Under the pieces are notes generated by a model. The model saw only the letters and a list, made by a program, of their open reading frames with translations. It searched no databases and had not been told where the DNA came from. DNA of 64,000 nucleotides from positions 11,444,118 to 11,508,117 of the forward strand of contig OX422185.1 in the NCBI GenBank assembly GCA_949130485.1. Reading direction: 5' to 3'. Both the position numbers and the translations under genes were made by a program. Shown here piece by piece: positions 1 to 64,000 of this stretch. Each line of letters begins with the position of its first letter. Within the stretch, counting starts at the first letter, position 1. This DNA comes from Agelas oroides (lineage: Eukaryota > Porifera > Demospongiae > Agelasida > Agelasidae).

Positions 1-497
1 CTCTCAAAATATATTACACTTCCTGTTTCTTAGTGCTTCTGAGCAAATTGTCTATATGGTCTGCTTTACGAACCCTTTCCTTATCTAAGTAAAGATTACC
101 TAGACACCTTTAAAAAGTTATTCATATGCGTAGTACATTAAACATACCGACAAAGCAGATTCAGGCATTCGAAAAAGTGCCTGTGAAATTTTACCTTTTG
201 GGCATTCTACAATTATACTGGAAAGGTTGTTCTGACTCAATTTGGTTACCGGATTTTTCTTTAAATTGTCTGCATTGTTAAACACAGTGAAGTCCCGCTG
301 CCTGTTTTAGATTCCAAACAGACTAAGAACTTGATTTGGCTTTCCAGAACATTAGTAAATGGCATGGGAGAATACTTTGCTAATGAAATTGTCCAATCAT
401 GTGGATAAGGGTAAACTGAGGTAACCAAAATGGGTTAAAACCACCCACTTTTTCGTAAATACATGAAGCTTTTACACAATATCAATAAATATACGAA
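1..497. other. Intron sequence, no gene seen
   Basis: Part of the host intron downstream of exon 16. I see no conserved ORF. Pieces recur near 1760-1836, for example the phrase around 'aaatacatgaagct'. This suggests an old local duplication. Confidence 0.6.
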
Positions 498-1485
498 CCA
501 TAGTCTCGTAAAAGAGCGCCCGTGGGCGGAGCACCTTACAAGTGAGGAGGGTGCTCGAGCACTTTTTCAAGTGTTTTCGGATTTAACCACGAAAGAGCAC
601 CCATGTCATGTTTACAGTGGCCCAATGCCCTCAAAGCAAATAAATGACAAAAAACGGAGTCACTGCACTGTAAAAAATTGGAGGTTGATTTAAAAGGTCA
701 TCTCAATTGCAGTCTGGATTCATCTAGGTCCAGGCAGTGGCTCACCTACTTTTGCCAGGGTTTAGGGTTACACCCCGGCTTGTCCAGTGCAGGTTTCTAG
801 CAAACAATGAATTGGGTTGCAAATGAAATTCAATTTGTTATTGCATGTTTGTGCCAAAAGGGGGTGGAACTCTCACTATATTCATGTATTATTGGATTGA
901 CTCTGAAAAATATTCATGCACTATTGGCTAACCTTTGGGCAGTATTTACGTGCTTTTATGCAAGTATTCATGCCATATTGGAACTTTGAGTACACAAACA
1001 CTGTAACACTACACTGTGGTAAAAGTGGGAGGTGGTATAGATCCTGCAACTGAGGTAACCCATTTTAAACTGAATGATGAATCCAGACTGCAACTGAGAT
1101 GACCTTTTCTGGGTTAAATTAACCTCCAATTTTTTACAGTGTGGCAGATTCAAAGTTGACAGCACACAACACTGTATGGCACTATATATATGACACCATG
1201 AGAATGGTACAGCTCGCAAAGTATGCTGTGTTAGCTATGTCTGTCTACGCAAAGCTGGCTGTAATAACCTTTGGTGAAGCATAACATGAAGTTTCTTACC
1301 TCAGATATGCATAGTGCTTGAGGCTGTGCTTCTCAAACTCCATGGGTGCACCATCTATTAGCTATGCGAAACTCACTCCAAGGTGGGTGCTCATTCGAGT
1401 AAACCTTGACCCTATACAGGAAATTAGGTCAAAAGTAGGGGATGGGTGCTCTTTCGAGGGTGGGCGCTCTTTTGCAAGACTACGG
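498..1485 (-). mobile_element. TIR element, interrupted by another element
   Basis: The left end reads CCATAGTCTCGTAAAAGAGC and the right end is its near reverse complement (GCTCTTTTGCAAGACTACGG). The interior matches 46656-47136 in inverted orientation, including a segment with CTTGAGGCTGTGCTTCTC. A second element (666-1141) is inserted. No transposase is seen, so it is non-autonomous. Confidence 0.72.
666..1141. mobile_element. MITE with CACTG...CAGTG ends (nested)
   Basis: The ends are CACTGTAAAAAATTGGAGGT and ACCTCCAATTTTTTACAGTG, inverted repeats of about 30 bp. Related copies lie at 1839-2220 (right end lost) and 33555-33961. It sits inside the element at 498-1485, so it inserted later. 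Confidence 0.72.
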
Positions 1486-2520
1486 TAATCATGATTAGGT
1501 ATGTACTCTGGAAGTAACACTAAGTTATGATATGTATGTAATTCAGAACGTGGGTGTGTTGCAACACTGTATACACACAACCAATGAAGCACATGCATGA
1601 CACAGTTACGTACACGCATTACCATTTTAAATATTAGTGTAAGTATGTATACTTTAGAAGTTACGTCAACATCTATAATCATAAACTTAAGCCAAGCATA
1701 GTAGGGAATAGCAGTGCACTTGAGGAAACTGACCACTGGAGAAACTAACAGAGAGATTTGTCTAAAGTCTGTGAAATTCTATCTTTTGGGCATGTTATCT
1801 ATTATAAATACATGAAGCTCCTACACAATATCAATACACCTGAAAAAAACTGGAGGTTGATTCACCATCAAGATGGGATCACCTCAGTTGCAGGACCTTG
1901 GTCCATGCCACCTCCCACTTTACCAAAGTATAGGGTTACAACCTTTGCATACTCCGAGTTCCAATATGGCATGAATACTGTCAGAGGTTAGCCCATAGTG
2001 CATGAATATTTTATCCAATACTACATGAATATAGCCAGAGTTCCACCCCTTTTTGGCACAAACATACAATTACAAAATGCTTTTCAATTGCAATCTAATT
2101 CATGTTCTGGTGGAACCTTGGCCAGACAAGGGATGTAACCCTAAACCCTGGCAAAAGGAGGCAGGCAACCACCTGGACCTGGATGAATCCAGACTGAAAC
2201 TGAGATGACATTCCTTGGGTAAGTGACACTAAGTTATAATTATAGTATGTATTTCAAATCCACTAAAGAATGTGGGGACTGTTGCAATACTCCATACACA
2301 TATCAAAGCAGCTGCATAAGTGTAAGAAGGAGTTATGTGCATACAATGGCATTCTAAACATTTGAAGAGGAGTATAAGTATACTTTAGAAATTACATCAA
2401 CATCCATAATCACGTTATACATGGTGCAAAAACTTCAGCCAACCAAGGTAGGAAATAGCAGTGTGCTGGAGGAAACTGACCCCTGGAGGAACTAACAGAG
2501 AGGTTTGTGTAAAGTAGTGA
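1486..2520. repeat. Diverged direct duplication with truncated CACTG-type MITE
   Basis: About 1515-1770 and 2235-2515 are similar in the same orientation; both carry the phrases aacactaagttat, gtatactttagaa and gaaactgacc. Between them, 1839-2220 is a truncated copy of the CACTG-type MITE. The stretch is non-coding. Confidence 0.6.
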
Positions 2521-3446
2521 AAGTTTCTGATAGTCTATTGTAGTTCCACAACCAGTAGCAAAGTATGTACTTGCTAGGAAAATGGGCAATGAATAGAAGT
2601 AACATTTATGCTTAATTTGTGGCCATTTTGAAGTATGTAAGTGGTCTGGGGGGTCTGGGGCATGTCCCCCATAAAAATTTTGATTTTTAGGCTTCATAAG
2701 GCGGGAATCTGAGGGCCCCTTTCAACCAGTTTAGTAGCTTTATGTAGGGCAGCTCAGGTTAATGAAAATTGTGATAGAATCACCTGGAGAACTGTCTGAA
2801 AATGATTATGAGGAGACTCTTTGTGTATGGAACTGAATGAACTGCCATTGTAAATTGACATGGACTGGATTAGTACACGACTGTACATTTGTAGTTATAT
2901 GCATTTACTACCAACATTGTATGCATTCTATATTAGCTATATTAGCTATATTCAGCTTGAAGTGATGGGAGAGACTTTCAACGGGGGAGGGGCAACTGGC
3001 TTTCAAGGGGGAGGGAGCAAATGCACACCACCCATTCTGTCAGTCCACATTGTTTCTCAAGGAGAGTAGGATCAGGGACACTGTCACCCCCCCCTCCCCT
3101 AAATGAAACCCTGATAGTAAAATTGCTACAAAGTTAGGTAGTTTTAACCTGAACAACAAAGTCTGCTTTTGTGCTATGCAACCAAAAATTGCAATCTCTG
3201 TCCATATGCTTTTAAAGGCGCATTTAAAAAGTAAACTCCCTAAATGAGTTTGAGTTTTTGTTTGGATTTAAAACAACAGCAATGCATTAACCACCATTAA
3301 AAACAAACACACAAACAACGCCAACTTCCTGTTTATTGCATTACATTCAGAACACTGGGAGTAAGTCAGCCATTTAAACGGGTGAGCTAGGTACTTTTTT
3401 AATTATTAACTACAAACTGTGTCCTAACTGCTGAACAACAAACCTT
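2521..3446. other. Intron sequence with G/C homopolymer pieces, no gene
   Basis: No ORF resembles a protein. The segment 2965-3115, with gggggagggg and a run of C before 'taaatgaaaccctgat', resembles 19240-19530. It is probably an unnamed repeat. Confidence 0.5.
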
Positions 3447-3713
3447 TTGTACGTAGGATGCAGCAGAATTGTAATCCCCATGGCACTGCTACAAAACAGT
3501 CTGTGTGTCTGCCTTTGTCTTCAACAACTGAAGAAAGTCTGCAGTAATCCCTTCAAATACTGCACTGGAACTAGACAAAGTGGCTACAGACAATGGAAAA
3601 CTATGGCTACGGGTTTTGACCCCCCTCCGCTTCGAACTCACAACCTAACAACTTCAAAACAGCCAATAAAGACTCGTATTTTAGACAGGTTACCCAAGTG
3701 GCAAATTCGAAAT

Positions 3714-4499
3714 ATGTCAAGTACACAATCCAGGCAGGGGACAAGTGAACATTCTCAGAGCACTCTAACAAGTGATAATTCTGAGAGTACTGGAAACAAA
3801 CATTCATCAGCACCCAAACTGGAATCACTACTGAAGTATCAAGGAGGTACTCAAGAGACAGTTCATAAAGACTACTTCTATGCCTTTGAACTGCCATTCA
3901 AATACAGTAACCAAGAGTATATAATAGTCAAAATTGGGGCTACTAAGAACCCTGGAAGCCGACTATACAACTTTGAACATGCATTCAACAAACAAACTTC
4001 AACCGATGAGTTCAAATGTCTGTTTGGATTTAAACAAAATGATGATGCCATCAATATTATTGCAAAAGCAAAGCGGCACCCTAAATTCCTGTTTATTGTG
4101 CCATTCAAATCGCAGGACAAGAGTGACTCAAACACTGGGGAGGACTGTCTACGAGGGCTACTTGGTTTGCCAATCATCAATGACTTTACTCGTGAGTTTA
4201 AAGACAGTGTCCCTGATCCTACTCTCCTTGAGAAACAATGTGGACTGACAGAATGGGTGGTGTGCAGAAGAGAAACTGCACGAAGAGTCAGGGCCAGATT
4301 TATCTCTGGCGACCTCAGTGGCAATACGAAAGATGCTGAAGGGAAGTACTGGGATCGATGGCCTTCATTTATCTTAAGCCTCAGACAAATTCTACCCAAT
4401 ATTTCAACATCCTCTGTGGAAGTAACATTTCAACACAATTTTAGCAGAAATACTGCATTTGAAGTTTCCTTCAGCTCAAAATTGAAGGATTGTAAATAG
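3714..4499 (+). CDS. Intronless ORF, possible GIY-YIG (T5orf172-like) protein
   Basis: The frame is open from 3447 (350 aa), but the upstream third looks non-coding, with cysteine-rich stretches and no conserved character. I therefore prefer the ATG at 3714, giving 261 aa. The N-terminal 45 residues are Ser/Thr-rich. A core then follows: YFYAFELPFKYSNQEYIIVK, IGATKNPGSRLYNF, and near the C-terminus WVVCRRETARRVRARF and WPSFILSLRQILPN. The YFYAF / VKIGAT / SRL arrangement recalls GIY-YIG-type T5orf172 domains, but a catalytic glutamate is not certain. This is a hypothesis from pattern only. The ORF lies antisense in the host intron; it could be a domesticated or recent transposon gene. Translation depends on expression evidence not available here. 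Confidence 0.5.
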   Translation: MSSTQSRQGTSEHSQSTLTSDNSESTGNKHSSAPKLESLLKYQGGTQETVHKDYFYAFELPFKYSNQEYIIVKIGATKNPGSRLYNFEHAFNKQTSTDEFKCLFGFKQNDDAINIIAKAKRHPKFLFIVPFKSQDKSDSNTGEDCLRGLLGLPIINDFTREFKDSVPDPTLLEKQCGLTEWVVCRRETARRVRARFISGDLSGNTKDAEGKYWDRWPSFILSLRQILPNISTSSVEVTFQHNFSRNTAFEVSFSSKLKDCK

Positions 4500-5315
<816 letters not shown>

Positions 5316-5726
5316 CTAAAATGGTATGTACGTACATGTATCAACAACGACTAAGGCACACACTGAGACACATGCATGTGCATGCACAAGTACATGTGTG
5401 CTAACATGTGCATGCGCTACACACACACTTGTGTGCACATTCACATGCACTACACACATGGTCAGATATGCACACACAAAAACACAGAGGGATACTGCTA
5501 CCCTATTATATGCAACCTGAATGCATGGAATAGCAATCTTGTCACCCCCGCATAGTTGATGAGGCCTGTATATATGTACCAACCAATCTCTTCCGGTGCA
5601 TTGGCTGACTTTGCACAATAACTAGATATGTAACAGTTCATTGATTGGGTGTTTACACACATGCAAAAGAGCATGGAAACACACACAGGGATATGAACAT
5701 GCACACACATACATACATATCCCTAC

Positions 5727-5871
5727 CGCCCATTTATCCGGCAGAGCTTTCTCTCCAGCCAGTAGACCTGAGAAAATTCCCCGTGAATGCTCAGGATTAG
5801 TGTCAGGATGAGTGCCAGCCACAAAGTCTCCGCTGTTCTCCGTCAGAGACGACTTGGCCAGGGAAAGCAGC
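5727..5871 (-). CDS. Host gene exon 15 (PH to BEACH linker)
   Basis: 145 nt. Acceptor CTGTCCCCAG, donor TGGGCG before GTAGGG. It encodes LLSLAKSSLTENSGDFVAGT and GIFSGLLAGEKALPDKWA, matching the WDFY3 linker (PSLTESSESVSGQ, GLLSTLVGEKSVTQRW). Confidence 0.93.
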
Positions 5872-6093
5872 CTGGGGACAGAGATAGACATGAGTGACAT
5901 CAAGGGTAGACATATGGCGCCATTAATACTACCATCGATCCAAACTACATGTATTGGTCACGTTCAAAATTTAGAATTTACAATGTTTTGGTTAGAGATA
6001 AAGGGATTTTTTTTGTTTTTTGCTCTTTTTTAAACCCCAAGCCGTTTCACCTTGGTCTGCCAAAGGGGGGGGACTACCTGGGCAGTGACTTAC

Positions 6094-6240
6094 TTCTGGT
6101 AGATCTTGTCTCTCTCAGACTGGTGGAAGATGAGGAAGTGGTTCCTTCCATCTGATGAGAACACCTCCAGGGCACAGTGTCTCAGAAGATATCTCCTCTT
6201 GTGGACCTCCCGTATTGTGTCATATGGCCACTTGATGCAG
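6094..6240 (-). CDS. Host gene exon 14 (PH-like domain core)
   Basis: 147 nt. The acceptor is CCCCTCAG, with a (TCCC)n tract about 25 bp upstream; the donor is CAGAA before GTAAGTC. It encodes CIKWPYDTIREVHKRRYLLR and HCALEVFSSDGRNHFLIFHQ, matching the diagnostic WDFY3 PH strands (IREVHKRRYLLQ, DGRNYLLAFQ). Confidence 0.96.
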
Positions 6241-6267
6241 CTGAGGGGAAGTGGGATGGGAAGGAAG

Positions 6268-6345
6268 AGGGAGGGAGGGAGGGAGGGAGGGAGGGAGGGA
6301 GGGAGGGAGGGAGGGAGGGAGGGAGGGAGGGAGGGAGGGAGGGAG
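6268..6345. repeat. (GGGA)n microsatellite
   Basis: About 19 GGGA units; on the host coding strand it is (TCCC)n directly upstream of the exon 14 acceptor. Confidence 0.95.
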
Positions 6346-6482
6346 AGGAAGGGCAAGTGTAGGTCCTATATACATGTTACCAGTGCATGTGGGTATGGTG
6401 AAGGGGTAAGGGGCAACTACAATGTGTGAGTATGCTTTTGGATGTAGGATATAGAAGCAAGAGGGAAATATGCATAGAAAAG

Positions 6483-6830
6483 CCGTATTTCTTCGATCAG
6501 ACACTGTGGCTACTATTTTATTTTTATGCTGCAAGTTTCTGTGCGGCTACTATTCAAGGGCGGAATTTATTTCTTTGGAAAGTCTGCCGACATCCACGAC
6601 GGCTGGATAAGGTATGTACAAGCGATACAATGATGACTGTTAGACACTGTCAGTAGTAAGCGCAGCCTCTCAGTCCTGCTGTCAGCCGTGGAAAGGAGTC
6701 GTACAACACGAACAGCCCTAGCGCTAGCCCGGTGATCATTATCAGAAATTATTCGCATACGTGTGCGTGTGCCACGTATAGTAGCCGCAGCTACTATTCG
6801 AGGGCGGCGTCTATTCAGAGAAATATGGTA
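6483..6830. mobile_element. MITE, CCGTATTTCTTCGATCAGA family, copy 1
   Basis: The left end CCGTATTTCTTCGATCAGA and the right end TCTATTCAGAGAAATATGG are partly complementary. A second copy at 15413-15786 shares both ends and internal 'ctactattcaagggcgg'. It lies in the host intron between exons 13 and 14. Confidence 0.65.
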
Positions 6831-6911
6831 GCTACCCAATCAATGCAGAAGGTTTATACTGAAAGCCAGACTAGGAATAAGAACTATGTACACAGGTCTG
6901 TTGTGACTCAC

Positions 6912-6986
6912 CCAATGGGTACGGGTCCTCCTTCATCCTTGATGATAGAGTAGTGGAGGTGGCTTGGAACTACTGGTTCATACGAA
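6912..6986 (-). CDS. Host gene exon 13 (PH-like domain)
   Basis: 75 nt. Acceptor TTATGCAG, donor ATTGG before GTGAGTC. It encodes SYEPVVPSHLHYSIIKDEGG and PVPI, aligning with the WDFY3 segment HEPIIPRGA. It is short but fixed by phase on both sides. Confidence 0.84.
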
Positions 6987-7369
6987 CTGCATAACAAGAC
7001 AACAAAACAAATCAACATTGTGTGTTTAACTGGAAGATTTTCCTCTCAGTTGTGTTACTAGTTTAAGTTAGCCACACCCACTTTTCATCGCATAAGAATC
7101 TACTTTTGAACAGTACTCAAAATCAGTTGTGTTTATCACAATCTCAATTTCATCATTTGATTGGAGGGTTCTCCTCACAATTACACAACTATATTGTACA
7201 ATGTCAGCAGTTTTTCATTGCAGGGACTCGGCAACTTTCGAGACACAATATATACTGACAGACCAACCCATATATGGTATGCAGATGTATCATATCTCTC
7301 TAACATACATAAAAACTGATGGCAGACGAGATGTGTATTACACCTCGCATACATGATATACGTACATAC

Positions 7370-7518
7370 CCCACAGGGGCAGACTCAATGTCTAGAATCT
7401 CTCCACTCTTCAACATGGTTATTCCTTCAATGACATAGAAGTGTGTTGTCCCTAGCAACAGAGAGCCGTCTCGACTGTCCAGTCCAGTGAGCCGGGCACA
7501 CTGGTAATGGGAGTTGAT
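7370..7518 (-). CDS. Host gene exon 12 (PH-like domain, N-terminal part)
   Basis: 149 nt, phase 0 in and 2 out. Acceptor CCTCAACAG, donor GTGGG before GTATGT. It encodes INSHYQCARLTGLDSRDGSL and LLGTTHFYVIEGITMLKSGE, matching WDFY3 IQHMYRCARVQGLDTSEGLL and LFGKEHFYVIDGFTM. This is the start of the PH domain that packs against BEACH. Confidence 0.93.
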
Positions 7519-7536
7519 CTGTTGAGGATTCAGTTA

Positions 7537-7840
7537 GGGTGGAGGGGAGGAAGGGTACATGTGAGGTGGTGAATGTGAGGTATGGAGTGGTAGTAAGGTA
7601 TAGGGTGGAATATGGGTGGAGGGGAGGAAGGGTACATGTGAGGTGGTGGATGTGAGGTATGGAGTGGTAGTAAGGTATAGGGTGGAATATGGGAGGAGGG
7701 GAGGGGAGGTACATGTGAGGTGGTGGATGTGAGGTATGGAGTGGTAGTAAGGTATAGGGTGGAATATGGGAGGAGGGGAGGGGAGGTACATGTGAGGTGG
7801 TGGACGTGAGGTATGGAGTGGTAGTAAAGTATAGGGGTGG
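7537..7840. repeat. Tandem repeat, unit about 77 bp, 4 copies
   Basis: The phrase gtacatgtgaggtggtg recurs at about 7555, 7633, 7710 and 7787. Proline-rich ORFs on the minus strand here are translations of the repeat, not genes. It lies just upstream of the exon 12 acceptor. Confidence 0.9.
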
Positions 7841-8081
7841 GGTGGGGAGAGTGTAAGAATGAGAATTGGTAATTGGGTCTTCATCAATCATTTGTTTTCA
7901 CTATTGCAGGTCGCTGGTGATAAATAAAAGTGGATGCAGAATCATGTTTCTGCGTAATACTACACTACCAAATAGAAGTACGTATACAACATAGCAAGCT
8001 ATCAATTTCCTTGTAACATCGATATCACATGACATTACACACATGTGATGTAATATGACATCATGTACCAGGTCTATGTAC

Positions 8082-8194
8082 CTTATCCTCCGGCTCAATC
8101 ATCTTGGAGAGTGCTTGCGCCACAGGATCATCTACGTCAGGGTGGTTGAACGGGTCTAGCTTTGAACCCAGGACAGCAGGGGAGTTGGGGGCTT
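8082..8194 (-). CDS. Host gene exon 11 (linker before PH)
   Basis: 113 nt, phase 1 remainder in and 0 out. Acceptor ACGTGCAG, donor GATAAG before GTACAT. It encodes EAPNSPAVLGSKLDPFNHPD and VDDPVAQALSKMIEPEDK, in the place of the WDFY3 acidic linker ending LLRLLEEGEK. Sequence similarity is weak; phase and position support it. Confidence 0.78.
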
Positions 8195-8382
8195 CTGCAC
8201 GTATGGGGGTGGGTTGTGAGAAAACGGGGAATACCCCCTTGATTTAACAACTCAGCTGTACACGTATATACCATTGCGTACTCCAAGCCATGTATAGTGT
8301 AGTAGTGTTTGTAGTATTAATGTAATCCAAAAGGGAGAGAGTGAAGTGTCATTATGCACTGAACTCTAACCTAGAAACAAGA

Positions 8383-9003
8383 TACCGTAGATTGGGAAAT
8401 TTTCGTCCTTAGAAATTTTCGTCTGTTAAATTTTCGTCAAGTTTTATTTTCTTTGCCAGAGAACACCGACGAAAATTAAACGTGCCGAAAATTTATCTAC
8501 CTGATAAAATTCGCTCCGTAAATGTACGCGTATCTCCTCCATAGTGACAGTTGCTGCCACATCCGACAAATGCCTTCTTGATGGACTTCACGATGCTCTC
8601 GCTTACTTGTTTGTCCAGCTTTCTGGAAAAGTACCGCGCTGCTGCAGCTGCACCGTGCTGGCAGGCGTACTTCCCAATCTCAGCACGAATTGTGGCACTG
8701 TATCTCGTGTAAGCACCGCGCTTACACGGAGCCTTCGTCTTCTGGATCTCCAAATTCGCTTGGGCGATCGCTTGGGATGGGATGGAGCTTGACAGTGTTC
8801 CACGAGGGTCTGGAAGACCAGAGATGGGCTTCAGGTATCACAGCAGAGCCATTGTCACTTCGTCAGTACACGAGGTGTCAATACTCGCTAATAATTCGAC
8901 TATCTCATTATTCATCGCGGAAAATTTTTCATCTGTTTAATTTTCATCGTTGTCGGCCACCGACGAAATATTTTTACTGACGAAAATTTCCCAATCTACG
9001 GTA
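8383..9003 (-). mobile_element. TIR element with DNA-binding-like ORF
   Basis: The ends are TACCGTAGATTGGGAAATTT and AAATTTCCCAATCTACGGTA, flanked by TA. Subterminal repeats of aaattttcgtc occur in both orientations. Inside, 8493-8753 (minus) encodes 86 aa with IRAEIGKYACQHGAAAAARY and a following basic stretch. This resembles a helix-turn-helix found at the N-terminus of animal transposases. No catalytic domain is seen, so it is a deletion derivative. A related empty element is at 18890-19227. Confidence 0.7.
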
Positions 9004-9137
9004 AACATCATCATCGTTATGTAGGTTTCATACAGGATTCTTTCCTGAGGGCGGGGGGGGGGGGGGGTAGATGCACGCAAAGGGTGCATGCATGTGTCAC
9101 TGCACCCCTTCTGTTTGAAACTCTGATATACATTGGC

Positions 9138-9240
9138 TAGCCTCGTTCCCAGGCCTCCCCCGTATTTTATTGCTCTTCGGTTTGCGTTCAGTATAATACA
9201 CGGAAGAACAAAAAACTGGGGAGGCCTGGGAACGAGGCTA
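9138..9240. mobile_element. Foldback MITE, GCCTCGTTCCCAGGCC family
   Basis: Near-perfect hairpin: TAGCCTCGTTCCCAGGCC at one end and GGCCTGGGAACGAGGCTA at the other. This family recurs many times in the window. Confidence 0.85.
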
Positions 9241-9627
9241 TACATTGGCAAGGTTTTTTATCACACAGTGCAAGCGAAGGAAAGCTGGGCGAGGACCTAG
9301 AAATAAGGCTAAAGATCGCCTGTAGTAATACCGGCCAACAGAGAATCTTATTAAGCTACTGTCCCAGATCATCGACCCACTTCTTTGCAAGTGCAAACAC
9401 AAGAGAAGTGGCTGGAAAGTTCTGGATGATACTATGTCCCCTACATGAACACTTGTTACCATGGAGTAGTGCAAGAAGTGTGTTCCTAAGGGGAACAATA
9501 CTATAGTACTACAACCACTGGGCTATGACCACTGGACAACCACCAGTCCTCAAAACCTTCTATATGTATTGCACACATAGGTGGTGTAGAATGATTCAGT
9601 TACACACCTGCCAGCCATCAGTATGTA

Positions 9628-10232
9628 TGACACGTTCCCAGGCTTCCCCGCCCGAAAATCGGGAAAAGGGCCTGGTTACACTTGCAAAGATTCCCGTATG
9701 TGCTGTGTCAGCAGTCCTCGTTTGGAGTAGACGCTCGTTCATTACCAAATACTAAATTCTTGACACGTGACACATTCCCAGGCTTTCCCGCCTGAAAATC
9801 AGGAAAAGGGTTACACTTGCAAAAATTCCCGTACATGTATGTGCTGTGTCAGCAGTCCTCGTTTGGAGTAGACGAATCATGCTTGTTCATTACCAAATAC
9901 TAAATTCTTGACACGTGAAAGTGGTAGACTCGTTCCAAGACCATTTAAAAATGGGAATGAGGCTAGCATACTTTTCATAAACCTCGAATTTCAGAAACTT
10001 AGAGCGTAGTTACGCTTGCTAGGCTACTACTCTTGCCTCACAGGATTTGCCTGTAGTCGCTCCGTAGCAAGATCTGTTCATCTCTCTGTAATGCCATTGT
10101 CAACAGTAGCTGGCTACCACGCGATCATGTAAGGCATGCAATCGTTACATAATATGCTGACTCAGCACATACGAAAAAGTTTGCAAGTGTGACCAGGCCC
10201 CTTTCCCGATTTTTCAGGTGGGGCCTGGGGAC
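9628..10232. mobile_element. Composite repeat with duplicated left arm
   Basis: Two direct copies of about 145 bp (9628-9765 and 9772-9920) contain gtgctgtgtcagcagtcctc. The right end near 10150-10232 carries the inverted counterpart (gctgactcagcacat ... gggacgaggcta). It looks like an inverted-repeat element whose left arm was duplicated. The region 9525-9620 upstream is a SINE fragment also seen at 32085-32165. Confidence 0.55.
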
Positions 10233-10453
10233 GAGGCTACATACTGAGTGCCACTGAGTGGCTGGCAGGTGTGCGACTAAAGCCACTTATGCAGTACTGC
10301 CATACACAAGAATTTGATGACTAGTGGTTATTCAGCTGTCGTAGCTCATTGGTGAGAGTATTAGCAGCTGAAGCCCCCTGGTGAGTGCCTTTCCCTTTCT
10401 TCTATTTCACCCCATCACATTCTATTTGGTGCACATCACTAAAGGAGACAAAC

Positions 10454-10647
10454 CTGTTGGTGGACCGGCTAGGTGGGGGTACTCAATGGACACATTCATG
10501 AATGCATCATGCCAATGAGGGGGAGGGATTTGGTTGTCATGACAACTGGAGGTAGGTGTGGTCAGGAGGGTGGGACGCAGGAACAGCTGTGCTCTATTGT
10601 AATGAAATTCACTGTCAAAGCTAATAGGACGTTGGTGTTTGGATTTT

Positions 10648-10649
<2 letters not shown>
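10454..10649 (-). CDS. Host gene exon 10
   Basis: 196 nt, phase 0 in and 1 out. Its acceptor CAG is the last unit of a (CA)n microsatellite of about 40 bp. It encodes LKSKHQRPISFDSEFHYNRA, matching WDFY3 RYRRAVSYDSKEYYMRL, then a variable proline-rich linker ending PHLAGPPT. The first half is secure; the linker relies on the open frame and phase. Confidence 0.82.

Positions 10650-10650
<1 letters not shown>

Positions 10651-10692
<42 letters not shown>
10651..10692. repeat. (TG)n microsatellite at a host splice acceptor
   Basis: On the host coding strand this is (CA)n ending in the CAG acceptor of exon 10. Confidence 0.95.
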
Positions 10693-10698
<6 letters not shown>

Positions 10699-10785
10699 GA
10701 ACAAAAGATTGGATCAAGAGGAGACTGAGTAACGACATCATATCAAAGGGAGCCACCACACAAAGAAGGCATGGTATCCACTCAC

Positions 10786-10868
10786 AGTCGGTTCTGGTGA
10801 GGTGCTGTGTGGGTAGTCTTGGTAGAAGAGGTGATTCCGACACATCCTCTTCCTCATGCGACATGGAC
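10786..10868 (-). CDS. Host gene exon 9
   Basis: 83 nt, two bases complete the split glycine codon. Acceptor ATCACTGCAG, donor CCGACT before GTGAGTG. It encodes G-PCRMRKRMCRNHLFYQDYP, equal to WDFY3 GPCRMRKKMVRNDMFYNHYP at most positions. Confidence 0.93.
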
Positions 10869-11085
10869 CTGCAGTGATAACAGAAACTTTAACAACTAAA
10901 TGTGGCAGTCCTGGATTTTTGTCACCTACTTCAACCATATCACACTAGTGGGTTCACTAATAACTGTCAACAAGCTAAGTGCTTAGTATATGCAAAGTGC
11001 ATGAGAAACGCTGCTGTAATAGTAGTGCTTCATGCACCAATCAGATTGTAGTATTTCATTTAGCTATAATATAAGAACCACATGT

Positions 11086-11335
11086 GGCAGTCCCATGTAG
11101 AAATCTAAGATTATTCCGTCGTGTATTTCGATCGCATCGCTGTGTTTGAACCGCCGTATCGCTGAACTTCCGTTAAGGGCGGGGCTCATACGTGCTTCGT
11201 AGATGCATGAATATCTAATAAGTCTATGAAGTGCGTATGAGCCCTTAACGGAAGTTCAGCGATACGGCGCTTTGAACGCAGCGATGCGATCGAAATACAC
11301 GACAGAATAATCTTCGGTTTCTACACGGGACTGCC
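11086..11335. mobile_element. Foldback MITE, 250 bp, GGCAGTCCC ends
   Basis: Arms of over 100 bp are inverted copies: 'gccgtatcgctgaacttccg' on the left matches 'cggaagttcagcgatacggc' on the right. The outer ends are GGCAGTCCCATGTAGAAA and TTTCTACACGGGACTGCC. The rest of this host intron (10869-12106) shows no gene. Confidence 0.85.
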
Positions 11336-11936
11336 ACACATATGAACACTGCCCTTAATAGAAGTTTAGCAGCACAGCGATTCAAATGCAGTTACATAGT
11401 CAACAAATATGTGACAGAATGATTAATAACTGCTACAAACAGTAAAATGTGCCTGGGTCCAGCTTTTATGAACATTTGTACTGCAAGCAACTGTTTGTGA
11501 GTTCAATTTTAGTGTTTATTCAAAACTTGTTAACCACGCTGACTCAAAAAATTATTTCACATGTGCAACTGTTTCAATGTTTTCAGTAGCCACTCACAAA
11601 ATACACTGTGAAAACCAAGCTGCGGCTGTTTTCACCTTCTGTACAATTTTGTACACTTTTGAATGCAAATCACTAAACCACGCTAAATGCAATACAGCTT
11701 GCTGTATACACCCTGACAAAACATGTGGCTGACTTTCATAGATTACAGCTATGTGTACCACCCATGTCATACCCATGCAAGGTCACACCACCTTCCGTGA
11801 GTTCATTTTCTTTTGAATACGTATGTATGTGTCACTCTTAAGCAGCAGTTACAATGCCATTTGTATACTGTAACAAAACCCACTTTGTATGCACTGTTGG
11901 ACTGTGCGCCTGTCTGTTTGCCTGTCTGTCTAGCTG

Positions 11937-11944
11937 TCTGCCTT

Positions 11945-11979
<35 letters not shown>

Positions 11980-12100
11980 GCCTGTCTGTCTGCCTGTCTG
12001 CCTGTCTGTCTGCCTATCTGTCTGCCTGTCTGTCTGTCTGTCAGTCTGTCTGTCAGTCTGTCTGCCTGTCTGTCTGCCTATCTGTCTGTCTGTCTGTCTC
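11937..12100. repeat. (CTGT)n microsatellite, interrupted
   Basis: About 40 CTGT/CTGC units immediately 3' of the exon 8 donor on the host strand. Leucine/serine/cysteine-rich ORFs here are artefacts. Confidence 0.95.
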
Positions 12101-12106
12101 ACTTAC

Positions 12107-12239
12107 CCTCAACACAATCAAGTATCCATTTGTCCACCTTAGAGGAGTTGTCAGGACCCCACAGTCCTCTCTCCCTTGTCAGCTCGTGCTCAATTCTACC
12201 CCACTCAGACGCTGTGAAGCGAAACTTGTACTCCAGATT
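12107..12239 (-). CDS. Host gene exon 8
   Basis: 133 nt, phase 0 in and 1 out. It follows CACTCCCAG and ends GTTGAGG before GTAAGTG. It encodes NLEYKFRFTASEWGRIEHEL and TRERGLWGPDNSSKVDKWIL, one of the best matches to WDFY3 (TEEWCQIECELLRERGLWGP). Confidence 0.94.
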
Positions 12240-12249
12240 CTGGGAGTGA

Positions 12250-12377
12250 GTGTGTGCGTGTGTGGGAGGGAGGGGGAAGAGTAGAACAGAAAGGAGAAAA
12301 AGGAAGAGGAGTAAGGGAGTGAAGGTTGAGGAACAGAAGGAGGGAAGAGAAAGAGAAAGATAAGGAGGACAAAGATG

Positions 12378-12413
<36 letters not shown>

Positions 12414-12500
12414 AGGGGGATGGAAGCGGAGGAGAGGAAGGGAATGAATAGGAAGAGGAAACAAGATAGAGAGGGAAGGAAGATGCTCAAAAGCAACTAC
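12250..12500. repeat. Purine-rich and (TG)n low-complexity tract
   Basis: It includes (TG)17 near 12377-12411. On the host strand it is pyrimidine/CA-rich and leads into the exon 8 acceptor. Confidence 0.9.
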
Positions 12501-12738
12501 TGAAAAATGTTAGTCTATCATACATCAAGTATATGCAACCTGGGAATGAGGCTGCCACAGCATGAATCTGGGACCTGAACTACCTAAGCACATACACTAT
12601 CACACTCCTCGCTATTATGAATTAGTCTCGTCCCCAAACCCTCCCGAAAATACAAATAGGTGACATTACAGGCTCTTTGAGTAACATGGTACCAGATCTA
12701 TTCTGCAGTCTCATTGTAGTTCTACAATACCTGCGTAC

Positions 12739-12819
12739 CCTCTGGTATTTCCTGAGTAATATTTCTTCATATTTCTGAGCAGCCAGCACTAGTAGGGGGC
12801 ATAAAACTTCAGTGTACTC
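12739..12819 (-). CDS. Host gene exon 7 (27 codons)
   Basis: 81 nt, phase 0 to 0. Acceptor CTCCACAG, donor CAGAGG before GTACGC. It encodes EYTEVLCPLLVLAAQKYEEI and LLRKYQR, the counterpart of WDFY3 ISQWMFTHIAVVRDLVDTQY. A long pyrimidine-rich satellite (12850-13290 as read on the coding strand) lies just upstream of its acceptor. Confidence 0.85.
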
Positions 12820-12849
12820 CTGTGGAGAGTAAACAATAAGAGAGAAAGG

Positions 12850-13290
12850 TGGAGTGAAAGAGGGTGGGGATGGAGGGGCAGGAGAAGGAAAGGAGATGGA
12901 AAAGAAGAGGGAGAATGAGGAAGAGAGGATGTTAGAGAGAGGAGGGGAGGAGGGAAGGGGGGAGGAGGGGAGGAGGAGAGGAGGGGAGGAGGAGAGGAGG
13001 GGAGGAGGGGAGGAGGGGAGGAGGGGAGGAGGGGAGGAGGGGAGGAGGGGAGGAGGGGAGGAGGGGAGGAGGGGAGGAGGGGAGGAGGGGGAGGGGAGGG
13101 GGAGGGGAGGGAGGAGGGGAGGAGGGGAGGAGGAAAGGAGGAAAGGAGGGGAGGAGGGGATGAGGGGGAGGGGAGGGGAAGGGGAGGGAGGAGGGGAGGA
13201 GGGGAGGAGGAAAGGAGGAAAGGAGGGGAGAAGGGAGAGGGGAAGGAGGGGAGCAGGAAAGAAGGAGAGAGGGAGGAGAAGGAAAGTAAC
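12850..13290. repeat. Polypurine satellite (GGAGGGGAGGA-type)
   Basis: About 440 bp of almost pure purine on the plus strand, unit about 10 bp. It ends 30 bp from the exon 7 acceptor. Such mirror-type tracts can form triplexes. Long proline-rich frames on the minus strand are not genes. Confidence 0.95.
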
Positions 13291-13379
13291 ATTTTCCACT
13301 ACGTGTACAGCTACACACATCTACAAATACATGTCCCCCCCTCTCTCCTCCTCCCCTCCCTCCCGCTCTCCTCCCTCAC

Positions 13380-14382
13380 CGACACAGTTGCCTCTCCAGC
13401 CTCTCTCATCTCCCTTGACCTAGCAACCTTCTTCCGACTAGTCCTGAATATTGCAGACTTCTTGAACTGCACTCCACTCTGTGATCCACCATGCAACAAC
13501 GCCTCTTGCTGAGCCATTTCCCCACTCTCGTAAACATTCCAGGCCTTTTCTAACTGTTCAGTCATCAGCTCCGTACAGTGCTGGAGTTTAGTGTACGAAG
13601 ACTTGGCTTTAAGGATTGGTGGTAGAGATTGTGAGGTAACAAGCATCGCAGTGGGGTCACGGAGGTTAGCTTTCGGCATTGGAAGATCCACGGATAGAAT
13701 CTGTTCAAGTGGTTCGTGCTTGTATTCCAGCATTTTGTTCCACAGTCGATTGGCACCACTTTTCATCATAGAGAGCGATACTACTGGAACGTACCCACTG
13801 GGTAGTTTCAACTCTGGGTCATCCTTCCTCTCAGAAGCGACGGCTATCTTCATCAGCCGAAACGTAAGACATTCTAAAAACTCAGTGTCCACATTTGTGT
13901 CGTCAAAAATCACATGAGCTTGGCTGGAGAAAAGGCAGAGGGTATCCATGAGGGCTTTCTGGTCCGCCTCCGAGCTGGGGATTGTTGAGACTTGATGGAG
14001 AATTATCCGATTCATGCTGCGTATCAAATCACCGAGAGGCAGGGTGTTGGGAAGCTTTCTTGCCTGCTCAACTAAGGCCACAAGGAAAGTGTACACTCCA
14101 CTGTTTGACTTCAAATACACACCCTGCCATACCTTGTCCACCAGTCTCGAACAGAAGACAGATAGTCCACTGAGAGATTTCGCCAGCAAGCTCGGATCAC
14201 TTCCTTTGAAAAGCACCAAGATGTCTTCATTTCCAGTTTGGAGGTAGTCGACAATGCTGTGCAGAATGAGAGTCTGGTATTGCTTTTGTAGCTCAGTAGA
14301 TATATTGGGAGGGCCTGCATTCAAGACACTTTCCAGAATGGGGCAGACAAGCATCCCCTCCTTTGGAGACGTGTGGGTAGAG
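13380..14382 (-). CDS. Host gene exon 6 (large, 1003 nt)
   Basis: It opens after CTCCTCCCAG with one base completing AGC, and ends ACT GTG TCG before GTGAGG. It encodes about 335 residues: QKQYQTLILHSIVDYLQTG, FCSRLVDKVWQGVYLKSNSG, then GANRLWNKMLEYKHEPLEQI and LTEQLEKAWNVYESGE. These follow WDFY3 QKEFQTYILDSVMDHLL, RVVDKLWQGMF, VNRVWTELIHSKKQVLEELF and the NHLAHEKK region. The C-terminal 30 residues are basic and probably disordered. It is the largest exon in the window. Confidence 0.92.
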
Positions 14383-16061
14383 CTGGGAGGAGAGAGAATA
14401 CACAGGACATATTAACCTGGGTGTCATACAGAAAGGGGGCGCACTGGGATTCCCCCCCAACAGTCAGAGTTTCCCCCCTCCAGAAATCTAAATCCTGTAT
14501 GAAACTCTGTTAATCCCTTCACGATGGAAACCTGCCACCTAGGATGTGTGATATGACACCACTAGGGGCAATGTGCTGTGGAGACAGGCTTCTGATGAAG
14601 TGATTAAAGTTACGCTATTGCTAAGATCATGGCAACCCAATGTGGTGTGGGGTGTGGTAATCTGAGCTCACATATGTATGTGTATGCACATATAAACGAT
14701 CAATGAAACATATCTCCCTGAATAAAAAAGGCAGGGATAGATGTCATGCAAATTCATCCACTGTGCAGAGCGTGTGGTCAATACCAGGCCTCGTCCACTG
14801 TGCTGGGGGGAAACAATTAAACTGCTATTTCATGCAAGAAAGGCAGTCGGATAGCTAGCCTTACGTACCGTACCTACTTGTTAAGTTGAGAGTCAGCCAA
14901 TAAAATGGCCAGGACTTTTGGTTCAAAGTAGCTTGGTTTACAAACTAAGACAACTGGTTTACTTAGTAGGCTGAATAAAGCAGAAGTAACTATTTATAAT
15001 AATTCTCCACTTCACCCTTGTCCAATCAGGATGGAGAATATAACACATGATGCATGTTAATCTGGGATATATGGTTTACAATAACCGCCCTTGTCCTAAA
15101 GCTCCATCCTCAGAACCAGGAGGTTATTGACTGTAAACCCCGTGCTTCAATGCGTTACATATCTATTACTGTCCATACATGTAATCTGGACAAAAGCTGA
15201 CAATGTCAACTCTACTGGGTGCAGTTCCATGATATTTTAATCTTAGAACGAACAAGTCTAAACCACACCCCAAATGCTTCAAATTTTGTGCTAGAGTTTA
15301 TTTTAGCTAGAAAACAGCCATCAGGGGGTTCAAGGAAGAGACTGGCCATAAGCTCTCGGTAACAATCTGCAGGAGTAAGTGATCGAAGGCTGGTAGCACC
15401 TCCAATCTCACTACAGTATATTTCTTCGATCAGATACCACAGCTACTATTGTTTTGTCGTCTGTTTTTTGTGTGGCTACTATTTCATTTAGAAAGCCCAC
15501 AGACATGGGACAGCTGAATACTATGCATGGGCAACATGCTTCTTTTCGCACAATTGGGCAAACATTCGACTTGCCAGCAGCTAACCACAATGTGACAACG
15601 TTTAGACGCTGTTAGTAGTATCAAAGCCTCTCAGTCCTGCTGTTAGCCGTGGAAACGCATGAACAACCCTAGCACTAGCTCAGTGACCATCGTCAACAAT
15701 TATTTGTACATGTGTGCGTGCGCCACGTATACTAGTCAAGCTACTATTCAAGGGCGGCTACTGGATAGCTCCGTCTATTCAAAGAAAACAAGTCATATAG
15801 TTTTTGACTTTGAAGACACTTACATGTATGTAAAGGCTAAGGCATGGGTCAGTCTAATGTTTTCTCATACATGCGCTATTACAGAGGCTACTGTATAGCA
15901 TCTTCTACACTCTCACTGGAGGTCATACCCAGTTTCAGCCATCCAAAGTCAATGGTTTGAATCCCACAGTGTTACCAGCCTGTTTCCTCCCACACACAGC
16001 AAAAGGAAATACGTCCTCCTGGATACAAGGCTACATACGCACTGCTCAACTGCTCACTCAC
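14383..16061. other. Host intron with one MITE; otherwise nothing recognised
   Basis: Contains the element at 15413-15786. The remainder has no coding-like ORF and no RNA gene that I can see. Confidence 0.6.
15413..15786. mobile_element. MITE, TATTTCTTCGATCAGA family, copy 2
   Basis: The left end CAGTATATTTCTTCGATCAG and the right end TCCGTCTATTCAAAGAAAA are as in the copy at 6483-6830, with the shared internal 'cctctcagtcctgctgt' and 'ctactattcaagggcggc'. Confidence 0.62.
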
Positions 16062-16216
16062 CTGAACCCGTCCACGGCAATAATCCTGAGTAGTTTGACA
16101 ATGCTGCAGACCACGACGTTCCTGGTTTGGTACAGCAGAGGGGGCTTCCCCTCAGCAGCCGCTCCCTGGGAGTTCAGAGAGGCAGTGTCCACACTCGAGG
16201 GAGGCACTACCACAAA
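16062..16216 (-). CDS. Host gene exon 5
   Basis: 155 nt, phase 0 in and 2 out. The acceptor TTCCTCCAG directly follows an 18-bp pyrimidine repeat array; the donor is GGGTTCAG before GTGAGTG. The product has a low-complexity linker and then RNVVVCSIVKLLRIIAVDGF, the counterpart of WDFY3 KKFVFDFMRVLIIDNLCL. Confidence 0.82.
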
Positions 16217-16362
16217 CTGGAGGAAGAGGAGGATGGGGAGGAAGAGGAGGGTGGGGAGGAAGAGGAGGGTGGGGAGGAAGAGGAGGGTGGGGAGGAAGAG
16301 GAGGATGGGGAGGAAGAGGAGGATGGGGAGGAAGAGGAGGATGGGGAGGAAGAGGAGGAATG
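16217..16362. repeat. 18-bp tandem repeat abutting exon 5
   Basis: About eight units of GGAAGAGGAGGRTGGGGA. On the host strand it is a pure pyrimidine array running straight into the acceptor of exon 5. Confidence 0.95.
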
Positions 16363-16446
16363 GAGACAGAATGCAAGAAAAAAGTATCATGATAGGTAAG
16401 CATTATGACACATACTTTCTTGACCCTAAGTTCTCTTTGCTGAGCT

Positions 16447-16458
16447 AGTTGTGTGTAT

Positions 16459-16496
<38 letters not shown>

Positions 16497-16640
16497 TTGT
16501 GTGTGTTCTGTATGTGCATATGTGTTTGCGTGCATGTGTGCTTGTGTGCATGTGTGCTTGTGTGCATGTGTGCTTGTGTGCATGTGTGCTTGCGTGCATG
16601 TGTGTTTGCGTGCATGTGTGCTTGTGTGTATGCACATGTG
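16447..16640. repeat. TG-rich microsatellite and 12-bp 'tgtgtgcttgtg' array
   Basis: Consists of (GT)n followed by degenerate repeats of gcatgtgtgctt. All six-frame ORFs here are low complexity. Confidence 0.95.
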
Positions 16641-16741
16641 GTGCGTGTGACACAAATACATGGGTATGCATTTGCTTGTGTGCGCAAGTGCATGTGAAGG
16701 ACAGAATCAGATGGTAACGACGACCACATAACTTCCCATAC

Positions 16742-16948
16742 CCCATCTTCTGCCTCATACTCCTGTGTGTCAGACTCTGAGTCAATCCCTCCTCCTCTTT
16801 GTGTGGGAGAAAAGAGAGTCGCTGCCAGTGCCTCAATAAACTCGGCTTTCCTTGCAAAGGTGGCAAACTGAGGGAGAGTCTTGTAAATTCGTTCAAGAAA
16901 TTTGATCAGCACAAGGGCAGGATTCTGTAATGCACGATTCGTGGTGTC
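16742..16948 (-). CDS. Host gene exon 4
   Basis: 207 nt, phase 0 to 0. The acceptor ATAACCCAG sits about 15 bp from a (CA)n run; the donor is GATGGG before GTATGG. It encodes NPALVLIKFLERIYKTLPQF and FIEALAATLFSP, matching WDFY3 TLMQFFRYLYHNVPDL and FLCALAATVFPF, followed by an acidic, less conserved stretch. Confidence 0.88.
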
Positions 16949-16962
16949 CTGGGTTATTGGGT

Positions 16963-16991
16963 ATGTGTGTGTGTGTGTGTGTGTGTGTGGT
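16963..16991. repeat. (TG)n beside host exon 4 acceptor
   Basis: Short (TG)14 run about 15 bp upstream, on the host strand, of the exon 4 splice acceptor. Confidence 0.9.
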
Positions 16992-17498
16992 GTGAGTGAG
17001 TGAGTGAGTGTGCGTGTGTGTGTACGTTTTGTCCATTTGTGTGTTTATGTATGTGGTACACATGTACGTACATACCTATGCAAGTCTATTAGCTTCCGAA
17101 AGTATTCATGAGTCACACAAATGGCTCCCTGATGACATTCATGACTCAAACTGTACTGGCACTGAGACCCACAATCACTACGTTTGCTGGAGTGTTTAAA
17201 TACCCAGGACTCAGCGAACTCTGGGTCAAACACCTCCATGCCTTGTGCTAGTTCTCTTTTGAAAGTTACAATTTTTGGAAGGCTCACGTACGTACCCCAT
17301 CTACACAAAAAAAGCATGATGATTTCATTTTGCTTGCAGAGTGAGGATGAGAGTGTGTGTAACCAAATTCCAAACAGGCAGAACCTCCACGATTTAATGA
17401 AGACTTCACATCCCACTGTTGCCTTTGTAGTCACACTAAGATGGAAGCACCCGTGGCGAGGTCTGTCTGCACGGACCATTCTCGGCCCTGATGTAATG

Positions 17499-18563
17499 AA
17501 CTCAGTTTTACGGTGCTACCCAAGCTCAGTAATCCAGTAGGTCCTCATGTTGGCTACTGATCGTTTTGAGCCAGGAGCAGTACGGACAGAGGGGGGGAGG
17601 GACCTTCTGAACTCAGTTTTACGGTGCTACCCGAGCTCAGTAATCCAGTAGGTCCTCATGTTGGCTACTGATCGTTTTGAGCCAGGAGCAGTATGGACAG
17701 AGGGGGGGAGGGACCTTCTGAACTCAGTTTTACAGTGCTACCCAAGCTCAGTAATCCAATAGGTCCTCATGTTGGCTACTGATCGTTTTGAGCCAGGAGC
17801 AGTACGGACAGAGGGGGGGAGGGACCTTCTGAACTCAGTTTTACAGTGCTACCCAAGCTCAGTAATCCAGTAGGTCCTCATGTTGGCTACTGATCGTTTT
17901 GAGCCAGGAGCAGTACGGACAGAGGGGGGGAGGGACCTTCTGAACTCAGTTTTACGGTGCTACCCAAGCTCAGTAATCCAGTAGGTCCTCATGTTGGCTA
18001 CTGATCGTTTTGAGCCAGGAGCAGTACGGAGAGAGGGGGGGGAGGGACCTTCTGAACTCAGTTTTACGGTGCTACCCAAGCTCAGTAATCCAGTAGGTCC
18101 TCATGTTGGCTACTGATCGTTTTGAGCCAGGAGCAGTACGGACAGAGGGGGGGAGGGACCTTCTGAACTCAGTTTTACAGTGCTACCCAAGCTCAGTAAT
18201 CCAGTAGGTCCTCATGTTGGCTACTGATCGTTTTGAGCCAGGAGCAGTATGGACAGAGGGGGGGAGGGACCTTCTGAACTCAGTTTTACGGTGCTACCCA
18301 AGCTCAGTAATCCAATAGGTCCTCATGTTGGCTACTGATCGTTTTGAGCCAGGAGCAGTATGGACAGAGGGGGGGAGGGACCTTCTGAACTCAGTTTTAC
18401 GGTGCTACCCAAGCTCAGTAATCCAATAGGTCCTCATGTTGGCTACTGATCGTTTTGAGCCAGGAGCAGTACGGAAAGAGGGGGGTTCCTGATGTAATGA
18501 ACTCAGTTTTACGGTGCTACCCAAGCTCAGTAATCCAGTAGGTCCTCATGTTGGCTACTGATC
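17499..18563. repeat. 111-bp tandem repeat, about 10 copies
   Basis: The phrase aactcagttttac starts at 17499, 17610, 17721, 17832, 17943, 18055, 18166, 18277, 18388 and 18500. Copies differ by a few bases (cggtgc/cagtgc, agta/aata). Both the first and last copies are preceded by 'cctgatgtaatg', and the last is partial. It is intronic, with no spacers. Confidence 0.96.
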
Positions 18564-18889
18564 AAGCTCTTGAGCTTGTTCTCAGGTAATGTGCGACCCT
18601 GACAAGCCTCCAGGTCAGCTGTTTTGCGGCTACTTCTACTTGATCATGCTTTCACCTGTACGCTACGTAGCTATGTGACTAGATGTCCCAAGTTTATCAA
18701 TGTACGCTCATAACGTGACTAACATCTACAAGCCTGCTAACTACGTAGCCGGTTTGATATAGTACACGTGGGAAATTCTGCTTTACAATGACAAAAATAG
18801 AAAGTTATGTGCTCTTCCTCCTCCTTCCACATTAAAAATGATATCATACACAAACTAGACAATATTTTTTGTTGGGAGGGCCGGAGCAA

Positions 18890-19227
18890 TACTGTAGATT
18901 GGGAAAATTCCGCTGTTAAAATATTTTCGCGGTCGAGACCAACCACGAAAATTTAACATGCGAAAAAAACTTATGCAGCAATGATCAATGAATAAGCGTG
19001 CGCGGAAGTCCACACCCCCGAGGTAAGTGTCCGATCAACGACTACAGCTAGCAATACCAGGCTCTCTCGTAGTAGACTAAATGCTAGGAACGCTCCAGGC
19101 GCTCGTCCCTATTGTAACCGTCAACCGTTAAAAAATTTCGCAGATCAAACGAAACCGCGAAAATTTAACACCACGAAAATTTTTCACGCAAATTATTTTC
19201 AACGTGAACATTTCCCAATCTACGGTA
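18890..19227. mobile_element. MITE with TACTGTAGATTGGGAAA ends
   Basis: The ends are TACTGTAGATTGGGAAA and TTTCCCAATCTACGGTA, the same as the larger element at 8383-9003. It carries inverted subterminal 'cgcgaaaatttaac' motifs and no ORF. Confidence 0.75.
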
Positions 19228-19239
19228 AGTACAGGAAAC

Positions 19240-19530
19240 AGTGCAGGCCTTCATTTAGAAATTGATCCAAGGGGGGGCGAAATGAGCATTTATGAAAAAG
19301 AGGGGGGGCGAAGCCCTGTGTACATGTGCATAAGCACATGTACACTAGGGGGGTCTGGGGGCATGCTCTCCCAGAAAATTTTAGATTTTAGACTGTCTGA
19401 GACTGCTTCTGGTGCATTCTCAGGGACTTTGTAGTGAATAGAGAATTTTTAATTTGGAAGCAAGGGGGGGCAAGATTTGATCAAGGGGGGGCGAGTGCCA
19501 CACCCCCCCCCCCCCTAAATGAACCACTGC
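19240..19530. repeat. G/C-homopolymer-bearing repeat
   Basis: Bounded by 'catttagaaattgatccaag' and '(c)14 taaatgaacc' and rich in GGGGGGGCG. It is related to 2965-3115. Nothing coding. Confidence 0.5.
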
Positions 19531-19600
19531 AGTGTTGAGAGTGTACCTCATGAGATGGTGGGGTCTGAGCCCAACATTACTGTATATTAATTACATGTAC

Positions 19601-20111
19601 CTGATGTACCAGTGCTCTTGCCATTGCCAGCAACACATACGCAGCATCAGGGCAAATCTTAGCCTGCTCCATCCGTGACAAAGTCCCAACTTGGAAGATC
19701 AAGTCCAGTGCTTCCAGATCAAAGTTGGCAGAGAAGGGAATGTCGGTGCACGTTCTTCCAAGTAAAATGGCAACCATTAATAGGAAAACTTGCGCAGATT
19801 GTGAGTGATTAGGAAGCAACACCGACAACACTGCTGCCCCAGGTAGAGGTTTGTGCATGCTAGGTTTGAAGGGGTTGAAATTTGCTGTTGATGTTTCGAG
19901 TAGGTGACTCATTTCAGGAGAAATGGTTTCAAAGCCATGAACCCAACCCCCAAATATGTCCCCCTCGTGAAATTTCTGAAGCAGGGTTGAGTCGGAGAGA
20001 AGTTGCACGAGGATTCTGAGTGCTCGGTTGACCGTCTCCTTGTGTATGTTGTTATGGAGAAACAGCATCAGCCAATCAAATCCCAGTGCTCGGTGTATCT
20101 GGTGAGCAAAC
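19601..20111 (-). CDS. Host gene exon 3 (helical-repeat region)
   Basis: 511 nt = 1 base + 170 codons. The acceptor is CCATGACTCAG and the donor CATCAG before GTACATG. It begins Q-FAHQIHRALGFDWLMLFLHNN, the counterpart of WDFY3 LQACEELVKTLGFDWIMMF with no gap. Later segments AVLSVLLPNHSQSAQVFLLM and AAYVLLAMARALVHQ match WDFY3 SFLPKHTNVPALYFLLMAL and AAFLLLGMLRSML. The nearer ATG at 20068 is an internal methionine, not a start. Confidence 0.9.
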
Positions 20112-20124
20112 CTGAGTCATGGAG

Positions 20125-20308
20125 TGGGTGAGAGAGGAAGAGAGGGATGGAGAGAGGAAGAGAGGGAGTGAGAGAGGGAGGGAGAGAGGAAGAGAGGGAG
20201 GGAGAGAGGAAGAGAGGGAGTGAGAGAGGAAGAGAGGGAGGGAGAGAGGAAGAGAGGGAGTGAAAGAGGAAGAGAGGGAGGGAGAGAGGAAGAGAGGGAG
20301 AGAGTGAA
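20125..20308. repeat. Purine-rich (GAGAGGAAGAGAGGGAG) tandem repeat
   Basis: About 9-10 units. On the host strand it is pyrimidine-only and lies about 15 bp upstream of the exon 3 acceptor, at the 3' end of the 37-kb intron. Confidence 0.95.
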
Positions 20309-20395
20309 AATAAGAAAAAAAGAATAGAGAGTGTTGTGTAAAGTGGGGGGATTAATACCAACTGACACATCATTCCACACACACTCACAGAGTCC

Positions 20396-21393
20396 TAGCC
20401 TCATTTCCAGGCCTTCACACCATCCAGTTTTTGATCACTTTCAGATTTCAAAAACGAAGGGGGAAGGCCTGGTCCATTATATCACGTGAATATATCAGTA
20501 TCTACCTAGGTAGACGAGGGGGGGAGGGGGAAGTGTCATGCATGCAGATAATAGTTGAACATGTAGCCATTTGTCCTCTGTGGGCAGCTACGTATCTACA
20601 TACTATTAGGACAAGGAATTGTCATGAATGTAGAAGCTGGGTGAAAATTTTACTTAATGTCCATATGCAATGTACACACAAAAAACGCTAAAAAAGAGTG
20701 TTAAATATGTACAGAACAAATATAATATACAACAAACATATAATTCAGAGAAACTTGCCATTCAACTCACTCACCCGGGTTCACCCCCCCCCCAAAATGC
20801 AAATGCACAGTAGCCTCATTCCCAGGCCACTCGCAGATTTTATCTCACATGTGGAGCAATCTGGGAGTGGCCTGGGGACGAGGCTACATGCACAGCATAC
20901 CGAACTATGCTAAGCATTGCTTAGCATTTGCCAAACAAGGAGTGGCAGGAAACAGGTAATATCATGGCCTCAGACTCCTGTAGAAAAGGTATATACGTAT
21001 GCGGCTGAAGGGCTTTAATCTCTGAAGATAAGCCTGCCCTCCCACGCCTTTTTATTGGTAAAGGTGTTTTAGCTGTGTCATACACCCACAGTATTTATTA
21101 TGCAAACAGAAAAGCAGTAGTAACATGCATTTCGCGCACGCATTCTTCCTTTTGAACATGGAGCAGCACGTCTTTCGCTTCGCGAATGTTTGAAACTCCA
21201 GCACTTGGAGAAGAAACTACAAGAAAAGGCCTCAAGCTCGTTCTTTCGATGGAGGACTCCCCCCACCCCTCCCTCTGTCTACCTAGGTAGACACTGAGGT
21301 CATTCACGTGATAAAATGGACCAGGCCTTCCCCCTCTGTTTTTGCATACTGCAAGCGATCAAAAACTGGACGGCAGGAAGGCCTGGGAATGAG
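20396..21393. mobile_element. 1-kb TIR element, GCCTC(G/A)TTCCCAGGCCTTC family
   Basis: The left arm (20396-20530) and right arm (21258-21393) are inverted copies with the shared palindrome CTACCTAGGTAG and 'aaggcctggtccatt'. A small foldback MITE (20811-20885) is nested inside. A short relative is at 32369-32790. Confidence 0.78.
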
Positions 21394-21744
21394 TAGTACA
21401 GTGAAAAAGGTGGACTTTGTGTGAAACATTTGGCAAGAAACAAATCGAATTTCTTGGCTCAGGACTTTGAGGAGCTACTAAAGTTCATTGCTCATGGGTG
21501 TATTGAGTCGGAGATTAAACTACACAACTATCTCTGAAATTTCTTCACTGAAAATATGTGGCATAATTTGGTGTTGTTTTTAGTTAAAATGTTGTTATTG
21601 TAGTGAAAGTTTGTGCTTAATTTAGTTTTAGTTTCCAGCTAGTTGTCACTAAAACAACAATCAATGCAAACTAAAAAATCAAAAACACACAATATATATT
21701 TGATACATTCACTCAGCAATGTATGGGCCCTGTCCTTAGCAGAA

Positions 21745-22340
21745 GTTCTGCAGTACAGTGCTTCAAAAGTGATATTACAATCAAAACTAGATCTCTGTAG
21801 AGCACATGCCCTGCGCGCCACATAGCTATGTTCTGCAGTACAGTGCTTCAAATGTGATACTACAATCAAAACTAGATCTCTGTAGAGCACATACCCTGCG
21901 CGCCACATAGCTATGTTCTGCAGTACAGTGCTTCAAATGTGATATTACAATCAAAACTAGATCTCTGTAGAGCACATACCCTGCGCGCCACATAGCTATG
22001 TTCTGCAGTACAGTGCTTCAAATGTGATATTACAATCAAAACTAGATCTCTGTAGAGCACATACCCTGCGCGCCACGTAGCTATGTTCTGCAGTACAGTG
22101 CTTCAAATGTGATATTACAATCAAAACTAGATCTCTGTAGAGCACATACCCTGCGCGCCACATAGCTATGTTCTGCAGTACAGTGCTTCAAATGTGATAT
22201 TACAATCAAAACTAGATCTCTGTAGAGCACATACCCCGCGCGCCACATAGCTATGTTCTGCAGTACAGTGCTTCAAATGTGATATTACAATCAAAACTAG
22301 ATCTCTGTAGAGCACATATCCCACGCGCCACATAGCTATG
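21745..22340. repeat. 85-bp tandem repeat, 7 copies
   Basis: The phrase ttctgcagtacagtgcttca recurs every 85 bp from 21745 to 22256. Copies are nearly identical, so the array is young. The remaining stretch 22341-24300 shows a short (CAGA)n at 22637-22677 and a partial GCCTCGTTCCCAGG element at 23038-23105, and no gene. Confidence 0.95.
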
Positions 22341-22635
22341 CATGTGCTTCCATGAGGATAGGAACAAACCGTCGTCTCACAAATGCACACTGTATAGTGA
22401 ACCCTAGGAACAGTGAAACCGTCATCTCACGTTGTACATATAACATGGTATCTTGGTATGCTTGATAGGTGTGCCCATGATGCCAGAACTCACAATGCAG
22501 GGTTTTAAGCGCTTGTAGAGTGTATCTAGCAAAAAGAAGCACAGACAAGGCAGTTTTTCAACGTTTCCCACAGTTTGAAGGTATTTAGCAGTAATAGAAC
22601 AGCATGGATCTGGAGAACTGGCGCTTTTTTATGCT

Positions 22636-22675
<40 letters not shown>

Positions 22676-24244
22676 ACAATGACAGATGGACACGACCAAT
22701 CACTTTACCTCTTGCACATGCACGTGGAGTAATAAACAATGGAATAATGATGAATTTCTACCCAGGACATGTATCTTCAATTTGACAATTAGTTTATGAT
22801 GTGACTATCATTGATGACGTTATGACATAGTAAAAGGTGAATACTATTGCTTGCTGTGTAATTACATTTCTACCCACACAAGTTGCTCTAATAACAACAT
22901 GCATGGCAAAATTTATCACTCATGGGTGTCCTGAGTTGGAGACTACACAATAACAAAGAATGCAATACCAGAATTGGAAACCTCCCATGTACGTAAATCT
23001 GCGCATGGATTATAGCATAAACCATAGTAATGAGTTGTAGCCTCGTTCCCAGGTCCCACCCAGCCTTCCATATTTTCATTCACGTGTGAAGAGAACCTGG
23101 GAACATATAGTACTCCCAACAGGAAGTGTGTTTCTGAAACAAAGGGTAGGGTATAGGGTCGGGCAAGGGTTTCATTGTTTCAGAAACAGTGCGGGGGAGG
23201 CTATAGGTTGCGGTACACTTATTTCTCCAACTTAGTTGCTAGAACGAGACTACTACAAACTATTCCTGAAATTTCCTCACTGAAAATATATCTGGAGGTG
23301 TTTTTTTTTTAGATGTTACTAATTTTGGTTTCATTTAGTTTTAGTTTGCAGCTTTCGTTAGCTATGGTTGTCACTAAAACAACACTCAATAATGCAAACA
23401 GCAAACTGAGAAACACGAAACAAAGTTGCCATAGAACAAGACGGGACATCAAGTTTGTCAAGTTTTTGGCACAGCATAGCACCAACTCCCTTGCTGGTTA
23501 GTTGAGCCAAATTTTCCGGCTACAGTGGTTGGAAGTTGGGGTGTTTGGACATGGTCTGCTAAATGGCTGCACTTGCTGTTCTTGACAGCTTCTTTGCAGT
23601 CCCCGCAATGGCTCTGGCTTAAAAGAATTGCAGTGAATGTTAAATATTGGAGCCATTACCCAGCTCTATACTGTAACAGTGCCGAGAGATCCTCACAGAA
23701 AATATGTATGCCACCACTTCAACGCCAGCAAATGAAAGCCTAATAGGTGCAGATACCACCATACATGTACAAAGTGCCAGGTCCCCACATCTGGCTGGAC
23801 TGCCCATAGAACCAATCAAGAGTGCATAAGAACAGGCAGCTTCAGTAAGAGTGTGTAACTCCAACAGAAGCCCGTAGTTTGGTCAAAATTATTGAACCAT
23901 ACTAAAAATAGAACATTCAGTCACGTGCTTAGCAACAATGGCTTATGTCTACCAGTATGCACGTACGTACATATTACTATTTTTATTACTGGCGGTAAAT
24001 TCTGACCAGTTTCAAACATTTTATGGAGTTACACGCTCTTACTCAAGCACCAATCTTATGCGCTCTTGAACCAATCCAGAATGTCAGGGCCAAGCCACTC
24101 CCCCAAGCAGCTATGTACTACTCTGCAGCTTGTCAACCCTCCAGGCCAGCAAGACCTCTGCTACTATGTCCCCAATTAGTCCTCAAGAACTGGAAATGTC
24201 TTTTGCATCTGTGGGACAGTAATGGCAAAGTATCCTTTGCAAGG

Positions 24245-24591
24245 GCCTGGAAACAAGGCTACTTGGTAACCTGCAAATGTTCAACCAATTTTCAGTTTAC
24301 CTGCTGATGTTTGGTGAACTCAAAAACTTGTCTTTGTAGAATCATACACTAACAGTAGTAGCACAAAAAGGGACTGCAGTGTACACGTAATGATGTACAT
24401 AGGCCTATGAAAAAAAAAAAGAGATAGAAAAACTGCAGACCCAAGATAAAAGGCTAAAAGCATTGAAAAAAGACAATTGCATGCAACTGTCATACGTGTG
24501 CAAAACAAATCAAGTGTAGCATGGTGATGTAGGAAAGGCGTACGTAGTTTCTATGTCAGATCAAATTTATCACCAATGCTACAGTGTCCAA
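24245..24591 (-). other. 3' flank of array gene 1
   Basis: Contains blocks shared by the other units: 'ttttcagttta' with 'tgatgtttggtgaactca', 'acactaacagtagtagcac', and 'gatgtacataggcct'. It probably holds the 3' UTR; no clear AATAAA was identified. Confidence 0.6.
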
Positions 24592-25656
24592 TCAAACCAC
24601 CATTGCAATAATGGCACTAAGCCCAGTGACAGCCACAGAAACTTGCAGCAAGACAGAATAGGCGGAAGAGCTGTCGATGGTGTTTCGGCAAAATCCTGGG
24701 CTGCTCATTTCACAGAAAGACCACAGTACATGGTTGGTAGTGCGGAGATTTGAAGCACTAGTACTGGACAAAGTGTTATAGGACAAAGTGTTATTGTAAA
24801 GGTTGTTTAAACAGCAGTCTGCCCCAGTCCGGTACATATCAAGCGCAATCTTGCACAAAATAGGACAGGTTGTGGCATTCACAAAACATCGACCCTGTAC
24901 GTCACTCACTAACTGAGATGTTTCAGTTTCAAAACAGAATCGTTCATACTTGTTCACGCCACAACCATTAATCATGGACTGTGCAGATTCTTCATGTGTA
25001 CGCCCACAACTCCTCATGATAGTGATAAACGGTGTAATGTAGTTTGGGTTGCAAAACAGCCTGTTGATATGGTAGGCTATATCAGACTGTGGACAGACCG
25101 TTTCATCCTGGTTTCGCACAAAACGCAAGGTACTCAAACAGTTACTGGGGGACCGGAAGTTACAAGTTGACCATGGGGTAGAAATCGGTTGTTGTCCAGA
25201 TTGAATATAAGCGTTAGTGATTAAATAGTTAGCACAGCATCCGGTGCTGTCTGTAAGCTGTTGCAGCGAGCTGTTACAAGAAGGATCACAACTAAATTCG
25301 CAGTTGGACACAACCGAATCCACAAGTCCAGTTACAGCAGTATCGTATTTCAATTCATAGCAAAAGCCTCCTCTTGCACTACGACCGCACTCCTGTTCCT
25401 TCCGCAGTGCTTCATTGTTGTGTCCACACTCTGCAAACACATCCAGTAGCTGCTGACCAACTGATGCATTGCTGCATCGAAGAGAGTCATTGCGACGTTG
25501 CAGTTCTGTGAAGGTACAGGTTTGGTTTCTCACAGGTAGGAGAGGAACTTGACGCTTTTCAATAGATTTCACTTCACTAGCTCTGCTGCCATCAACATGG
25601 CTAATGCAGAACACAGTAGCCAACACTATCAGTGCTGTAACTACAAAAGATTTCAT
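24592..25656 (-). CDS. Array gene 1: secreted 24-Cys protein, predicted GPI-anchored
   Basis: 354 aa from MKSFVV; a second ATG four codons upstream (25668) is possible, but the start aligned across paralogues is this one. Residues 1-23 form a signal peptide. Next comes a short propeptide ending in KR before QVPL, a likely proprotein-convertase site. The mature part has 24 cysteines in two modules, each with a CC pair (STGCCANY; GADCCLNN) and a WS-x-C end. Several N-x-S/T sequons are present. The tail IDSSSAYSVLLQVSVAV runs hydrophobic to the last residue, as in GPI signals. A long block (about 25014-25487) is almost identical to gene 2, while the 3' third has diverged. I do not recognise the family. 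An extracellular surface role is inferred; ligand and function are unknown. Confidence 0.88.
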   Translation of the reverse strand: MKSFVVTALIVLATVFCISHVDGSRASEVKSIEKRQVPLLPVRNQTCTFTELQRRNDSLRCSNASVGQQLLDVFAECGHNNEALRKEQECGRSARGGFCYELKYDTAVTGLVDSVVSNCEFSCDPSCNSSLQQLTDSTGCCANYLITNAYIQSGQQPISTPWSTCNFRSPSNCLSTLRFVRNQDETVCPQSDIAYHINRLFCNPNYITPFITIMRSCGRTHEESAQSMINGCGVNKYERFCFETETSQLVSDVQGRCFVNATTCPILCKIALDMYRTGADCCLNNLYNNTLSYNTLSSTSASNLRTTNHVLWSFCEMSSPGFCRNTIDSSSAYSVLLQVSVAVTGLSAIIAMVV

Positions 25657-25720
25657 TTTCGTGCTCAATGCAAACTATAAAAGCCTCAAATACTAACTTG
25701 TTGTGTAGTGCTCACTGCTT

Positions 25721-25728
25721 CTTTTATA
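25721..25728 (-). promoter_or_regulatory. TATA box of array gene 1
   Basis: TATAAAAG on the minus strand, 65 bp before the ATG, followed by AAGCAGTGAGCAC. It is the same arrangement as gene 3. Confidence 0.75.
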
Positions 25729-25739
25729 CCTAACACTAA

Positions 25740-26000
25740 GAATCCTCTAGCAAAAGTGCGGTTGAACAACTACTACAATAAGCCCAACCATCCTTTTCAA
25801 TAGGTGGAACTAATCCTACTGGTATGATAACAGTGAACATAAACCAACATCCCACTTTACCAAAGTACACCCACCTGTGGTGGAAGCAGTACAGAGAAAG
25901 TGAAAGTGTTCAGGTGCATGACATGTGCAACACTGCTACATGCATACACTTACAGAACATTTGCATATGCATTTTCAGGGAGACTAGCTGAAACATACAC
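25740..26000 (-). promoter_or_regulatory. Upstream region of gene 1, shared with gene 3
   Basis: The stretch with 'caaaagtgcggttgaacaac' is nearly identical at 39146-39180. Further out, 'actttaccaaagtacaccca' (25854) is the module found beside several units. Confidence 0.6.
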
Positions 26001-26092
26001 TAGAATCTTTCAGTGGCTTCTCAGTTGCCTTCTGCATAAATGATGACTGGAACATCACAAACACACAAACACAGTCCACCCTCTGTTTGAGG

Positions 26093-26412
26093 TAGTCTCG
26101 TGCCCAGACCCAACCCTCTCACGAGGAAGGGTCTGGTGTCACAAGCCTGAATCCTTGGGCTTGCGGAAGTGTTGAAGCCTTGTAATTGTTAGTGTAGAAT
26201 TACAAATTGCTCAGTGTTGGATAATGAATCTCATAACACACTTTGAGCGGTACGATTGAAGTACTTCTTCTCGCTTCCACACTATTCCAATAAACACTGC
26301 TCTGCGATTTGATTGGCCGCTCCAAGCTTCTGGAGCTAGCCCAAGGATTAGGACTTGTGACACCAGACCCCTTCTCCTCGCGTGAGCTGGGTGGGGTCTG
26401 GGGACGAGACTA
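26093..26412. mobile_element. MITE, GTCTCGTCCCCAGACC ends
   Basis: Ends TAGTCTCGTGCCCAGACCC and GGGTCTGGGGACGAGACTA; internal inverted arms include 'cttgggcttg' and 'tagcccaagg'. A truncated relative is at 60186-60448. Confidence 0.75.
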
Positions 26413-26520
26413 TGTTTGAGGAGCCACTAAAATTTATCACTCATGGGTGTCCTGAGTTGGAGACTACACAACAACATAAAACACAATACCGGAAATGGAC
26501 TGGAGCATTCAGTCAAAACA

Positions 26521-27022
26521 TAGCCTCGTTCCCAGGCCTTCAATCACAGGCCTGGTAAAACTCCTACGTAGAATGACGTCAGGTGGACATAAGGTGGACG
26601 TAGGACGTTTGGAGGCGTGGTACTTTCGGTAAACCACAGTCATAGGAACTAAGCTAAAGCAGGCGCTATTGCGGACAGGCGTTCAACAACGACAGAGCAG
26701 TCTGGTGTTACTTCTCGGGTTCAGGAAGCCGCCTGACAGATGCATAAAGGACGTCTGAAGCCAGGGAATAAATGTCCTTTTATGTACATGTATTCCCTGG
26801 CTTCAGACGTCCTTTATGCATTTGTCAGGCACATGTACTGCTCTGTCGTTGGTGAATGCCTGTCCGCGATAGCGCCTGCTTTAGCTTAGTTCCTATGACT
26901 GAAAGTACCACGCCTCCAAAAGTCTTACGTCCACCTTACGTCCACCTGACGTCATTCTACGTAGGAGTTTTACCAGGCCTTCCACCGCGTTAGCTGTGAT
27001 TGAAGGCCTGGGAACGAGGCTA
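26521..27022. mobile_element. 500-bp foldback element (large palindrome)
   Basis: Starts TAGCCTCGTTCCCAGGCCTT and ends AAGGCCTGGGAACGAGGCTA. The two arms are inverted copies over most of their length (e.g. 'ggcgctattgcggacaggcg' against 'cgcctgtccgcgatagcgcc'). They meet at a short centre near 26775-26790. Confidence 0.9.
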
Positions 27023-27109
27023 GTCAAAACGTCGGCATGTCAAAACGTCAGCATGTCAAAACGTCAGCATGTCAAAACGTCGGCAAGTTATTTTCCAAGC
27101 TCAAGTTGG

Positions 27110-27235
27110 TAACAGATAACCTTCTCTTCATACACTAGAATCATACACTAACAGTAGTAGCAAAAGTACACAGATAATAATGTGAAGAAAAAAAAAGAAA
27201 ACTGCAGGCCCAAGATAAAAGGCTAAAGTGTCTAA
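27110..27235 (-). pseudogene. Orphan 3'-flank fragment of an array unit
   Basis: Matches the 3' flank of genes 1 and 2 ('acactaacagtagtagca', 'gcccaagataaaaggctaaa') but no coding sequence follows upstream. It is a remnant of a lost or rearranged seventh unit. Confidence 0.65.
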
Positions 27236-27241
27236 ATAATA

Positions 27242-27328
27242 GTTAGACGAGGGATCTACGCGATTTAGAAACCCGAGGGCCCGAGGGTTTCTAAATCGCG
27301 TAGATCCCGTTGGACGAAGCGTCTAACT
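27242..27328. repeat. Perfect hairpin
   Basis: Inverted arms GGGATCTACGCGATTTAGAA and TTCTAAATCGCGTAGATCCC around a GC-rich loop, with further outer complementarity (ttagacg/cgtctaa). A degraded relative is near 39600-39735. Confidence 0.85.
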
Positions 27329-27508
27329 TATTTAGAGTATAGCAACAGCGCGTTGGCAACGACGCATTTCGTTGATTTATCGGCGACTTGCTAGTACCTG
27401 TTTGTTTCGTTGCTGGACATGGAGATGGAGCAACTTCTGAGCGACGAACTCTTGGAGTAGCTGCGAAGCGACATTGAAGTTGCCGCCTGCTGCTAGCGGC
27501 CAGGGCAG

Positions 27509-28915
27509 TCTACAATCACTGGACTGGACTAGTGGACTGGACTGGTGGACTGGACTGGTGGACTGACACTAAAAATCATTTTTATGCTTTCCAATGACAC
27601 TCACTCACCTGTGGAGTTGTGTGGAAACCCTGCAGCTTTGTTTCTAGCTACATACATGGTCCCAGAGCAAAATAACTCACTAGGCCTACAGTATTTGTGA
27701 GGGTTTTTGTACCCAGTGTGTGTAATGGCTTTCTCCTCTATGATGTAGTGTAGACAATTTCAACCCGACTTCAGTTCCTAGGACTTCAGATGAGGTTTGG
27801 TAGTTTGGTAAATGTTTTAGTTGTCATTACACCATACTGTACATTGTAACACTTAAATGTATATATACAATGAGCAATCTGATCACATGCTCGGTGCAAT
27901 ACTGGTTCCTTTGCACAAGCATCATCTAGACTACCAAATGTCAGTTGTCCTGTGAGGACTAACAACATGTTGCTCCCTCAAATCTTTAACTAACCGTTAG
28001 TTTACTTTTGCTCCTCCCCTACCTTGTCAACTTTTGGAAATGAAGCCCAGGTTATGTAGTGGTTATTGTCATCAAAAATTTACTACTTTGGCATAAAGGT
28101 CTGTCCAAGAAGAAAGCTGTTTTGGGGGTAATATTATGCATCATGCAACCCTACAGGCGAGTGAGTCTCATTAGAAAGCATAAAAATGATTTTTAATGTC
28201 AGTCCACCAGTCCAGTCCACCAGTCCAGTCCACCAGTCCAGTCCACTAGTCCAGTCCGGGTGTCACTAATCACTGGACTGAAGTGGACTGGACTGGACTG
28301 GACTCGCAAAAACGTCAGAAATAAGTTAGTAAACCACCTGATGATTAGAATGCTACTTTTTATGTGTCTCGCTGGTCTGGCTATGCAAGACTAAACCAAC
28401 AGCTGTCCTAGCCTCGTTCCCAAGCCCTGCCCAGCTTTCCGTCGCGTGCAGTACGAGGGCCTAGGAGGGACGCTACGTACTTCTGTCTATGTGCCTCTAC
28501 CGTCTTCATTCCAGATTTTGTGTACAAAATTGGTTATATAGATTGCGTGCATGCCGAGGGGCTCGCATGAATACTCTCTCCATAATTTGTAAGTTACTCT
28601 ACTCGCTCGGTCAAGGAACAGACTACGCGGGTCACCCTGATGAGTCACTTGCAAGACAAAGCGTTTACTCACGGCCAGTTACAGGATGCAAGTCTGGGGT
28701 GAAGGCAAGGGTTTACACACAGTTTAAACGGCATCCCACAAGCCCAATACCATTTGTTGTTGTCAGCTGCTTGTCTTATACGTTGCTCAATTTTGTTTCC
28801 GGTAGTTTATTAACTTATTTCTGACATTTTCATGAGTCCAGTCCAGTCCAGTCCAGTCCACTTCAGTCCAGTCCAGTCCAGTCCACTTCAGTCCAGTCCG
28901 GTGATTGTAGACAGC
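27509..28915. mobile_element. Nested inverted-repeat element with (ACTGGACTGG)n arms
   Basis: Outer arms 'tctacaatcactggactgga' (27509) and its complement near 28895-28912. Inner arms 27521-27595 and 28175-28257 share 'ggactggactggtggactg' and 'aaaaatcatttttatgcttt'. A small GCCTCGTTCCC hairpin lies at 28409-28475. No protein is recognised. Confidence 0.7.
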
Positions 28916-28919
28916 CTAC

Positions 28920-29343
28920 CACTTTACCAAAGTACATAAGACCATCCTCCCAGTTTACCAAAGTACACCCACCTGTGGTTGTCATGTGTTCAGGTGCATG
29001 ACATGAGCAACAGCATGCAACACTGCTACATGCATACACTTGCAGAACATTGGTGTACGCAACTGGCATTTTCAGGGAGAGTAGCTGAACATACACTAGA
29101 ATCATACACTAACAGTAGTAACACAAAAAGGGACTGCAGTGTACACGTAATGATGTACATAGGCCTATGAAAAAAAAAAGATAAAAAAACTGCAGACCGA
29201 GATAAAAGGCTAAAGTGTCTAACAGCATTGACAAAAGGCAGTTGCATGCAACTGTCATATGTGTGCAAAACAATTCAAGTGTAGCATAGTGATGTAGTGA
29301 AAGGCATACTTAGTTTCTATGTGGGTATAGCTACAGTGTCCAA
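28920..29343 (-). other. 3' flank of array gene 2
   Basis: Contains the accessory module 'accaaagtacacccacctgt', then the same blocks as the gene 1 3' flank up to 'acagtgtccaatcaaacc' at the stop codon. Confidence 0.6.
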
Positions 29344-30405
29344 TCAAACCAGCATTGCAATAATGGCACTAAGCCCAGTGACAGCCACAGAAACTTGCAG
29401 CAAGACAGAATAGGCAGAAGAGCTGTCGATGGTGTTTCGGCAAAATCCTGGGCTGCTCGTTCCACAGAAAGACCACAGTAAATGGTTGGTAGTGCGGAGA
29501 TTTGAAGCACTAGTACTGGGCAAAGTGTTATTGTACAGGTTGTTTAAACAGCAGTCTGCCACAGTCCGGAACCTATCAAGTGCAATCTTGCACAAAATAG
29601 GACAGGTTTCAGCATTCATGAAACATTCGTTCTGTACTTCACTCCGTAAATCACTCACTAACTGAGATGTTTGAGCTTCAAAGCAGAAACGTTCGTATCT
29701 GTTAACACCACAACTGTTAATCAAGGACTGTGCAGACTCTTCATGTGCACGTCCACAACTCCTCATGATAGTGATAAACGGTGTAATGTAGTTTGGGTTG
29801 CAAAACAGCCTGTTGATATGGTAGGCTATATCAGACTGTGGACAGACCGTTTCATCCTGGTTTCGCACAAAACGCAAGGTACTCAAACAGTTACTGGGGG
29901 ACCGGAAGTTACAAGTTGACCATGGGGTAGAAATCGGTTGTTGTCCAGATTGAATATAAGCGTTAGTGATTAAATAGTTAGCACAGCATCCGGTGCTGTC
30001 TGTAAGCTGTTGCAGCGAGCTGTTACAAGAAGGATCACAACTAAATCCGCAGTTGGACACAACCGAATTCACAAGTCCAGTTACAGCAGTATCGTATTTC
30101 AATTCATAGCAAAAGCCTCCTCTTGCACTACGACCGCACTCCTGTTCCTTCCGCAGTGCTTCATTGTTGTGTCCACACTCTGCAAACACATCCAGTAGCT
30201 GCTGACCAACTGATGCATTGCTGCATCGAAGAGAGTCATTGCGACGCTGCAGCTCTGTGGGGCTACAGGTTTGGTTTCTTTCAGGTGGAAGAGGCACCTG
30301 ACGCTTTTGAACCGACTTCACTTCACTAGCTCTGCTGCCATCAACATGGCTAATGCAGAACACAGTAGCTAACACTATCAGTGCTGTAACTCCAAAACAC
30401 TTCAT
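29344..30405 (-). CDS. Array gene 2: secreted 24-Cys protein, predicted GPI-anchored
   Basis: 353 aa, starting MKCFGVTALIVLATVFCISH. Signal peptide to about residue 23, then SRASEVKSVQKR before QVPLPP. Spacings in module 1 are C-x13-C-x15-C-x12-C-x8-C-x19-C-x3-C-x3-C-x12-CC-x23-C-x7-C. In module 2 they are x13, x14, x14, x8, x19, x6, x3, x12, CC, x27, x7. All 24 cysteines are kept, and the GPI-type tail ends IAMLV. The central coding block equals that of gene 1 almost base for base; the ends differ. It has no intron and lies on the same strand as the host gene. Confidence 0.9.
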   Translation of the reverse strand: MKCFGVTALIVLATVFCISHVDGSRASEVKSVQKRQVPLPPERNQTCSPTELQRRNDSLRCSNASVGQQLLDVFAECGHNNEALRKEQECGRSARGGFCYELKYDTAVTGLVNSVVSNCGFSCDPSCNSSLQQLTDSTGCCANYLITNAYIQSGQQPISTPWSTCNFRSPSNCLSTLRFVRNQDETVCPQSDIAYHINRLFCNPNYITPFITIMRSCGRAHEESAQSLINSCGVNRYERFCFEAQTSQLVSDLRSEVQNECFMNAETCPILCKIALDRFRTVADCCLNNLYNNTLPSTSASNLRTTNHLLWSFCGTSSPGFCRNTIDSSSAYSVLLQVSVAVTGLSAIIAMLV

Positions 30406-30474
30406 TTTGTGCTCAATAAAACTATAAAATCCACAGATGTTTCCAGTACTAACTTGCTATGTAGCAGTCACCAC

Positions 30475-30482
30475 CTCTTATA
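30475..30482 (-). promoter_or_regulatory. TATA box of array gene 2
   Basis: TATAAGAG on the minus strand, 70 bp before the ATG. The flanking sequence farther upstream (30490-30660) has repeated 'ccaccccttttt' and differs from genes 1 and 3. Confidence 0.65.
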
Positions 30483-30913
30483 CCTACACTCTACCAAAGG
30501 AATTGTGTAGCAAAAGGCCCTCTCCCACCCTTTTTACTGGAATCTCCCAGCTCCACAGACCCACCCCTTTTTATTGTAATAGAATCTTCTAGCTCTCAGT
30601 TCCACCCCTTTTTTCTGTAACAGCCCCTCAGCCCACCCCTTTTGCTGTGGAAGGGCCATTTTTGCTGAAAAGTCCACATCCACCTGTAGTTTATGTCAAA
30701 GAGGTGTGAAAAACAAATAAAGGAATTAAGGCATAGCCCACCTCCTGCAGCTAGGTGCAAGACTTGAGAGAGTGTAGTGAGAATCATATGATCAACCACA
30801 ATAGTAGGGTGGAAGCATAGGAGCATAATCTGGCATAAGGAAGAGCTGTTAAGAACATACTTGAGAGAAAATTCAAACATTTTACATTGTCAGTCAACTT
30901 GTTAAGTTTAATG

Positions 30914-31516
30914 GTTAAGGTTACGATGAACAACCTCACAATTCAATAAATGCGCTTGAATGTCAGCGTTATAACTCTAGAGTGCTTGCAGGTATTTTAG
31001 CGCTTCAAAAGCCTATGGAGATACAGAAGACCAGGCTATACACAATGCTCTTTGGGTCATAACAGCTCTAGCAGCTTATAATCCACACCATCCAGAACAA
31101 AGCCTTCACATAAACTCTTTTGCGTCAAATATCTGCTTACTGACGGCCCTCAAACTCACCGTTTTTGGTTACTAGTCTCCTAGCACAAGTATCTAGGTCG
31201 AGTCGATGGCAATTTTCAAGCAGCGCTCGAAATGTGGGCGCTACATAAAATTTTGAGTAGCACTCTTCGTAAACCATGACCGAAAAAGCCATTTTCTGAC
31301 AGTTTGTCCAGAACTTTTTTGGCAAAACTTGACGAGTCGACCTCGAAAATTTAGTACGGAAGGCCGTTGAGCTGTTATCTTCCGCAGAAAATAAAAGTAG
31401 TTCGCTAAAATTGACGCAAAGTTAGTAACGGTAGGAATGCATTCGGACTTGCGGGTATACATCATGAATATAATTATAAATAAGCGTGCCGCACAGCTTG
31501 TTCATCGTAACCTTAA
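30914..31516. mobile_element. TTAA-flanked TIR element, 0.6 kb
   Basis: TTAA then GGTTACGATGAACAA at the left; TTGTTCATCGTAACC then TTAA at the right. TTAA duplication is typical of Kolobok and piggyBac elements. Two overlapping minus-strand frames (e.g. FYFLRKITAQRPSVLNFRGR) are open but have no recognisable transposase motif. Confidence 0.75.
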
Positions 31517-31950
31517 CTCAGACTCAGAACTTGTCTGTGTACTATGTAGTAGTACTTGTAGAAAAGTAAACTGTGGTTTACATTGCATTTGGGGAACTTC
31601 AGAGTTACGATAACCATGTATCTTACTCCCACACACGTCAGCTTTGTAGATATGTGTGCCATATTTAGCATGACATGTACGAGAACCATATCCATATTCA
31701 TACGACAAATCTGTCTGAATGTGTGAATGTGCAATGAGGTTCATATTAAAAAAAATAATACAAAGCTACGTATAAGTCATGGTAATTAAATTTCTGGTTC
31801 TCAGACCAGCTTGCATCTAGTTTTCGTCCCCAGTTAATTTTTTGTTTTAAATTGTTAATATGAGTTTTCAGAGGTAATGTTTTTCAGTACACTCTCCTGT
31901 TACAAGCAAGTGATTGACATAAAATAAGACCCCAAAACCTCTCAAAGTAC
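31517..31950. other. Intron spacer, no gene seen
   Basis: AT-rich; only short, unsupported ORFs on the minus strand. Confidence 0.5.
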
Positions 31951-31956
31951 TATCTG

Positions 31957-32264
31957 CATAAAGGAATTTAGATGTTATGAGGTGAAAATAGAGGAAAGTG
32001 AAAAGGCCGGCAGCCACCTGGAGTCGAACCCAGGACACCTCTGGCTTGAGCAGCCAGTGCTCTGCCACTGAGCCACGGCAACCGGACAACCACCAACCCT
32101 CACAATCCTCTATATGTACTGCACAGGTGGTACAGAATGCCTCAGTCACACACCTGGCAGCCACTCAGTACATACTGAGTGGCTGTCCTGGGTTTGACTC
32201 CCGGTGGCTGCCGGCCTTTTCACTTTCCTCTATTTTTGCCTCATAACATCTAAATTCCTTTATT
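31957..32264. mobile_element. Head-to-head pair of tRNA-derived SINEs
   Basis: A minus-strand tRNA-like segment (32009-32080) has box A TGGCTCAGTGG and box B GGTTCGACTCC. A second plus-strand copy (about 32170-32215) has GGTTTGACTCC. Both are followed outward by the same tail 'ttttcactttcctctatttt'. The acceptor stem does not pair and U33 is absent, so these are SINE heads rather than a working tRNA gene. The middle piece recurs at 9525-9620. Confidence 0.65.
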
Positions 32265-32368
32265 TCCAGCATGAGGCAAGATGCTCTGAGTACTATCCGC
32301 ATGCTATACGCTGGTGGGTGAGGTTTCAATGGCCAACTATTTGAGCTACGTAAACACATCAGACAAGG

Positions 32369-32790
32369 TAGCCTTGTTCTCAGGCCTTCCCACCGTCCAG
32401 TTATGAGTGCTTGCAGTATGCAAAAATGGAGGGGGAAGGCCTGGTATATTTTATCACGTGAACGTCAGTGTCTACCTAGGTAGACAGAGGGGGGGAGGGG
32501 TCCCCCATCGAAAGAATGAGCTTGAGGTGAGCTTGAGGCCTTATCTTGTAGTTTCTGCCCCAAGTGCTGGAGTTTCAAACGTTCGTGAAGCGAAAAACGT
32601 ACCACTTCTGGTTCAAAACAAAAACATGTGCGCAAAATGCGTTCTTTCGATGGGGAACTCCTCCCCCCCTCGGTCTACCTAGGTAGACATTGACGTCATT
32701 CACGTGATAAAATATACCAGGCCTTCCTCTTCGTTTTTGCATACTGCAAGTGATCAAAAACTGGACGGTGGGAAGGCCTGGGAACGAGGC
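32369..32790. mobile_element. TIR element, short relative of 20396-21393
   Basis: Arms TAGCCTTGTTCTCAGGCCTT and AAGGCCTGGGAACGAGGC; both contain CTACCTAGGTAG and the AAAACTGGACGG phrase. No ORF. Confidence 0.75.
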
Positions 32791-32984
32791 ATCAGACAAG
32801 GATTGTCCGGAAGAGATTGAGATGTCGTGCCTGGAAACCACACACAGAACAGCCAAAAAAAACCCATAGCTGTTTAATGAAAATAACCACCCACCCCACA
32901 CTGTTGAGAATCCTATAATTGTCTGAGAAACCAGAAATTACCTTGACCATACTGGAAAAAATACCCTAAACCCAGTAACTGCTA

Positions 32985-33220
32985 GACTTTACCACTTTAC
33001 CAAAGTACACCCACCTGTGGTTGTCAAACAGGAAGGGGGTACAGAGAACTGAAAGCAGGTACCAATCAAGGTGGCAGCAGCATGCACCATGAATACACTT
33101 ACGTACAGGAGTCAGTGTTTTTTGCAATGATTGAATGATCGTGACATTTCAAGGAAAATTCAACACACAATGTGCAGAAGCAGAAAGTAGTGCACTCAAT
33201 CCTTTAGTCGCAAGATTGAG
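32985..33220 (-). pseudogene. Orphan flank module of an array unit
   Basis: 'actttaccaaagtacaccca' and 'gtcaaacaggaagggggtac' match the flanks of genes and the copy at 51500-51790, including 'caatgtgcagaagcagaaag'. No coding sequence is adjacent, so it is a relic of a lost unit. Confidence 0.6.
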
Positions 33221-33554
33221 CATGTAATATGTACAGGGTCAAAGACACCAGTCATAACAGTACTGCCGGCTCCAGGGTGGTAATTTTTGTGCGAGCATAT
33301 TGTCAAAAGCCACACTATCATGGCCATCTCTTACATGCCAATCTGTTTAGACTAGTCTTGTTCCCAGACTGTCATGCGTGGGCAAAGGCTCTGCATGGTT
33401 ATGTCAATGATGCATAATTTGAAATACATATGCACAAATGTAATCTAGCTGTGGTGGCTAGAGGGACCTAGTAAAGCAAGATTTTTCATTAATCTGTTCT
33501 CCTCTTGAGTGCAGCTAGCTAGCACAAAAATACGGCAGATATGTGAGTATTCCA

Positions 33555-33961
33555 CACTGGAAAAAACTGGAGGTTGATTTAACCCAAGATGGGTCACCTC
33601 ATTTGCAGGACCTTGGCCTAAACTGCCTCCCACTTTTACCACAGTGGAGGGTTACAGCCTTTGGTACTCAAAAGTTCTAATAAGGCATGAATACTTGTGT
33701 AAAAGTTACATAATTACTGCCCAAACATTTGCCCATAGCATGAATATTTTTCAGAGTTCAATTAATAACACATGAATATAGACTGAGTTCCACTCCCTTC
33801 TGGCAGAAACAAAATGAATTTCATTTGCAACCAAAATCTAGAGATGTACCATGGCAAAACCATGGCAAAAGGAGGTGGGTCACTCCCTGGACCTGGATGA
33901 ATCCAGACTGCAACTGAGATGACATTTCTTGGGTTAAATCAACCTCCAATTTTTTGCAGTG
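33555..33961. mobile_element. CACTG-type MITE, complete copy
   Basis: Ends CACTGGAAAAAACTGGAGGT and ACCTCCAATTTTTTGCAGTG; the best-preserved copy of the family seen at 666-1141. Confidence 0.8.
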
Positions 33962-34415
33962 GATCATCTATGGTATGTGAGTATTCCACGTACCAATTAA
34001 CTCTTTCTGGTCTGTGAGGTACTTTTGTAAACTGCATACAATCACAGTGTTTACAGACCCGCACTCAGTGATTCACCATCCAAGCTTCCATACTAGTAGT
34101 GTCAGCATTTTGTAGTTTTGTGCCTCGCCATCAGTATACTTCCAGAGACAAACACCTAGCAAGCAAAGTGTCTTTCATGTCTGATAAATGTACATACAAG
34201 GAGATGCGTACAAAACATTCCGACATACCATAGATGATGGAATACTCACATAATTATGCATGGGTCAAAGTTCACTAACTGATTTGTTTTTTGGCAGGTG
34301 AATGGAGAAACCTCCTAGAAAGAAGCGAAGAGCTGTGCAGCCACAGTATTATCGTGTTCTTGTTTCCCATTTAAGCTGAATTAGCTATCAAGGTAACGGT
34401 GGATCACGTGCACCA

Positions 34416-35166
34416 AGATGGACGCCCTACCAGAAGTGCTGCGAGTTGTGATTTCCGAAGCACTCACTTCTGGAAAGAAGCTGTCTTGGAGTGTCTGGGA
34501 CAACGGAGAAATAACTATATAGTGTGAAGCTGCTCTGGAAGCCAGAAGTGATCGATGCACCAATTCGGTTGGAAATTCCACCTCAACCGGCAACCTCAAT
34601 ATCGCACCTCGGACCTCGAGTACATATCAAAAAGAAATGCTCGTCTTCTAGCTGGAGAAGAAGTAAACAGCGGCTGAAAAACTTTCTGGAAAAGAAAAGC
34701 AGCCAGGAAAGGCAAAAGTACGGCACTGATGTTATTGGAAGAAGTCAGGAATCTAGCTCCGCCAGCTCCAATTAGTGCACCCCAACCGTTGGCACCTCTT
34801 CAGTCTCAATCCAGTGATGACCGAAAGGATGCGGACAGGAGCCCAGAGGATGCAGGTTTTAAAGGAGGTAATGAACTGTATCAGTCAGGTGACCCTGAGC
34901 ATGAAGAAGATGACCGCTCCCTTGGTGAGGTACTGCAAGGATCACGCAATATTGTGTATGAGGCCAAAGATGATACAACAGGTGTAAGCTTTGAAAAGAA
35001 TGGAGTGAAAGAATGGGTGCCAATTGTTGTGACTAACTATGGCAAGGAGCTAAGTGTGAAAGAAATGGAGAGATGCAAGAAAATTGTGTACTTTCAGAAT
35101 GAAAATGGTACCCAGTTCTCCATAAGGAAAGGAAAATGTCAGTTTCCCACACCAATTGCTAGATGA
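34416..35166 (+). pseudogene. Decayed transposon ORF
   Basis: Opens MDALPEVLRVVISEALTSGK, hits a stop near 34520, and continues in another frame with VKLLWKPEVIDAPIRLEIPP and a basic stretch (RRSKQRLKNFLEKK). A third, 145-aa frame at 34729-35166 is acidic, with WVPIVVTNYGKELSVKEMER. Frames are broken by at least two shifts. The LSW-basic layout recalls transposon-associated ORFs, but I cannot name the family. Confidence 0.45.
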
Positions 35167-35317
35167 ACTCGTTCACGGTTAAAATCAGAGACACCATAGT
35201 GTTACTTCTGTGTTGTGATAATTTTCAGTGTTTGTTGTGTACTGTGTTCTAGTCTCATGGGCCAAAGGTGGCTTGCTGTCCTAGGGACGAGACTTAAAAA
35301 GATTCATTCATTCATTC

Positions 35318-35497
35318 ATACCATAGATGATGGAATACTCACATACCATAGATTATGGAATACTCACATACCACAGATGATGGAATACTCACATACCATA
35401 GATGATTGAATACTCACATACCACAGATGATGGAATACTCACATACCACAGATGATGGAATACTCACATACCACAGATGATGGAATACTCACATACG
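35318..35497. repeat. 25-bp tandem repeat, about 7 copies
   Basis: Unit 'acataccacagatgatggaatactc' with a few substitutions (single copies also near 34240 and 33963). It amplifies the inner edge of the long-TIR element. Confidence 0.92.
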
Positions 35498-35722
35498 TAC
35501 CTGCCGTATTTTTGTGCTAGCTAGCTGCACTCAAGAGGAGACCAGATTAATGAAAAATCTTGGTCCCTCTAGCCACCACAGCTAGATTACATTTGTGCAT
35601 ACGTATTTCAAATTGTGCATCATTGACATAACCATGCAGAGCCTTTGCCCACGCATGACAGTCTGGGAACAAGAGTCATCTGTGCATGCACATACATTGA
35701 ACTATGAACATGTTATTAGCGT

Positions 35723-36123
35723 TACCGTATTTCCTTGATTTCTTCCCGCCCTTGAATTAACCCTGCATGCAAGCGCTCGCTTGAGCTGAAGAAAATTAAC
35801 TCTGCCCTCGAATAGTTCCTGCACGGTACGTTACACAGCCACACTCATTGCTGGCAACGAGGACGACTTGGACGACTCAGATTGCTTGTCTAGCTGGTCT
35901 GTACTCACACACTGTACTGCACTGTACGTACCTAGTATTTGTGCCGTACAAAGATGTCAGTCGTGTACATTTCGATGGCGCACGTGCGACTGGAGCGCAC
36001 GCTGGACTAGGCTGAAGTTAATTGAACCCGCCCTCGTTTTGTTCCTGCCCTCGTATTGTACCCGCGGGTAAGTACGGTCTGAAATTAATAGTACCCGCGG
36101 GAAGTAATCAAGGAAATACGGTA
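35723..36123. mobile_element. TA-flanked MITE, CCGTATTTCCTTGATT ends
   Basis: TACCGTATTTCCTTGATT at the left and AATCAAGGAAATACGGTA at the right; internal 'cccgcggg' and 'cctgccctcg' repeats. No ORF. Confidence 0.82.
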
Positions 36124-36757
36124 GTTATTGGATTTTTGGCACCAAAAATAAAGCGTGGAGGCCAATTTGGAACTGGTGAAGAACATCAAACTACACAGCA
36201 GGGTTATTGGAAGGGTTTTTGTAATGACGTCTTTGGTATGTCATGTTACTTCAAGAAAAGTTGGGCAAGAGCGCCCTTTTTCACCATTTATTCTGCTTTG
36301 TAGACCACTATTTACCGCAGCGGTGAATATGCTTCGTGTAACCCTAGAGCTTATTAATGCACATCTCCAGCTAGCGCACTTCATACTGGAGATTTTTGGT
36401 GAATAGTTGGCAGTAACACCCACTAGGGTTACTACAGGGTTGCCTGGCAACAAGGCTACATAGTAACCCACACATCTTTAACCAATTTTCAGTTATCTAC
36501 TGATATTTGGTATTATCATACGTCTAACTCACGCTAATGTATGGGGAGTCAATGGGGAAGCCTTGCAGCTGCACGCAGTTTATAATAAGCCGTATTTTTT
36601 ACTGCAAGTCACGCGAGAATCCATATCAGTACTGCGAGTCACGCGAGAATCCGTATCAGGTACTACAAGTCACGCAAGAATCTGTATCAGGTACTACAAG
36701 TCACGTGCGCTGCGTCTGAACGTGCAATGAAATCGAAGGTTCGTATGATAAAATCAT

Positions 36758-36903
36758 TATCACCATAGTACCAAGCTATACCGGGACAAATATCACGAGT
36801 TTGTTGCCGTTGGCATTGTTACTCGTGCTGCGCACTCGTAACAATACAGACGGCAACAAACTCGTGATATTTTCTGGTATAGCTTTGTACTATGGTGATA
36901 ATT
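36758..36903. mobile_element. Small foldback element
   Basis: 146-bp near-perfect palindrome: ATTATCACCATAGTACCAAG with its complement at the right; inner arms 'acaaactcgtgatatt'. Confidence 0.85.
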
Positions 36904-38004
36904 ATATAAACTCAGAACTTCGTCTATGTTCTACTTTTGTAGAAACAAACACAAAAAGTACTAGCACAAAAAGGGACTGTACACAGCAGCTCAGCATTGT
37001 TTTAGAAAATAAGTTTGGCTCAGTTAGTTATAGTTGACTGATTTTACCCCAAAAAAGTAGTTAGTTATAGTCTCAATTACTAGAACTCCAAAACCCCTTA
37101 CTGAAAGGTATTTAGTCATTGTCATAGAAGGCTGTACTGAAAGGTATTTAGTTAAACAACACAGCTGATGATGTACCGTATAATTTCTAATAATTTGTAC
37201 AAAAATTAATTTTCACATGGGGGTGTGTACGAATAAATAGAGTATTTGTACGAAGTGAATAGAAGAAAAATGGATGCAAGTTTTCAACACTAAGGAAACC
37301 TATCAGCAGGTACTATTGTAACTTTGGTTAGCTGCCATCATGTATAACAACTAGTACAAAGCTTCGATCTATGACTACATGCAGTGGCGTAGCCAGGATG
37401 AGCAAGTTACGTGGGCACAGATGGGCACACTCAGTGCGTACGTAACACACGTAAGTTTACGAGGCTCCACAACTTACACTTTACATAAAGATGTCAGTCG
37501 CACAAAGACCTCATAGCTGACACCGAAGAATGAACTTACAGCATGCTGTACAACATTTGCTGAACGTTAGTCTCGCGAGGCTTCACACAAATAAACCTGC
37601 AGGAACACACAGACTGACCCCCATCCCGGCTTATTTCGACATTGTCCCTGCCCGTACGATCAGAACCAAGAGCCAAAAGAACGTGTTTATTCCCACTTGT
37701 GGACGTTAGAAACGCTCTCATCATATTTGTGCCAAATTGGAGTGCTGTACGAACAATAGAATAATAATTTCGTTTTTACGTGTACGAATAAATTAGAGTA
37801 CGTAAAATTACCGGGGTTTTTCCCAGAAAAGGGGGGTGTACGAATTATTAGAAATTCTACAGTACATAGGTAGGCCTACAAAAAATACAATAAAAATGCA
37901 GTACTGTTTCAAGATACGTAAAACGCTTAAGATAGTCTAAAAAAAATATAAAAATTCAGTCGTCAAATGCAATTTGCTAAAACTTTACCAACTACAGTGT
38001 CCAA
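36904..38004 (-). other. 3' flank of array gene 3, split by an insertion
   Basis: Unit-type sequence (36905-37175 'aactcagaacttcgtc', 'agtactagcacaaaaaggga') resumes at 37865 ('catagg') after the element at 37176-37862. Confidence 0.65.
37176..37862. mobile_element. 687-bp TIR element inserted at a TA in the gene 3 3' flank
   Basis: Left CCGTATAATTTCTAATAATT, right AATTATTAGAAATTCTACAG, each bounded by TA. Removing the element and one TA restores 'gatgtacatagg', the sequence found uninterrupted behind genes 1, 2 and 6. This behaves like a Tc1/mariner-type non-autonomous insertion. Internal 'cagtggcgtagccagg' is a widespread transposon phrase. Confidence 0.85.
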
Positions 38005-39057
38005 TCAAACTAGCATCGCAAATATGGCACTGAGTCCAGTAACTGCCACAGATACATGCAGCAAGACAGAATAGGCAGAAGAGCTGTCAATGGTGTTCTG
38101 GCAAAATCCTGGGTTGCTCACTCCACACAGAGACCACAGCATACGGTTAGTAGTGCGATAATTTGAAGACTGAGGGTTATTGTACAGGTTGTTCAAACAG
38201 CAATCTGCACTCGTCTGGTACATATCGAGTGCAACCTTGCAAGAAACAGGGCAGGTTTCAGCGCTCGTAAAACACTCGTTCTGTACTTCATTTGCAAACT
38301 GAGATGCATTAGTTACAGCTTCAAAGCAGAAGCGCTCATACCTGTTCACACCACAGTTGTTAATTGCAGACTGTGCATTTTCTTCAAGGCTGCAGTTCCT
38401 CAAGATGTTGATGAACGGAGTCGTGTAGTCTGGGTTGCATGACAGTCTGTTGAGACGGTAGGAAAACTCTTGCTGAGAACAGATCATCTCATTTGGGCGT
38501 TGCACAAAACGCAAGGTACTTGAACAGTTATTGGGGGGTTGAAGGCCACAGGTTGACCACGGGTCTCCTCTTAGTTGTCGTCCTTGTCGAGCGTTAGTGA
38601 GTAAATAGTTAGCACAGCATCCAGTGCTGTCCCTAAGCAGCTGCAGTGAGTTGTTACAGGAGAATGAACTACAGATACTGGACCCAAATCTGAAACAGTT
38701 GGAGACAACTGAACTTGCACGTTGAGTTAAAGTAGTATTAAATCGTAATTCGTAACAAAATCCTCCTGCTTCATTACGACCACACTTTTGTTCCTCCCTC
38801 AGTGCTAGATCACTGCGGCCACACCCTGCGTACACATCCAGTAACTGCTGACCAATCGATACATTTTCACATGCAAGAGCTTCATTGCGACGCTGCAGTT
38901 CTGTGCTGGAGCAGGGTTCTTCTAGGTTTCTCACAGGTGGGAGAGGAACCTGACGCTTTTGAACTGACTTCACATTGCTAACACTGCTGCCATCAACATG
39001 GCTAATGCAGAACACAGCAGCCAACACGATCAGTGCTGTAGCCACAAAACACTTCAT
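38005..39057 (-). CDS. Array gene 3: secreted 24-Cys protein, predicted GPI-anchored
   Basis: 350 aa from MKCFVATALIVLAAVFCISH (an ATG at 39069 is also in frame). Propeptide end SVQKR before QVPLPP. Module 1 spacing is C-x13-C-x15-C-x12-C-x8-C-x19-C-x7-C-x4-C-x12-CC-x21-C-x7-C. Module 2 is x13, x14, x12, x8, x17, x6, x3, x12, CC, x23, x7. The match in both number and spacing shows internal duplication. The C-terminal tail IDSSSAYSVLLHVSVAV ends AMLV, as for a GPI signal. Its protein groups with genes 4 and 6, but its upstream DNA groups with gene 1. Confidence 0.9.
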   Translation of the reverse strand: MKCFVATALIVLAAVFCISHVDGSSVSNVKSVQKRQVPLPPVRNLEEPCSSTELQRRNEALACENVSIGQQLLDVYAGCGRSDLALREEQKCGRNEAGGFCYELRFNTTLTQRASSVVSNCFRFGSSICSSFSCNNSLQLLRDSTGCCANYLLTNARQGRQLRGDPWSTCGLQPPNNCSSTLRFVQRPNEMICSQQEFSYRLNRLSCNPDYTTPFINILRNCSLEENAQSAINNCGVNRYERFCFEAVTNASQFANEVQNECFTSAETCPVSCKVALDMYQTSADCCLNNLYNNPQSSNYRTTNRMLWSLCGVSNPGFCQNTIDSSSAYSVLLHVSVAVTGLSAIFAMLV

Positions 39058-39121
39058 TTTTGCACTCAATACGAACTATGAAAGCCTCAAACACTAACTT
39101 GTTGTGTAGTGCTCACTGCTT

Positions 39122-39129
39122 CTTTTATA
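39122..39129 (-). promoter_or_regulatory. TATA box of array gene 3
   Basis: TATAAAAG, 65 bp before the ATG, with AAGCAGTGAGCAC following as in gene 1. Confidence 0.75.
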
Positions 39130-40190
39130 CCTACACTAGGAATCTTCTAGCAAAAGTGCGGTTGAACAACTACTACAATAAGCCCACACACCTATTTTAA
39201 TATGTGGGACTAATTTTACAACTACATAACAGTGATGACTAAAACCACAACCCCATTTACCAAGACCATCCTCCCCCACCTTACTAATTTAAAGTACACC
39301 CAAACAGGAAAGTAGTACTCTACAGAGAAAGAGTACAAGTCACCTGCGTGCATGCCATGAGCAACAGCATGCAACACTGCTGCTTGCATACACTTATAGA
39401 ACACTTGCACGTGCACTTGGTACTTTCAAGGGTTAGCATGTGCAGTTGGTAATCTTAGGGAGATTAGCTGCTGGCTGATAAGTTAAAACTCTACAGTAAT
39501 TAAATGGGAAACTTCCAATCGTTAAATAATCGTGACATTGCAAATTCTCTATCAAACACTACAATTCAATATATAATGTAGTAAGATGCTGAGACTATGG
39601 GAATTAGGTGATTTAGAAACTCAAGGGCCCTGGGCTGTAACATCCCAAGCAGAGTGAGGGTGCTACTAAGGGCCAGATGGATTCCATAAATTGTGAAGTT
39701 TCCATTGGTTGAAGCATCTAAGTTATTTAGAGAATAGGAAATCATTGATGAACGATGAATTTTAGTGATTCAGCACTCGAACAGTGTGACATCAAATACA
39801 ATACTGTCCCCTGCAGATCAAACTTGTCTGCATCCACAATAGATCTGCTTGGTTCCAGCCAGATTTCATGAAAGACCACACCTTCTAACAAACTCCACCC
39901 CAGTTTAGCTGTATATACAGAAGAATGTACACAGATAATATACCATACGTATATAAACTCACTACTGTAGGGCTTGCTCGGGCTTGCCCCAATTACTGAC
40001 CATCTATCTCAACAAGTAGTACAACTCAATTTCAGACACCATTTTCTAACCCCCTGAGAGATCAAATTACGTACATCCCCATGGAAAGGTATAGTATAGC
40101 AAGTATAGCACCATTACCGTGCTCACATTTTGAGGATATTGGCCATTCTCTCAGAGAGGAGAACCACACATGAAGGCAGTTGTCAGTCAA
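39130..40190. other. Upstream region of gene 3 and spacer
   Basis: 39141-39460 resembles the gene 1 upstream region (e.g. 'caaaagtgcggttgaacaac'). 39590-39740 is a degraded relative of the 27242 hairpin region. No ORF is supported. Confidence 0.55.
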
Positions 40191-40194
40191 GTAC

Positions 40195-40562
40195 ATGTAG
40201 CTGGAAAATTTGATGGGGAATTAAATTTTGCAGTTTGGCGGTCAGGGTTGAAACCACCAAATTAAAATCTGCCAATACTGCCAATGATGTAATGCATGCA
40301 GTAGCGCTCTTGGCCCAGTCCGGCGCCCCTCTACGCAGCTGTACATGTAGCTAGCTCACGCTAGCACGCTACCAGTTTTATTTCTTGTAAATTTGCGAAC
40401 TCATGGCTTTGTTCAAGTGCCTCAAGTGAGAGATGACAACACTCCTTGATAAACAGACCTGAGACGCCACCGCCAAAATTAAATTCTGCCAATTTTTTTT
40501 ACAGTCGGTTTGGGGCCAAACCGCCAAATTTAAGGACCGCCAACATTTCCGGCTATACGGTA
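40195..40562. mobile_element. MITE, GGCGGTTTGG family, copy 1
   Basis: Left 'ggaaaatttgatggggaatt', right 'ccaacatttccggctatacggta'. It shares inverted 'ggcggt' blocks and 'ttacaagaaa/tttcttgtaaat' with copies at 43833-44221 and 59016-59335. Confidence 0.7.
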
Positions 40563-40669
40563 TTTACAGGTCAAGCACCATAGCTGACAACTATGTATAC
40601 ACAAGCACTCTTGTGGCTTTTCAACCCGGATCTTTTTCTTTACACTTGGGGTGTAATTTTTTCACATCG

Positions 40670-41036
40670 GCCTGGCAACAAGGCTACATGTAACCTACGT
40701 ATGTTCAACTAATTTTCAGTTGACTTGCTGACATTTGGTAAACTCAGAACTTGTCTATGTACGAGTACTTCTGCCCAACATTTGCCAGCAACGAATTCAA
40801 CCTACAATGACAATGGGAATTTGACAGTGACCAAACTTTAATTGCATGTCATAAATTTGAGGATGTACAATTTCTTTTTAAACTACTGATGATCCGAGTT
40901 ACGACTTTTTTGAGTGATTCTGTCATTCACAAGTAGACGAACAAGAATCTCTAGAAGATGCAAGACCACTTCCACCATGAATAATAGCTTGGAGTAAAAA
41001 AACTCGATTCAGTACCAAAGGAGATACAGGTCAAGC
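40670..41036 (-). pseudogene. Orphan 3'-flank fragment of an array unit
   Basis: 'caacaaggctacatgtaacc', 'cttgctgacatttggtaaac' and 'aacttgtctatgta' match unit 3' flanks; 'ctagaagatgcaagac' matches 47470-47490. No coding part is present before the next unit. Confidence 0.6.
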
Positions 41037-41037
41037 T

Positions 41038-41113
41038 TAGCCTCATTCCCACGCTCTCCCCACACACGGACTGCAAGTGATGGAAAGCAGGGCGGGGCCT
41101 GGGAATGAGGCTA
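41038..41113. mobile_element. Small GCCTCATTCCC foldback MITE
   Basis: TAGCCTCATTCCCACGC and GGGGCCTGGGAATGAGGCTA form a short hairpin. Confidence 0.75.
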
Positions 41114-41136
41114 TGTCAAGCTTGCTTTGTAGATTT

Positions 41137-41500
41137 TAGCCTCATTCCCAGGCTCTCCGGAACGCGAAATGTACACGTGTGGAGAGCCTGGTATCTTTTC
41201 TACATAAGCATGACGTAATCGAAATAGGACTAAAACAGAAAGGCAACGTTTTGCACGTTTTTCAACCAACGTTCAACGCTCGGTGTGTATGATATTCAAT
41301 CCCCGATAACTAGATACATGTAGTAAGTTGGCCGCTACCTTTGCTCTTTTCCCTGTTCTGAGTCTCGGGTACGCCCACGCACAATTAAGGTCTTTCTACC
41401 GCCTTTCTATCTTTCTCGCGTGAGAATAAATACCAGGCTCTCTCCGCATGTACAACTTCAGTATCACATTCCAGAGCAGAGGAGCCTGGGAACGAGGCTA
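41137..41500. mobile_element. GCCTCRTTCCCAGGCTCTCC-type TIR element
   Basis: Left TAGCCTCATTCCCAGGCTCT, right AGGAGCCTGGGAACGAGGCTA without its last base; inner inverted arms around 'gagagcctggtatc' and 'taccaggctctctcc'. Confidence 0.8.
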
Positions 41501-41619
41501 GTAGATTTAGTGGCATTTGACTTGTGGATGAAACTGGTGAAGTGTAGCACAAGGAAAATGAAGAACTGTAGAACATGCACAAAAGCCAAAGCCTGCTTCT
41601 TATATATCTTGAAAGAGTC

Positions 41620-41970
41620 TGGAGACAAGGCTACTTGGTGACCTGCAACATTTAAATTACACTTTCAGTCGGCCTGCTGATATTTGGTGAACTCAGATGT
41701 TGTCTATGTACCAGTACTTTTTGTAGAAACATACACTATAAAAGCACTAGCACAAAATCAGACTGCACTCAGCTATTGATGTATATACATTGGCTTACAA
41801 AAGTAATAGAGAAAAAGTTCAAAGCACCGCAGACCTACAAAAAAGGGCTTAAAAGCTAAGTGTCTAACAGCATTGAAAAATTGCAATTACATGCAATAAT
41901 AATGTGTGCAAAAAAAAAATCCAGTTGTAAAGGTGATTTGCTAAAAGCTACAAGTAGCTACAGTGTCCAA
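41620..41970 (-). other. 3' flank of array gene 4
   Basis: Unit-type blocks 'gacaaggctacttggtgac', 'tttggtgaactcagatg', 'aaaagcactagcacaaaa', then 'acagtgtccaatcaaacc' at the stop. Confidence 0.6.
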
Positions 41971-43029
41971 TCAAACCAGCATTGCAATAATGGCACTAAG
42001 CCCAGTGACAGCCACAGAGACTTGCAGCAAGACAGAATAGGCAGAAGAGCTGTCAATGGTGTTACGGCAAAATCCTGGGCTGCTTATTCCACACAAGGAC
42101 CACAGCAAATGATTGGTAGTGCGAGAATTTGAGGCACTAGTACGAGTGTTATTGTACAGGTTGTTTAAACAGCAGTCTACACCAGTCCGGTACCTATCAA
42201 GTACAACCTTGCAGCTAAGAGGACAAGTCTCAGCCCTTGGACTCGAACTTGGAAAACATTCATTCTGTACTTCGCTTATTAACCGAGATGCATTGGCTTG
42301 AGCTTCAGAACAGAAGCGTTCGTACCTGTTCACACCGCAATTGTTAATTGTAGCTTGTGCATTTTCTTCAAGGTTGCAGTTTCTCATGATGTTGATGAAT
42401 GGAGTCGTGTAGTCTGGGCTGCAAGACAGTCTGGTGAGACGGTAGGTTAGTTCTTGCTGAGAACAGACCATCTCATTCGGGCGTTGCACAAAACGCAAGG
42501 TACTTGAACAGTTATTGGGGGGCTGGAGACCACAGGTTGACCATGGGTCTCCCATGAGTTGTCGTCCTTGTCGAGCATTTGTGATTAAATAGTTAGCACA
42601 GCAGCCAGTGCTGTCCCTAAGTTGCTGCAATGAATTGTTACAGGAGAAACTGCAGAACGTACTCCCAAATCTGAAACAGTTGGAAACAACTGAACTTGCA
42701 CGTTGAGATAAAGTAGTATTAAATCGTAATTCGTAACAAAATCCTCCTGTCTCATTACGACCACACTTTTGTTCCTCGCTCAGTGCTAGATCATTGCGGC
42801 CACACCCTGCGTAGACATCCAGTAACTGCTGACCAATCGATACATTTTCACATGCAAGAGCGTCATTGCGACGTTGCAGCTCTGTGTTGGAGCAGGGTTC
42901 ATCTAGGTTTCTCACAGGCGGGAGAGGAACCTGACGCTTTTCAACTGAGTTCACATTGCTAGCTCTGCTGCCATCAACATGGCTGATGCAGAACACAGTA
43001 GCCAACACTATCAGTGCTGTAGCTTTCAT
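41971..43029 (-). CDS. Array gene 4: secreted 24-Cys protein, predicted GPI-anchored
   Basis: 352 aa, starting MKATALIVLATVFCISHVDG; it lacks the three residues CFV present after MK in most paralogues, so its signal peptide is slightly shorter. Propeptide end SVEKR before QVPLPP. All 24 cysteines are present; module 2 has a small insertion (CFPSSSPRAETC). Module 1 carries FRFGSTFCSFSCNNSLQQLR, close to gene 3. The GPI-type tail is intact. The upstream DNA pairs with gene 5 instead of gene 3. Confidence 0.9.
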   Translation of the reverse strand: MKATALIVLATVFCISHVDGSRASNVNSVEKRQVPLPPVRNLDEPCSNTELQRRNDALACENVSIGQQLLDVYAGCGRNDLALSEEQKCGRNETGGFCYELRFNTTLSQRASSVVSNCFRFGSTFCSFSCNNSLQQLRDSTGCCANYLITNARQGRQLMGDPWSTCGLQPPNNCSSTLRFVQRPNEMVCSQQELTYRLTRLSCSPDYTTPFINIMRNCNLEENAQATINNCGVNRYERFCSEAQANASRLISEVQNECFPSSSPRAETCPLSCKVVLDRYRTGVDCCLNNLYNNTRTSASNSRTTNHLLWSLCGISSPGFCRNTIDSSSAYSVLLQVSVAVTGLSAIIAMLV

Positions 43030-43114
43030 TTTCGTGCTCAGAATCAGAATACAAAATCACATACGTAGGCTTCCAATAGCAACTTGCTGTGTGGTACGTC
43101 TGCACTCACTGCTT

Positions 43115-43122
43115 CTTATATA
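43115..43122 (-). promoter_or_regulatory. TATA box of array gene 4
   Basis: TATATAAG, 86 bp before the ATG, followed by AAGCAGTGAGTGCAGACGTA; the same string is at gene 5. Confidence 0.75.
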
Positions 43123-43832
43123 CCACTAAAGGAATCCACTAGCAATGTGGGACTGGCACCATGAATCTTATAACTACCCCCCAAAAAGTACCCTGTGGTT
43201 GAGCAGCCTTTGAACTCAAGGAAAAGCATACCTTCCACTATGTTTATTCTTTTTTGGGGCCAATCCTTGGTGGTCAAACAGGAGCAACAACTTGCCACCT
43301 TCAGGTATAACCTGTTTGCACCAAGATGATTGAAATTCCATTCTTCTCTAGTACAAACATATTACATACGAGGAGAGGTTTTCTGGCTTTAAATGTTAAA
43401 GTATTGACGGTAACAATACTGAGTGTGCATGATGCAACCAAGGCTAACACATATCCATACTTCTCCATGTACAACATCTGCACACATTAAAATCTGCTAT
43501 GTGAGATGTGAGATGGGTAGATCTACTAGAAGAATGTATTGTGAGTGAGCGTGAGCAAGTTGCATTACCAATGTGGCCTACCAATGTGGCCTACCAATGT
43601 GGCTGAGGAACTACTGGAACAAGGAATGTTTAAAAGACTTGTCTTCGCATGACTTGGTATATGTCAAAGTGACCTGACAGACTGACAGATGGACAAACCA
43701 ATTGCTTAAAACCACTTTGCACACGCACACACAAAGTAACTATACCCCTCCATGAACAACATTGCTGCCTCTTTAAAACACTTAAATTACTTTAACCATA
43801 TTTTAGATCATCTCATTTGTATCAGTAGAACA

Positions 43833-44221
43833 TACTGTATAGCCGAAAATATTGGCGGTCGCTAAATTTGGCGGTTTGGCCCCAAACCAAGGGTAAAAAA
43901 ATATTGGCAGAATTTAAATTTGGCGGTGGCGCCTCGCAGTGCATTGCAGCATCATAAACATTTAAGTACTTGAAGAAAGCCGTGAATTCGTAAATTTACA
44001 AGAAACATAACTGGCAGCGTCCTAGCGCCAAGCTAGCTACATGTACAGCTCGCGTAGAGGGGCACCGGGTGGAGCCAAGAGCGCTACTGCATGTGTTACG
44101 TCATTATGCTGCGGCCGAAAATTATATTGGCAGATTTTAATTTGGCGGTTTCAACCCCAACCGCCAAACCACCAAATTTAATTCCCCGTCAAATTTTCCG
44201 GCTGTACGGTATTATCCAAAA
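43833..44221. mobile_element. MITE, GGCGGTTTGG family, copy 2
   Basis: Left TACTGTATAGCCGAAAATAT, right 'aaattttccggctgtacggta'. It is the best-bounded copy of the family. Confidence 0.78.
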
Positions 44222-46655
44222 AATGCTACCTAATAGGTTTTCTTGAAAGTCCTTCAAACAGCTTCTCTTAATTGAATTAGTCCTTCCGTTCAGAAGATCC
44301 ATTTTTCTACATTCCTAGCATTACTACCAACAGCCACTGGTGATTTTTCTATGGTACATAATCAGTGACGTTGCCATTCTTCTCCACAGAGACAGCAAAG
44401 TCATTGTGACATTGAACCAGGAGGCATGTAGTCGAGACCAATTGAATATTCAAGTAAATGCCCCCTCCTTACTTTAGACTCAAAGCAATGTTAACCCTTT
44501 AACCACTAATGACAAGCGTACTTTTCATACGATTTTGGCTGCATGCTATCAGCTGCCCAATCCATTTGCACTAGCAAAAACGATGGAATAGAGGGAGGTG
44601 GGTGAGTCAAGGCACAAGCTGCCGTGCACACGGTGGCTGTCACCTTGGCCAGCACTGGCTGGGCCTTTCTCTCTTTGTTAGCACAAACAGGCATAGAAAC
44701 TGCTCCTCTCCCCTGGTAGGGGCTCCATTTCTGGCACTGTAGGCAGATTTTAGTCAGGAGGAGTGTTTGCTGGTCAGATAGCCCTGGCCATTAAAAGCCC
44801 ACTAGCAGGTGTTGGTCAATGTTATGACCTCCCAGACAGTGGCTGAAGAATCTTTGGCTCAAGTTTCTAAAGTAGCTAAAGTAGAAATATGGATCAAAGA
44901 AGGTATCCATAGTCCATGAAAGTATGAAATACAGTGGTTAGTGTGTTAAGGAGAGAGGGGTATTAGTGAGTGCTTACGGTAAATTAGCAGTCCAGTAAAG
45001 GTTTGGTGTTGCTTTCATCATGCATACATATCGGAATATGCATAGTTGCCATGGTAACAAGGTTATGGTAGATATCCCAGGAACGTAGGCTAGGACTTTG
45101 GTTAAAGAAGAAGCTGCTCAACTAACTTTCAAGAAAACTTACCAGGTGTTTGTGTATGCAGAGTAAGCCTCACTCATGCAAGGTGCATATAGAGGTGTGG
45201 TCAAAGACTGAGGACGACAGAGCTCGAGGCATGAATGAAGAGTGGCAAAGCATGCTTTTGAGGAGCTTGCAGACATTAGTGAGGTGATGCAATCTTCACC
45301 TAGTGCAAAAATGGCATGGCATAATAACTTCTCGCATCACTATCACTGTTTCTTAACTTTCCTCTTTGCCTTTGCTTTTTTAGTGTTGCAAGGTATTGAC
45401 TGCACTGGGCTGGTCCCATAGACTCCAGTAACTCCACCTTCTGCTTTTTGCTCCACTTTGTCTAGCTCTCTGCATTCACTTTGTTGGTGCTGGCATGCAC
45501 TAGCTGCAGTCTGCTGACACCAATATGAAACAATGAGACCACTGCAGCACTGGAGCAAATTGCATTCCTACGTGTGACAGATGCCTGTATTCCTAAGAGT
45601 GATGGATGTTAGCATGACAGATGTTTGGGCGTAATTATGTAAGCCACACCCACCAACCAAGAACAGACACTGCACTAAGGCACTCAGCAAATAGGTAGCA
45701 TTCTTTGGATAATGTGTTCTTGTGTGTTTGAAAAAACAGCCTTATGGAAGATTGTCATGGTTGCAAGGTTATGGTAGGGATCCCAGGAATGTAGGCAAAT
45801 ACATGGAGGCCTTCTGAATAAAGAGATTAAGAAGCTGCTCAACTAACTTTCAAGAAAACCTATTAGGTAGCATTCCTTGGTTAATTGTCCTACTGATGAA
45901 AACACGATGAAGTAATCCACAGCCTCGTTCCCAGGCTCTCCCCCTCCGTTTTACTTTTCGTCGGGGCGAGGGGAGAGCCTGGGAATGAGGCTAGTAATCC
46001 AACTGTGTTTGAAAAAATACCCTTGCTGATTCAAGTCACTTTGGGTGAAGCCATGTACAGTATAGACAAGGTAATGTTGTTATGCGGTCTACAACAGGTC
46101 ACAGGCAGCAGATAACAACAGGATGCTTTTTACACATCCATAAAAATATACATATTACTGTCTAATCAGTCAGAAGTAGTTGAGGCACCTTCTTCAGGCA
46201 ATACTGCATTGTCTGACGAAGACCTATGTACAGGGTGGAAGTTTTGTGCACTCGGAGATTGCTCAGACTATTCACTCACAAAGCTCTGTGCTTGCTATTC
46301 GTAATAGATAAAGTCATGTCCAGCTCCCCTCCATTGAGTGCAAAGTTTTGTTTTGAAGAAGCCTTGTGGTAAAGCTTTTTGGTGTTAATAAAGCCCTCCA
46401 ATAATGCTTTGTAGCTATGCAGTAGCTACACTCGAAAGCATTTTAGTTAAGGTAAAACCTCAGCACTAACATCTAGTGCCTGTGGCCATCTTGTGGTGCA
46501 GTTTAATGATAGTGTAATGGCACGTTCAATTGGAAGATGATATATGTAGTATAGCACCAGAGAATCAAGCTGTGCCGGTTTTCTGAGCACTCAGATTTCT
46601 GCTGTTCCTTGTGCATGAACTGTTACCTTCACCTTTCACAATGACAATGACATTA
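44222..46655. other. Spacer between genes 4 and 5, no supported gene
   Basis: Short ORFs at 44506-44694 and 45343-45558 (minus; the latter ends KKAKAKRKVKKQ) may be transposon scraps. 45077-45150 and 45785-45870 share 'aagctgctcaactaactttc', an old duplication. A small GCCTCGTTCCCAGG hairpin lies at 45921-45993. Confidence 0.5.
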
Positions 46656-47136
46656 CCGTACTCACGAAAGAGCACCCACCCCCTACTTTTTGCCCAATTT
46701 CCTGTCTAGGGTGAAAGTTTACTCAAATGAGCACCCACCCTGGAGAGAACTTCACATGGAGTTCGAGAAGCACAGCCTCAAGCACTATGCGTATCTGAAG
46801 TAAGAAACTTTGTGTAATACTTCACCAAAAGTTACTACAAGGCATCTTTGCGTAGACGGACGTAGCTTACACACTGCAAGCTACACCATGCTCACCATGA
46901 CGTGGTGTCATTCAGACTGTTGTGTGCCATCAGGACTCGACTTCGAAGCCGCAGGCAGTTCCGTTGTACGTTATTGTTTGTCCAATTATTTGCTTCAAGG
47001 GCATCAAGTCGCTGTTAACATGACAAGGGCGCTCTTTCGTGGTTAAATGCGGAAACACTCAAAAGAGCGCCCACCCCCCTCTTTGGCAGACTTGAAGGTG
47101 CTCCACCCATGGGCGCTGCTCTTTCACGAGACTACA
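46656..47136 (+). mobile_element. TIR element, second copy of the 498-1485 family
   Basis: CCGTACTCACGAAAGAGCAC at the left and 'gctgctctttcacgagacta' at the right. The interior matches the first copy in inverted orientation and lacks the nested MITE, so it gives the uninterrupted form. Confidence 0.72.
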
Positions 47137-47815
47137 CAAGTATGCGGACACTGCCTTCATCCTTACACGTACATTGTAATAAGGACTGTAGGTAAATCTG
47201 AACTCTTGAAAGGCTCATTTTGTTTGGTTTCCAACTTGCACCCATACGGAAAAATTCAACAAAATTGATGTATGTAGAGTGGGGGGGGGGGGGGGGTCTT
47301 GGAGCATCGTATCAATGCTAAATCTCTCCAAAAGCAGCTCAGAAAAGGCACAGACAACATTGTCTGAAAATAGACGTGAATCTGCCATTGCCATGCCAGA
47401 ACTTGACTTGACCTCAATCACAAGTAGTGTTTCATGCCCTTAGCTACGTACGTAAACAAGCGAGAATCCCTAGAAGAAGCAAGACGACTTCACCATGAAT
47501 AACAGCTAGAAGTTGAGCCACTCCATAATTCAGTAGTTGAATGAGATATAGGTCAAGCTTGCTTTGTAGATATAGTAAGGCCTTTTTGTACATACACTAT
47601 AAAAGCACTAGTACAAAAAGAGACTGTACTCAGCTATTGATGTACATTGGCTTACAAAAGATACTAGGGGAAAAGTTCAAAACACCGCAGTCCTACAAAA
47701 AAGGGCTTAGACTGAAATGTCTAACAGCAAAGAAAAATTGCAACTGTAATGTGCGCAAAATATATTGTTTGTCAAAGGTGATTTGCTAAAAGGTGTACAT
47801 AGCTACAGTGTCTAA
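47137..47815 (-). other. 3' flank of array gene 5
   Basis: Contains a 19-base G run near 47279-47297. Unit blocks run from about 47440 ('aagtagtgtttcat' onward, 'aaaagcactagtacaaaaag', 'acagtgtctaatcaaact'). Confidence 0.55.
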
Positions 47816-48856
47816 TCAAACTAGCATCGCAATAATGGCACTAAGCCCAGTGACAGTCACAGAGACTTGCAGCAAGACAGAATATGCAGAGGAGCTGTCA
47901 ATGGTGTTACGGCAAAATCCTGGGTTGCTTATTCCACACAGAGACCACAGCATACGGTTGGTAGTGCGGAGATTTGAAGACTGAGGGTTATTGTACAGGT
48001 TGTTCAAACAGCAGTCTGCACCCGTCTGGTACATATCGAGTGCAACCTTGCAAGAAACAGGGCAGGTTTCAGCGCTCGTAAAACACTCGCTCTGTACTTC
48101 ATCTGCTAATCTAGATGCATTAGTTACAGCTTCAAAGCAGAAGCGTTCATATCTGTTGACACCACAATTGTTAATCAAGGACTGTGCAGTTTCTTCAAGG
48201 CTGCAGTTCCTTGTGATATTGATAAATGCAGTAATGTAGTTTGAGTTGCAAAACAACCTGTTGATACGGTAGGTTATCTCAGACTGAGAACAGACCATTT
48301 CATCCTGGCGTTGCACAAACCGCAAGGTGCTTGAACAGTTATTGGGGGGCTGGAAGTCACAGTTTGACCATGGGTTAAAAATAGGTTGTTGTCCAGATCG
48401 AAAATATGCATTTGTGATTAAAAAGTTAGCACAGCATCCTGTGTTGTCCCTAAGCTGCTGCAGGGAGTTGTTACAGGAGAAACTGCAGAATGAACTGAAG
48501 CAGTTGGAGCGAACTGAACTCACAAGTCCAGTTATAGTAGTATTTGATCTTAATTCATAACAAAATCCTCCCGTTTCATTACGACCGCACTCCTGTTCCT
48601 TACGCAGTGCTTCATTGTTGTGTCCACACTCTGCAAACACATCCAGTAGCTGCTGACCAACTGATGCATTGCTGCATTGAAGAGAGACATTGCGACGTTG
48701 CAGCTCTGTGAGAGAACAAGGCTGGTTTCTTTCAGGCGGGAGAGAAACTTGACGCTTTCCAACAGATTTCACTTCACTAGCTCTGCTGCCATCAACATGG
48801 CTGATGCAGAACACAGTAGCCAACACTATCAGTGCTGTAGCTACAAAACACTGCAT
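47816..48856 (-). CDS. Array gene 5: secreted 24-Cys protein, mosaic of two subtypes
   Basis: 346 aa from MQCFVATALIVLATVFCISH. The frame stays open for 75 more codons upstream, across the TATA box, so the longer ORF is not the protein. Propeptide end SVGKR before QVSLPP. All 24 cysteines are kept. The first part (SNASVGQQLLDVFAECGHNN) follows genes 1 and 2, while the last third (FTSAETCPVSCKVALDMYQT) follows genes 3 and 6. This is a recombinant pattern. The C-terminal GPI-type tail is present. Upstream DNA pairs with gene 4. Confidence 0.9.
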   Translation of the reverse strand: MQCFVATALIVLATVFCISHVDGSRASEVKSVGKRQVSLPPERNQPCSLTELQRRNVSLQCSNASVGQQLLDVFAECGHNNEALRKEQECGRNETGGFCYELRSNTTITGLVSSVRSNCFSSFCSFSCNNSLQQLRDNTGCCANFLITNAYFRSGQQPIFNPWSNCDFQPPNNCSSTLRFVQRQDEMVCSQSEITYRINRLFCNSNYITAFINITRNCSLEETAQSLINNCGVNRYERFCFEAVTNASRLADEVQSECFTSAETCPVSCKVALDMYQTGADCCLNNLYNNPQSSNLRTTNRMLWSLCGISNPGFCRNTIDSSSAYSVLLQVSVTVTGLSAIIAMLV

Positions 48857-48941
48857 TTCTGTGCTCAATATGAACAGACAATGAAAGTCACAGATGTTTC
48901 CAACAGTAACTTGCTGTGTGGTACGTCTGCACTCACTGCTT

Positions 48942-48949
48942 CTTATATA
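48942..48949 (-). promoter_or_regulatory. TATA box of array gene 5
   Basis: TATATAAG, 86 bp before the chosen ATG. This placement also argues against the longer ORF, whose ATG at 49081 would lie upstream of it. Confidence 0.78.
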
Positions 48950-49521
48950 CGAACCAGCAAAGGAATCCTCTAGCAATATGTGACTGGCACCAGAAACCTT
49001 ACAACTATACCCAAGAAAAAGTACCCTGTGGTCCAGGAGCCTTAAGCTACAGTCATCACAAAGCCAAGCCCACCCTCCCACTCCATTTTAGGAGGCTGGC
49101 AGTAAAATTCAGCTGGGTTCAGTTGGCTTCAGCAATGGTTGCCAAACAGGAACAGCAATATAAGACGATCGATATAATCTATTTGCACTAAGATTATCGA
49201 TTAACTTCCATTCTCATTCCCACCTTGGCAATTGTATACCTCTCCAGGACAATATCTTAGATTAGTGGAGAGAGCAATTAGACTCCAGATCAGAGAGAAC
49301 CCCAAGTGAAGCAAATGAGCCTCACTGAGCAGCAGTGAGGAACCTCTGGGACTTCAGGGTAGAGAGAAGCCAAATTCCAGAAAAATGAGCCAAGACCTGT
49401 AGGACTCTCAATCAACTAGGAGGCTGACTCCAGCACATGAGTCTCATCAGTAAACATTAACTCCAGACTTATTAAAGAAAAGTCCGACTCCAGCAAATGA
49501 GCTACACTTAACATCGATCCA
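48950..49521. other. Upstream region of gene 5 and spacer
   Basis: 48961-49050 matches 43131-43205 upstream of gene 4 ('aaaaagtaccctgtggt'). The rest has no coding-like ORF; 'gactccagcaaatgag'-type phrases repeat near 49290-49500. Confidence 0.55.
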
Positions 49522-50199
49522 TTAAGGGTGGTCGGAACTAACAACTGTGCGGATGCAAAAGTATGCAAAAAGCTGTTGTCATAAAACAACCTGGGCAATT
49601 ATTTTGATGACCCCAATCCACTTACTGGAAGCCTCGGGTGTGCCTGCGTTTACATTGCAGCAAGGAAGCTGGATTACTGTACACAAGAGGCGGTTCTTTC
49701 TCAAAGAGTAGCTAGGTGCGGTTTACATAACTCTGTAAAACTCGGCCTGCGTTCACTGGAATTGAACTTTAGTTTGTTTTGCGACATCCTGGGGGAGTGG
49801 ACTTGACCGTAACAGAACGTTTTTCGTGAAATACGCGCTGAAAAGCCAGGTATTATACGCCGCTAGCCCGTGAAAACGGCGAAGCGCGTGCTTTTTGTTT
49901 GTCTTACGATGAAAAGCGTTCTGTTATTGGATTCCTCTCGTAATAACAGCTCAGTAGACGATGTTCCAAGTCAGTAAGTTACTCCGTTCGAAAGTTTTAT
50001 CAACAAATATGTCTGAATTTAGCCGCTCCACTGTTCAGCTTGTGGACAAGCTAGATTCATAAACTTGTACGTGTGTTTAGTAGTCCACACGGACGCTAAG
50101 TTGCAGCAGGCTGTGCGTTTATAAGCCTTTTTATTGCCGAGATACAACCCCCTAGCAACCGGCCGTGCGCGCGCCCCCAATTAGTTCCGACCACCTTAA
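49522..50199. mobile_element. TTAA-flanked TIR element, 0.68 kb
   Basis: TTAA-GGGTGGTCGGAACTAA at the left and TTAGTTCCGACCACC-TTAA at the right. The TTAA duplication suggests a Kolobok- or piggyBac-type non-autonomous element. No transposase. Confidence 0.82.
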
Positions 50200-50489
50200 A
50201 CTCCTGAGGGGACAGCAGCAAGAGGAGAGAGAGGAGTTGCAGGCGACGAATTGAAATAGAGCCATCAAATTCCTTCTTTTAGAAACAGCCTATCTGTACT
50301 AATTCATTCTCACCTTAGCAATTACAGGTCTCCAACTCATTACATGTTTGGAAAGGTTTCCTGGTCTGAATGTTAGAACGTCACCATATGTAGAATGCAG
50401 ACAAAACAAATACATCCTCAAGTTGCTATCTCCCATAAACAACATCTACAGACTCATAACTACAGCTAAGTAAGACACACTCCACCTAG

Positions 50490-50760
50490 ACTTCCCGATA
50501 AGACCACCCTCCCACTTTACCAAAGTACACCCACCTGTGGTTCTCAAACTGGAAGAGGGTACATTAAAACCTGTTGTACAAGGTGGAAGTGTTGAATGTA
50601 GCTACGATGTACCTTGCAACTCCTCACAATGCACTGCATTCTGACATTTGCTACCAATTTCATAGTCTTTGCTGCAAGCCAGACCCAACCAACCCCAGCA
50701 AAAGCAATCCACACTGAGGTTGGTTGGGTTGGGCTTGCGAGACTATCAATTTGGCTCATC
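50490..50760 (-). pseudogene. Orphan flank module of an array unit
   Basis: 'actttaccaaagtacaccca' with 'gaagagggtacat' and no adjacent coding part; followed by a small hairpin (agacccaaccaaccccagc / ggttgggttgggcttgc). Confidence 0.55.
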
Positions 50761-51479
50761 TTTGTGGCTGAGGAACTTTAGAAGAAGTACTACCCGGCTG
50801 AGGAGCCCTACCACTACCATAACAGGTAGGACAAGCTCATGTGCACAAAATATCATATAATCCAAAGTTGGACAATGGAAGCTTGCAAAATGATCTGTCA
50901 TAATAAATAGAAATTTAACCCGGATTGATCCCCAAGTGAAAATCAACGTGAAAGAAGATAAAGATGCAGTTTTAGATTGCTTAATTGGCTCAGGAATCCA
51001 ATTAATGACCTAGAACTCATGTGACACACTGAGCTTGTCCTACCCTCAGGAGGAGGTCTGACACTTGTGATGTCATAATACATCAACACGTGATCCTGAT
51101 TGTCAAGTTAATTACTAACCTCCTGCATTCCATTGCTTCAAGAGCGATTTCTGGGCATCAGAAGTTTCTAGCGTGCTGGGTCCACTCAGGTTGGGGGGGT
51201 ATTTTCAACCATACTAAAGCTGTCTATTAGGTCGAGATCGATCACTGCCGCTCATCTAGCTCTCAACAGCCACATAAATGCCGTTTGGAGGTCACAAAGG
51301 TATGCAATGTTACTTCTGACTGGCGAGACACTTTCAGCATCACGAAAACCCCCGTAAACCCATTATGATCTTTGCCGCACAGCGTTTCCGATTGTTGTAT
51401 TGATGATTTTTAGTCCTTGGAATGTTCATTAATGTATAGCATACTGTGACTGTGCAGGACCTCCTCTGCCCCCTGACTC

Positions 51480-51800
51480 CACCTAGACTTTAGGATAAGA
51501 CCATCCTGTACCAAAGTACGTAAACCCACCCGTGGTTTTCAAACAGGAAGGGGGTACAGAGAAATGAAAGCAGGTAACAATCAAGGTGGCAGCAGCTAGC
51601 ATGCACCATGAATACACTTACAGGAGTCATTGGGTACTTTCAGGGGGGACTAGCTACAAATCTACTGTAAAAATAGGAAAACTTTTGCAATGGTCGAATG
51701 ATTGTGACATTTCAAGGAAAATTCAATACACAATGTGCAGAAGCAGAAAGTAGTGCACTCAATCCTTTAGTCCCTTGCACATGTAACAGGTACAGGGAGA
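51480..51800 (-). pseudogene. Second orphan flank module
   Basis: Closely matches 32985-33220 ('gaagggggtacagagaa', 'caaggtggcagcagc', 'tagtgcactcaatcctttag'). Another relic of a lost unit. 50761-51479 between the relics shows no gene. Confidence 0.6.
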
Positions 51801-52173
51801 AAGACAACAGTCGTACCAGTGCAGTGTTTTATATGACTTGCACTCAGTGATTCACCATCCAGGCTCCTCTACTAATAGTGTCAGCATTTTGTAGTCTTGT
51901 GGCTCAGAACTGCTTAAACTATTTTTGCCGTACATGTTAACCACTCTCCCTGCTGTGTGTTCAGTAAGTTTTATTGCACTGGGTTGGATTCTGTGTGAAT
52001 TATCTGATACCTGATGTTGATTAATAGATAAACCACGGGTAGGCAGGGATTTATGGACCATAAATGACCCAAACCGGAGGGCAAGGGTTGTTTATGGCCA
52101 TCTACCATGGTTTATCTGTTATATTCTCCACTCTAATTGGTTCTTTGGCAACAGCCAACTTGGCAACCAAGTA

Positions 52174-52591
52174 CAGTCAACGAGTAAAGATTGGCTTTGT
52201 CTTGCTCTACTAGAGTGGAGAGAGTGCTGCAAGCAAAACAGTTGCTTCACGTTCATCAAAACCGACAAAAAAAGTCGTGAAACTGTCAGCTGGTTACACA
52301 CCAAAAAACACCAAGAAGCCAAACAAAGTGATAATTACACAGAGTGGCACCAGTGGTGTAATGAGAACTGCCCCAAGACCAAGCCTCTTCCTGTACTAAG
52401 CTTCCTCAACAAGTGGTTTTTGCACTATGTGGTGGAGACTCAAGGTAAAAAGGTATCCACCAGCTACACAATACACAGTTTGTTGGGTGGTTTGCAGCAC
52501 CATACACTATCACTCAACCCTGCTGCTGCCAGGTTTCTTGATAAGAAGAACTCATTCAAGCACCTGGCAAGTTTACGTTGGGTTTGGTGAG
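52174..52591 (+). pseudogene. Fragment of a ZMYM/Crypton-like (DUF3504-type) ORF
   Basis: One plus-strand frame is open without a start: NENCPKTKPLPVLSFLNKWF, then TSYTIHSLLGGLQHHTLSLN and ARFLDKKNSFKHLASL, ending in a stop. The order (conserved W, then LL-GLQHH and FLDKKN) resembles the N-terminal part of DUF3504/Crypton-type recombinase domains. No catalytic part is seen. A weak identification. Confidence 0.35.
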
Positions 52592-53164
52592 CAACAAGGT
52601 AGAAATGACATTGGAAACTGTTTTACCAACAACATTGTGGCCTAACGATTGGTGGATTTGCATCTGGAGCACTTGGGCTGCTGCCCAAATCGATGTCCTC
52701 CACCATAACATTGTTGTCAATGCTAGTAGACTTGCTTACTGATTGGGAAAGTTGGTAGATGTGCCACGTAAGTCCAAAAAGAAGGCACCAAGTGAGTAAA
52801 CACTTTGTAAGTACTTTCCGTGTCCGTCTTTTTTTGCGTACTTGCTTCTGGGTTCTATTTCTAAGTATTTCCCATGAAGTGAATAGCAGAATTGGCATCC
52901 ATCCTTTAAGCACTTCAAAATCTCAATGACAAGCCTGTTCTGTGCGGACACACATATGTGCACAAAAGCTACGTAGTTATAGTTTCAATTACTAAAACTC
53001 CAAAACCCCTTACTAAAAGAGAAAAAAGGTAGTTTTCTGTTTAGTATAGTTATGGTTTCTTCTCTGATGTTTTTTTAAGCTTAGTTACACCTTCCAGTTT
53101 TGCTAGTTAGTTATACTACAATTAACTAAACGGCCATAATAAAAGATATTTAGTTAAAGTTATA

Positions 53165-53616
53165 CAGTGGAACTCCACTATTCTGAACCACTGAAATGCG
53201 GACACACCGTTTTAACAGACATTTTGCTCAGGTACGGATTGCATTCCCATTAACACCACGCACCATAACCCCTGAAATGCGGACACTTCACTATTCCACA
53301 AAGCGGACAGGTTTTTCAGTCCATCTAGTACCTGGACTGTACAAAATTTACATACGCTCACTTGTCTCTCACGCAAGGTTGTCCACCACCGCTGATCAAC
53401 TCAACAACTGAACATTATAATAGCACTGGTACCCACAGTACTAGCCTCTGGTCAGACTTTCTCTCCAGTGCACAGCAAAGGAAGAGCTCTGGAACGACAA
53501 CGTGCCTTCATAGCGCTCAACAACATGAGTACGCATTGCCACACAAATACAGATGCCTCTATATTCCGGACACACAGTGTGGTCCCCTCGGTGTCCACAT
53601 TTGAAGGGTTCCACTG
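53165..53616. mobile_element. Tigger/pogo-type MITE
   Basis: CAGTGGAACTCCACTATTCT at the left and 'ttgaagggttccactg' at the right, both flanked by TA. The CAGTGGAACC ends and 'gcggacac' repeats are typical of pogo/Tigger-derived MITEs. It lies in the gene 6 3' flank. Confidence 0.8.
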
Positions 53617-53826
53617 TAGTTACGTAACTAAAACAACAATGACACAGCTATTGATGTACATAGGTAGGCCTGTAAAACAAATACAAAAAGTGCAGTACCG
53701 TCTCAAGACAAAAGACTCTATATACGTATATAACAGCATTGACAAATTGCATGCAAATGTAAAGTGTGAAAAACAATGCAGTTGTCAAAAGTGATTTGCT
53801 AAAAGATGTATTAATTCAGTGTCCAT

Positions 53827-54876
53827 TCAAACCAGCATCGCAATAATGGCGCTAAGCCCAGTGACAGCCACAGAGACTTGCAGCAGGACAGAATATGCAG
53901 AAGAGCTGTCGATAGTGTTTCGGCAAAATCCTGGGTTGTTCACTCCACACAGAGACCACAGCATAGGGTTGGTAGTGCGATAATTTGAAGACTGAGGGTT
54001 ATTGTACAGGTTGTTCAAACAGCAGTCTGCACGAGTCCGATACATATCGAGAGCAACCTTGCAAGCAACAGGGCAGGTTTCAGCACTCGTAAAACATTCA
54101 CTCTCTACTTCACTCACAAACTGAGATGCATTAGCTCGAGCTTCAAAGCAGAAGCGTTCATATCTGTTCACACCACAGTTGTTAATTGCAGACTGTGCAT
54201 CTTCTTCACGGCTGCAGTTCCTCATGATGTTGATGAACGGAGTCATATAGTCTGGGTTGCATGACAGCCTGTTGGTACGGTAGGTTAGCTCTCGCTGAGA
54301 ACAGAACATCTCATTCGGGAGTCGTGCAAAACGCAAAGTGCTTGAACAGTTATTCGGGGGGCGGAGGTCACACAGTGACCACAGGTTTAGATTAGGCTGT
54401 TGTCCACTTTGAACATAAGCATTTGTGAGTAAATAGTTAGCACAGCAGCCGGTACTGTCCCTAAGTTGCTGCAGTGAGTTGTTACAGAAAAAATCACAGG
54501 AACTGAAGCTGAAACAGTTGGAAACAACTGAACTTGCACGTTGAGTTAAAGTGTTATTAGAACTTAATTCGTAACAAAATCCTCCTGCTTCATTACGACC
54601 ACACCGCTGTTCCTCCCTCAGTGCTAGATCATTGCGGCGACACCCTGCGTATACATCCAGTAGCTGCTGACCAATCGATGGACTGTCACATCCAAGAGCG
54701 TCATTGCGACGTTGCAGCTCTCTGCTGGAACAAGATCCTTCTAGGTTTCTCACAGGCGGGAGAGGAACCTGACGCTTTTCAACTGACTTCACATTGCTAA
54801 CTCTGCTGCCATCAACATGGCTAATGCAGAACACAGCAGCCAACACTATCAGTGCTGTAGCTACAAAACACTTCAT
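53827..54876 (-). CDS. Array gene 6: secreted 24-Cys protein, predicted GPI-anchored
   Basis: 349 aa from MKCFVATALIVLAAVFCISH; the frame has an ATG 22 codons upstream (54942), but the aligned start and the TATA position at 54945 favour this one. Propeptide end SVEKR before QVPLPP. 24 cysteines; module 1 has FSFSSCDFFCNNSLQQLRDS, module 2 FTSAETCPVACKVALDMYRT. The tail is SSAYSVLLQVSVAVTG and hydrophobic to the end. It is the first gene of the array in transcription order and lies about 200 bp from a 1-kb minisatellite. Confidence 0.9.
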   Translation of the reverse strand: MKCFVATALIVLAAVFCISHVDGSRVSNVKSVEKRQVPLPPVRNLEGSCSSRELQRRNDALGCDSPSIGQQLLDVYAGCRRNDLALREEQRCGRNEAGGFCYELSSNNTLTQRASSVVSNCFSFSSCDFFCNNSLQQLRDSTGCCANYLLTNAYVQSGQQPNLNLWSLCDLRPPNNCSSTLRFARLPNEMFCSQRELTYRTNRLSCNPDYMTPFINIMRNCSREEDAQSAINNCGVNRYERFCFEARANASQFVSEVESECFTSAETCPVACKVALDMYRTRADCCLNNLYNNPQSSNYRTTNPMLWSLCGVNNPGFCRNTIDSSSAYSVLLQVSVAVTGLSAIIAMLV

Positions 54877-54944
54877 TTTTGCACTCAATACAAAGTATGA
54901 AATCCACAGATGTTTCCAGTATACTAACTTGCTGTGTAACATTT

Positions 54945-54952
54945 CTTATATA
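54945..54952 (-). promoter_or_regulatory. TATA box of array gene 6
   Basis: TATATAAG, 69 bp before the ATG. The upstream sequence beyond it is unlike the other five and soon meets the minisatellite. Confidence 0.72.
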
Positions 54953-55095
54953 CCCAGTGCAGATGCAGCCATACCTAGTCAACCCCCTGGTTCCATAGAA
55001 CAGTAAATGCACTTTCATTTAGTGGTCTGCCTGCTCAATGCTAGTAACGGAAGCAGCCATACCTAGTCACGCCCCTTGGGAAATAACCAGAGTCA

Positions 55096-56155
55096 GTAGC
55101 CTCAATGTCAGAAGCCTCAATGTCAGTAGCCTCAGGTCAGTAGCCTCAATGTCAGTAGCCTCAATGTCAGTAGCCTCAGGTCAGTAGCCTCAATGTCAGT
55201 AGCCTCAATGTCAGTAGCCTCAATGTCAGTAGCCTCAATGTCAGTAGCCTCAATGTCAGTAGCCTCAATGTCAGTAGCCTCAATGTCTGTAGCCTCAGGT
55301 CAGTAGCCTCAATGTCAGTAGCCTCAATGTCAGTAGCCTCAATGTCAGTAGCCTCAATGTCAGTAGCCTCAATGTCAGTAGCCTCAATGTCAGTAGCCTC
55401 AATGTCAGTAGCCTCAATGTCAGTAGCCTCAATGTCAGTAGCCTCAATGTCAGTAGCCGCAATGTCAGTAGCCTCAATGTCTGTAGCCTCAATGTCAGTA
55501 GCCTCAATGTCTGTAGCCTCAATGTCTGTAGCCTCAGGTCAGTAGCCTCAATGTCAGTAGCCTCAATGTCTGTAGCCTCAGGTCAGTAGCCTCAATGTCA
55601 GTAGCCTCAATGTCAGTAGCCTCAGGTCAGTAGCCTCAATGTCAGTAGCCTCAATGTCAGTAGCCTCAGGTCAGTAGCCTCAATGTCAGTAGCCTCAATG
55701 TCAGTAGCCTCAATGTCAGTAGCCTCAATGTCTGTAGCCTCAGGTCAGTAGCCTCAATGTCAGTAGCCTCAATGTCAGTAGCCTCAATGTCAGTAGCCTC
55801 AATGTCAGTAGCCTCAATGTCAGTAGCCTCAATGTCAGTAGCCTCAATGTCAGTAGCCTCAATGTCAGTAGCCGCAATGTCAGTAGCCTCAATGTCTGTA
55901 GCCTCAATGTCAGTAGCCTCAATGTCTGTAGCCTCAATGTCTGTAGCCTCAGGTCAATAGCCTCAATGTCAGTAGCCTCAATGTCTGTAGCCTCAGGTCA
56001 GTAGCCTCAATGTCAGTAGCCTCAATGTCAGTAGCCTCAATGTCAGTAGCCTCAATGTCAGTAGCCTCAATGTCAGTAGCCTCAATGTCTGCAGCCTCAA
56101 TGTATAGCCTCAATGTCAGTAGCCTCAATGTATGGCCTCAGTGTATAGTCTCAAT
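55096..56155. repeat. 15-bp minisatellite (TCAATGTCAGTAGCC), about 1.06 kb
   Basis: About 70 units with variants 'tctgtagcc', 'gccgcaatg' and a shortened 'ctcaggtcag'. The variant order repeats at larger scale: the gccgcaatg unit at about 55456 and 55871 lies in near-identical context, offset about 415 bp. The open frames (MSVAS repeat, LRLLT repeat) are artefacts. Confidence 0.97.
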
Positions 56156-56325
56156 GTCTGTACAACAAAAACAGCCTAGTGATGCTTTCACAAATCTTAG
56201 GTGCAAGAATTTTGATAAGACCCAAATGATATTCAAAGTGATAACAGGAAGTTTTGGTCACGTCCCTTAGTGGAAGTATACTACTTTATGGAAACATTGT
56301 TTGACGCTGGTCTGGCAGCCTTTGG

Positions 56326-56396
56326 AAGTATCAGTCCTGGAAAAGGTATTGACTAGGTACCATAGTAAATACCTTTTCCAGGACTGATACTTCCCA
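56326..56396. repeat. Perfect hairpin of about 70 bp
   Basis: GGAAGTATCAGTCCTGGAAA pairs with TTTCCAGGACTGATACTTCC around a short centre. The spacer from here to 57395 has no gene; (ta)-rich sequence lies near 56826-56860. Confidence 0.85.
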
Positions 56397-57395
56397 AGTG
56401 CATCGTGGGGCGAGCGAGTTGCAGGAAATAGTGTTTCATAGCACTACCTTTTCCCACTTGCATACATCTCACATAACAATAGCCTCATTACCATACACGT
56501 ACAATACAAACATATATACTTACGTAGTATATGCGCCCATAGTACTTCCCATAGACCTACATGACATAATATTTTCCCATATTTTATAGTTTGTATTTCA
56601 TAGCCTGCAGGGCATATGCTGTGTCGCAACCACGACATGTGCTTTAATTGGAATGCACTCGTAGCCGCTACTCAAACAATGATAACCTTTTATTATAGAT
56701 GAAAATGGCATTATTTATTAACTCTCGCACTATATTTTTCACTCACTGGCGGCTCATGAAAATACGTAGGTAAAGACGCACACTCGTGCAATATCCAGCC
56801 ACATTACCTTCTCACCCACCAAATAATATATACGTATACATATATATATGTATATACAGACAAAATTTCACCACAAGTCTGGGGCTCAGTCACACTTGCC
56901 CTAATGATATATATCCATGGCAATGGTTAATTGCTATGCTTTCTGTGATTCTGATTGGTTTCTGCAAATGAACAGACCCCATACTATCAACAGGATACTA
57001 TATGCACATGCAGGGGGACACCATCCCTCAAATACTGCCGTCTGATTGATCAGAATAGACTATCTTATGGGAAGACAACAAATGCAATAATGCAAAACAC
57101 GTGGACAAAAAAATAAGAGGGGGCCACCCCTAGCGCCGCACGCAGTGTGAATGGAGCCGCAAAATGAGGCCAAACTATTTTACAAACTAAATGACAACAA
57201 CTAATAATAAATACATGGGAAAGCCCAGAACATGAGTATGAAGTAAACACATATATAAGTCAACAAGTATAGTTATGAAAATGCCTTTACCAGGTGTGCA
57301 TAATTCATGGTTAAATTTTTCAGCCCTTGAGATGACTGGCAAAATTGACATAAATTTTACCCGTGGCAAAACTTCCCACTCTCATGCTAACTCAC

Positions 57396-57641
57396 TGAGT
57401 GTTCAGAACGAGAGTGTCGGTAGTCAGTAAACTGAGTACGACATCCAACAGCATGTTACGCAGAAAAACGGCTCGCCGCTGTTTGTCCACATCGCTATGA
57501 GAACCGTCCTCCTGAGCATGTTCAGTAGGAATGTTCTCTGCATCCTCTTGGTCAATAGGGTTTTGATGATGGTAGAGGAGAATGGTGTTCTCGAGAGACT
57601 GATGGCTGTTTGGTAGTGTGGTGGCTAGCAGCTGTCCGACC
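57396..57641 (-). CDS. Host gene exon 2 (helical-repeat region)
   Basis: 246 nt, phase 1 remainder in and phase 2 out. It follows TTCTTGTACAG and ends AAC ACT CA before GTGAGTT. The product contains VGQLLATTLPNSHQSLENT and FLRNMLLDVVLSLLTTDTLV, matching the WDFY3 order FGQFISSTLP ... LLRNRLLDILLKLI. A GATA microsatellite lies about 60 bp upstream of its acceptor. Its 3' neighbour is the exon at 20111, 37 kb away, and the codon split is compatible (CA + G = Q). Confidence 0.88.
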
Positions 57642-57700
57642 CTGTACAAGAAGAGACATGAGAAATAAACAGATACCATGTAGGTAGGTATGTAGGTAGA

Positions 57701-57708
57701 TAGATGAC

Positions 57709-57783
<75 letters not shown>

Positions 57784-57803
57784 CAGAAAGATAGATAGAT
57801 AGG

Positions 57804-57835
<32 letters not shown>
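57701..57835. repeat. (GATA)n microsatellite
   Basis: About 30 GATA units with single changes, upstream of the exon 2 acceptor on the host strand. Confidence 0.97.
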
Positions 57836-57836
<1 letters not shown>

Positions 57837-58140
57837 AATAATTTTTGACGCGCGACACACGCACACACTTTCCACGCTCTGACTGCAGGAGTGTCGATAG
57901 ACAACATCCTGGGGCTAAGGTGCCGAATCAGCAAGAAACACTCTCCAAAAAGATACCTTCCGAGTAGGCATGGTTGTGCTGACAGCTGCGAACTCGAGCA
58001 GACAAGAGTAGTATATTACATGTGTGGCGTGCACATGCAAGAGATCAAAAATCACTAGACACTCGAAAATTTGGGGCTATACGTATTCCTACCTTGAGGG
58101 TAAAACACCCTGAGACACCAATGTGTAAAAAAGATCACCC

Positions 58141-58405
58141 TCCAGGGAGGGATAGAACTATTACAACACACGTGTAGGTCCACAAAGGGTTCCTCCAGGG
58201 AGGGATAGAACTATTACAACACACGTGTAGGTCCACAAAGGGTTCCTCCAGGGAGGGATAGAACTATTACAACACACGTGTAGGTCCACAAAGGGTTCCT
58301 CAAGGGAGGGATAGAACTATTACAACTCACGTGTAGGTCCACAAAGGGTTCCTCCAGGGAGGGATAGAACTATTACAGCTCACGTGTAGGTCCACAAAGG
58401 GTTCC
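58141..58405. repeat. 53-bp tandem repeat, 5 copies
   Basis: Unit beginning tccagggagggatagaac and containing cacgtgtaggtccac; copies are almost identical. In the intron between host exons 1 and 2. Confidence 0.95.
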
Positions 58406-58503
58406 ACCATCCTAATTACTGTCATGAGCATTTAGTGAATAATGGCTTGCTTTGTAAAACCATTGACCAATCTCAGGACTGTGTTTTTTAAACCCTCTCT
58501 CAC

Positions 58504-58665
58504 CTCCGCACGTCCTCCAAGCCTGGGTTACTTCCCAGCAGTGCACTCAGCACGTTGCAGATGGCCTTGATGGTGCGGTGGGAGAGCTTCTGGTTGTGCA
58601 GACGAAAGAGGAGGAGAGAGACCAACTTCATCCGTAACATCTGCTCTGCATTCACCAGCCGGTTG
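58504..58665 (-). CDS. Host gene exon 1 of those visible (helical-repeat region)
   Basis: 162 nt. It enters after ...TTACCATAG, completes a split codon with one base, and ends CGG AG before GTGAGAG (phase 2). It encodes NRLVNAEQMLRMKLVSLLL followed by FRLHNQKLSHRTIKAICNVL. This aligns with the WDFY3 stretch ending in LLLTLRDMSLSQ and AISNVLSFLLQG. No earlier exon is visible up to 64000. Confidence 0.85.
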
Positions 58666-60185
58666 CTATGGTAACACAAAATACTGAGAATCTCAAATTA
58701 TAAACACTATTACAGATATGTTGATTGAGTTAAAAATCTCACTGCATGGAGGAAACTCAGTGAAGTACCATCAGACAGATACTAAATTCTATAGTACAAT
58801 CACAGTACTGCAAAAATACTTCACTGTGCTTCTGTACCATGAAATTATCACACTGGAACTCCTTTAATGCAGACACCATTAGGAAGAGTATTTCTGGTTA
58901 GCAAGATGTCCTCGTTTCACTGTTCATAGACCATAGTAAGAAGCAAATACGCTATCTACTCTTTGGCTCAGGGTCTATTTACTGCAACTTCGTCTGACCT
59001 CAGTCAAGGGCAATATACTGTACAGTCGGAAAATTTGACAGGGAATTAAATTTGGCGGTTTGGCTGTTGGGGTTGAAACCGCCAACTTAAAATACTATTT
59101 TGTACGCAACGCGTAATGACATAATGCATGCAGTAATGCTCTTGGCCCCATCTGGCGCCCCTCACACGAGCTGCACATGTAGCTAGCTCGGCGCTAGCAC
59201 GCTGCCGAATTTATTTTTTGTAAATTTGCAAACTCTTGGCTTTGCTCAAGTACCTCAAGTGAGAGACGGCAACGCTCCCTGATAAACAAACCTGAGACAC
59301 CACCACCAAATTTAAAGTCCACCAATATTTCAATACATACATCTTATTTTGGTTCAACTCCATTTTGAACCGACCTGCCTAGTGCCACACTCTTTGTAGG
59401 GCTCAAATGACTACTACAGTTCCTCGATTAGTCGGCAAGACTTTATTTGTCGACTATCGATAATGAACGTCGATTAACTCCTGCACATGTGCAGATTGTA
59501 GCCACATGCTTCTCCGTGCGACAAGATGGCTGCTGATTGATTTGGAGAGCTCTTTTGGCTCTGCTAAATGTGAACAGAAGGCTGTTTGTCAGAAAAAGTT
59601 TTGAGCAGCGAAAGTACAAGTAAAGAAAAAACTAAGTGGCTTAATCAGGCTTCGTGTAAAACATGTACGAAGGAGAGATCAAACTGAATTACTGCATTGG
59701 TCATGATCTTCGCCCTCTGAATCACTTCCTTTCATTACTCAATTAGTCAATTAGTTGTAAAACCACAAGCCAACTAGTCAACTAGGGAATTCCTGTTGCT
59801 GTACAAGCCCTAATTTTTGTTGCTTTCACCTAGAGGATACACTTAGACCACCAAAGCATCCCCAAAACAGCTCTGCAGCCAAGGTGGAGTCAGACCCCAC
59901 AATGAAGTGCCTTTCACTGCAGTTTAGACTAGTCGTTGTGTATATGTGTATATGTGTAGTACACTTTCTACTGGTCAGATGATTCATCATCATGGGATGA
60001 GCCTGAAAAGCAGCACACTGCTGATTTAGTATCTTGCAATGACACAGAAACTGTGCATATCAACAGGGTTTGTCACTGTCGCCTAATACCCCAAACTTCA
60101 TAACAGATAAGTAGCTAAGTCCTCACCACAGATCATGCCACTGAAATTGGATCGGAAATTGGATCGGCCTACAAAATTTTGTACT
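58666..60185. other. Host intron, one MITE, no gene
   Basis: Contains the third GGCGGTTTGG-family element (59016-59335). The remainder has no supported ORF; the next upstream host exon is not present here. Confidence 0.6.
59016..59335. mobile_element. MITE, GGCGGTTTGG family, copy 3
   Basis: Left TACTGTACAGTCGGAAAATT; the right end is degraded ('ccaccaatatttcaatacat'). Confidence 0.65.
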
Positions 60186-60448
60186 AGTCTCGTCCCCAGA
60201 CCCCACCCTCTCATGAGGAGAAACAGTTCTGGTGACCCAAGTCGAATTTCTTGGGCTAGTGCATACTTTTGTGACGTCACCCAGCAACGTTCAAAACATT
60301 TTGCGGCAAACCCGCTCAAAACAGGCACGGATACTCAAATGGAGATAACAAATTTTACTGTTGTAAGGGAAGTGCTACATAATAATTACCAATCTTGCAA
60401 TCTCATTGGTCCTTACCACTTTTCGGAAATAAGCCCAAGAAATTCGAC
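60186..60448. mobile_element. Truncated GTCTCGTCCCCAGACC MITE
   Basis: Starts TAGTCTCGTCCCCAGACCCC; the inner inverted pair 'aagtcgaatttcttgggct' and 'agcccaagaaattcgactt' is present, but the right terminus is missing where the retroelement begins. Confidence 0.65.
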
Positions 60449-60531
60449 TTGAAGTGAATCTAGCCTCTCAGTGGCACCTATGAACTTTATAACTGGCGAC
60501 GAGGATAAAAGGAAACCCGTATTTTGCAATT
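60449..60531 (+). other. Retroelement leader with possible primer-binding site
   Basis: 'tggcgacgaggat' at about 60494 resembles the sequence that follows the 5' LTR in some Ty3 elements. Only about 45 bp separate it from the truncated MITE, which leaves no room for an ordinary LTR. Confidence 0.45.
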
Positions 60532-63500
60532 ATGGCAACGAAAATCGATTTGACACCGCTTCCTCCGTTCGATCCACTAACAGAGCCTAGTTCAATAAGC
60601 CAGCGTTGGAAGTCGTGGAAACGTCGGTTCGAGACGTACTTGGTCGCTCTGAATATAACAGAGGACAAGCAGAAGAGAGCCCTATTACTGTACCAGGCTG
60701 GACAAGCCACGCAAGAAATCTTTGACACGCTCCGGGAGACTGGAGAGGACTTCGCAACGGCGATGACAAAGCTGGATGAATACTTCTCACCGAAGAAGAA
60801 TGTAGATTATGAAATTTTTCAATTCCGACAGGCTGTTCAGAAAGCCGGTGAAACAGTCGACCAGTTTGCTACTCGATTGAGAAAACTAGCAGCTCACTGT
60901 GAATTTTCTGACCTGGAGAGAGAGTTGAAGTCAGCCATCATCCAGAACTGCCACTCAAAACGTCTGCGAAGGCTTGCCCTTCGAGAAGAAGCCCTCACGT
61001 TGGATGGACTGTTGACAAAAGCCAGAGCTCTAGAAGCTAGTGAAACACAAGCCAGTGGTATCGAAAAGTCACTTCTCCCTGAAAATGTTAACCGGCTTCA
61101 TCAAGATCAAGGACGACCCCCTCCAAAACCGAAGCCCTGTCCGAAAACATACAGCCCAAACAAGTGTCGCAACTGTGGTTCTGTCTGGCCTCACAAGGAT
61201 GGATTTTGCCCAGCCAAAGGACGGACGTGCAGAAAGTGTGGCAAACCAAATCATTTTGCTAAAGTCTGTTTTACTCCCCCGAACAAGAGACAAAACCCTA
61301 GACCGACACGAGCTTGTCAGCCACATCCAACTGTCAGATCATCGGTTCGTCAGATCTCTCAAGATCAATCGAGTCCCAGCAGCGATGATGAATACTTGTA
61401 CACACTGGATCAAGACTCGACGACGAATTCGAAAACACCCCTGGTGAACGTCAAAGTAAACGGTGTCCACATCGAAATGATTGTAGATACTGGTGCTTCG
61501 ACTGACATACTGGATGAAGACTCATTTGCCAAAATCAACCAGTGCCAAACAATCGAACTACAACCACCCACGAAACGCATCTTTGCCTATGGTTCCCAGT
61601 CACAGCTCACAGTACTCGGAAAGTTTGATGCAGCTGTAGAGTTCGAAAACAACCACACTACTTCAACCATCCATGTCCTACAAGGTAACCATGGATCACT
61701 CTTCAGCTACAAAACAGCGTCTGACCTCCGCGTGATTGATGTCAGGATCAAGCAGGTTGATCACACTCCACTCGCCTATGAGCAACTAGTTCAGCAATAC
61801 CCAAATCTGTTCAAAGGAATTGGAAAGCTGAAAAATGTTGAAGTCAAACTGCACATAGACCGGACCGTCTCTCCGGTTGCTCAACCTGCTCGTCGTATCC
61901 CCTTTCACATGCATATGAGAAAGCGGGTAGCAGCTGAACTCGACAGTCTAGAAAGACAAGGGATAATTGAGAAAGTAGATGGACCTACCCCATGGATATC
62001 TCCCCTGGTCATAATCCCCAAGAAGAGCGGAGATGTTCGAGTTTGTGTCGATATGAGAATGGCAAACAAGGCAATCAATCGAGAACGACACCCGAGTCCT
62101 ACAGTTGATGACCTGATTCACACCCTCAATGGAGCCACGGTATTCTCGAAACTGGACTTACGCTCAGGATATCACCAATTGTCCCTGGCACCAGAGAGCA
62201 GATACATAACCACATTTGCCACCCACAAAGGCCTGAGAAGGTACACCAGACTGAATTTTGGCACCAATTCAGCGAGTGAGATATTTCAGAACACCATCGA
62301 TGAGCAAATTCGTGACATTCAAGGAGTATTGAACATCAGTGATGATGTCATCGTGTTCGCAAAAACCCAAGATGCCCATGACAAAGCCCTGCAAGCAGTG
62401 TTCCAGAAGTTTTCAGATGTCGGCCTGACGCTGAACAAGTCAAAGTGTGAGTTCAATAAGCACTCACTGACATTCTTCAGGTTTGTGTTTTCAGCCGAAG
62501 GAATCTCTCCCGACCCAAAGAAGGTCCAAGCAATCCACAACGCCAGTCCACCAACCTCCGCCAGTGGTGTCAGAAGTTTTCTGGGAATGGCAACATATTG
62601 TGCCAAGTTTATTCCGAAATTTAGTGATGTCTCTCAGCCCCTTCGCGAGCTAACAAGAAAAGACACTCCATTTCGGTGGACAGAGGAGCACGAGATGTCT
62701 TTCAAAAGAATTAAGCAATTGCTGACCAGTGACACAGTTGTGGCTTACTTCGACCAAACCAAGGAAACGGAATTGGTCACGGATGCATCACCTTGGGGTC
62801 TATCAGCGATCTTAACTCAGAAAACTCCTGGACAAGAGGATCGAAGAGTTGTCGCATATGCAAGCAGATCACTGTCTCCAGTTGAACGCCGATACTCACA
62901 AACCGAGAGAGAAGCCTTAGCAATAGTCTGGGCCATAGAAAGGCTACACATATACCTGTACGGCGGACACTTCACCCTCTTCACAGATTGCCGCCCAGTT
63001 CAGTTGATCTTTGACAATGCGAAGTCGAAACCACCTGCACGCATTGAACGGTGGAATTTGCGACTTCAAGGGTATGATTTCTCAGTAGTACACACAAAAG
63101 GTACTCAAAATCCCTCGGATTTCCTCTCTCGACATGTCAATCAGAATGAAGTTGAGACACATGAGAAAATGACAGAGGACTACGTCAACTTCCTCATCAC
63201 CCATGCTGTACCCAAAGCCATGTCTCTATCCGAGATTCAACAAGCAACCAAAGATGACAAAACATTACAACATCTCATAGAGATGATCAGTACAAACCAG
63301 TGGGAAACAAATGCCGACCGCACACCTGAAGGTGTCGATCTGACAGAGTTGCAGTTGTTTGGCAGAATCAGAGATGAATTGACGGTGAGTCAAGATGCAG
63401 ATGTCATTCTCCGTGGTAATCGCATAGTGATGCCAAACTCACTTCGTCAGAGAGCCATATCCATAGCCCATGAAGGTCATCAAGGCCTCGTAAAGACCAA

Positions 63501-64000
63501 GAAGTTGTTGCGTGAGAAAATATGGTTCCCAAAAATTGATCATGACGTGAAGGAGATGATAAATCAGTGTGTCTTGTGTCAAGCAAGTGGTCCTGAAAAT
63601 CGTCCAGACCCTCTTCAGATGTCTCCCCTACCTCCAGAACCATGGCACACTGTCCACATGGACTTTTGTGGTCCATTCCCGACAGGAGAATATTTGTTTG
63701 TAGTCATCGATGCCTATTCTCGATATCCTGAAGTTGAAATTGTACACTCCACAGCAGCCCGCTCAACGATACCAAAGATGGATCGAATCTTTGCCACACA
63801 TGGAATTCCGAGAGTTGCGAAAAGTGACAACGGCCCACCATTCACAAGCGAAGAAATCAAGGTGTACATGGAGGAAAAAGGAATAAAGCACTCACGAATT
63901 ACTCCCCTATGGCCCCAGGCGAATTCCGAAGCAGAGAACTTCATGAAGCCTGTCACTAAAGCGATCAGAGCAGCACATGCTGAAGGTAGAGATTGGCGAA
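60532..64000 (+). CDS. Ty3/gypsy-type gag-pol polyprotein, 3' end outside window
   Basis: One frame is open from the ATG at 60532 to the window end (1156 codons), with gag and pol fused. Residues 1-200 are a gag-like helical region. Zinc knuckles are C212-x2-C-x5-H-x4-C and C233-x2-C-x4-H-x4-C. The aspartic protease has DTGAS at 319. The reverse transcriptase has LDLRSGYHQ and ISDD with the aspartates at 604-605; the usual Tyr is Ile, as in some animal Ty3 lineages. RNase H has TDAS around 751. The integrase zinc motif uses H980, C1013 and C1016; core residues are D1044, D1099 and E1135 (D-35-E). All catalytic residues seen are intact, so the element may be recent. Upstream 'actggcgacgaggat' resembles a primer-binding region. 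Confidence 0.93.
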   Translation, partial: MATKIDLTPLPPFDPLTEPSSISQRWKSWKRRFETYLVALNITEDKQKRALLLYQAGQATQEIFDTLRETGEDFATAMTKLDEYFSPKKNVDYEIFQFRQAVQKAGETVDQFATRLRKLAAHCEFSDLERELKSAIIQNCHSKRLRRLALREEALTLDGLLTKARALEASETQASGIEKSLLPENVNRLHQDQGRPPPKPKPCPKTYSPNKCRNCGSVWPHKDGFCPAKGRTCRKCGKPNHFAKVCFTPPNKRQNPRPTRACQPHPTVRSSVRQISQDQSSPSSDDEYLYTLDQDSTTNSKTPLVNVKVNGVHIEMIVDTGASTDILDEDSFAKINQCQTIELQPPTKRIFAYGSQSQLTVLGKFDAAVEFENNHTTSTIHVLQGNHGSLFSYKTASDLRVIDVRIKQVDHTPLAYEQLVQQYPNLFKGIGKLKNVEVKLHIDRTVSPVAQPARRIPFHMHMRKRVAAELDSLERQGIIEKVDGPTPWISPLVIIPKKSGDVRVCVDMRMANKAINRERHPSPTVDDLIHTLNGATVFSKLDLRSGYHQLSLAPESRYITTFATHKGLRRYTRLNFGTNSASEIFQNTIDEQIRDIQGVLNISDDVIVFAKTQDAHDKALQAVFQKFSDVGLTLNKSKCEFNKHSLTFFRFVFSAEGISPDPKKVQAIHNASPPTSASGVRSFLGMATYCAKFIPKFSDVSQPLRELTRKDTPFRWTEEHEMSFKRIKQLLTSDTVVAYFDQTKETELVTDASPWGLSAILTQKTPGQEDRRVVAYASRSLSPVERRYSQTEREALAIVWAIERLHIYLYGGHFTLFTDCRPVQLIFDNAKSKPPARIERWNLRLQGYDFSVVHTKGTQNPSDFLSRHVNQNEVETHEKMTEDYVNFLITHAVPKAMSLSEIQQATKDDKTLQHLIEMISTNQWETNADRTPEGVDLTELQLFGRIRDELTVSQDADVILRGNRIVMPNSLRQRAISIAHEGHQGLVKTKKLLREKIWFPKIDHDVKEMINQCVLCQASGPENRPDPLQMSPLPPEPWHTVHMDFCGPFPTGEYLFVVIDAYSRYPEVEIVHSTAARSTIPKMDRIFATHGIPRVAKSDNGPPFTSEEIKVYMEEKGIKHSRITPLWPQANSEAENFMKPVTKAIRAAHAEGRDWR

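What the first reader, a model, noticed from the sequence alone, without database searches (positions are those of the whole stretch)
20112..57395. Six intronless secreted-protein genes nested in one intron of a WDFY3-like gene
Host exons at 57396-57641 and 19601-20111 are adjacent in the protein: CA + G restores a codon, and the alignment to WDFY3 across the junction needs no gap. The 37-kb intron between them holds six complete paralogues on the same strand, each with its own TATA box. A whole tandem family growing inside one intron is unusual. The host transcript would have to read through six promoters and six 3' ends. This could couple expression of an autophagy scaffold with a surface-protein family.
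Basis: partly seen in the sequence, partly recalled or inferred. Interest (0 to 1): 0.9.

Follow-up and report, generated by a model that had tools for sequence, protein, structure and literature searches.

The report
Six surface-protein genes inside WDFY3 intron
In an unnamed animal genome, six related genes for secreted, probably membrane-tethered proteins sit head to tail inside one 37-kb intron of the conserved gene WDFY3, each with its own promoter-like element; a relative lies inside an intron of another conserved gene, UPF1, so this looks like a nested gene cluster of a kind already known from other animals, though large for its kind.

Summary
Observation confirmed at sequence level. 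The host is a WDFY3 orthologue on the minus strand, colinear over at least 106 kb of a 19.4-Mb contig. Exons 57641-57396 and 20111-19601 join in frame (phase 2, GTGAGT...CTCAG). Residues coded just before the junction raise the match to WDFY3 by 12.5 bits on average over 79 proteins (best of 13 in-intron decoys 1.9); relatives have fewer, not more, residues there, so no exon need be missing. The 37,284-bp intron holds six intact single-exon paralogues on the host strand, under purifying selection (dN/dS 0.24-0.41), each with a TATA-like box 72-93 nt before its ATG.

Coupling to autophagy is not supported: another member lies antisense in a UPF1 intron and one appears intergenic. Duplicated blocks of g1-g5 include the TATA box, so they spread as DNA, not as retrocopies. 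Best reading: compact, self-contained genes entered an intron and multiplied there. A similar case is known (Sgs4 and ng genes in a Drosophila dunce intron). New here: six same-strand paralogues, WDFY3 and UPF1 as hosts, and an undescribed family of two homologous Cys-rich domains with signal peptide and GPI-like tail. No RNA evidence was available.

The parts
58504..58683 (-). Host WDFY3 exon Ea (5' limit provisional)
   Evidence: Joins Eb in frame, phase 2; tblastn hit by 1 of 120, phmmer 36 of 120
57396..57641 (-). Host WDFY3 exon Eb, last exon before the nest
   Evidence: acag|G ... CA|gtgagt; weak alone; 12.5-bit gain test
20112..57395 (-). 37,284-bp host intron holding the six genes
   Evidence: GTGAGT...CTCAG ends; no WDFY3-like tblastn match at E<=1e-3 between 20,200 and 57,300; the ten other host introns measured in the window are 136-2259 bp
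19601..20111 (-). Host WDFY3 exon Ec, first exon after the nest
   Evidence: tblastn hit by 78 of 120 listed proteins; joins Eb with CA+G
13380..14378 (-). Host WDFY3 exon Eg (5' limit provisional)
   Evidence: tblastn cluster of 67 of 120; ends TCG|gtgagg
5196..12239 (-). Host exons Eh-Eq coding PH-BEACH and the start of BEACH (12239-12107, 10868-10786, 10649-10454, 8194-8082, 7518-7370, 6986-6912, 6240-6094, 5871-5727, 5315-5196)
   Evidence: Join without a stop; Pfam Beach 2e-20 and PH_BEACH 7.6e-16; neurobeachin chain 1mi1 6.6e-20
24592..25656 (-). Paralogue g1, 354 aa
   Evidence: 100% over 354 aa to database protein P0043
29344..30405 (-). Paralogue g2, 353 aa
   Evidence: 90% identical to g1, 100% to P0038
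38005..39057 (-). Paralogue g3, 350 aa
41971..43029 (-). Paralogue g4, 352 aa
   Evidence: 100% identical to P0006, on two contigs, the longest 5.94 Mb
47816..48856 (-). Paralogue g5, 346 aa
   Evidence: 98.6% to P0020, on two contigs, the longest 5.94 Mb
53827..54876 (-). Paralogue g6, 349 aa
   Evidence: 98.1% over 308 aa to P0029, contig 5.94 Mb
25721..25728 (-). TATA box of g1 (-72)
30477..30482 (-). TATAAG of g2 (-77), weaker variant
   Evidence: Aligned block
39122..39129 (-). TATA box of g3 (-72)
43115..43122 (-). TATA box of g4 (-93)
48942..48949 (-). TATA box of g5 (-93)
54945..54952 (-). TATA box of g6 (-76)

Best explanation
A compact, promoter-bearing, single-exon gene for a secreted two-domain Cys-rich protein entered a WDFY3 intron as DNA and multiplied there by duplication of units of about 1.1-1.6 kb. 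Each copy is transcribed from its own promoter and probably yields a GPI-tethered or shed extracellular protein; the host pre-mRNA runs through all six and splices Eb to Ec. Shown: intact host exons and splice sites, intact paralogues under purifying selection, a conserved promoter-like block, duplicated flanks, host exons in order beyond the window. Inferred: transcription, splicing of the long intron, secretion and GPI anchoring, order of events. Any interference with the host is a side effect to be measured, not an evolved coupling.
For: Junction tests; host colinear from C3:11544544 (residue 33) to 11438287 (residue 2634 of a rodent WDFY3), more exons in the flanks; dN/dS 0.24-0.41 in 15 of 15 pairs; a TATA-like element 62-101 nt before the ATG in 8 of 8 intact close members (six here, two on C11), against about 0.05 expected per 45-nt slot from its frequency in the intron, the slot being chosen after inspection; duplicated blocks run past both ends of the frames and include both TATA boxes in 8 of 15 pairs, which together link g1 to g5; a second nest in UPF1, antisense, and a member that appears intergenic. 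Tandem duplication explains the shared orientation.
Against: No RNA: neither the splice nor the start sites are shown. In 7 of 15 pairs (all five with g6, plus g3-g4 and g2-g4) the duplicated block stops short of the TATA box; for g6 it reaches to 4 nt from it. TATAWAAG is also above expectation on the antisense strand of the intron (4 against 6 sense; about 1.1 expected). g2 has a degenerate box, and a distant C21 member has none in 125 nt. No A[AT]TAAA within 800 nt of g4-g6. Same-strand nests are the rarer kind in print.
Confidence: 0.85

Rival explanations
1. Evolved coupling: sense transcription of the nested genes and of WDFY3 regulate each other, for example by intronic polyadenylation of the host when the nest is active.
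For: Same-strand layout with six sense promoter-like elements; at mouse H13/Mcts2 an active nested promoter drives intronic polyadenylation of the host (PMC13309782, abstract and section list seen).
Against: A close relative sits antisense in a UPF1 intron and another appears intergenic; A[AT]TAAA on the host strand of the intron is neither depleted nor enriched (24 found, 23.9 expected by a first-order model; 35 on the other strand).
Confidence: 0.08
2. Broken host: WDFY3 is split here into two transcription units or is a non-functional allele, so there is no real intron.
For: Intron about 16 times longer than the longest of ten other host introns measured; Eb itself is poorly conserved.
Against: Consensus splice sites and matching phase; junction-proximal residues match WDFY3; exons in order over 106 kb on both sides; the six other genomic matches to the WDFY3 query cover only its C-terminal, BEACH-side part, though only 16 of 76 candidates were scored.
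Confidence: 0.04
3. Assembly artefact that placed the gene cluster between two host exons.
For: Long minisatellites in the region.
Against: Window lies inside a 19.4-Mb contig; near-identical copies of g4, g5 and g6 are assigned to a 5.94-Mb contig in database records, which may be another assembly; whether that contig also holds WDFY3 was not tested.
Confidence: 0.03

Closest known systems
Sgs4 and ng1-ng4 nested in an intron of dunce, Drosophila (PMC10835880, passages)
   Same: Cluster of short genes for proteins with predicted signal peptides, ng genes intronless and related to one another, inside one intron of an unrelated gene
   Different: Different proteins, host and phylum; here six full-length paralogues of about 350 aa, all on the host strand
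Nested intronic genes of the ctenophore Hormiphora and of the glass sponge Aphrocallistes (PMC8527503, PMC10282587, passages)
   Same: Genes inside introns of other genes; several per host and same-strand (parallel) cases reported
   Different: Those are genome-wide counts; no tandem six-member family in one intron is described in the passages seen
KRTAP10/KRTAP12 cluster in TSPEAR introns, human (recalled; one search listed two papers that I did not open, one search listed none)
   Same: Tandem family of intronless genes inside a host gene
   Different: Keratin-associated proteins; recalled only, not tested
[not shown]
   Same: Helical, Cys-rich; GPI-anchored receptors (recalled)

Membership tests
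WDFY3 (host) | PH-BEACH and BEACH domains | tested here: met
   Pfam Beach 2e-20, PH_BEACH 7.6e-16; the window holds only the start of BEACH
WDFY3 (host) | WDFY3-type N-terminal and middle regions, colinear | tested here: met
   Best-named matches are WDFY3 proteins; exons in order on C3, residues 33 to 2634 of a rodent WDFY3
WDFY3 (host) | C-terminal WD40 repeats and FYVE domain | tested here: inconclusive
   tblastn matches to C-terminal parts of listed proteins in L014; no domain scan of that part was run
Nested intronic gene | Whole nested gene between two exons of one host transcript | tested here: met
   Sequence level only:
Nested intronic gene | Independent transcription of nested and host genes | not testable with these tools
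   No RNA data; TATA-like boxes are indirect
Retrocopies | Copies lack the promoter DNA upstream of the transcript | tested here: not met
   Blocks include both TATA boxes in 8 of 15 pairs, linking g1-g5; g6 blocks stop 4 nt or more short
GPI-anchored secreted proteins | Signal peptide and hydrophobic C-terminal tail without cytoplasmic residues | tested here: inconclusive
   Read by eye from the alignment; no dedicated predictor was run
GDNF/GFR-alpha domain | Sequence profile or fold match | tested here: inconclusive
   [not shown]

The most novel reading that the evidence does not exclude
This two-domain Cys-rich family settles preferentially in introns of conserved, broadly active genes (two of the three loci with intact close members, holding 7 of 8 genes, are introns of WDFY3 and UPF1), so that open host chromatin keeps the array accessible, while six sense promoters in WDFY3 act as a switch between full-length host mRNA and nested surface-protein expression. 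The intronic share expected by chance was not measured.
Probability: 0.1. Interest if true: 0.75.

Novelty: new member of a known kind. Interest (0 to 1): 0.45.

Why it matters
It is a large same-strand nested array in a very conserved gene, so it offers a natural test of how a host transcript survives six internal sense promoters. It also uncovers an uncharacterised extracellular protein family with two homologous Cys-rich domains, without a credible Pfam or fold match here, and a second nest in UPF1 shows that nesting recurs within the family.
Full report
OBSERVATION. The window lies at C3:11444118-11508117 of an unnamed 259.3-Mb genome in 141 contigs; contig C3 has 19.4 Mb. On the minus strand it carries exons of one large gene. 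The joined exons 12239-5196 code for a PH-BEACH and the start of a BEACH domain (Pfam 7.6e-16 and 2e-20; neurobeachin and LRBA chains in the PDB). A search with the modelled host residues returned 129 proteins at E<=0.001, of which 120 were listed; about 74 of the 120 are named WDFY3 or WDFY4 in the names as printed, others are unnamed, hypothetical or other BEACH proteins. A rodent WDFY3 matches C3 exon by exon in order, from residue 33 at 11544544 down to residue 2634 at 11438287 (16 of 76 candidates scored); further exons were found in the flanking stretches. The six matches on other contigs cover only the C-terminal, BEACH-side part of that query.

THE JUNCTION. Exons 58683-58504 (Ea), 57641-57396 (Eb) and 20111-19601 (Ec) join into 312 residues without a stop, phase 2 at both joins. 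The intron begins GTGAGT and ends CTCAG, with a long pyrimidine-rich tract upstream of the acceptor. Of 120 listed proteins 79 have an alignment crossing the join by more than 20 residues on each side. Of 81 rows that could be judged, 68 have no gap within 3 residues, 61 none within 5 and 38 none within 8; at the Ea-Eb join 71 of 71 have none within 3. Against a simple reading: Eb by itself matches only 1 of 120 (Ea 36, Ec 90) and gave no tblastn hit. The telling test was joint: putting the last 30 residues of Eb before Ec raised the score by 12.5 bits on average over 79 proteins, positive in 77; 30 shuffles gave at most 3.4 and 13 decoy exons taken from inside the intron at most 1.9. The 79 are related to one another and not independent. 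In 36 proteins with both Ea and Ec matches the residues between them number 20 to 81, median 72, against 82 here, so no missing exon is called for. No WDFY3-like tblastn match at E<=1e-3 lies between 20,200 and 57,300.

THE NEST. The intron is 37,284 bp; the ten other host introns measured in the window are 136-2259 bp, those between Ec and Eg and upstream of Ea not being measured. It holds six intact single-exon genes on the host strand, 346-354 aa. Pairwise dN is 0.047-0.219, dS 0.115-0.587 and dN/dS 0.24-0.41 in 15 of 15 pairs, which is purifying selection. Five of six have TATAWAAG and g2 a TATAAG variant, 72-93 nt before the ATG, in an alignable block. The wider motif class occurs 39 times on that strand of the intron, about 0.05 per 45-nt slot; the slot was chosen after inspection. 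TATAWAAG occurs 6 times sense and 4 times antisense in the intron, about 1.1 expected, so an excess is not confined to the six genes. Pairwise duplicated blocks are 1.1-1.6 kb and reach up to about 360 bp beyond the stop codon; they include both TATA boxes in 8 of 15 pairs, which link g1 to g5, and stop short of it in 7, among them all five with g6. Copying was thus at DNA level at least for g1-g5. Host-strand A[AT]TAAA signals in the intron number 24, with 23.9 expected from a first-order model, and 35 on the other strand.

THE FAMILY. The proteins read as signal peptide, a KR-Q site, two Cys-rich domains and a hydrophobic tail ending at the C-terminus, as in GPI-anchored proteins (by eye; no predictor was run). 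The two domains are homologous (hhalign probability 98.8, 126 columns). Three members scanned singly gave no Pfam match at E<=1; among 70 aligned members Pfam gave only stray weak matches, best E 0.12. An AlphaFold model (mean pLDDT 75.4) has no clear relative in the two searches made. A database search found 68 proteins at E<=0.01, several on megabase contigs; five on a 1.87-Mb contig and five with a 5.94-Mb longest contig, among them near-identical copies of g4, g5 and g6. In a tree of 63 sequences (six here, two from C11, 55 of the 68) the window genes are interleaved with those, which suggests that the duplications are older than the split between those sequences; many supports are low.

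OTHER LOCI. In the own genome two searches gave 29 and 39 matches as lower bounds. Close full-length members are the six, C11:333043-334122 and C11:6988207-6989361 (match range), with a fragment on C5; the rest are distant, 26-43% identical. The first C11 copy lies on the minus strand inside the intron C11:332265-334985 of a UPF1 gene on the plus strand: exons before and after it join in frame and the helicase exons before it match UPF1 chains at 1.2e-104. The second C11 copy lies between a CUB-domain frame and a Death-domain frame and appears intergenic. Both have a TATA-like box, 62 and 101 nt before the ATG. One distant member was read in full: a single open frame with the same two-domain plan by eye (C21), without a TATA box in the 125 nt before its ATG.

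INTERPRETATION. The simplest account is a self-contained gene unit that entered an intron as DNA and multiplied in tandem; orientation follows from tandem duplication. The antisense nest in UPF1 and the apparently intergenic copy argue against a special tie to WDFY3 or autophagy. Nested genes are common in animals (PMC8527503, PMC10282587; passages), and clusters are known, as Sgs4 with four ng genes in a dunce intron (PMC10835880; passages). Same-strand nests are the rarer kind (PMC8467205; passages), and an active nested promoter can cause intronic polyadenylation of its host (PMC13309782; abstract), so interference with WDFY3 is a fair prediction to test. Transcription, splicing and localisation remain unproven.

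Noticed in passing
C11:332265-334985 of the window's genome (locus L011, 4266-6986): A 57%-identical family member lies antisense inside an intron of UPF1, a second nest of the same family.
   Followed up: yes
window 32008-32083, minus strand: tRNA-Glu (CTC) inside the WDFY3 intron, overlapping an inverted repeat with 80-nt arms 95% complementary (31958-32037 and 32184-32263); gene or tRNA-derived repeat.
   Followed up: partly
window 33349-35681: Inverted repeats of 123 and 68 nt (95-96%) enclose about 2 kb with a 145-aa plus-strand ORF (34729-35166), like a DNA transposon.
   Followed up: no
window 55092-56162, 17497-18563, 21745-22340: Large minisatellites: 15 bp x 72, 111 bp x 9.6 and 85 bp x 7.
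   Followed up: no
Database proteins P0038 and P0043: Records matching g2 and g1 at 100% run past their TGA stop as Trp, as if the gene caller had used code 4 on this contig.
   Followed up: no
window 3447-4499, plus strand: 350-aa ORF with a weak match to T5orf172 (E 0.14, below the cut-off).
   Followed up: no
C11:6991526-7011001 (L012, L032, L033): Repeated long frames, some like the one with two Death-domain stretches that was scanned, alternating with Kelch-like ones (my reading, not scanned): a tandem array of two gene types.
   Followed up: no
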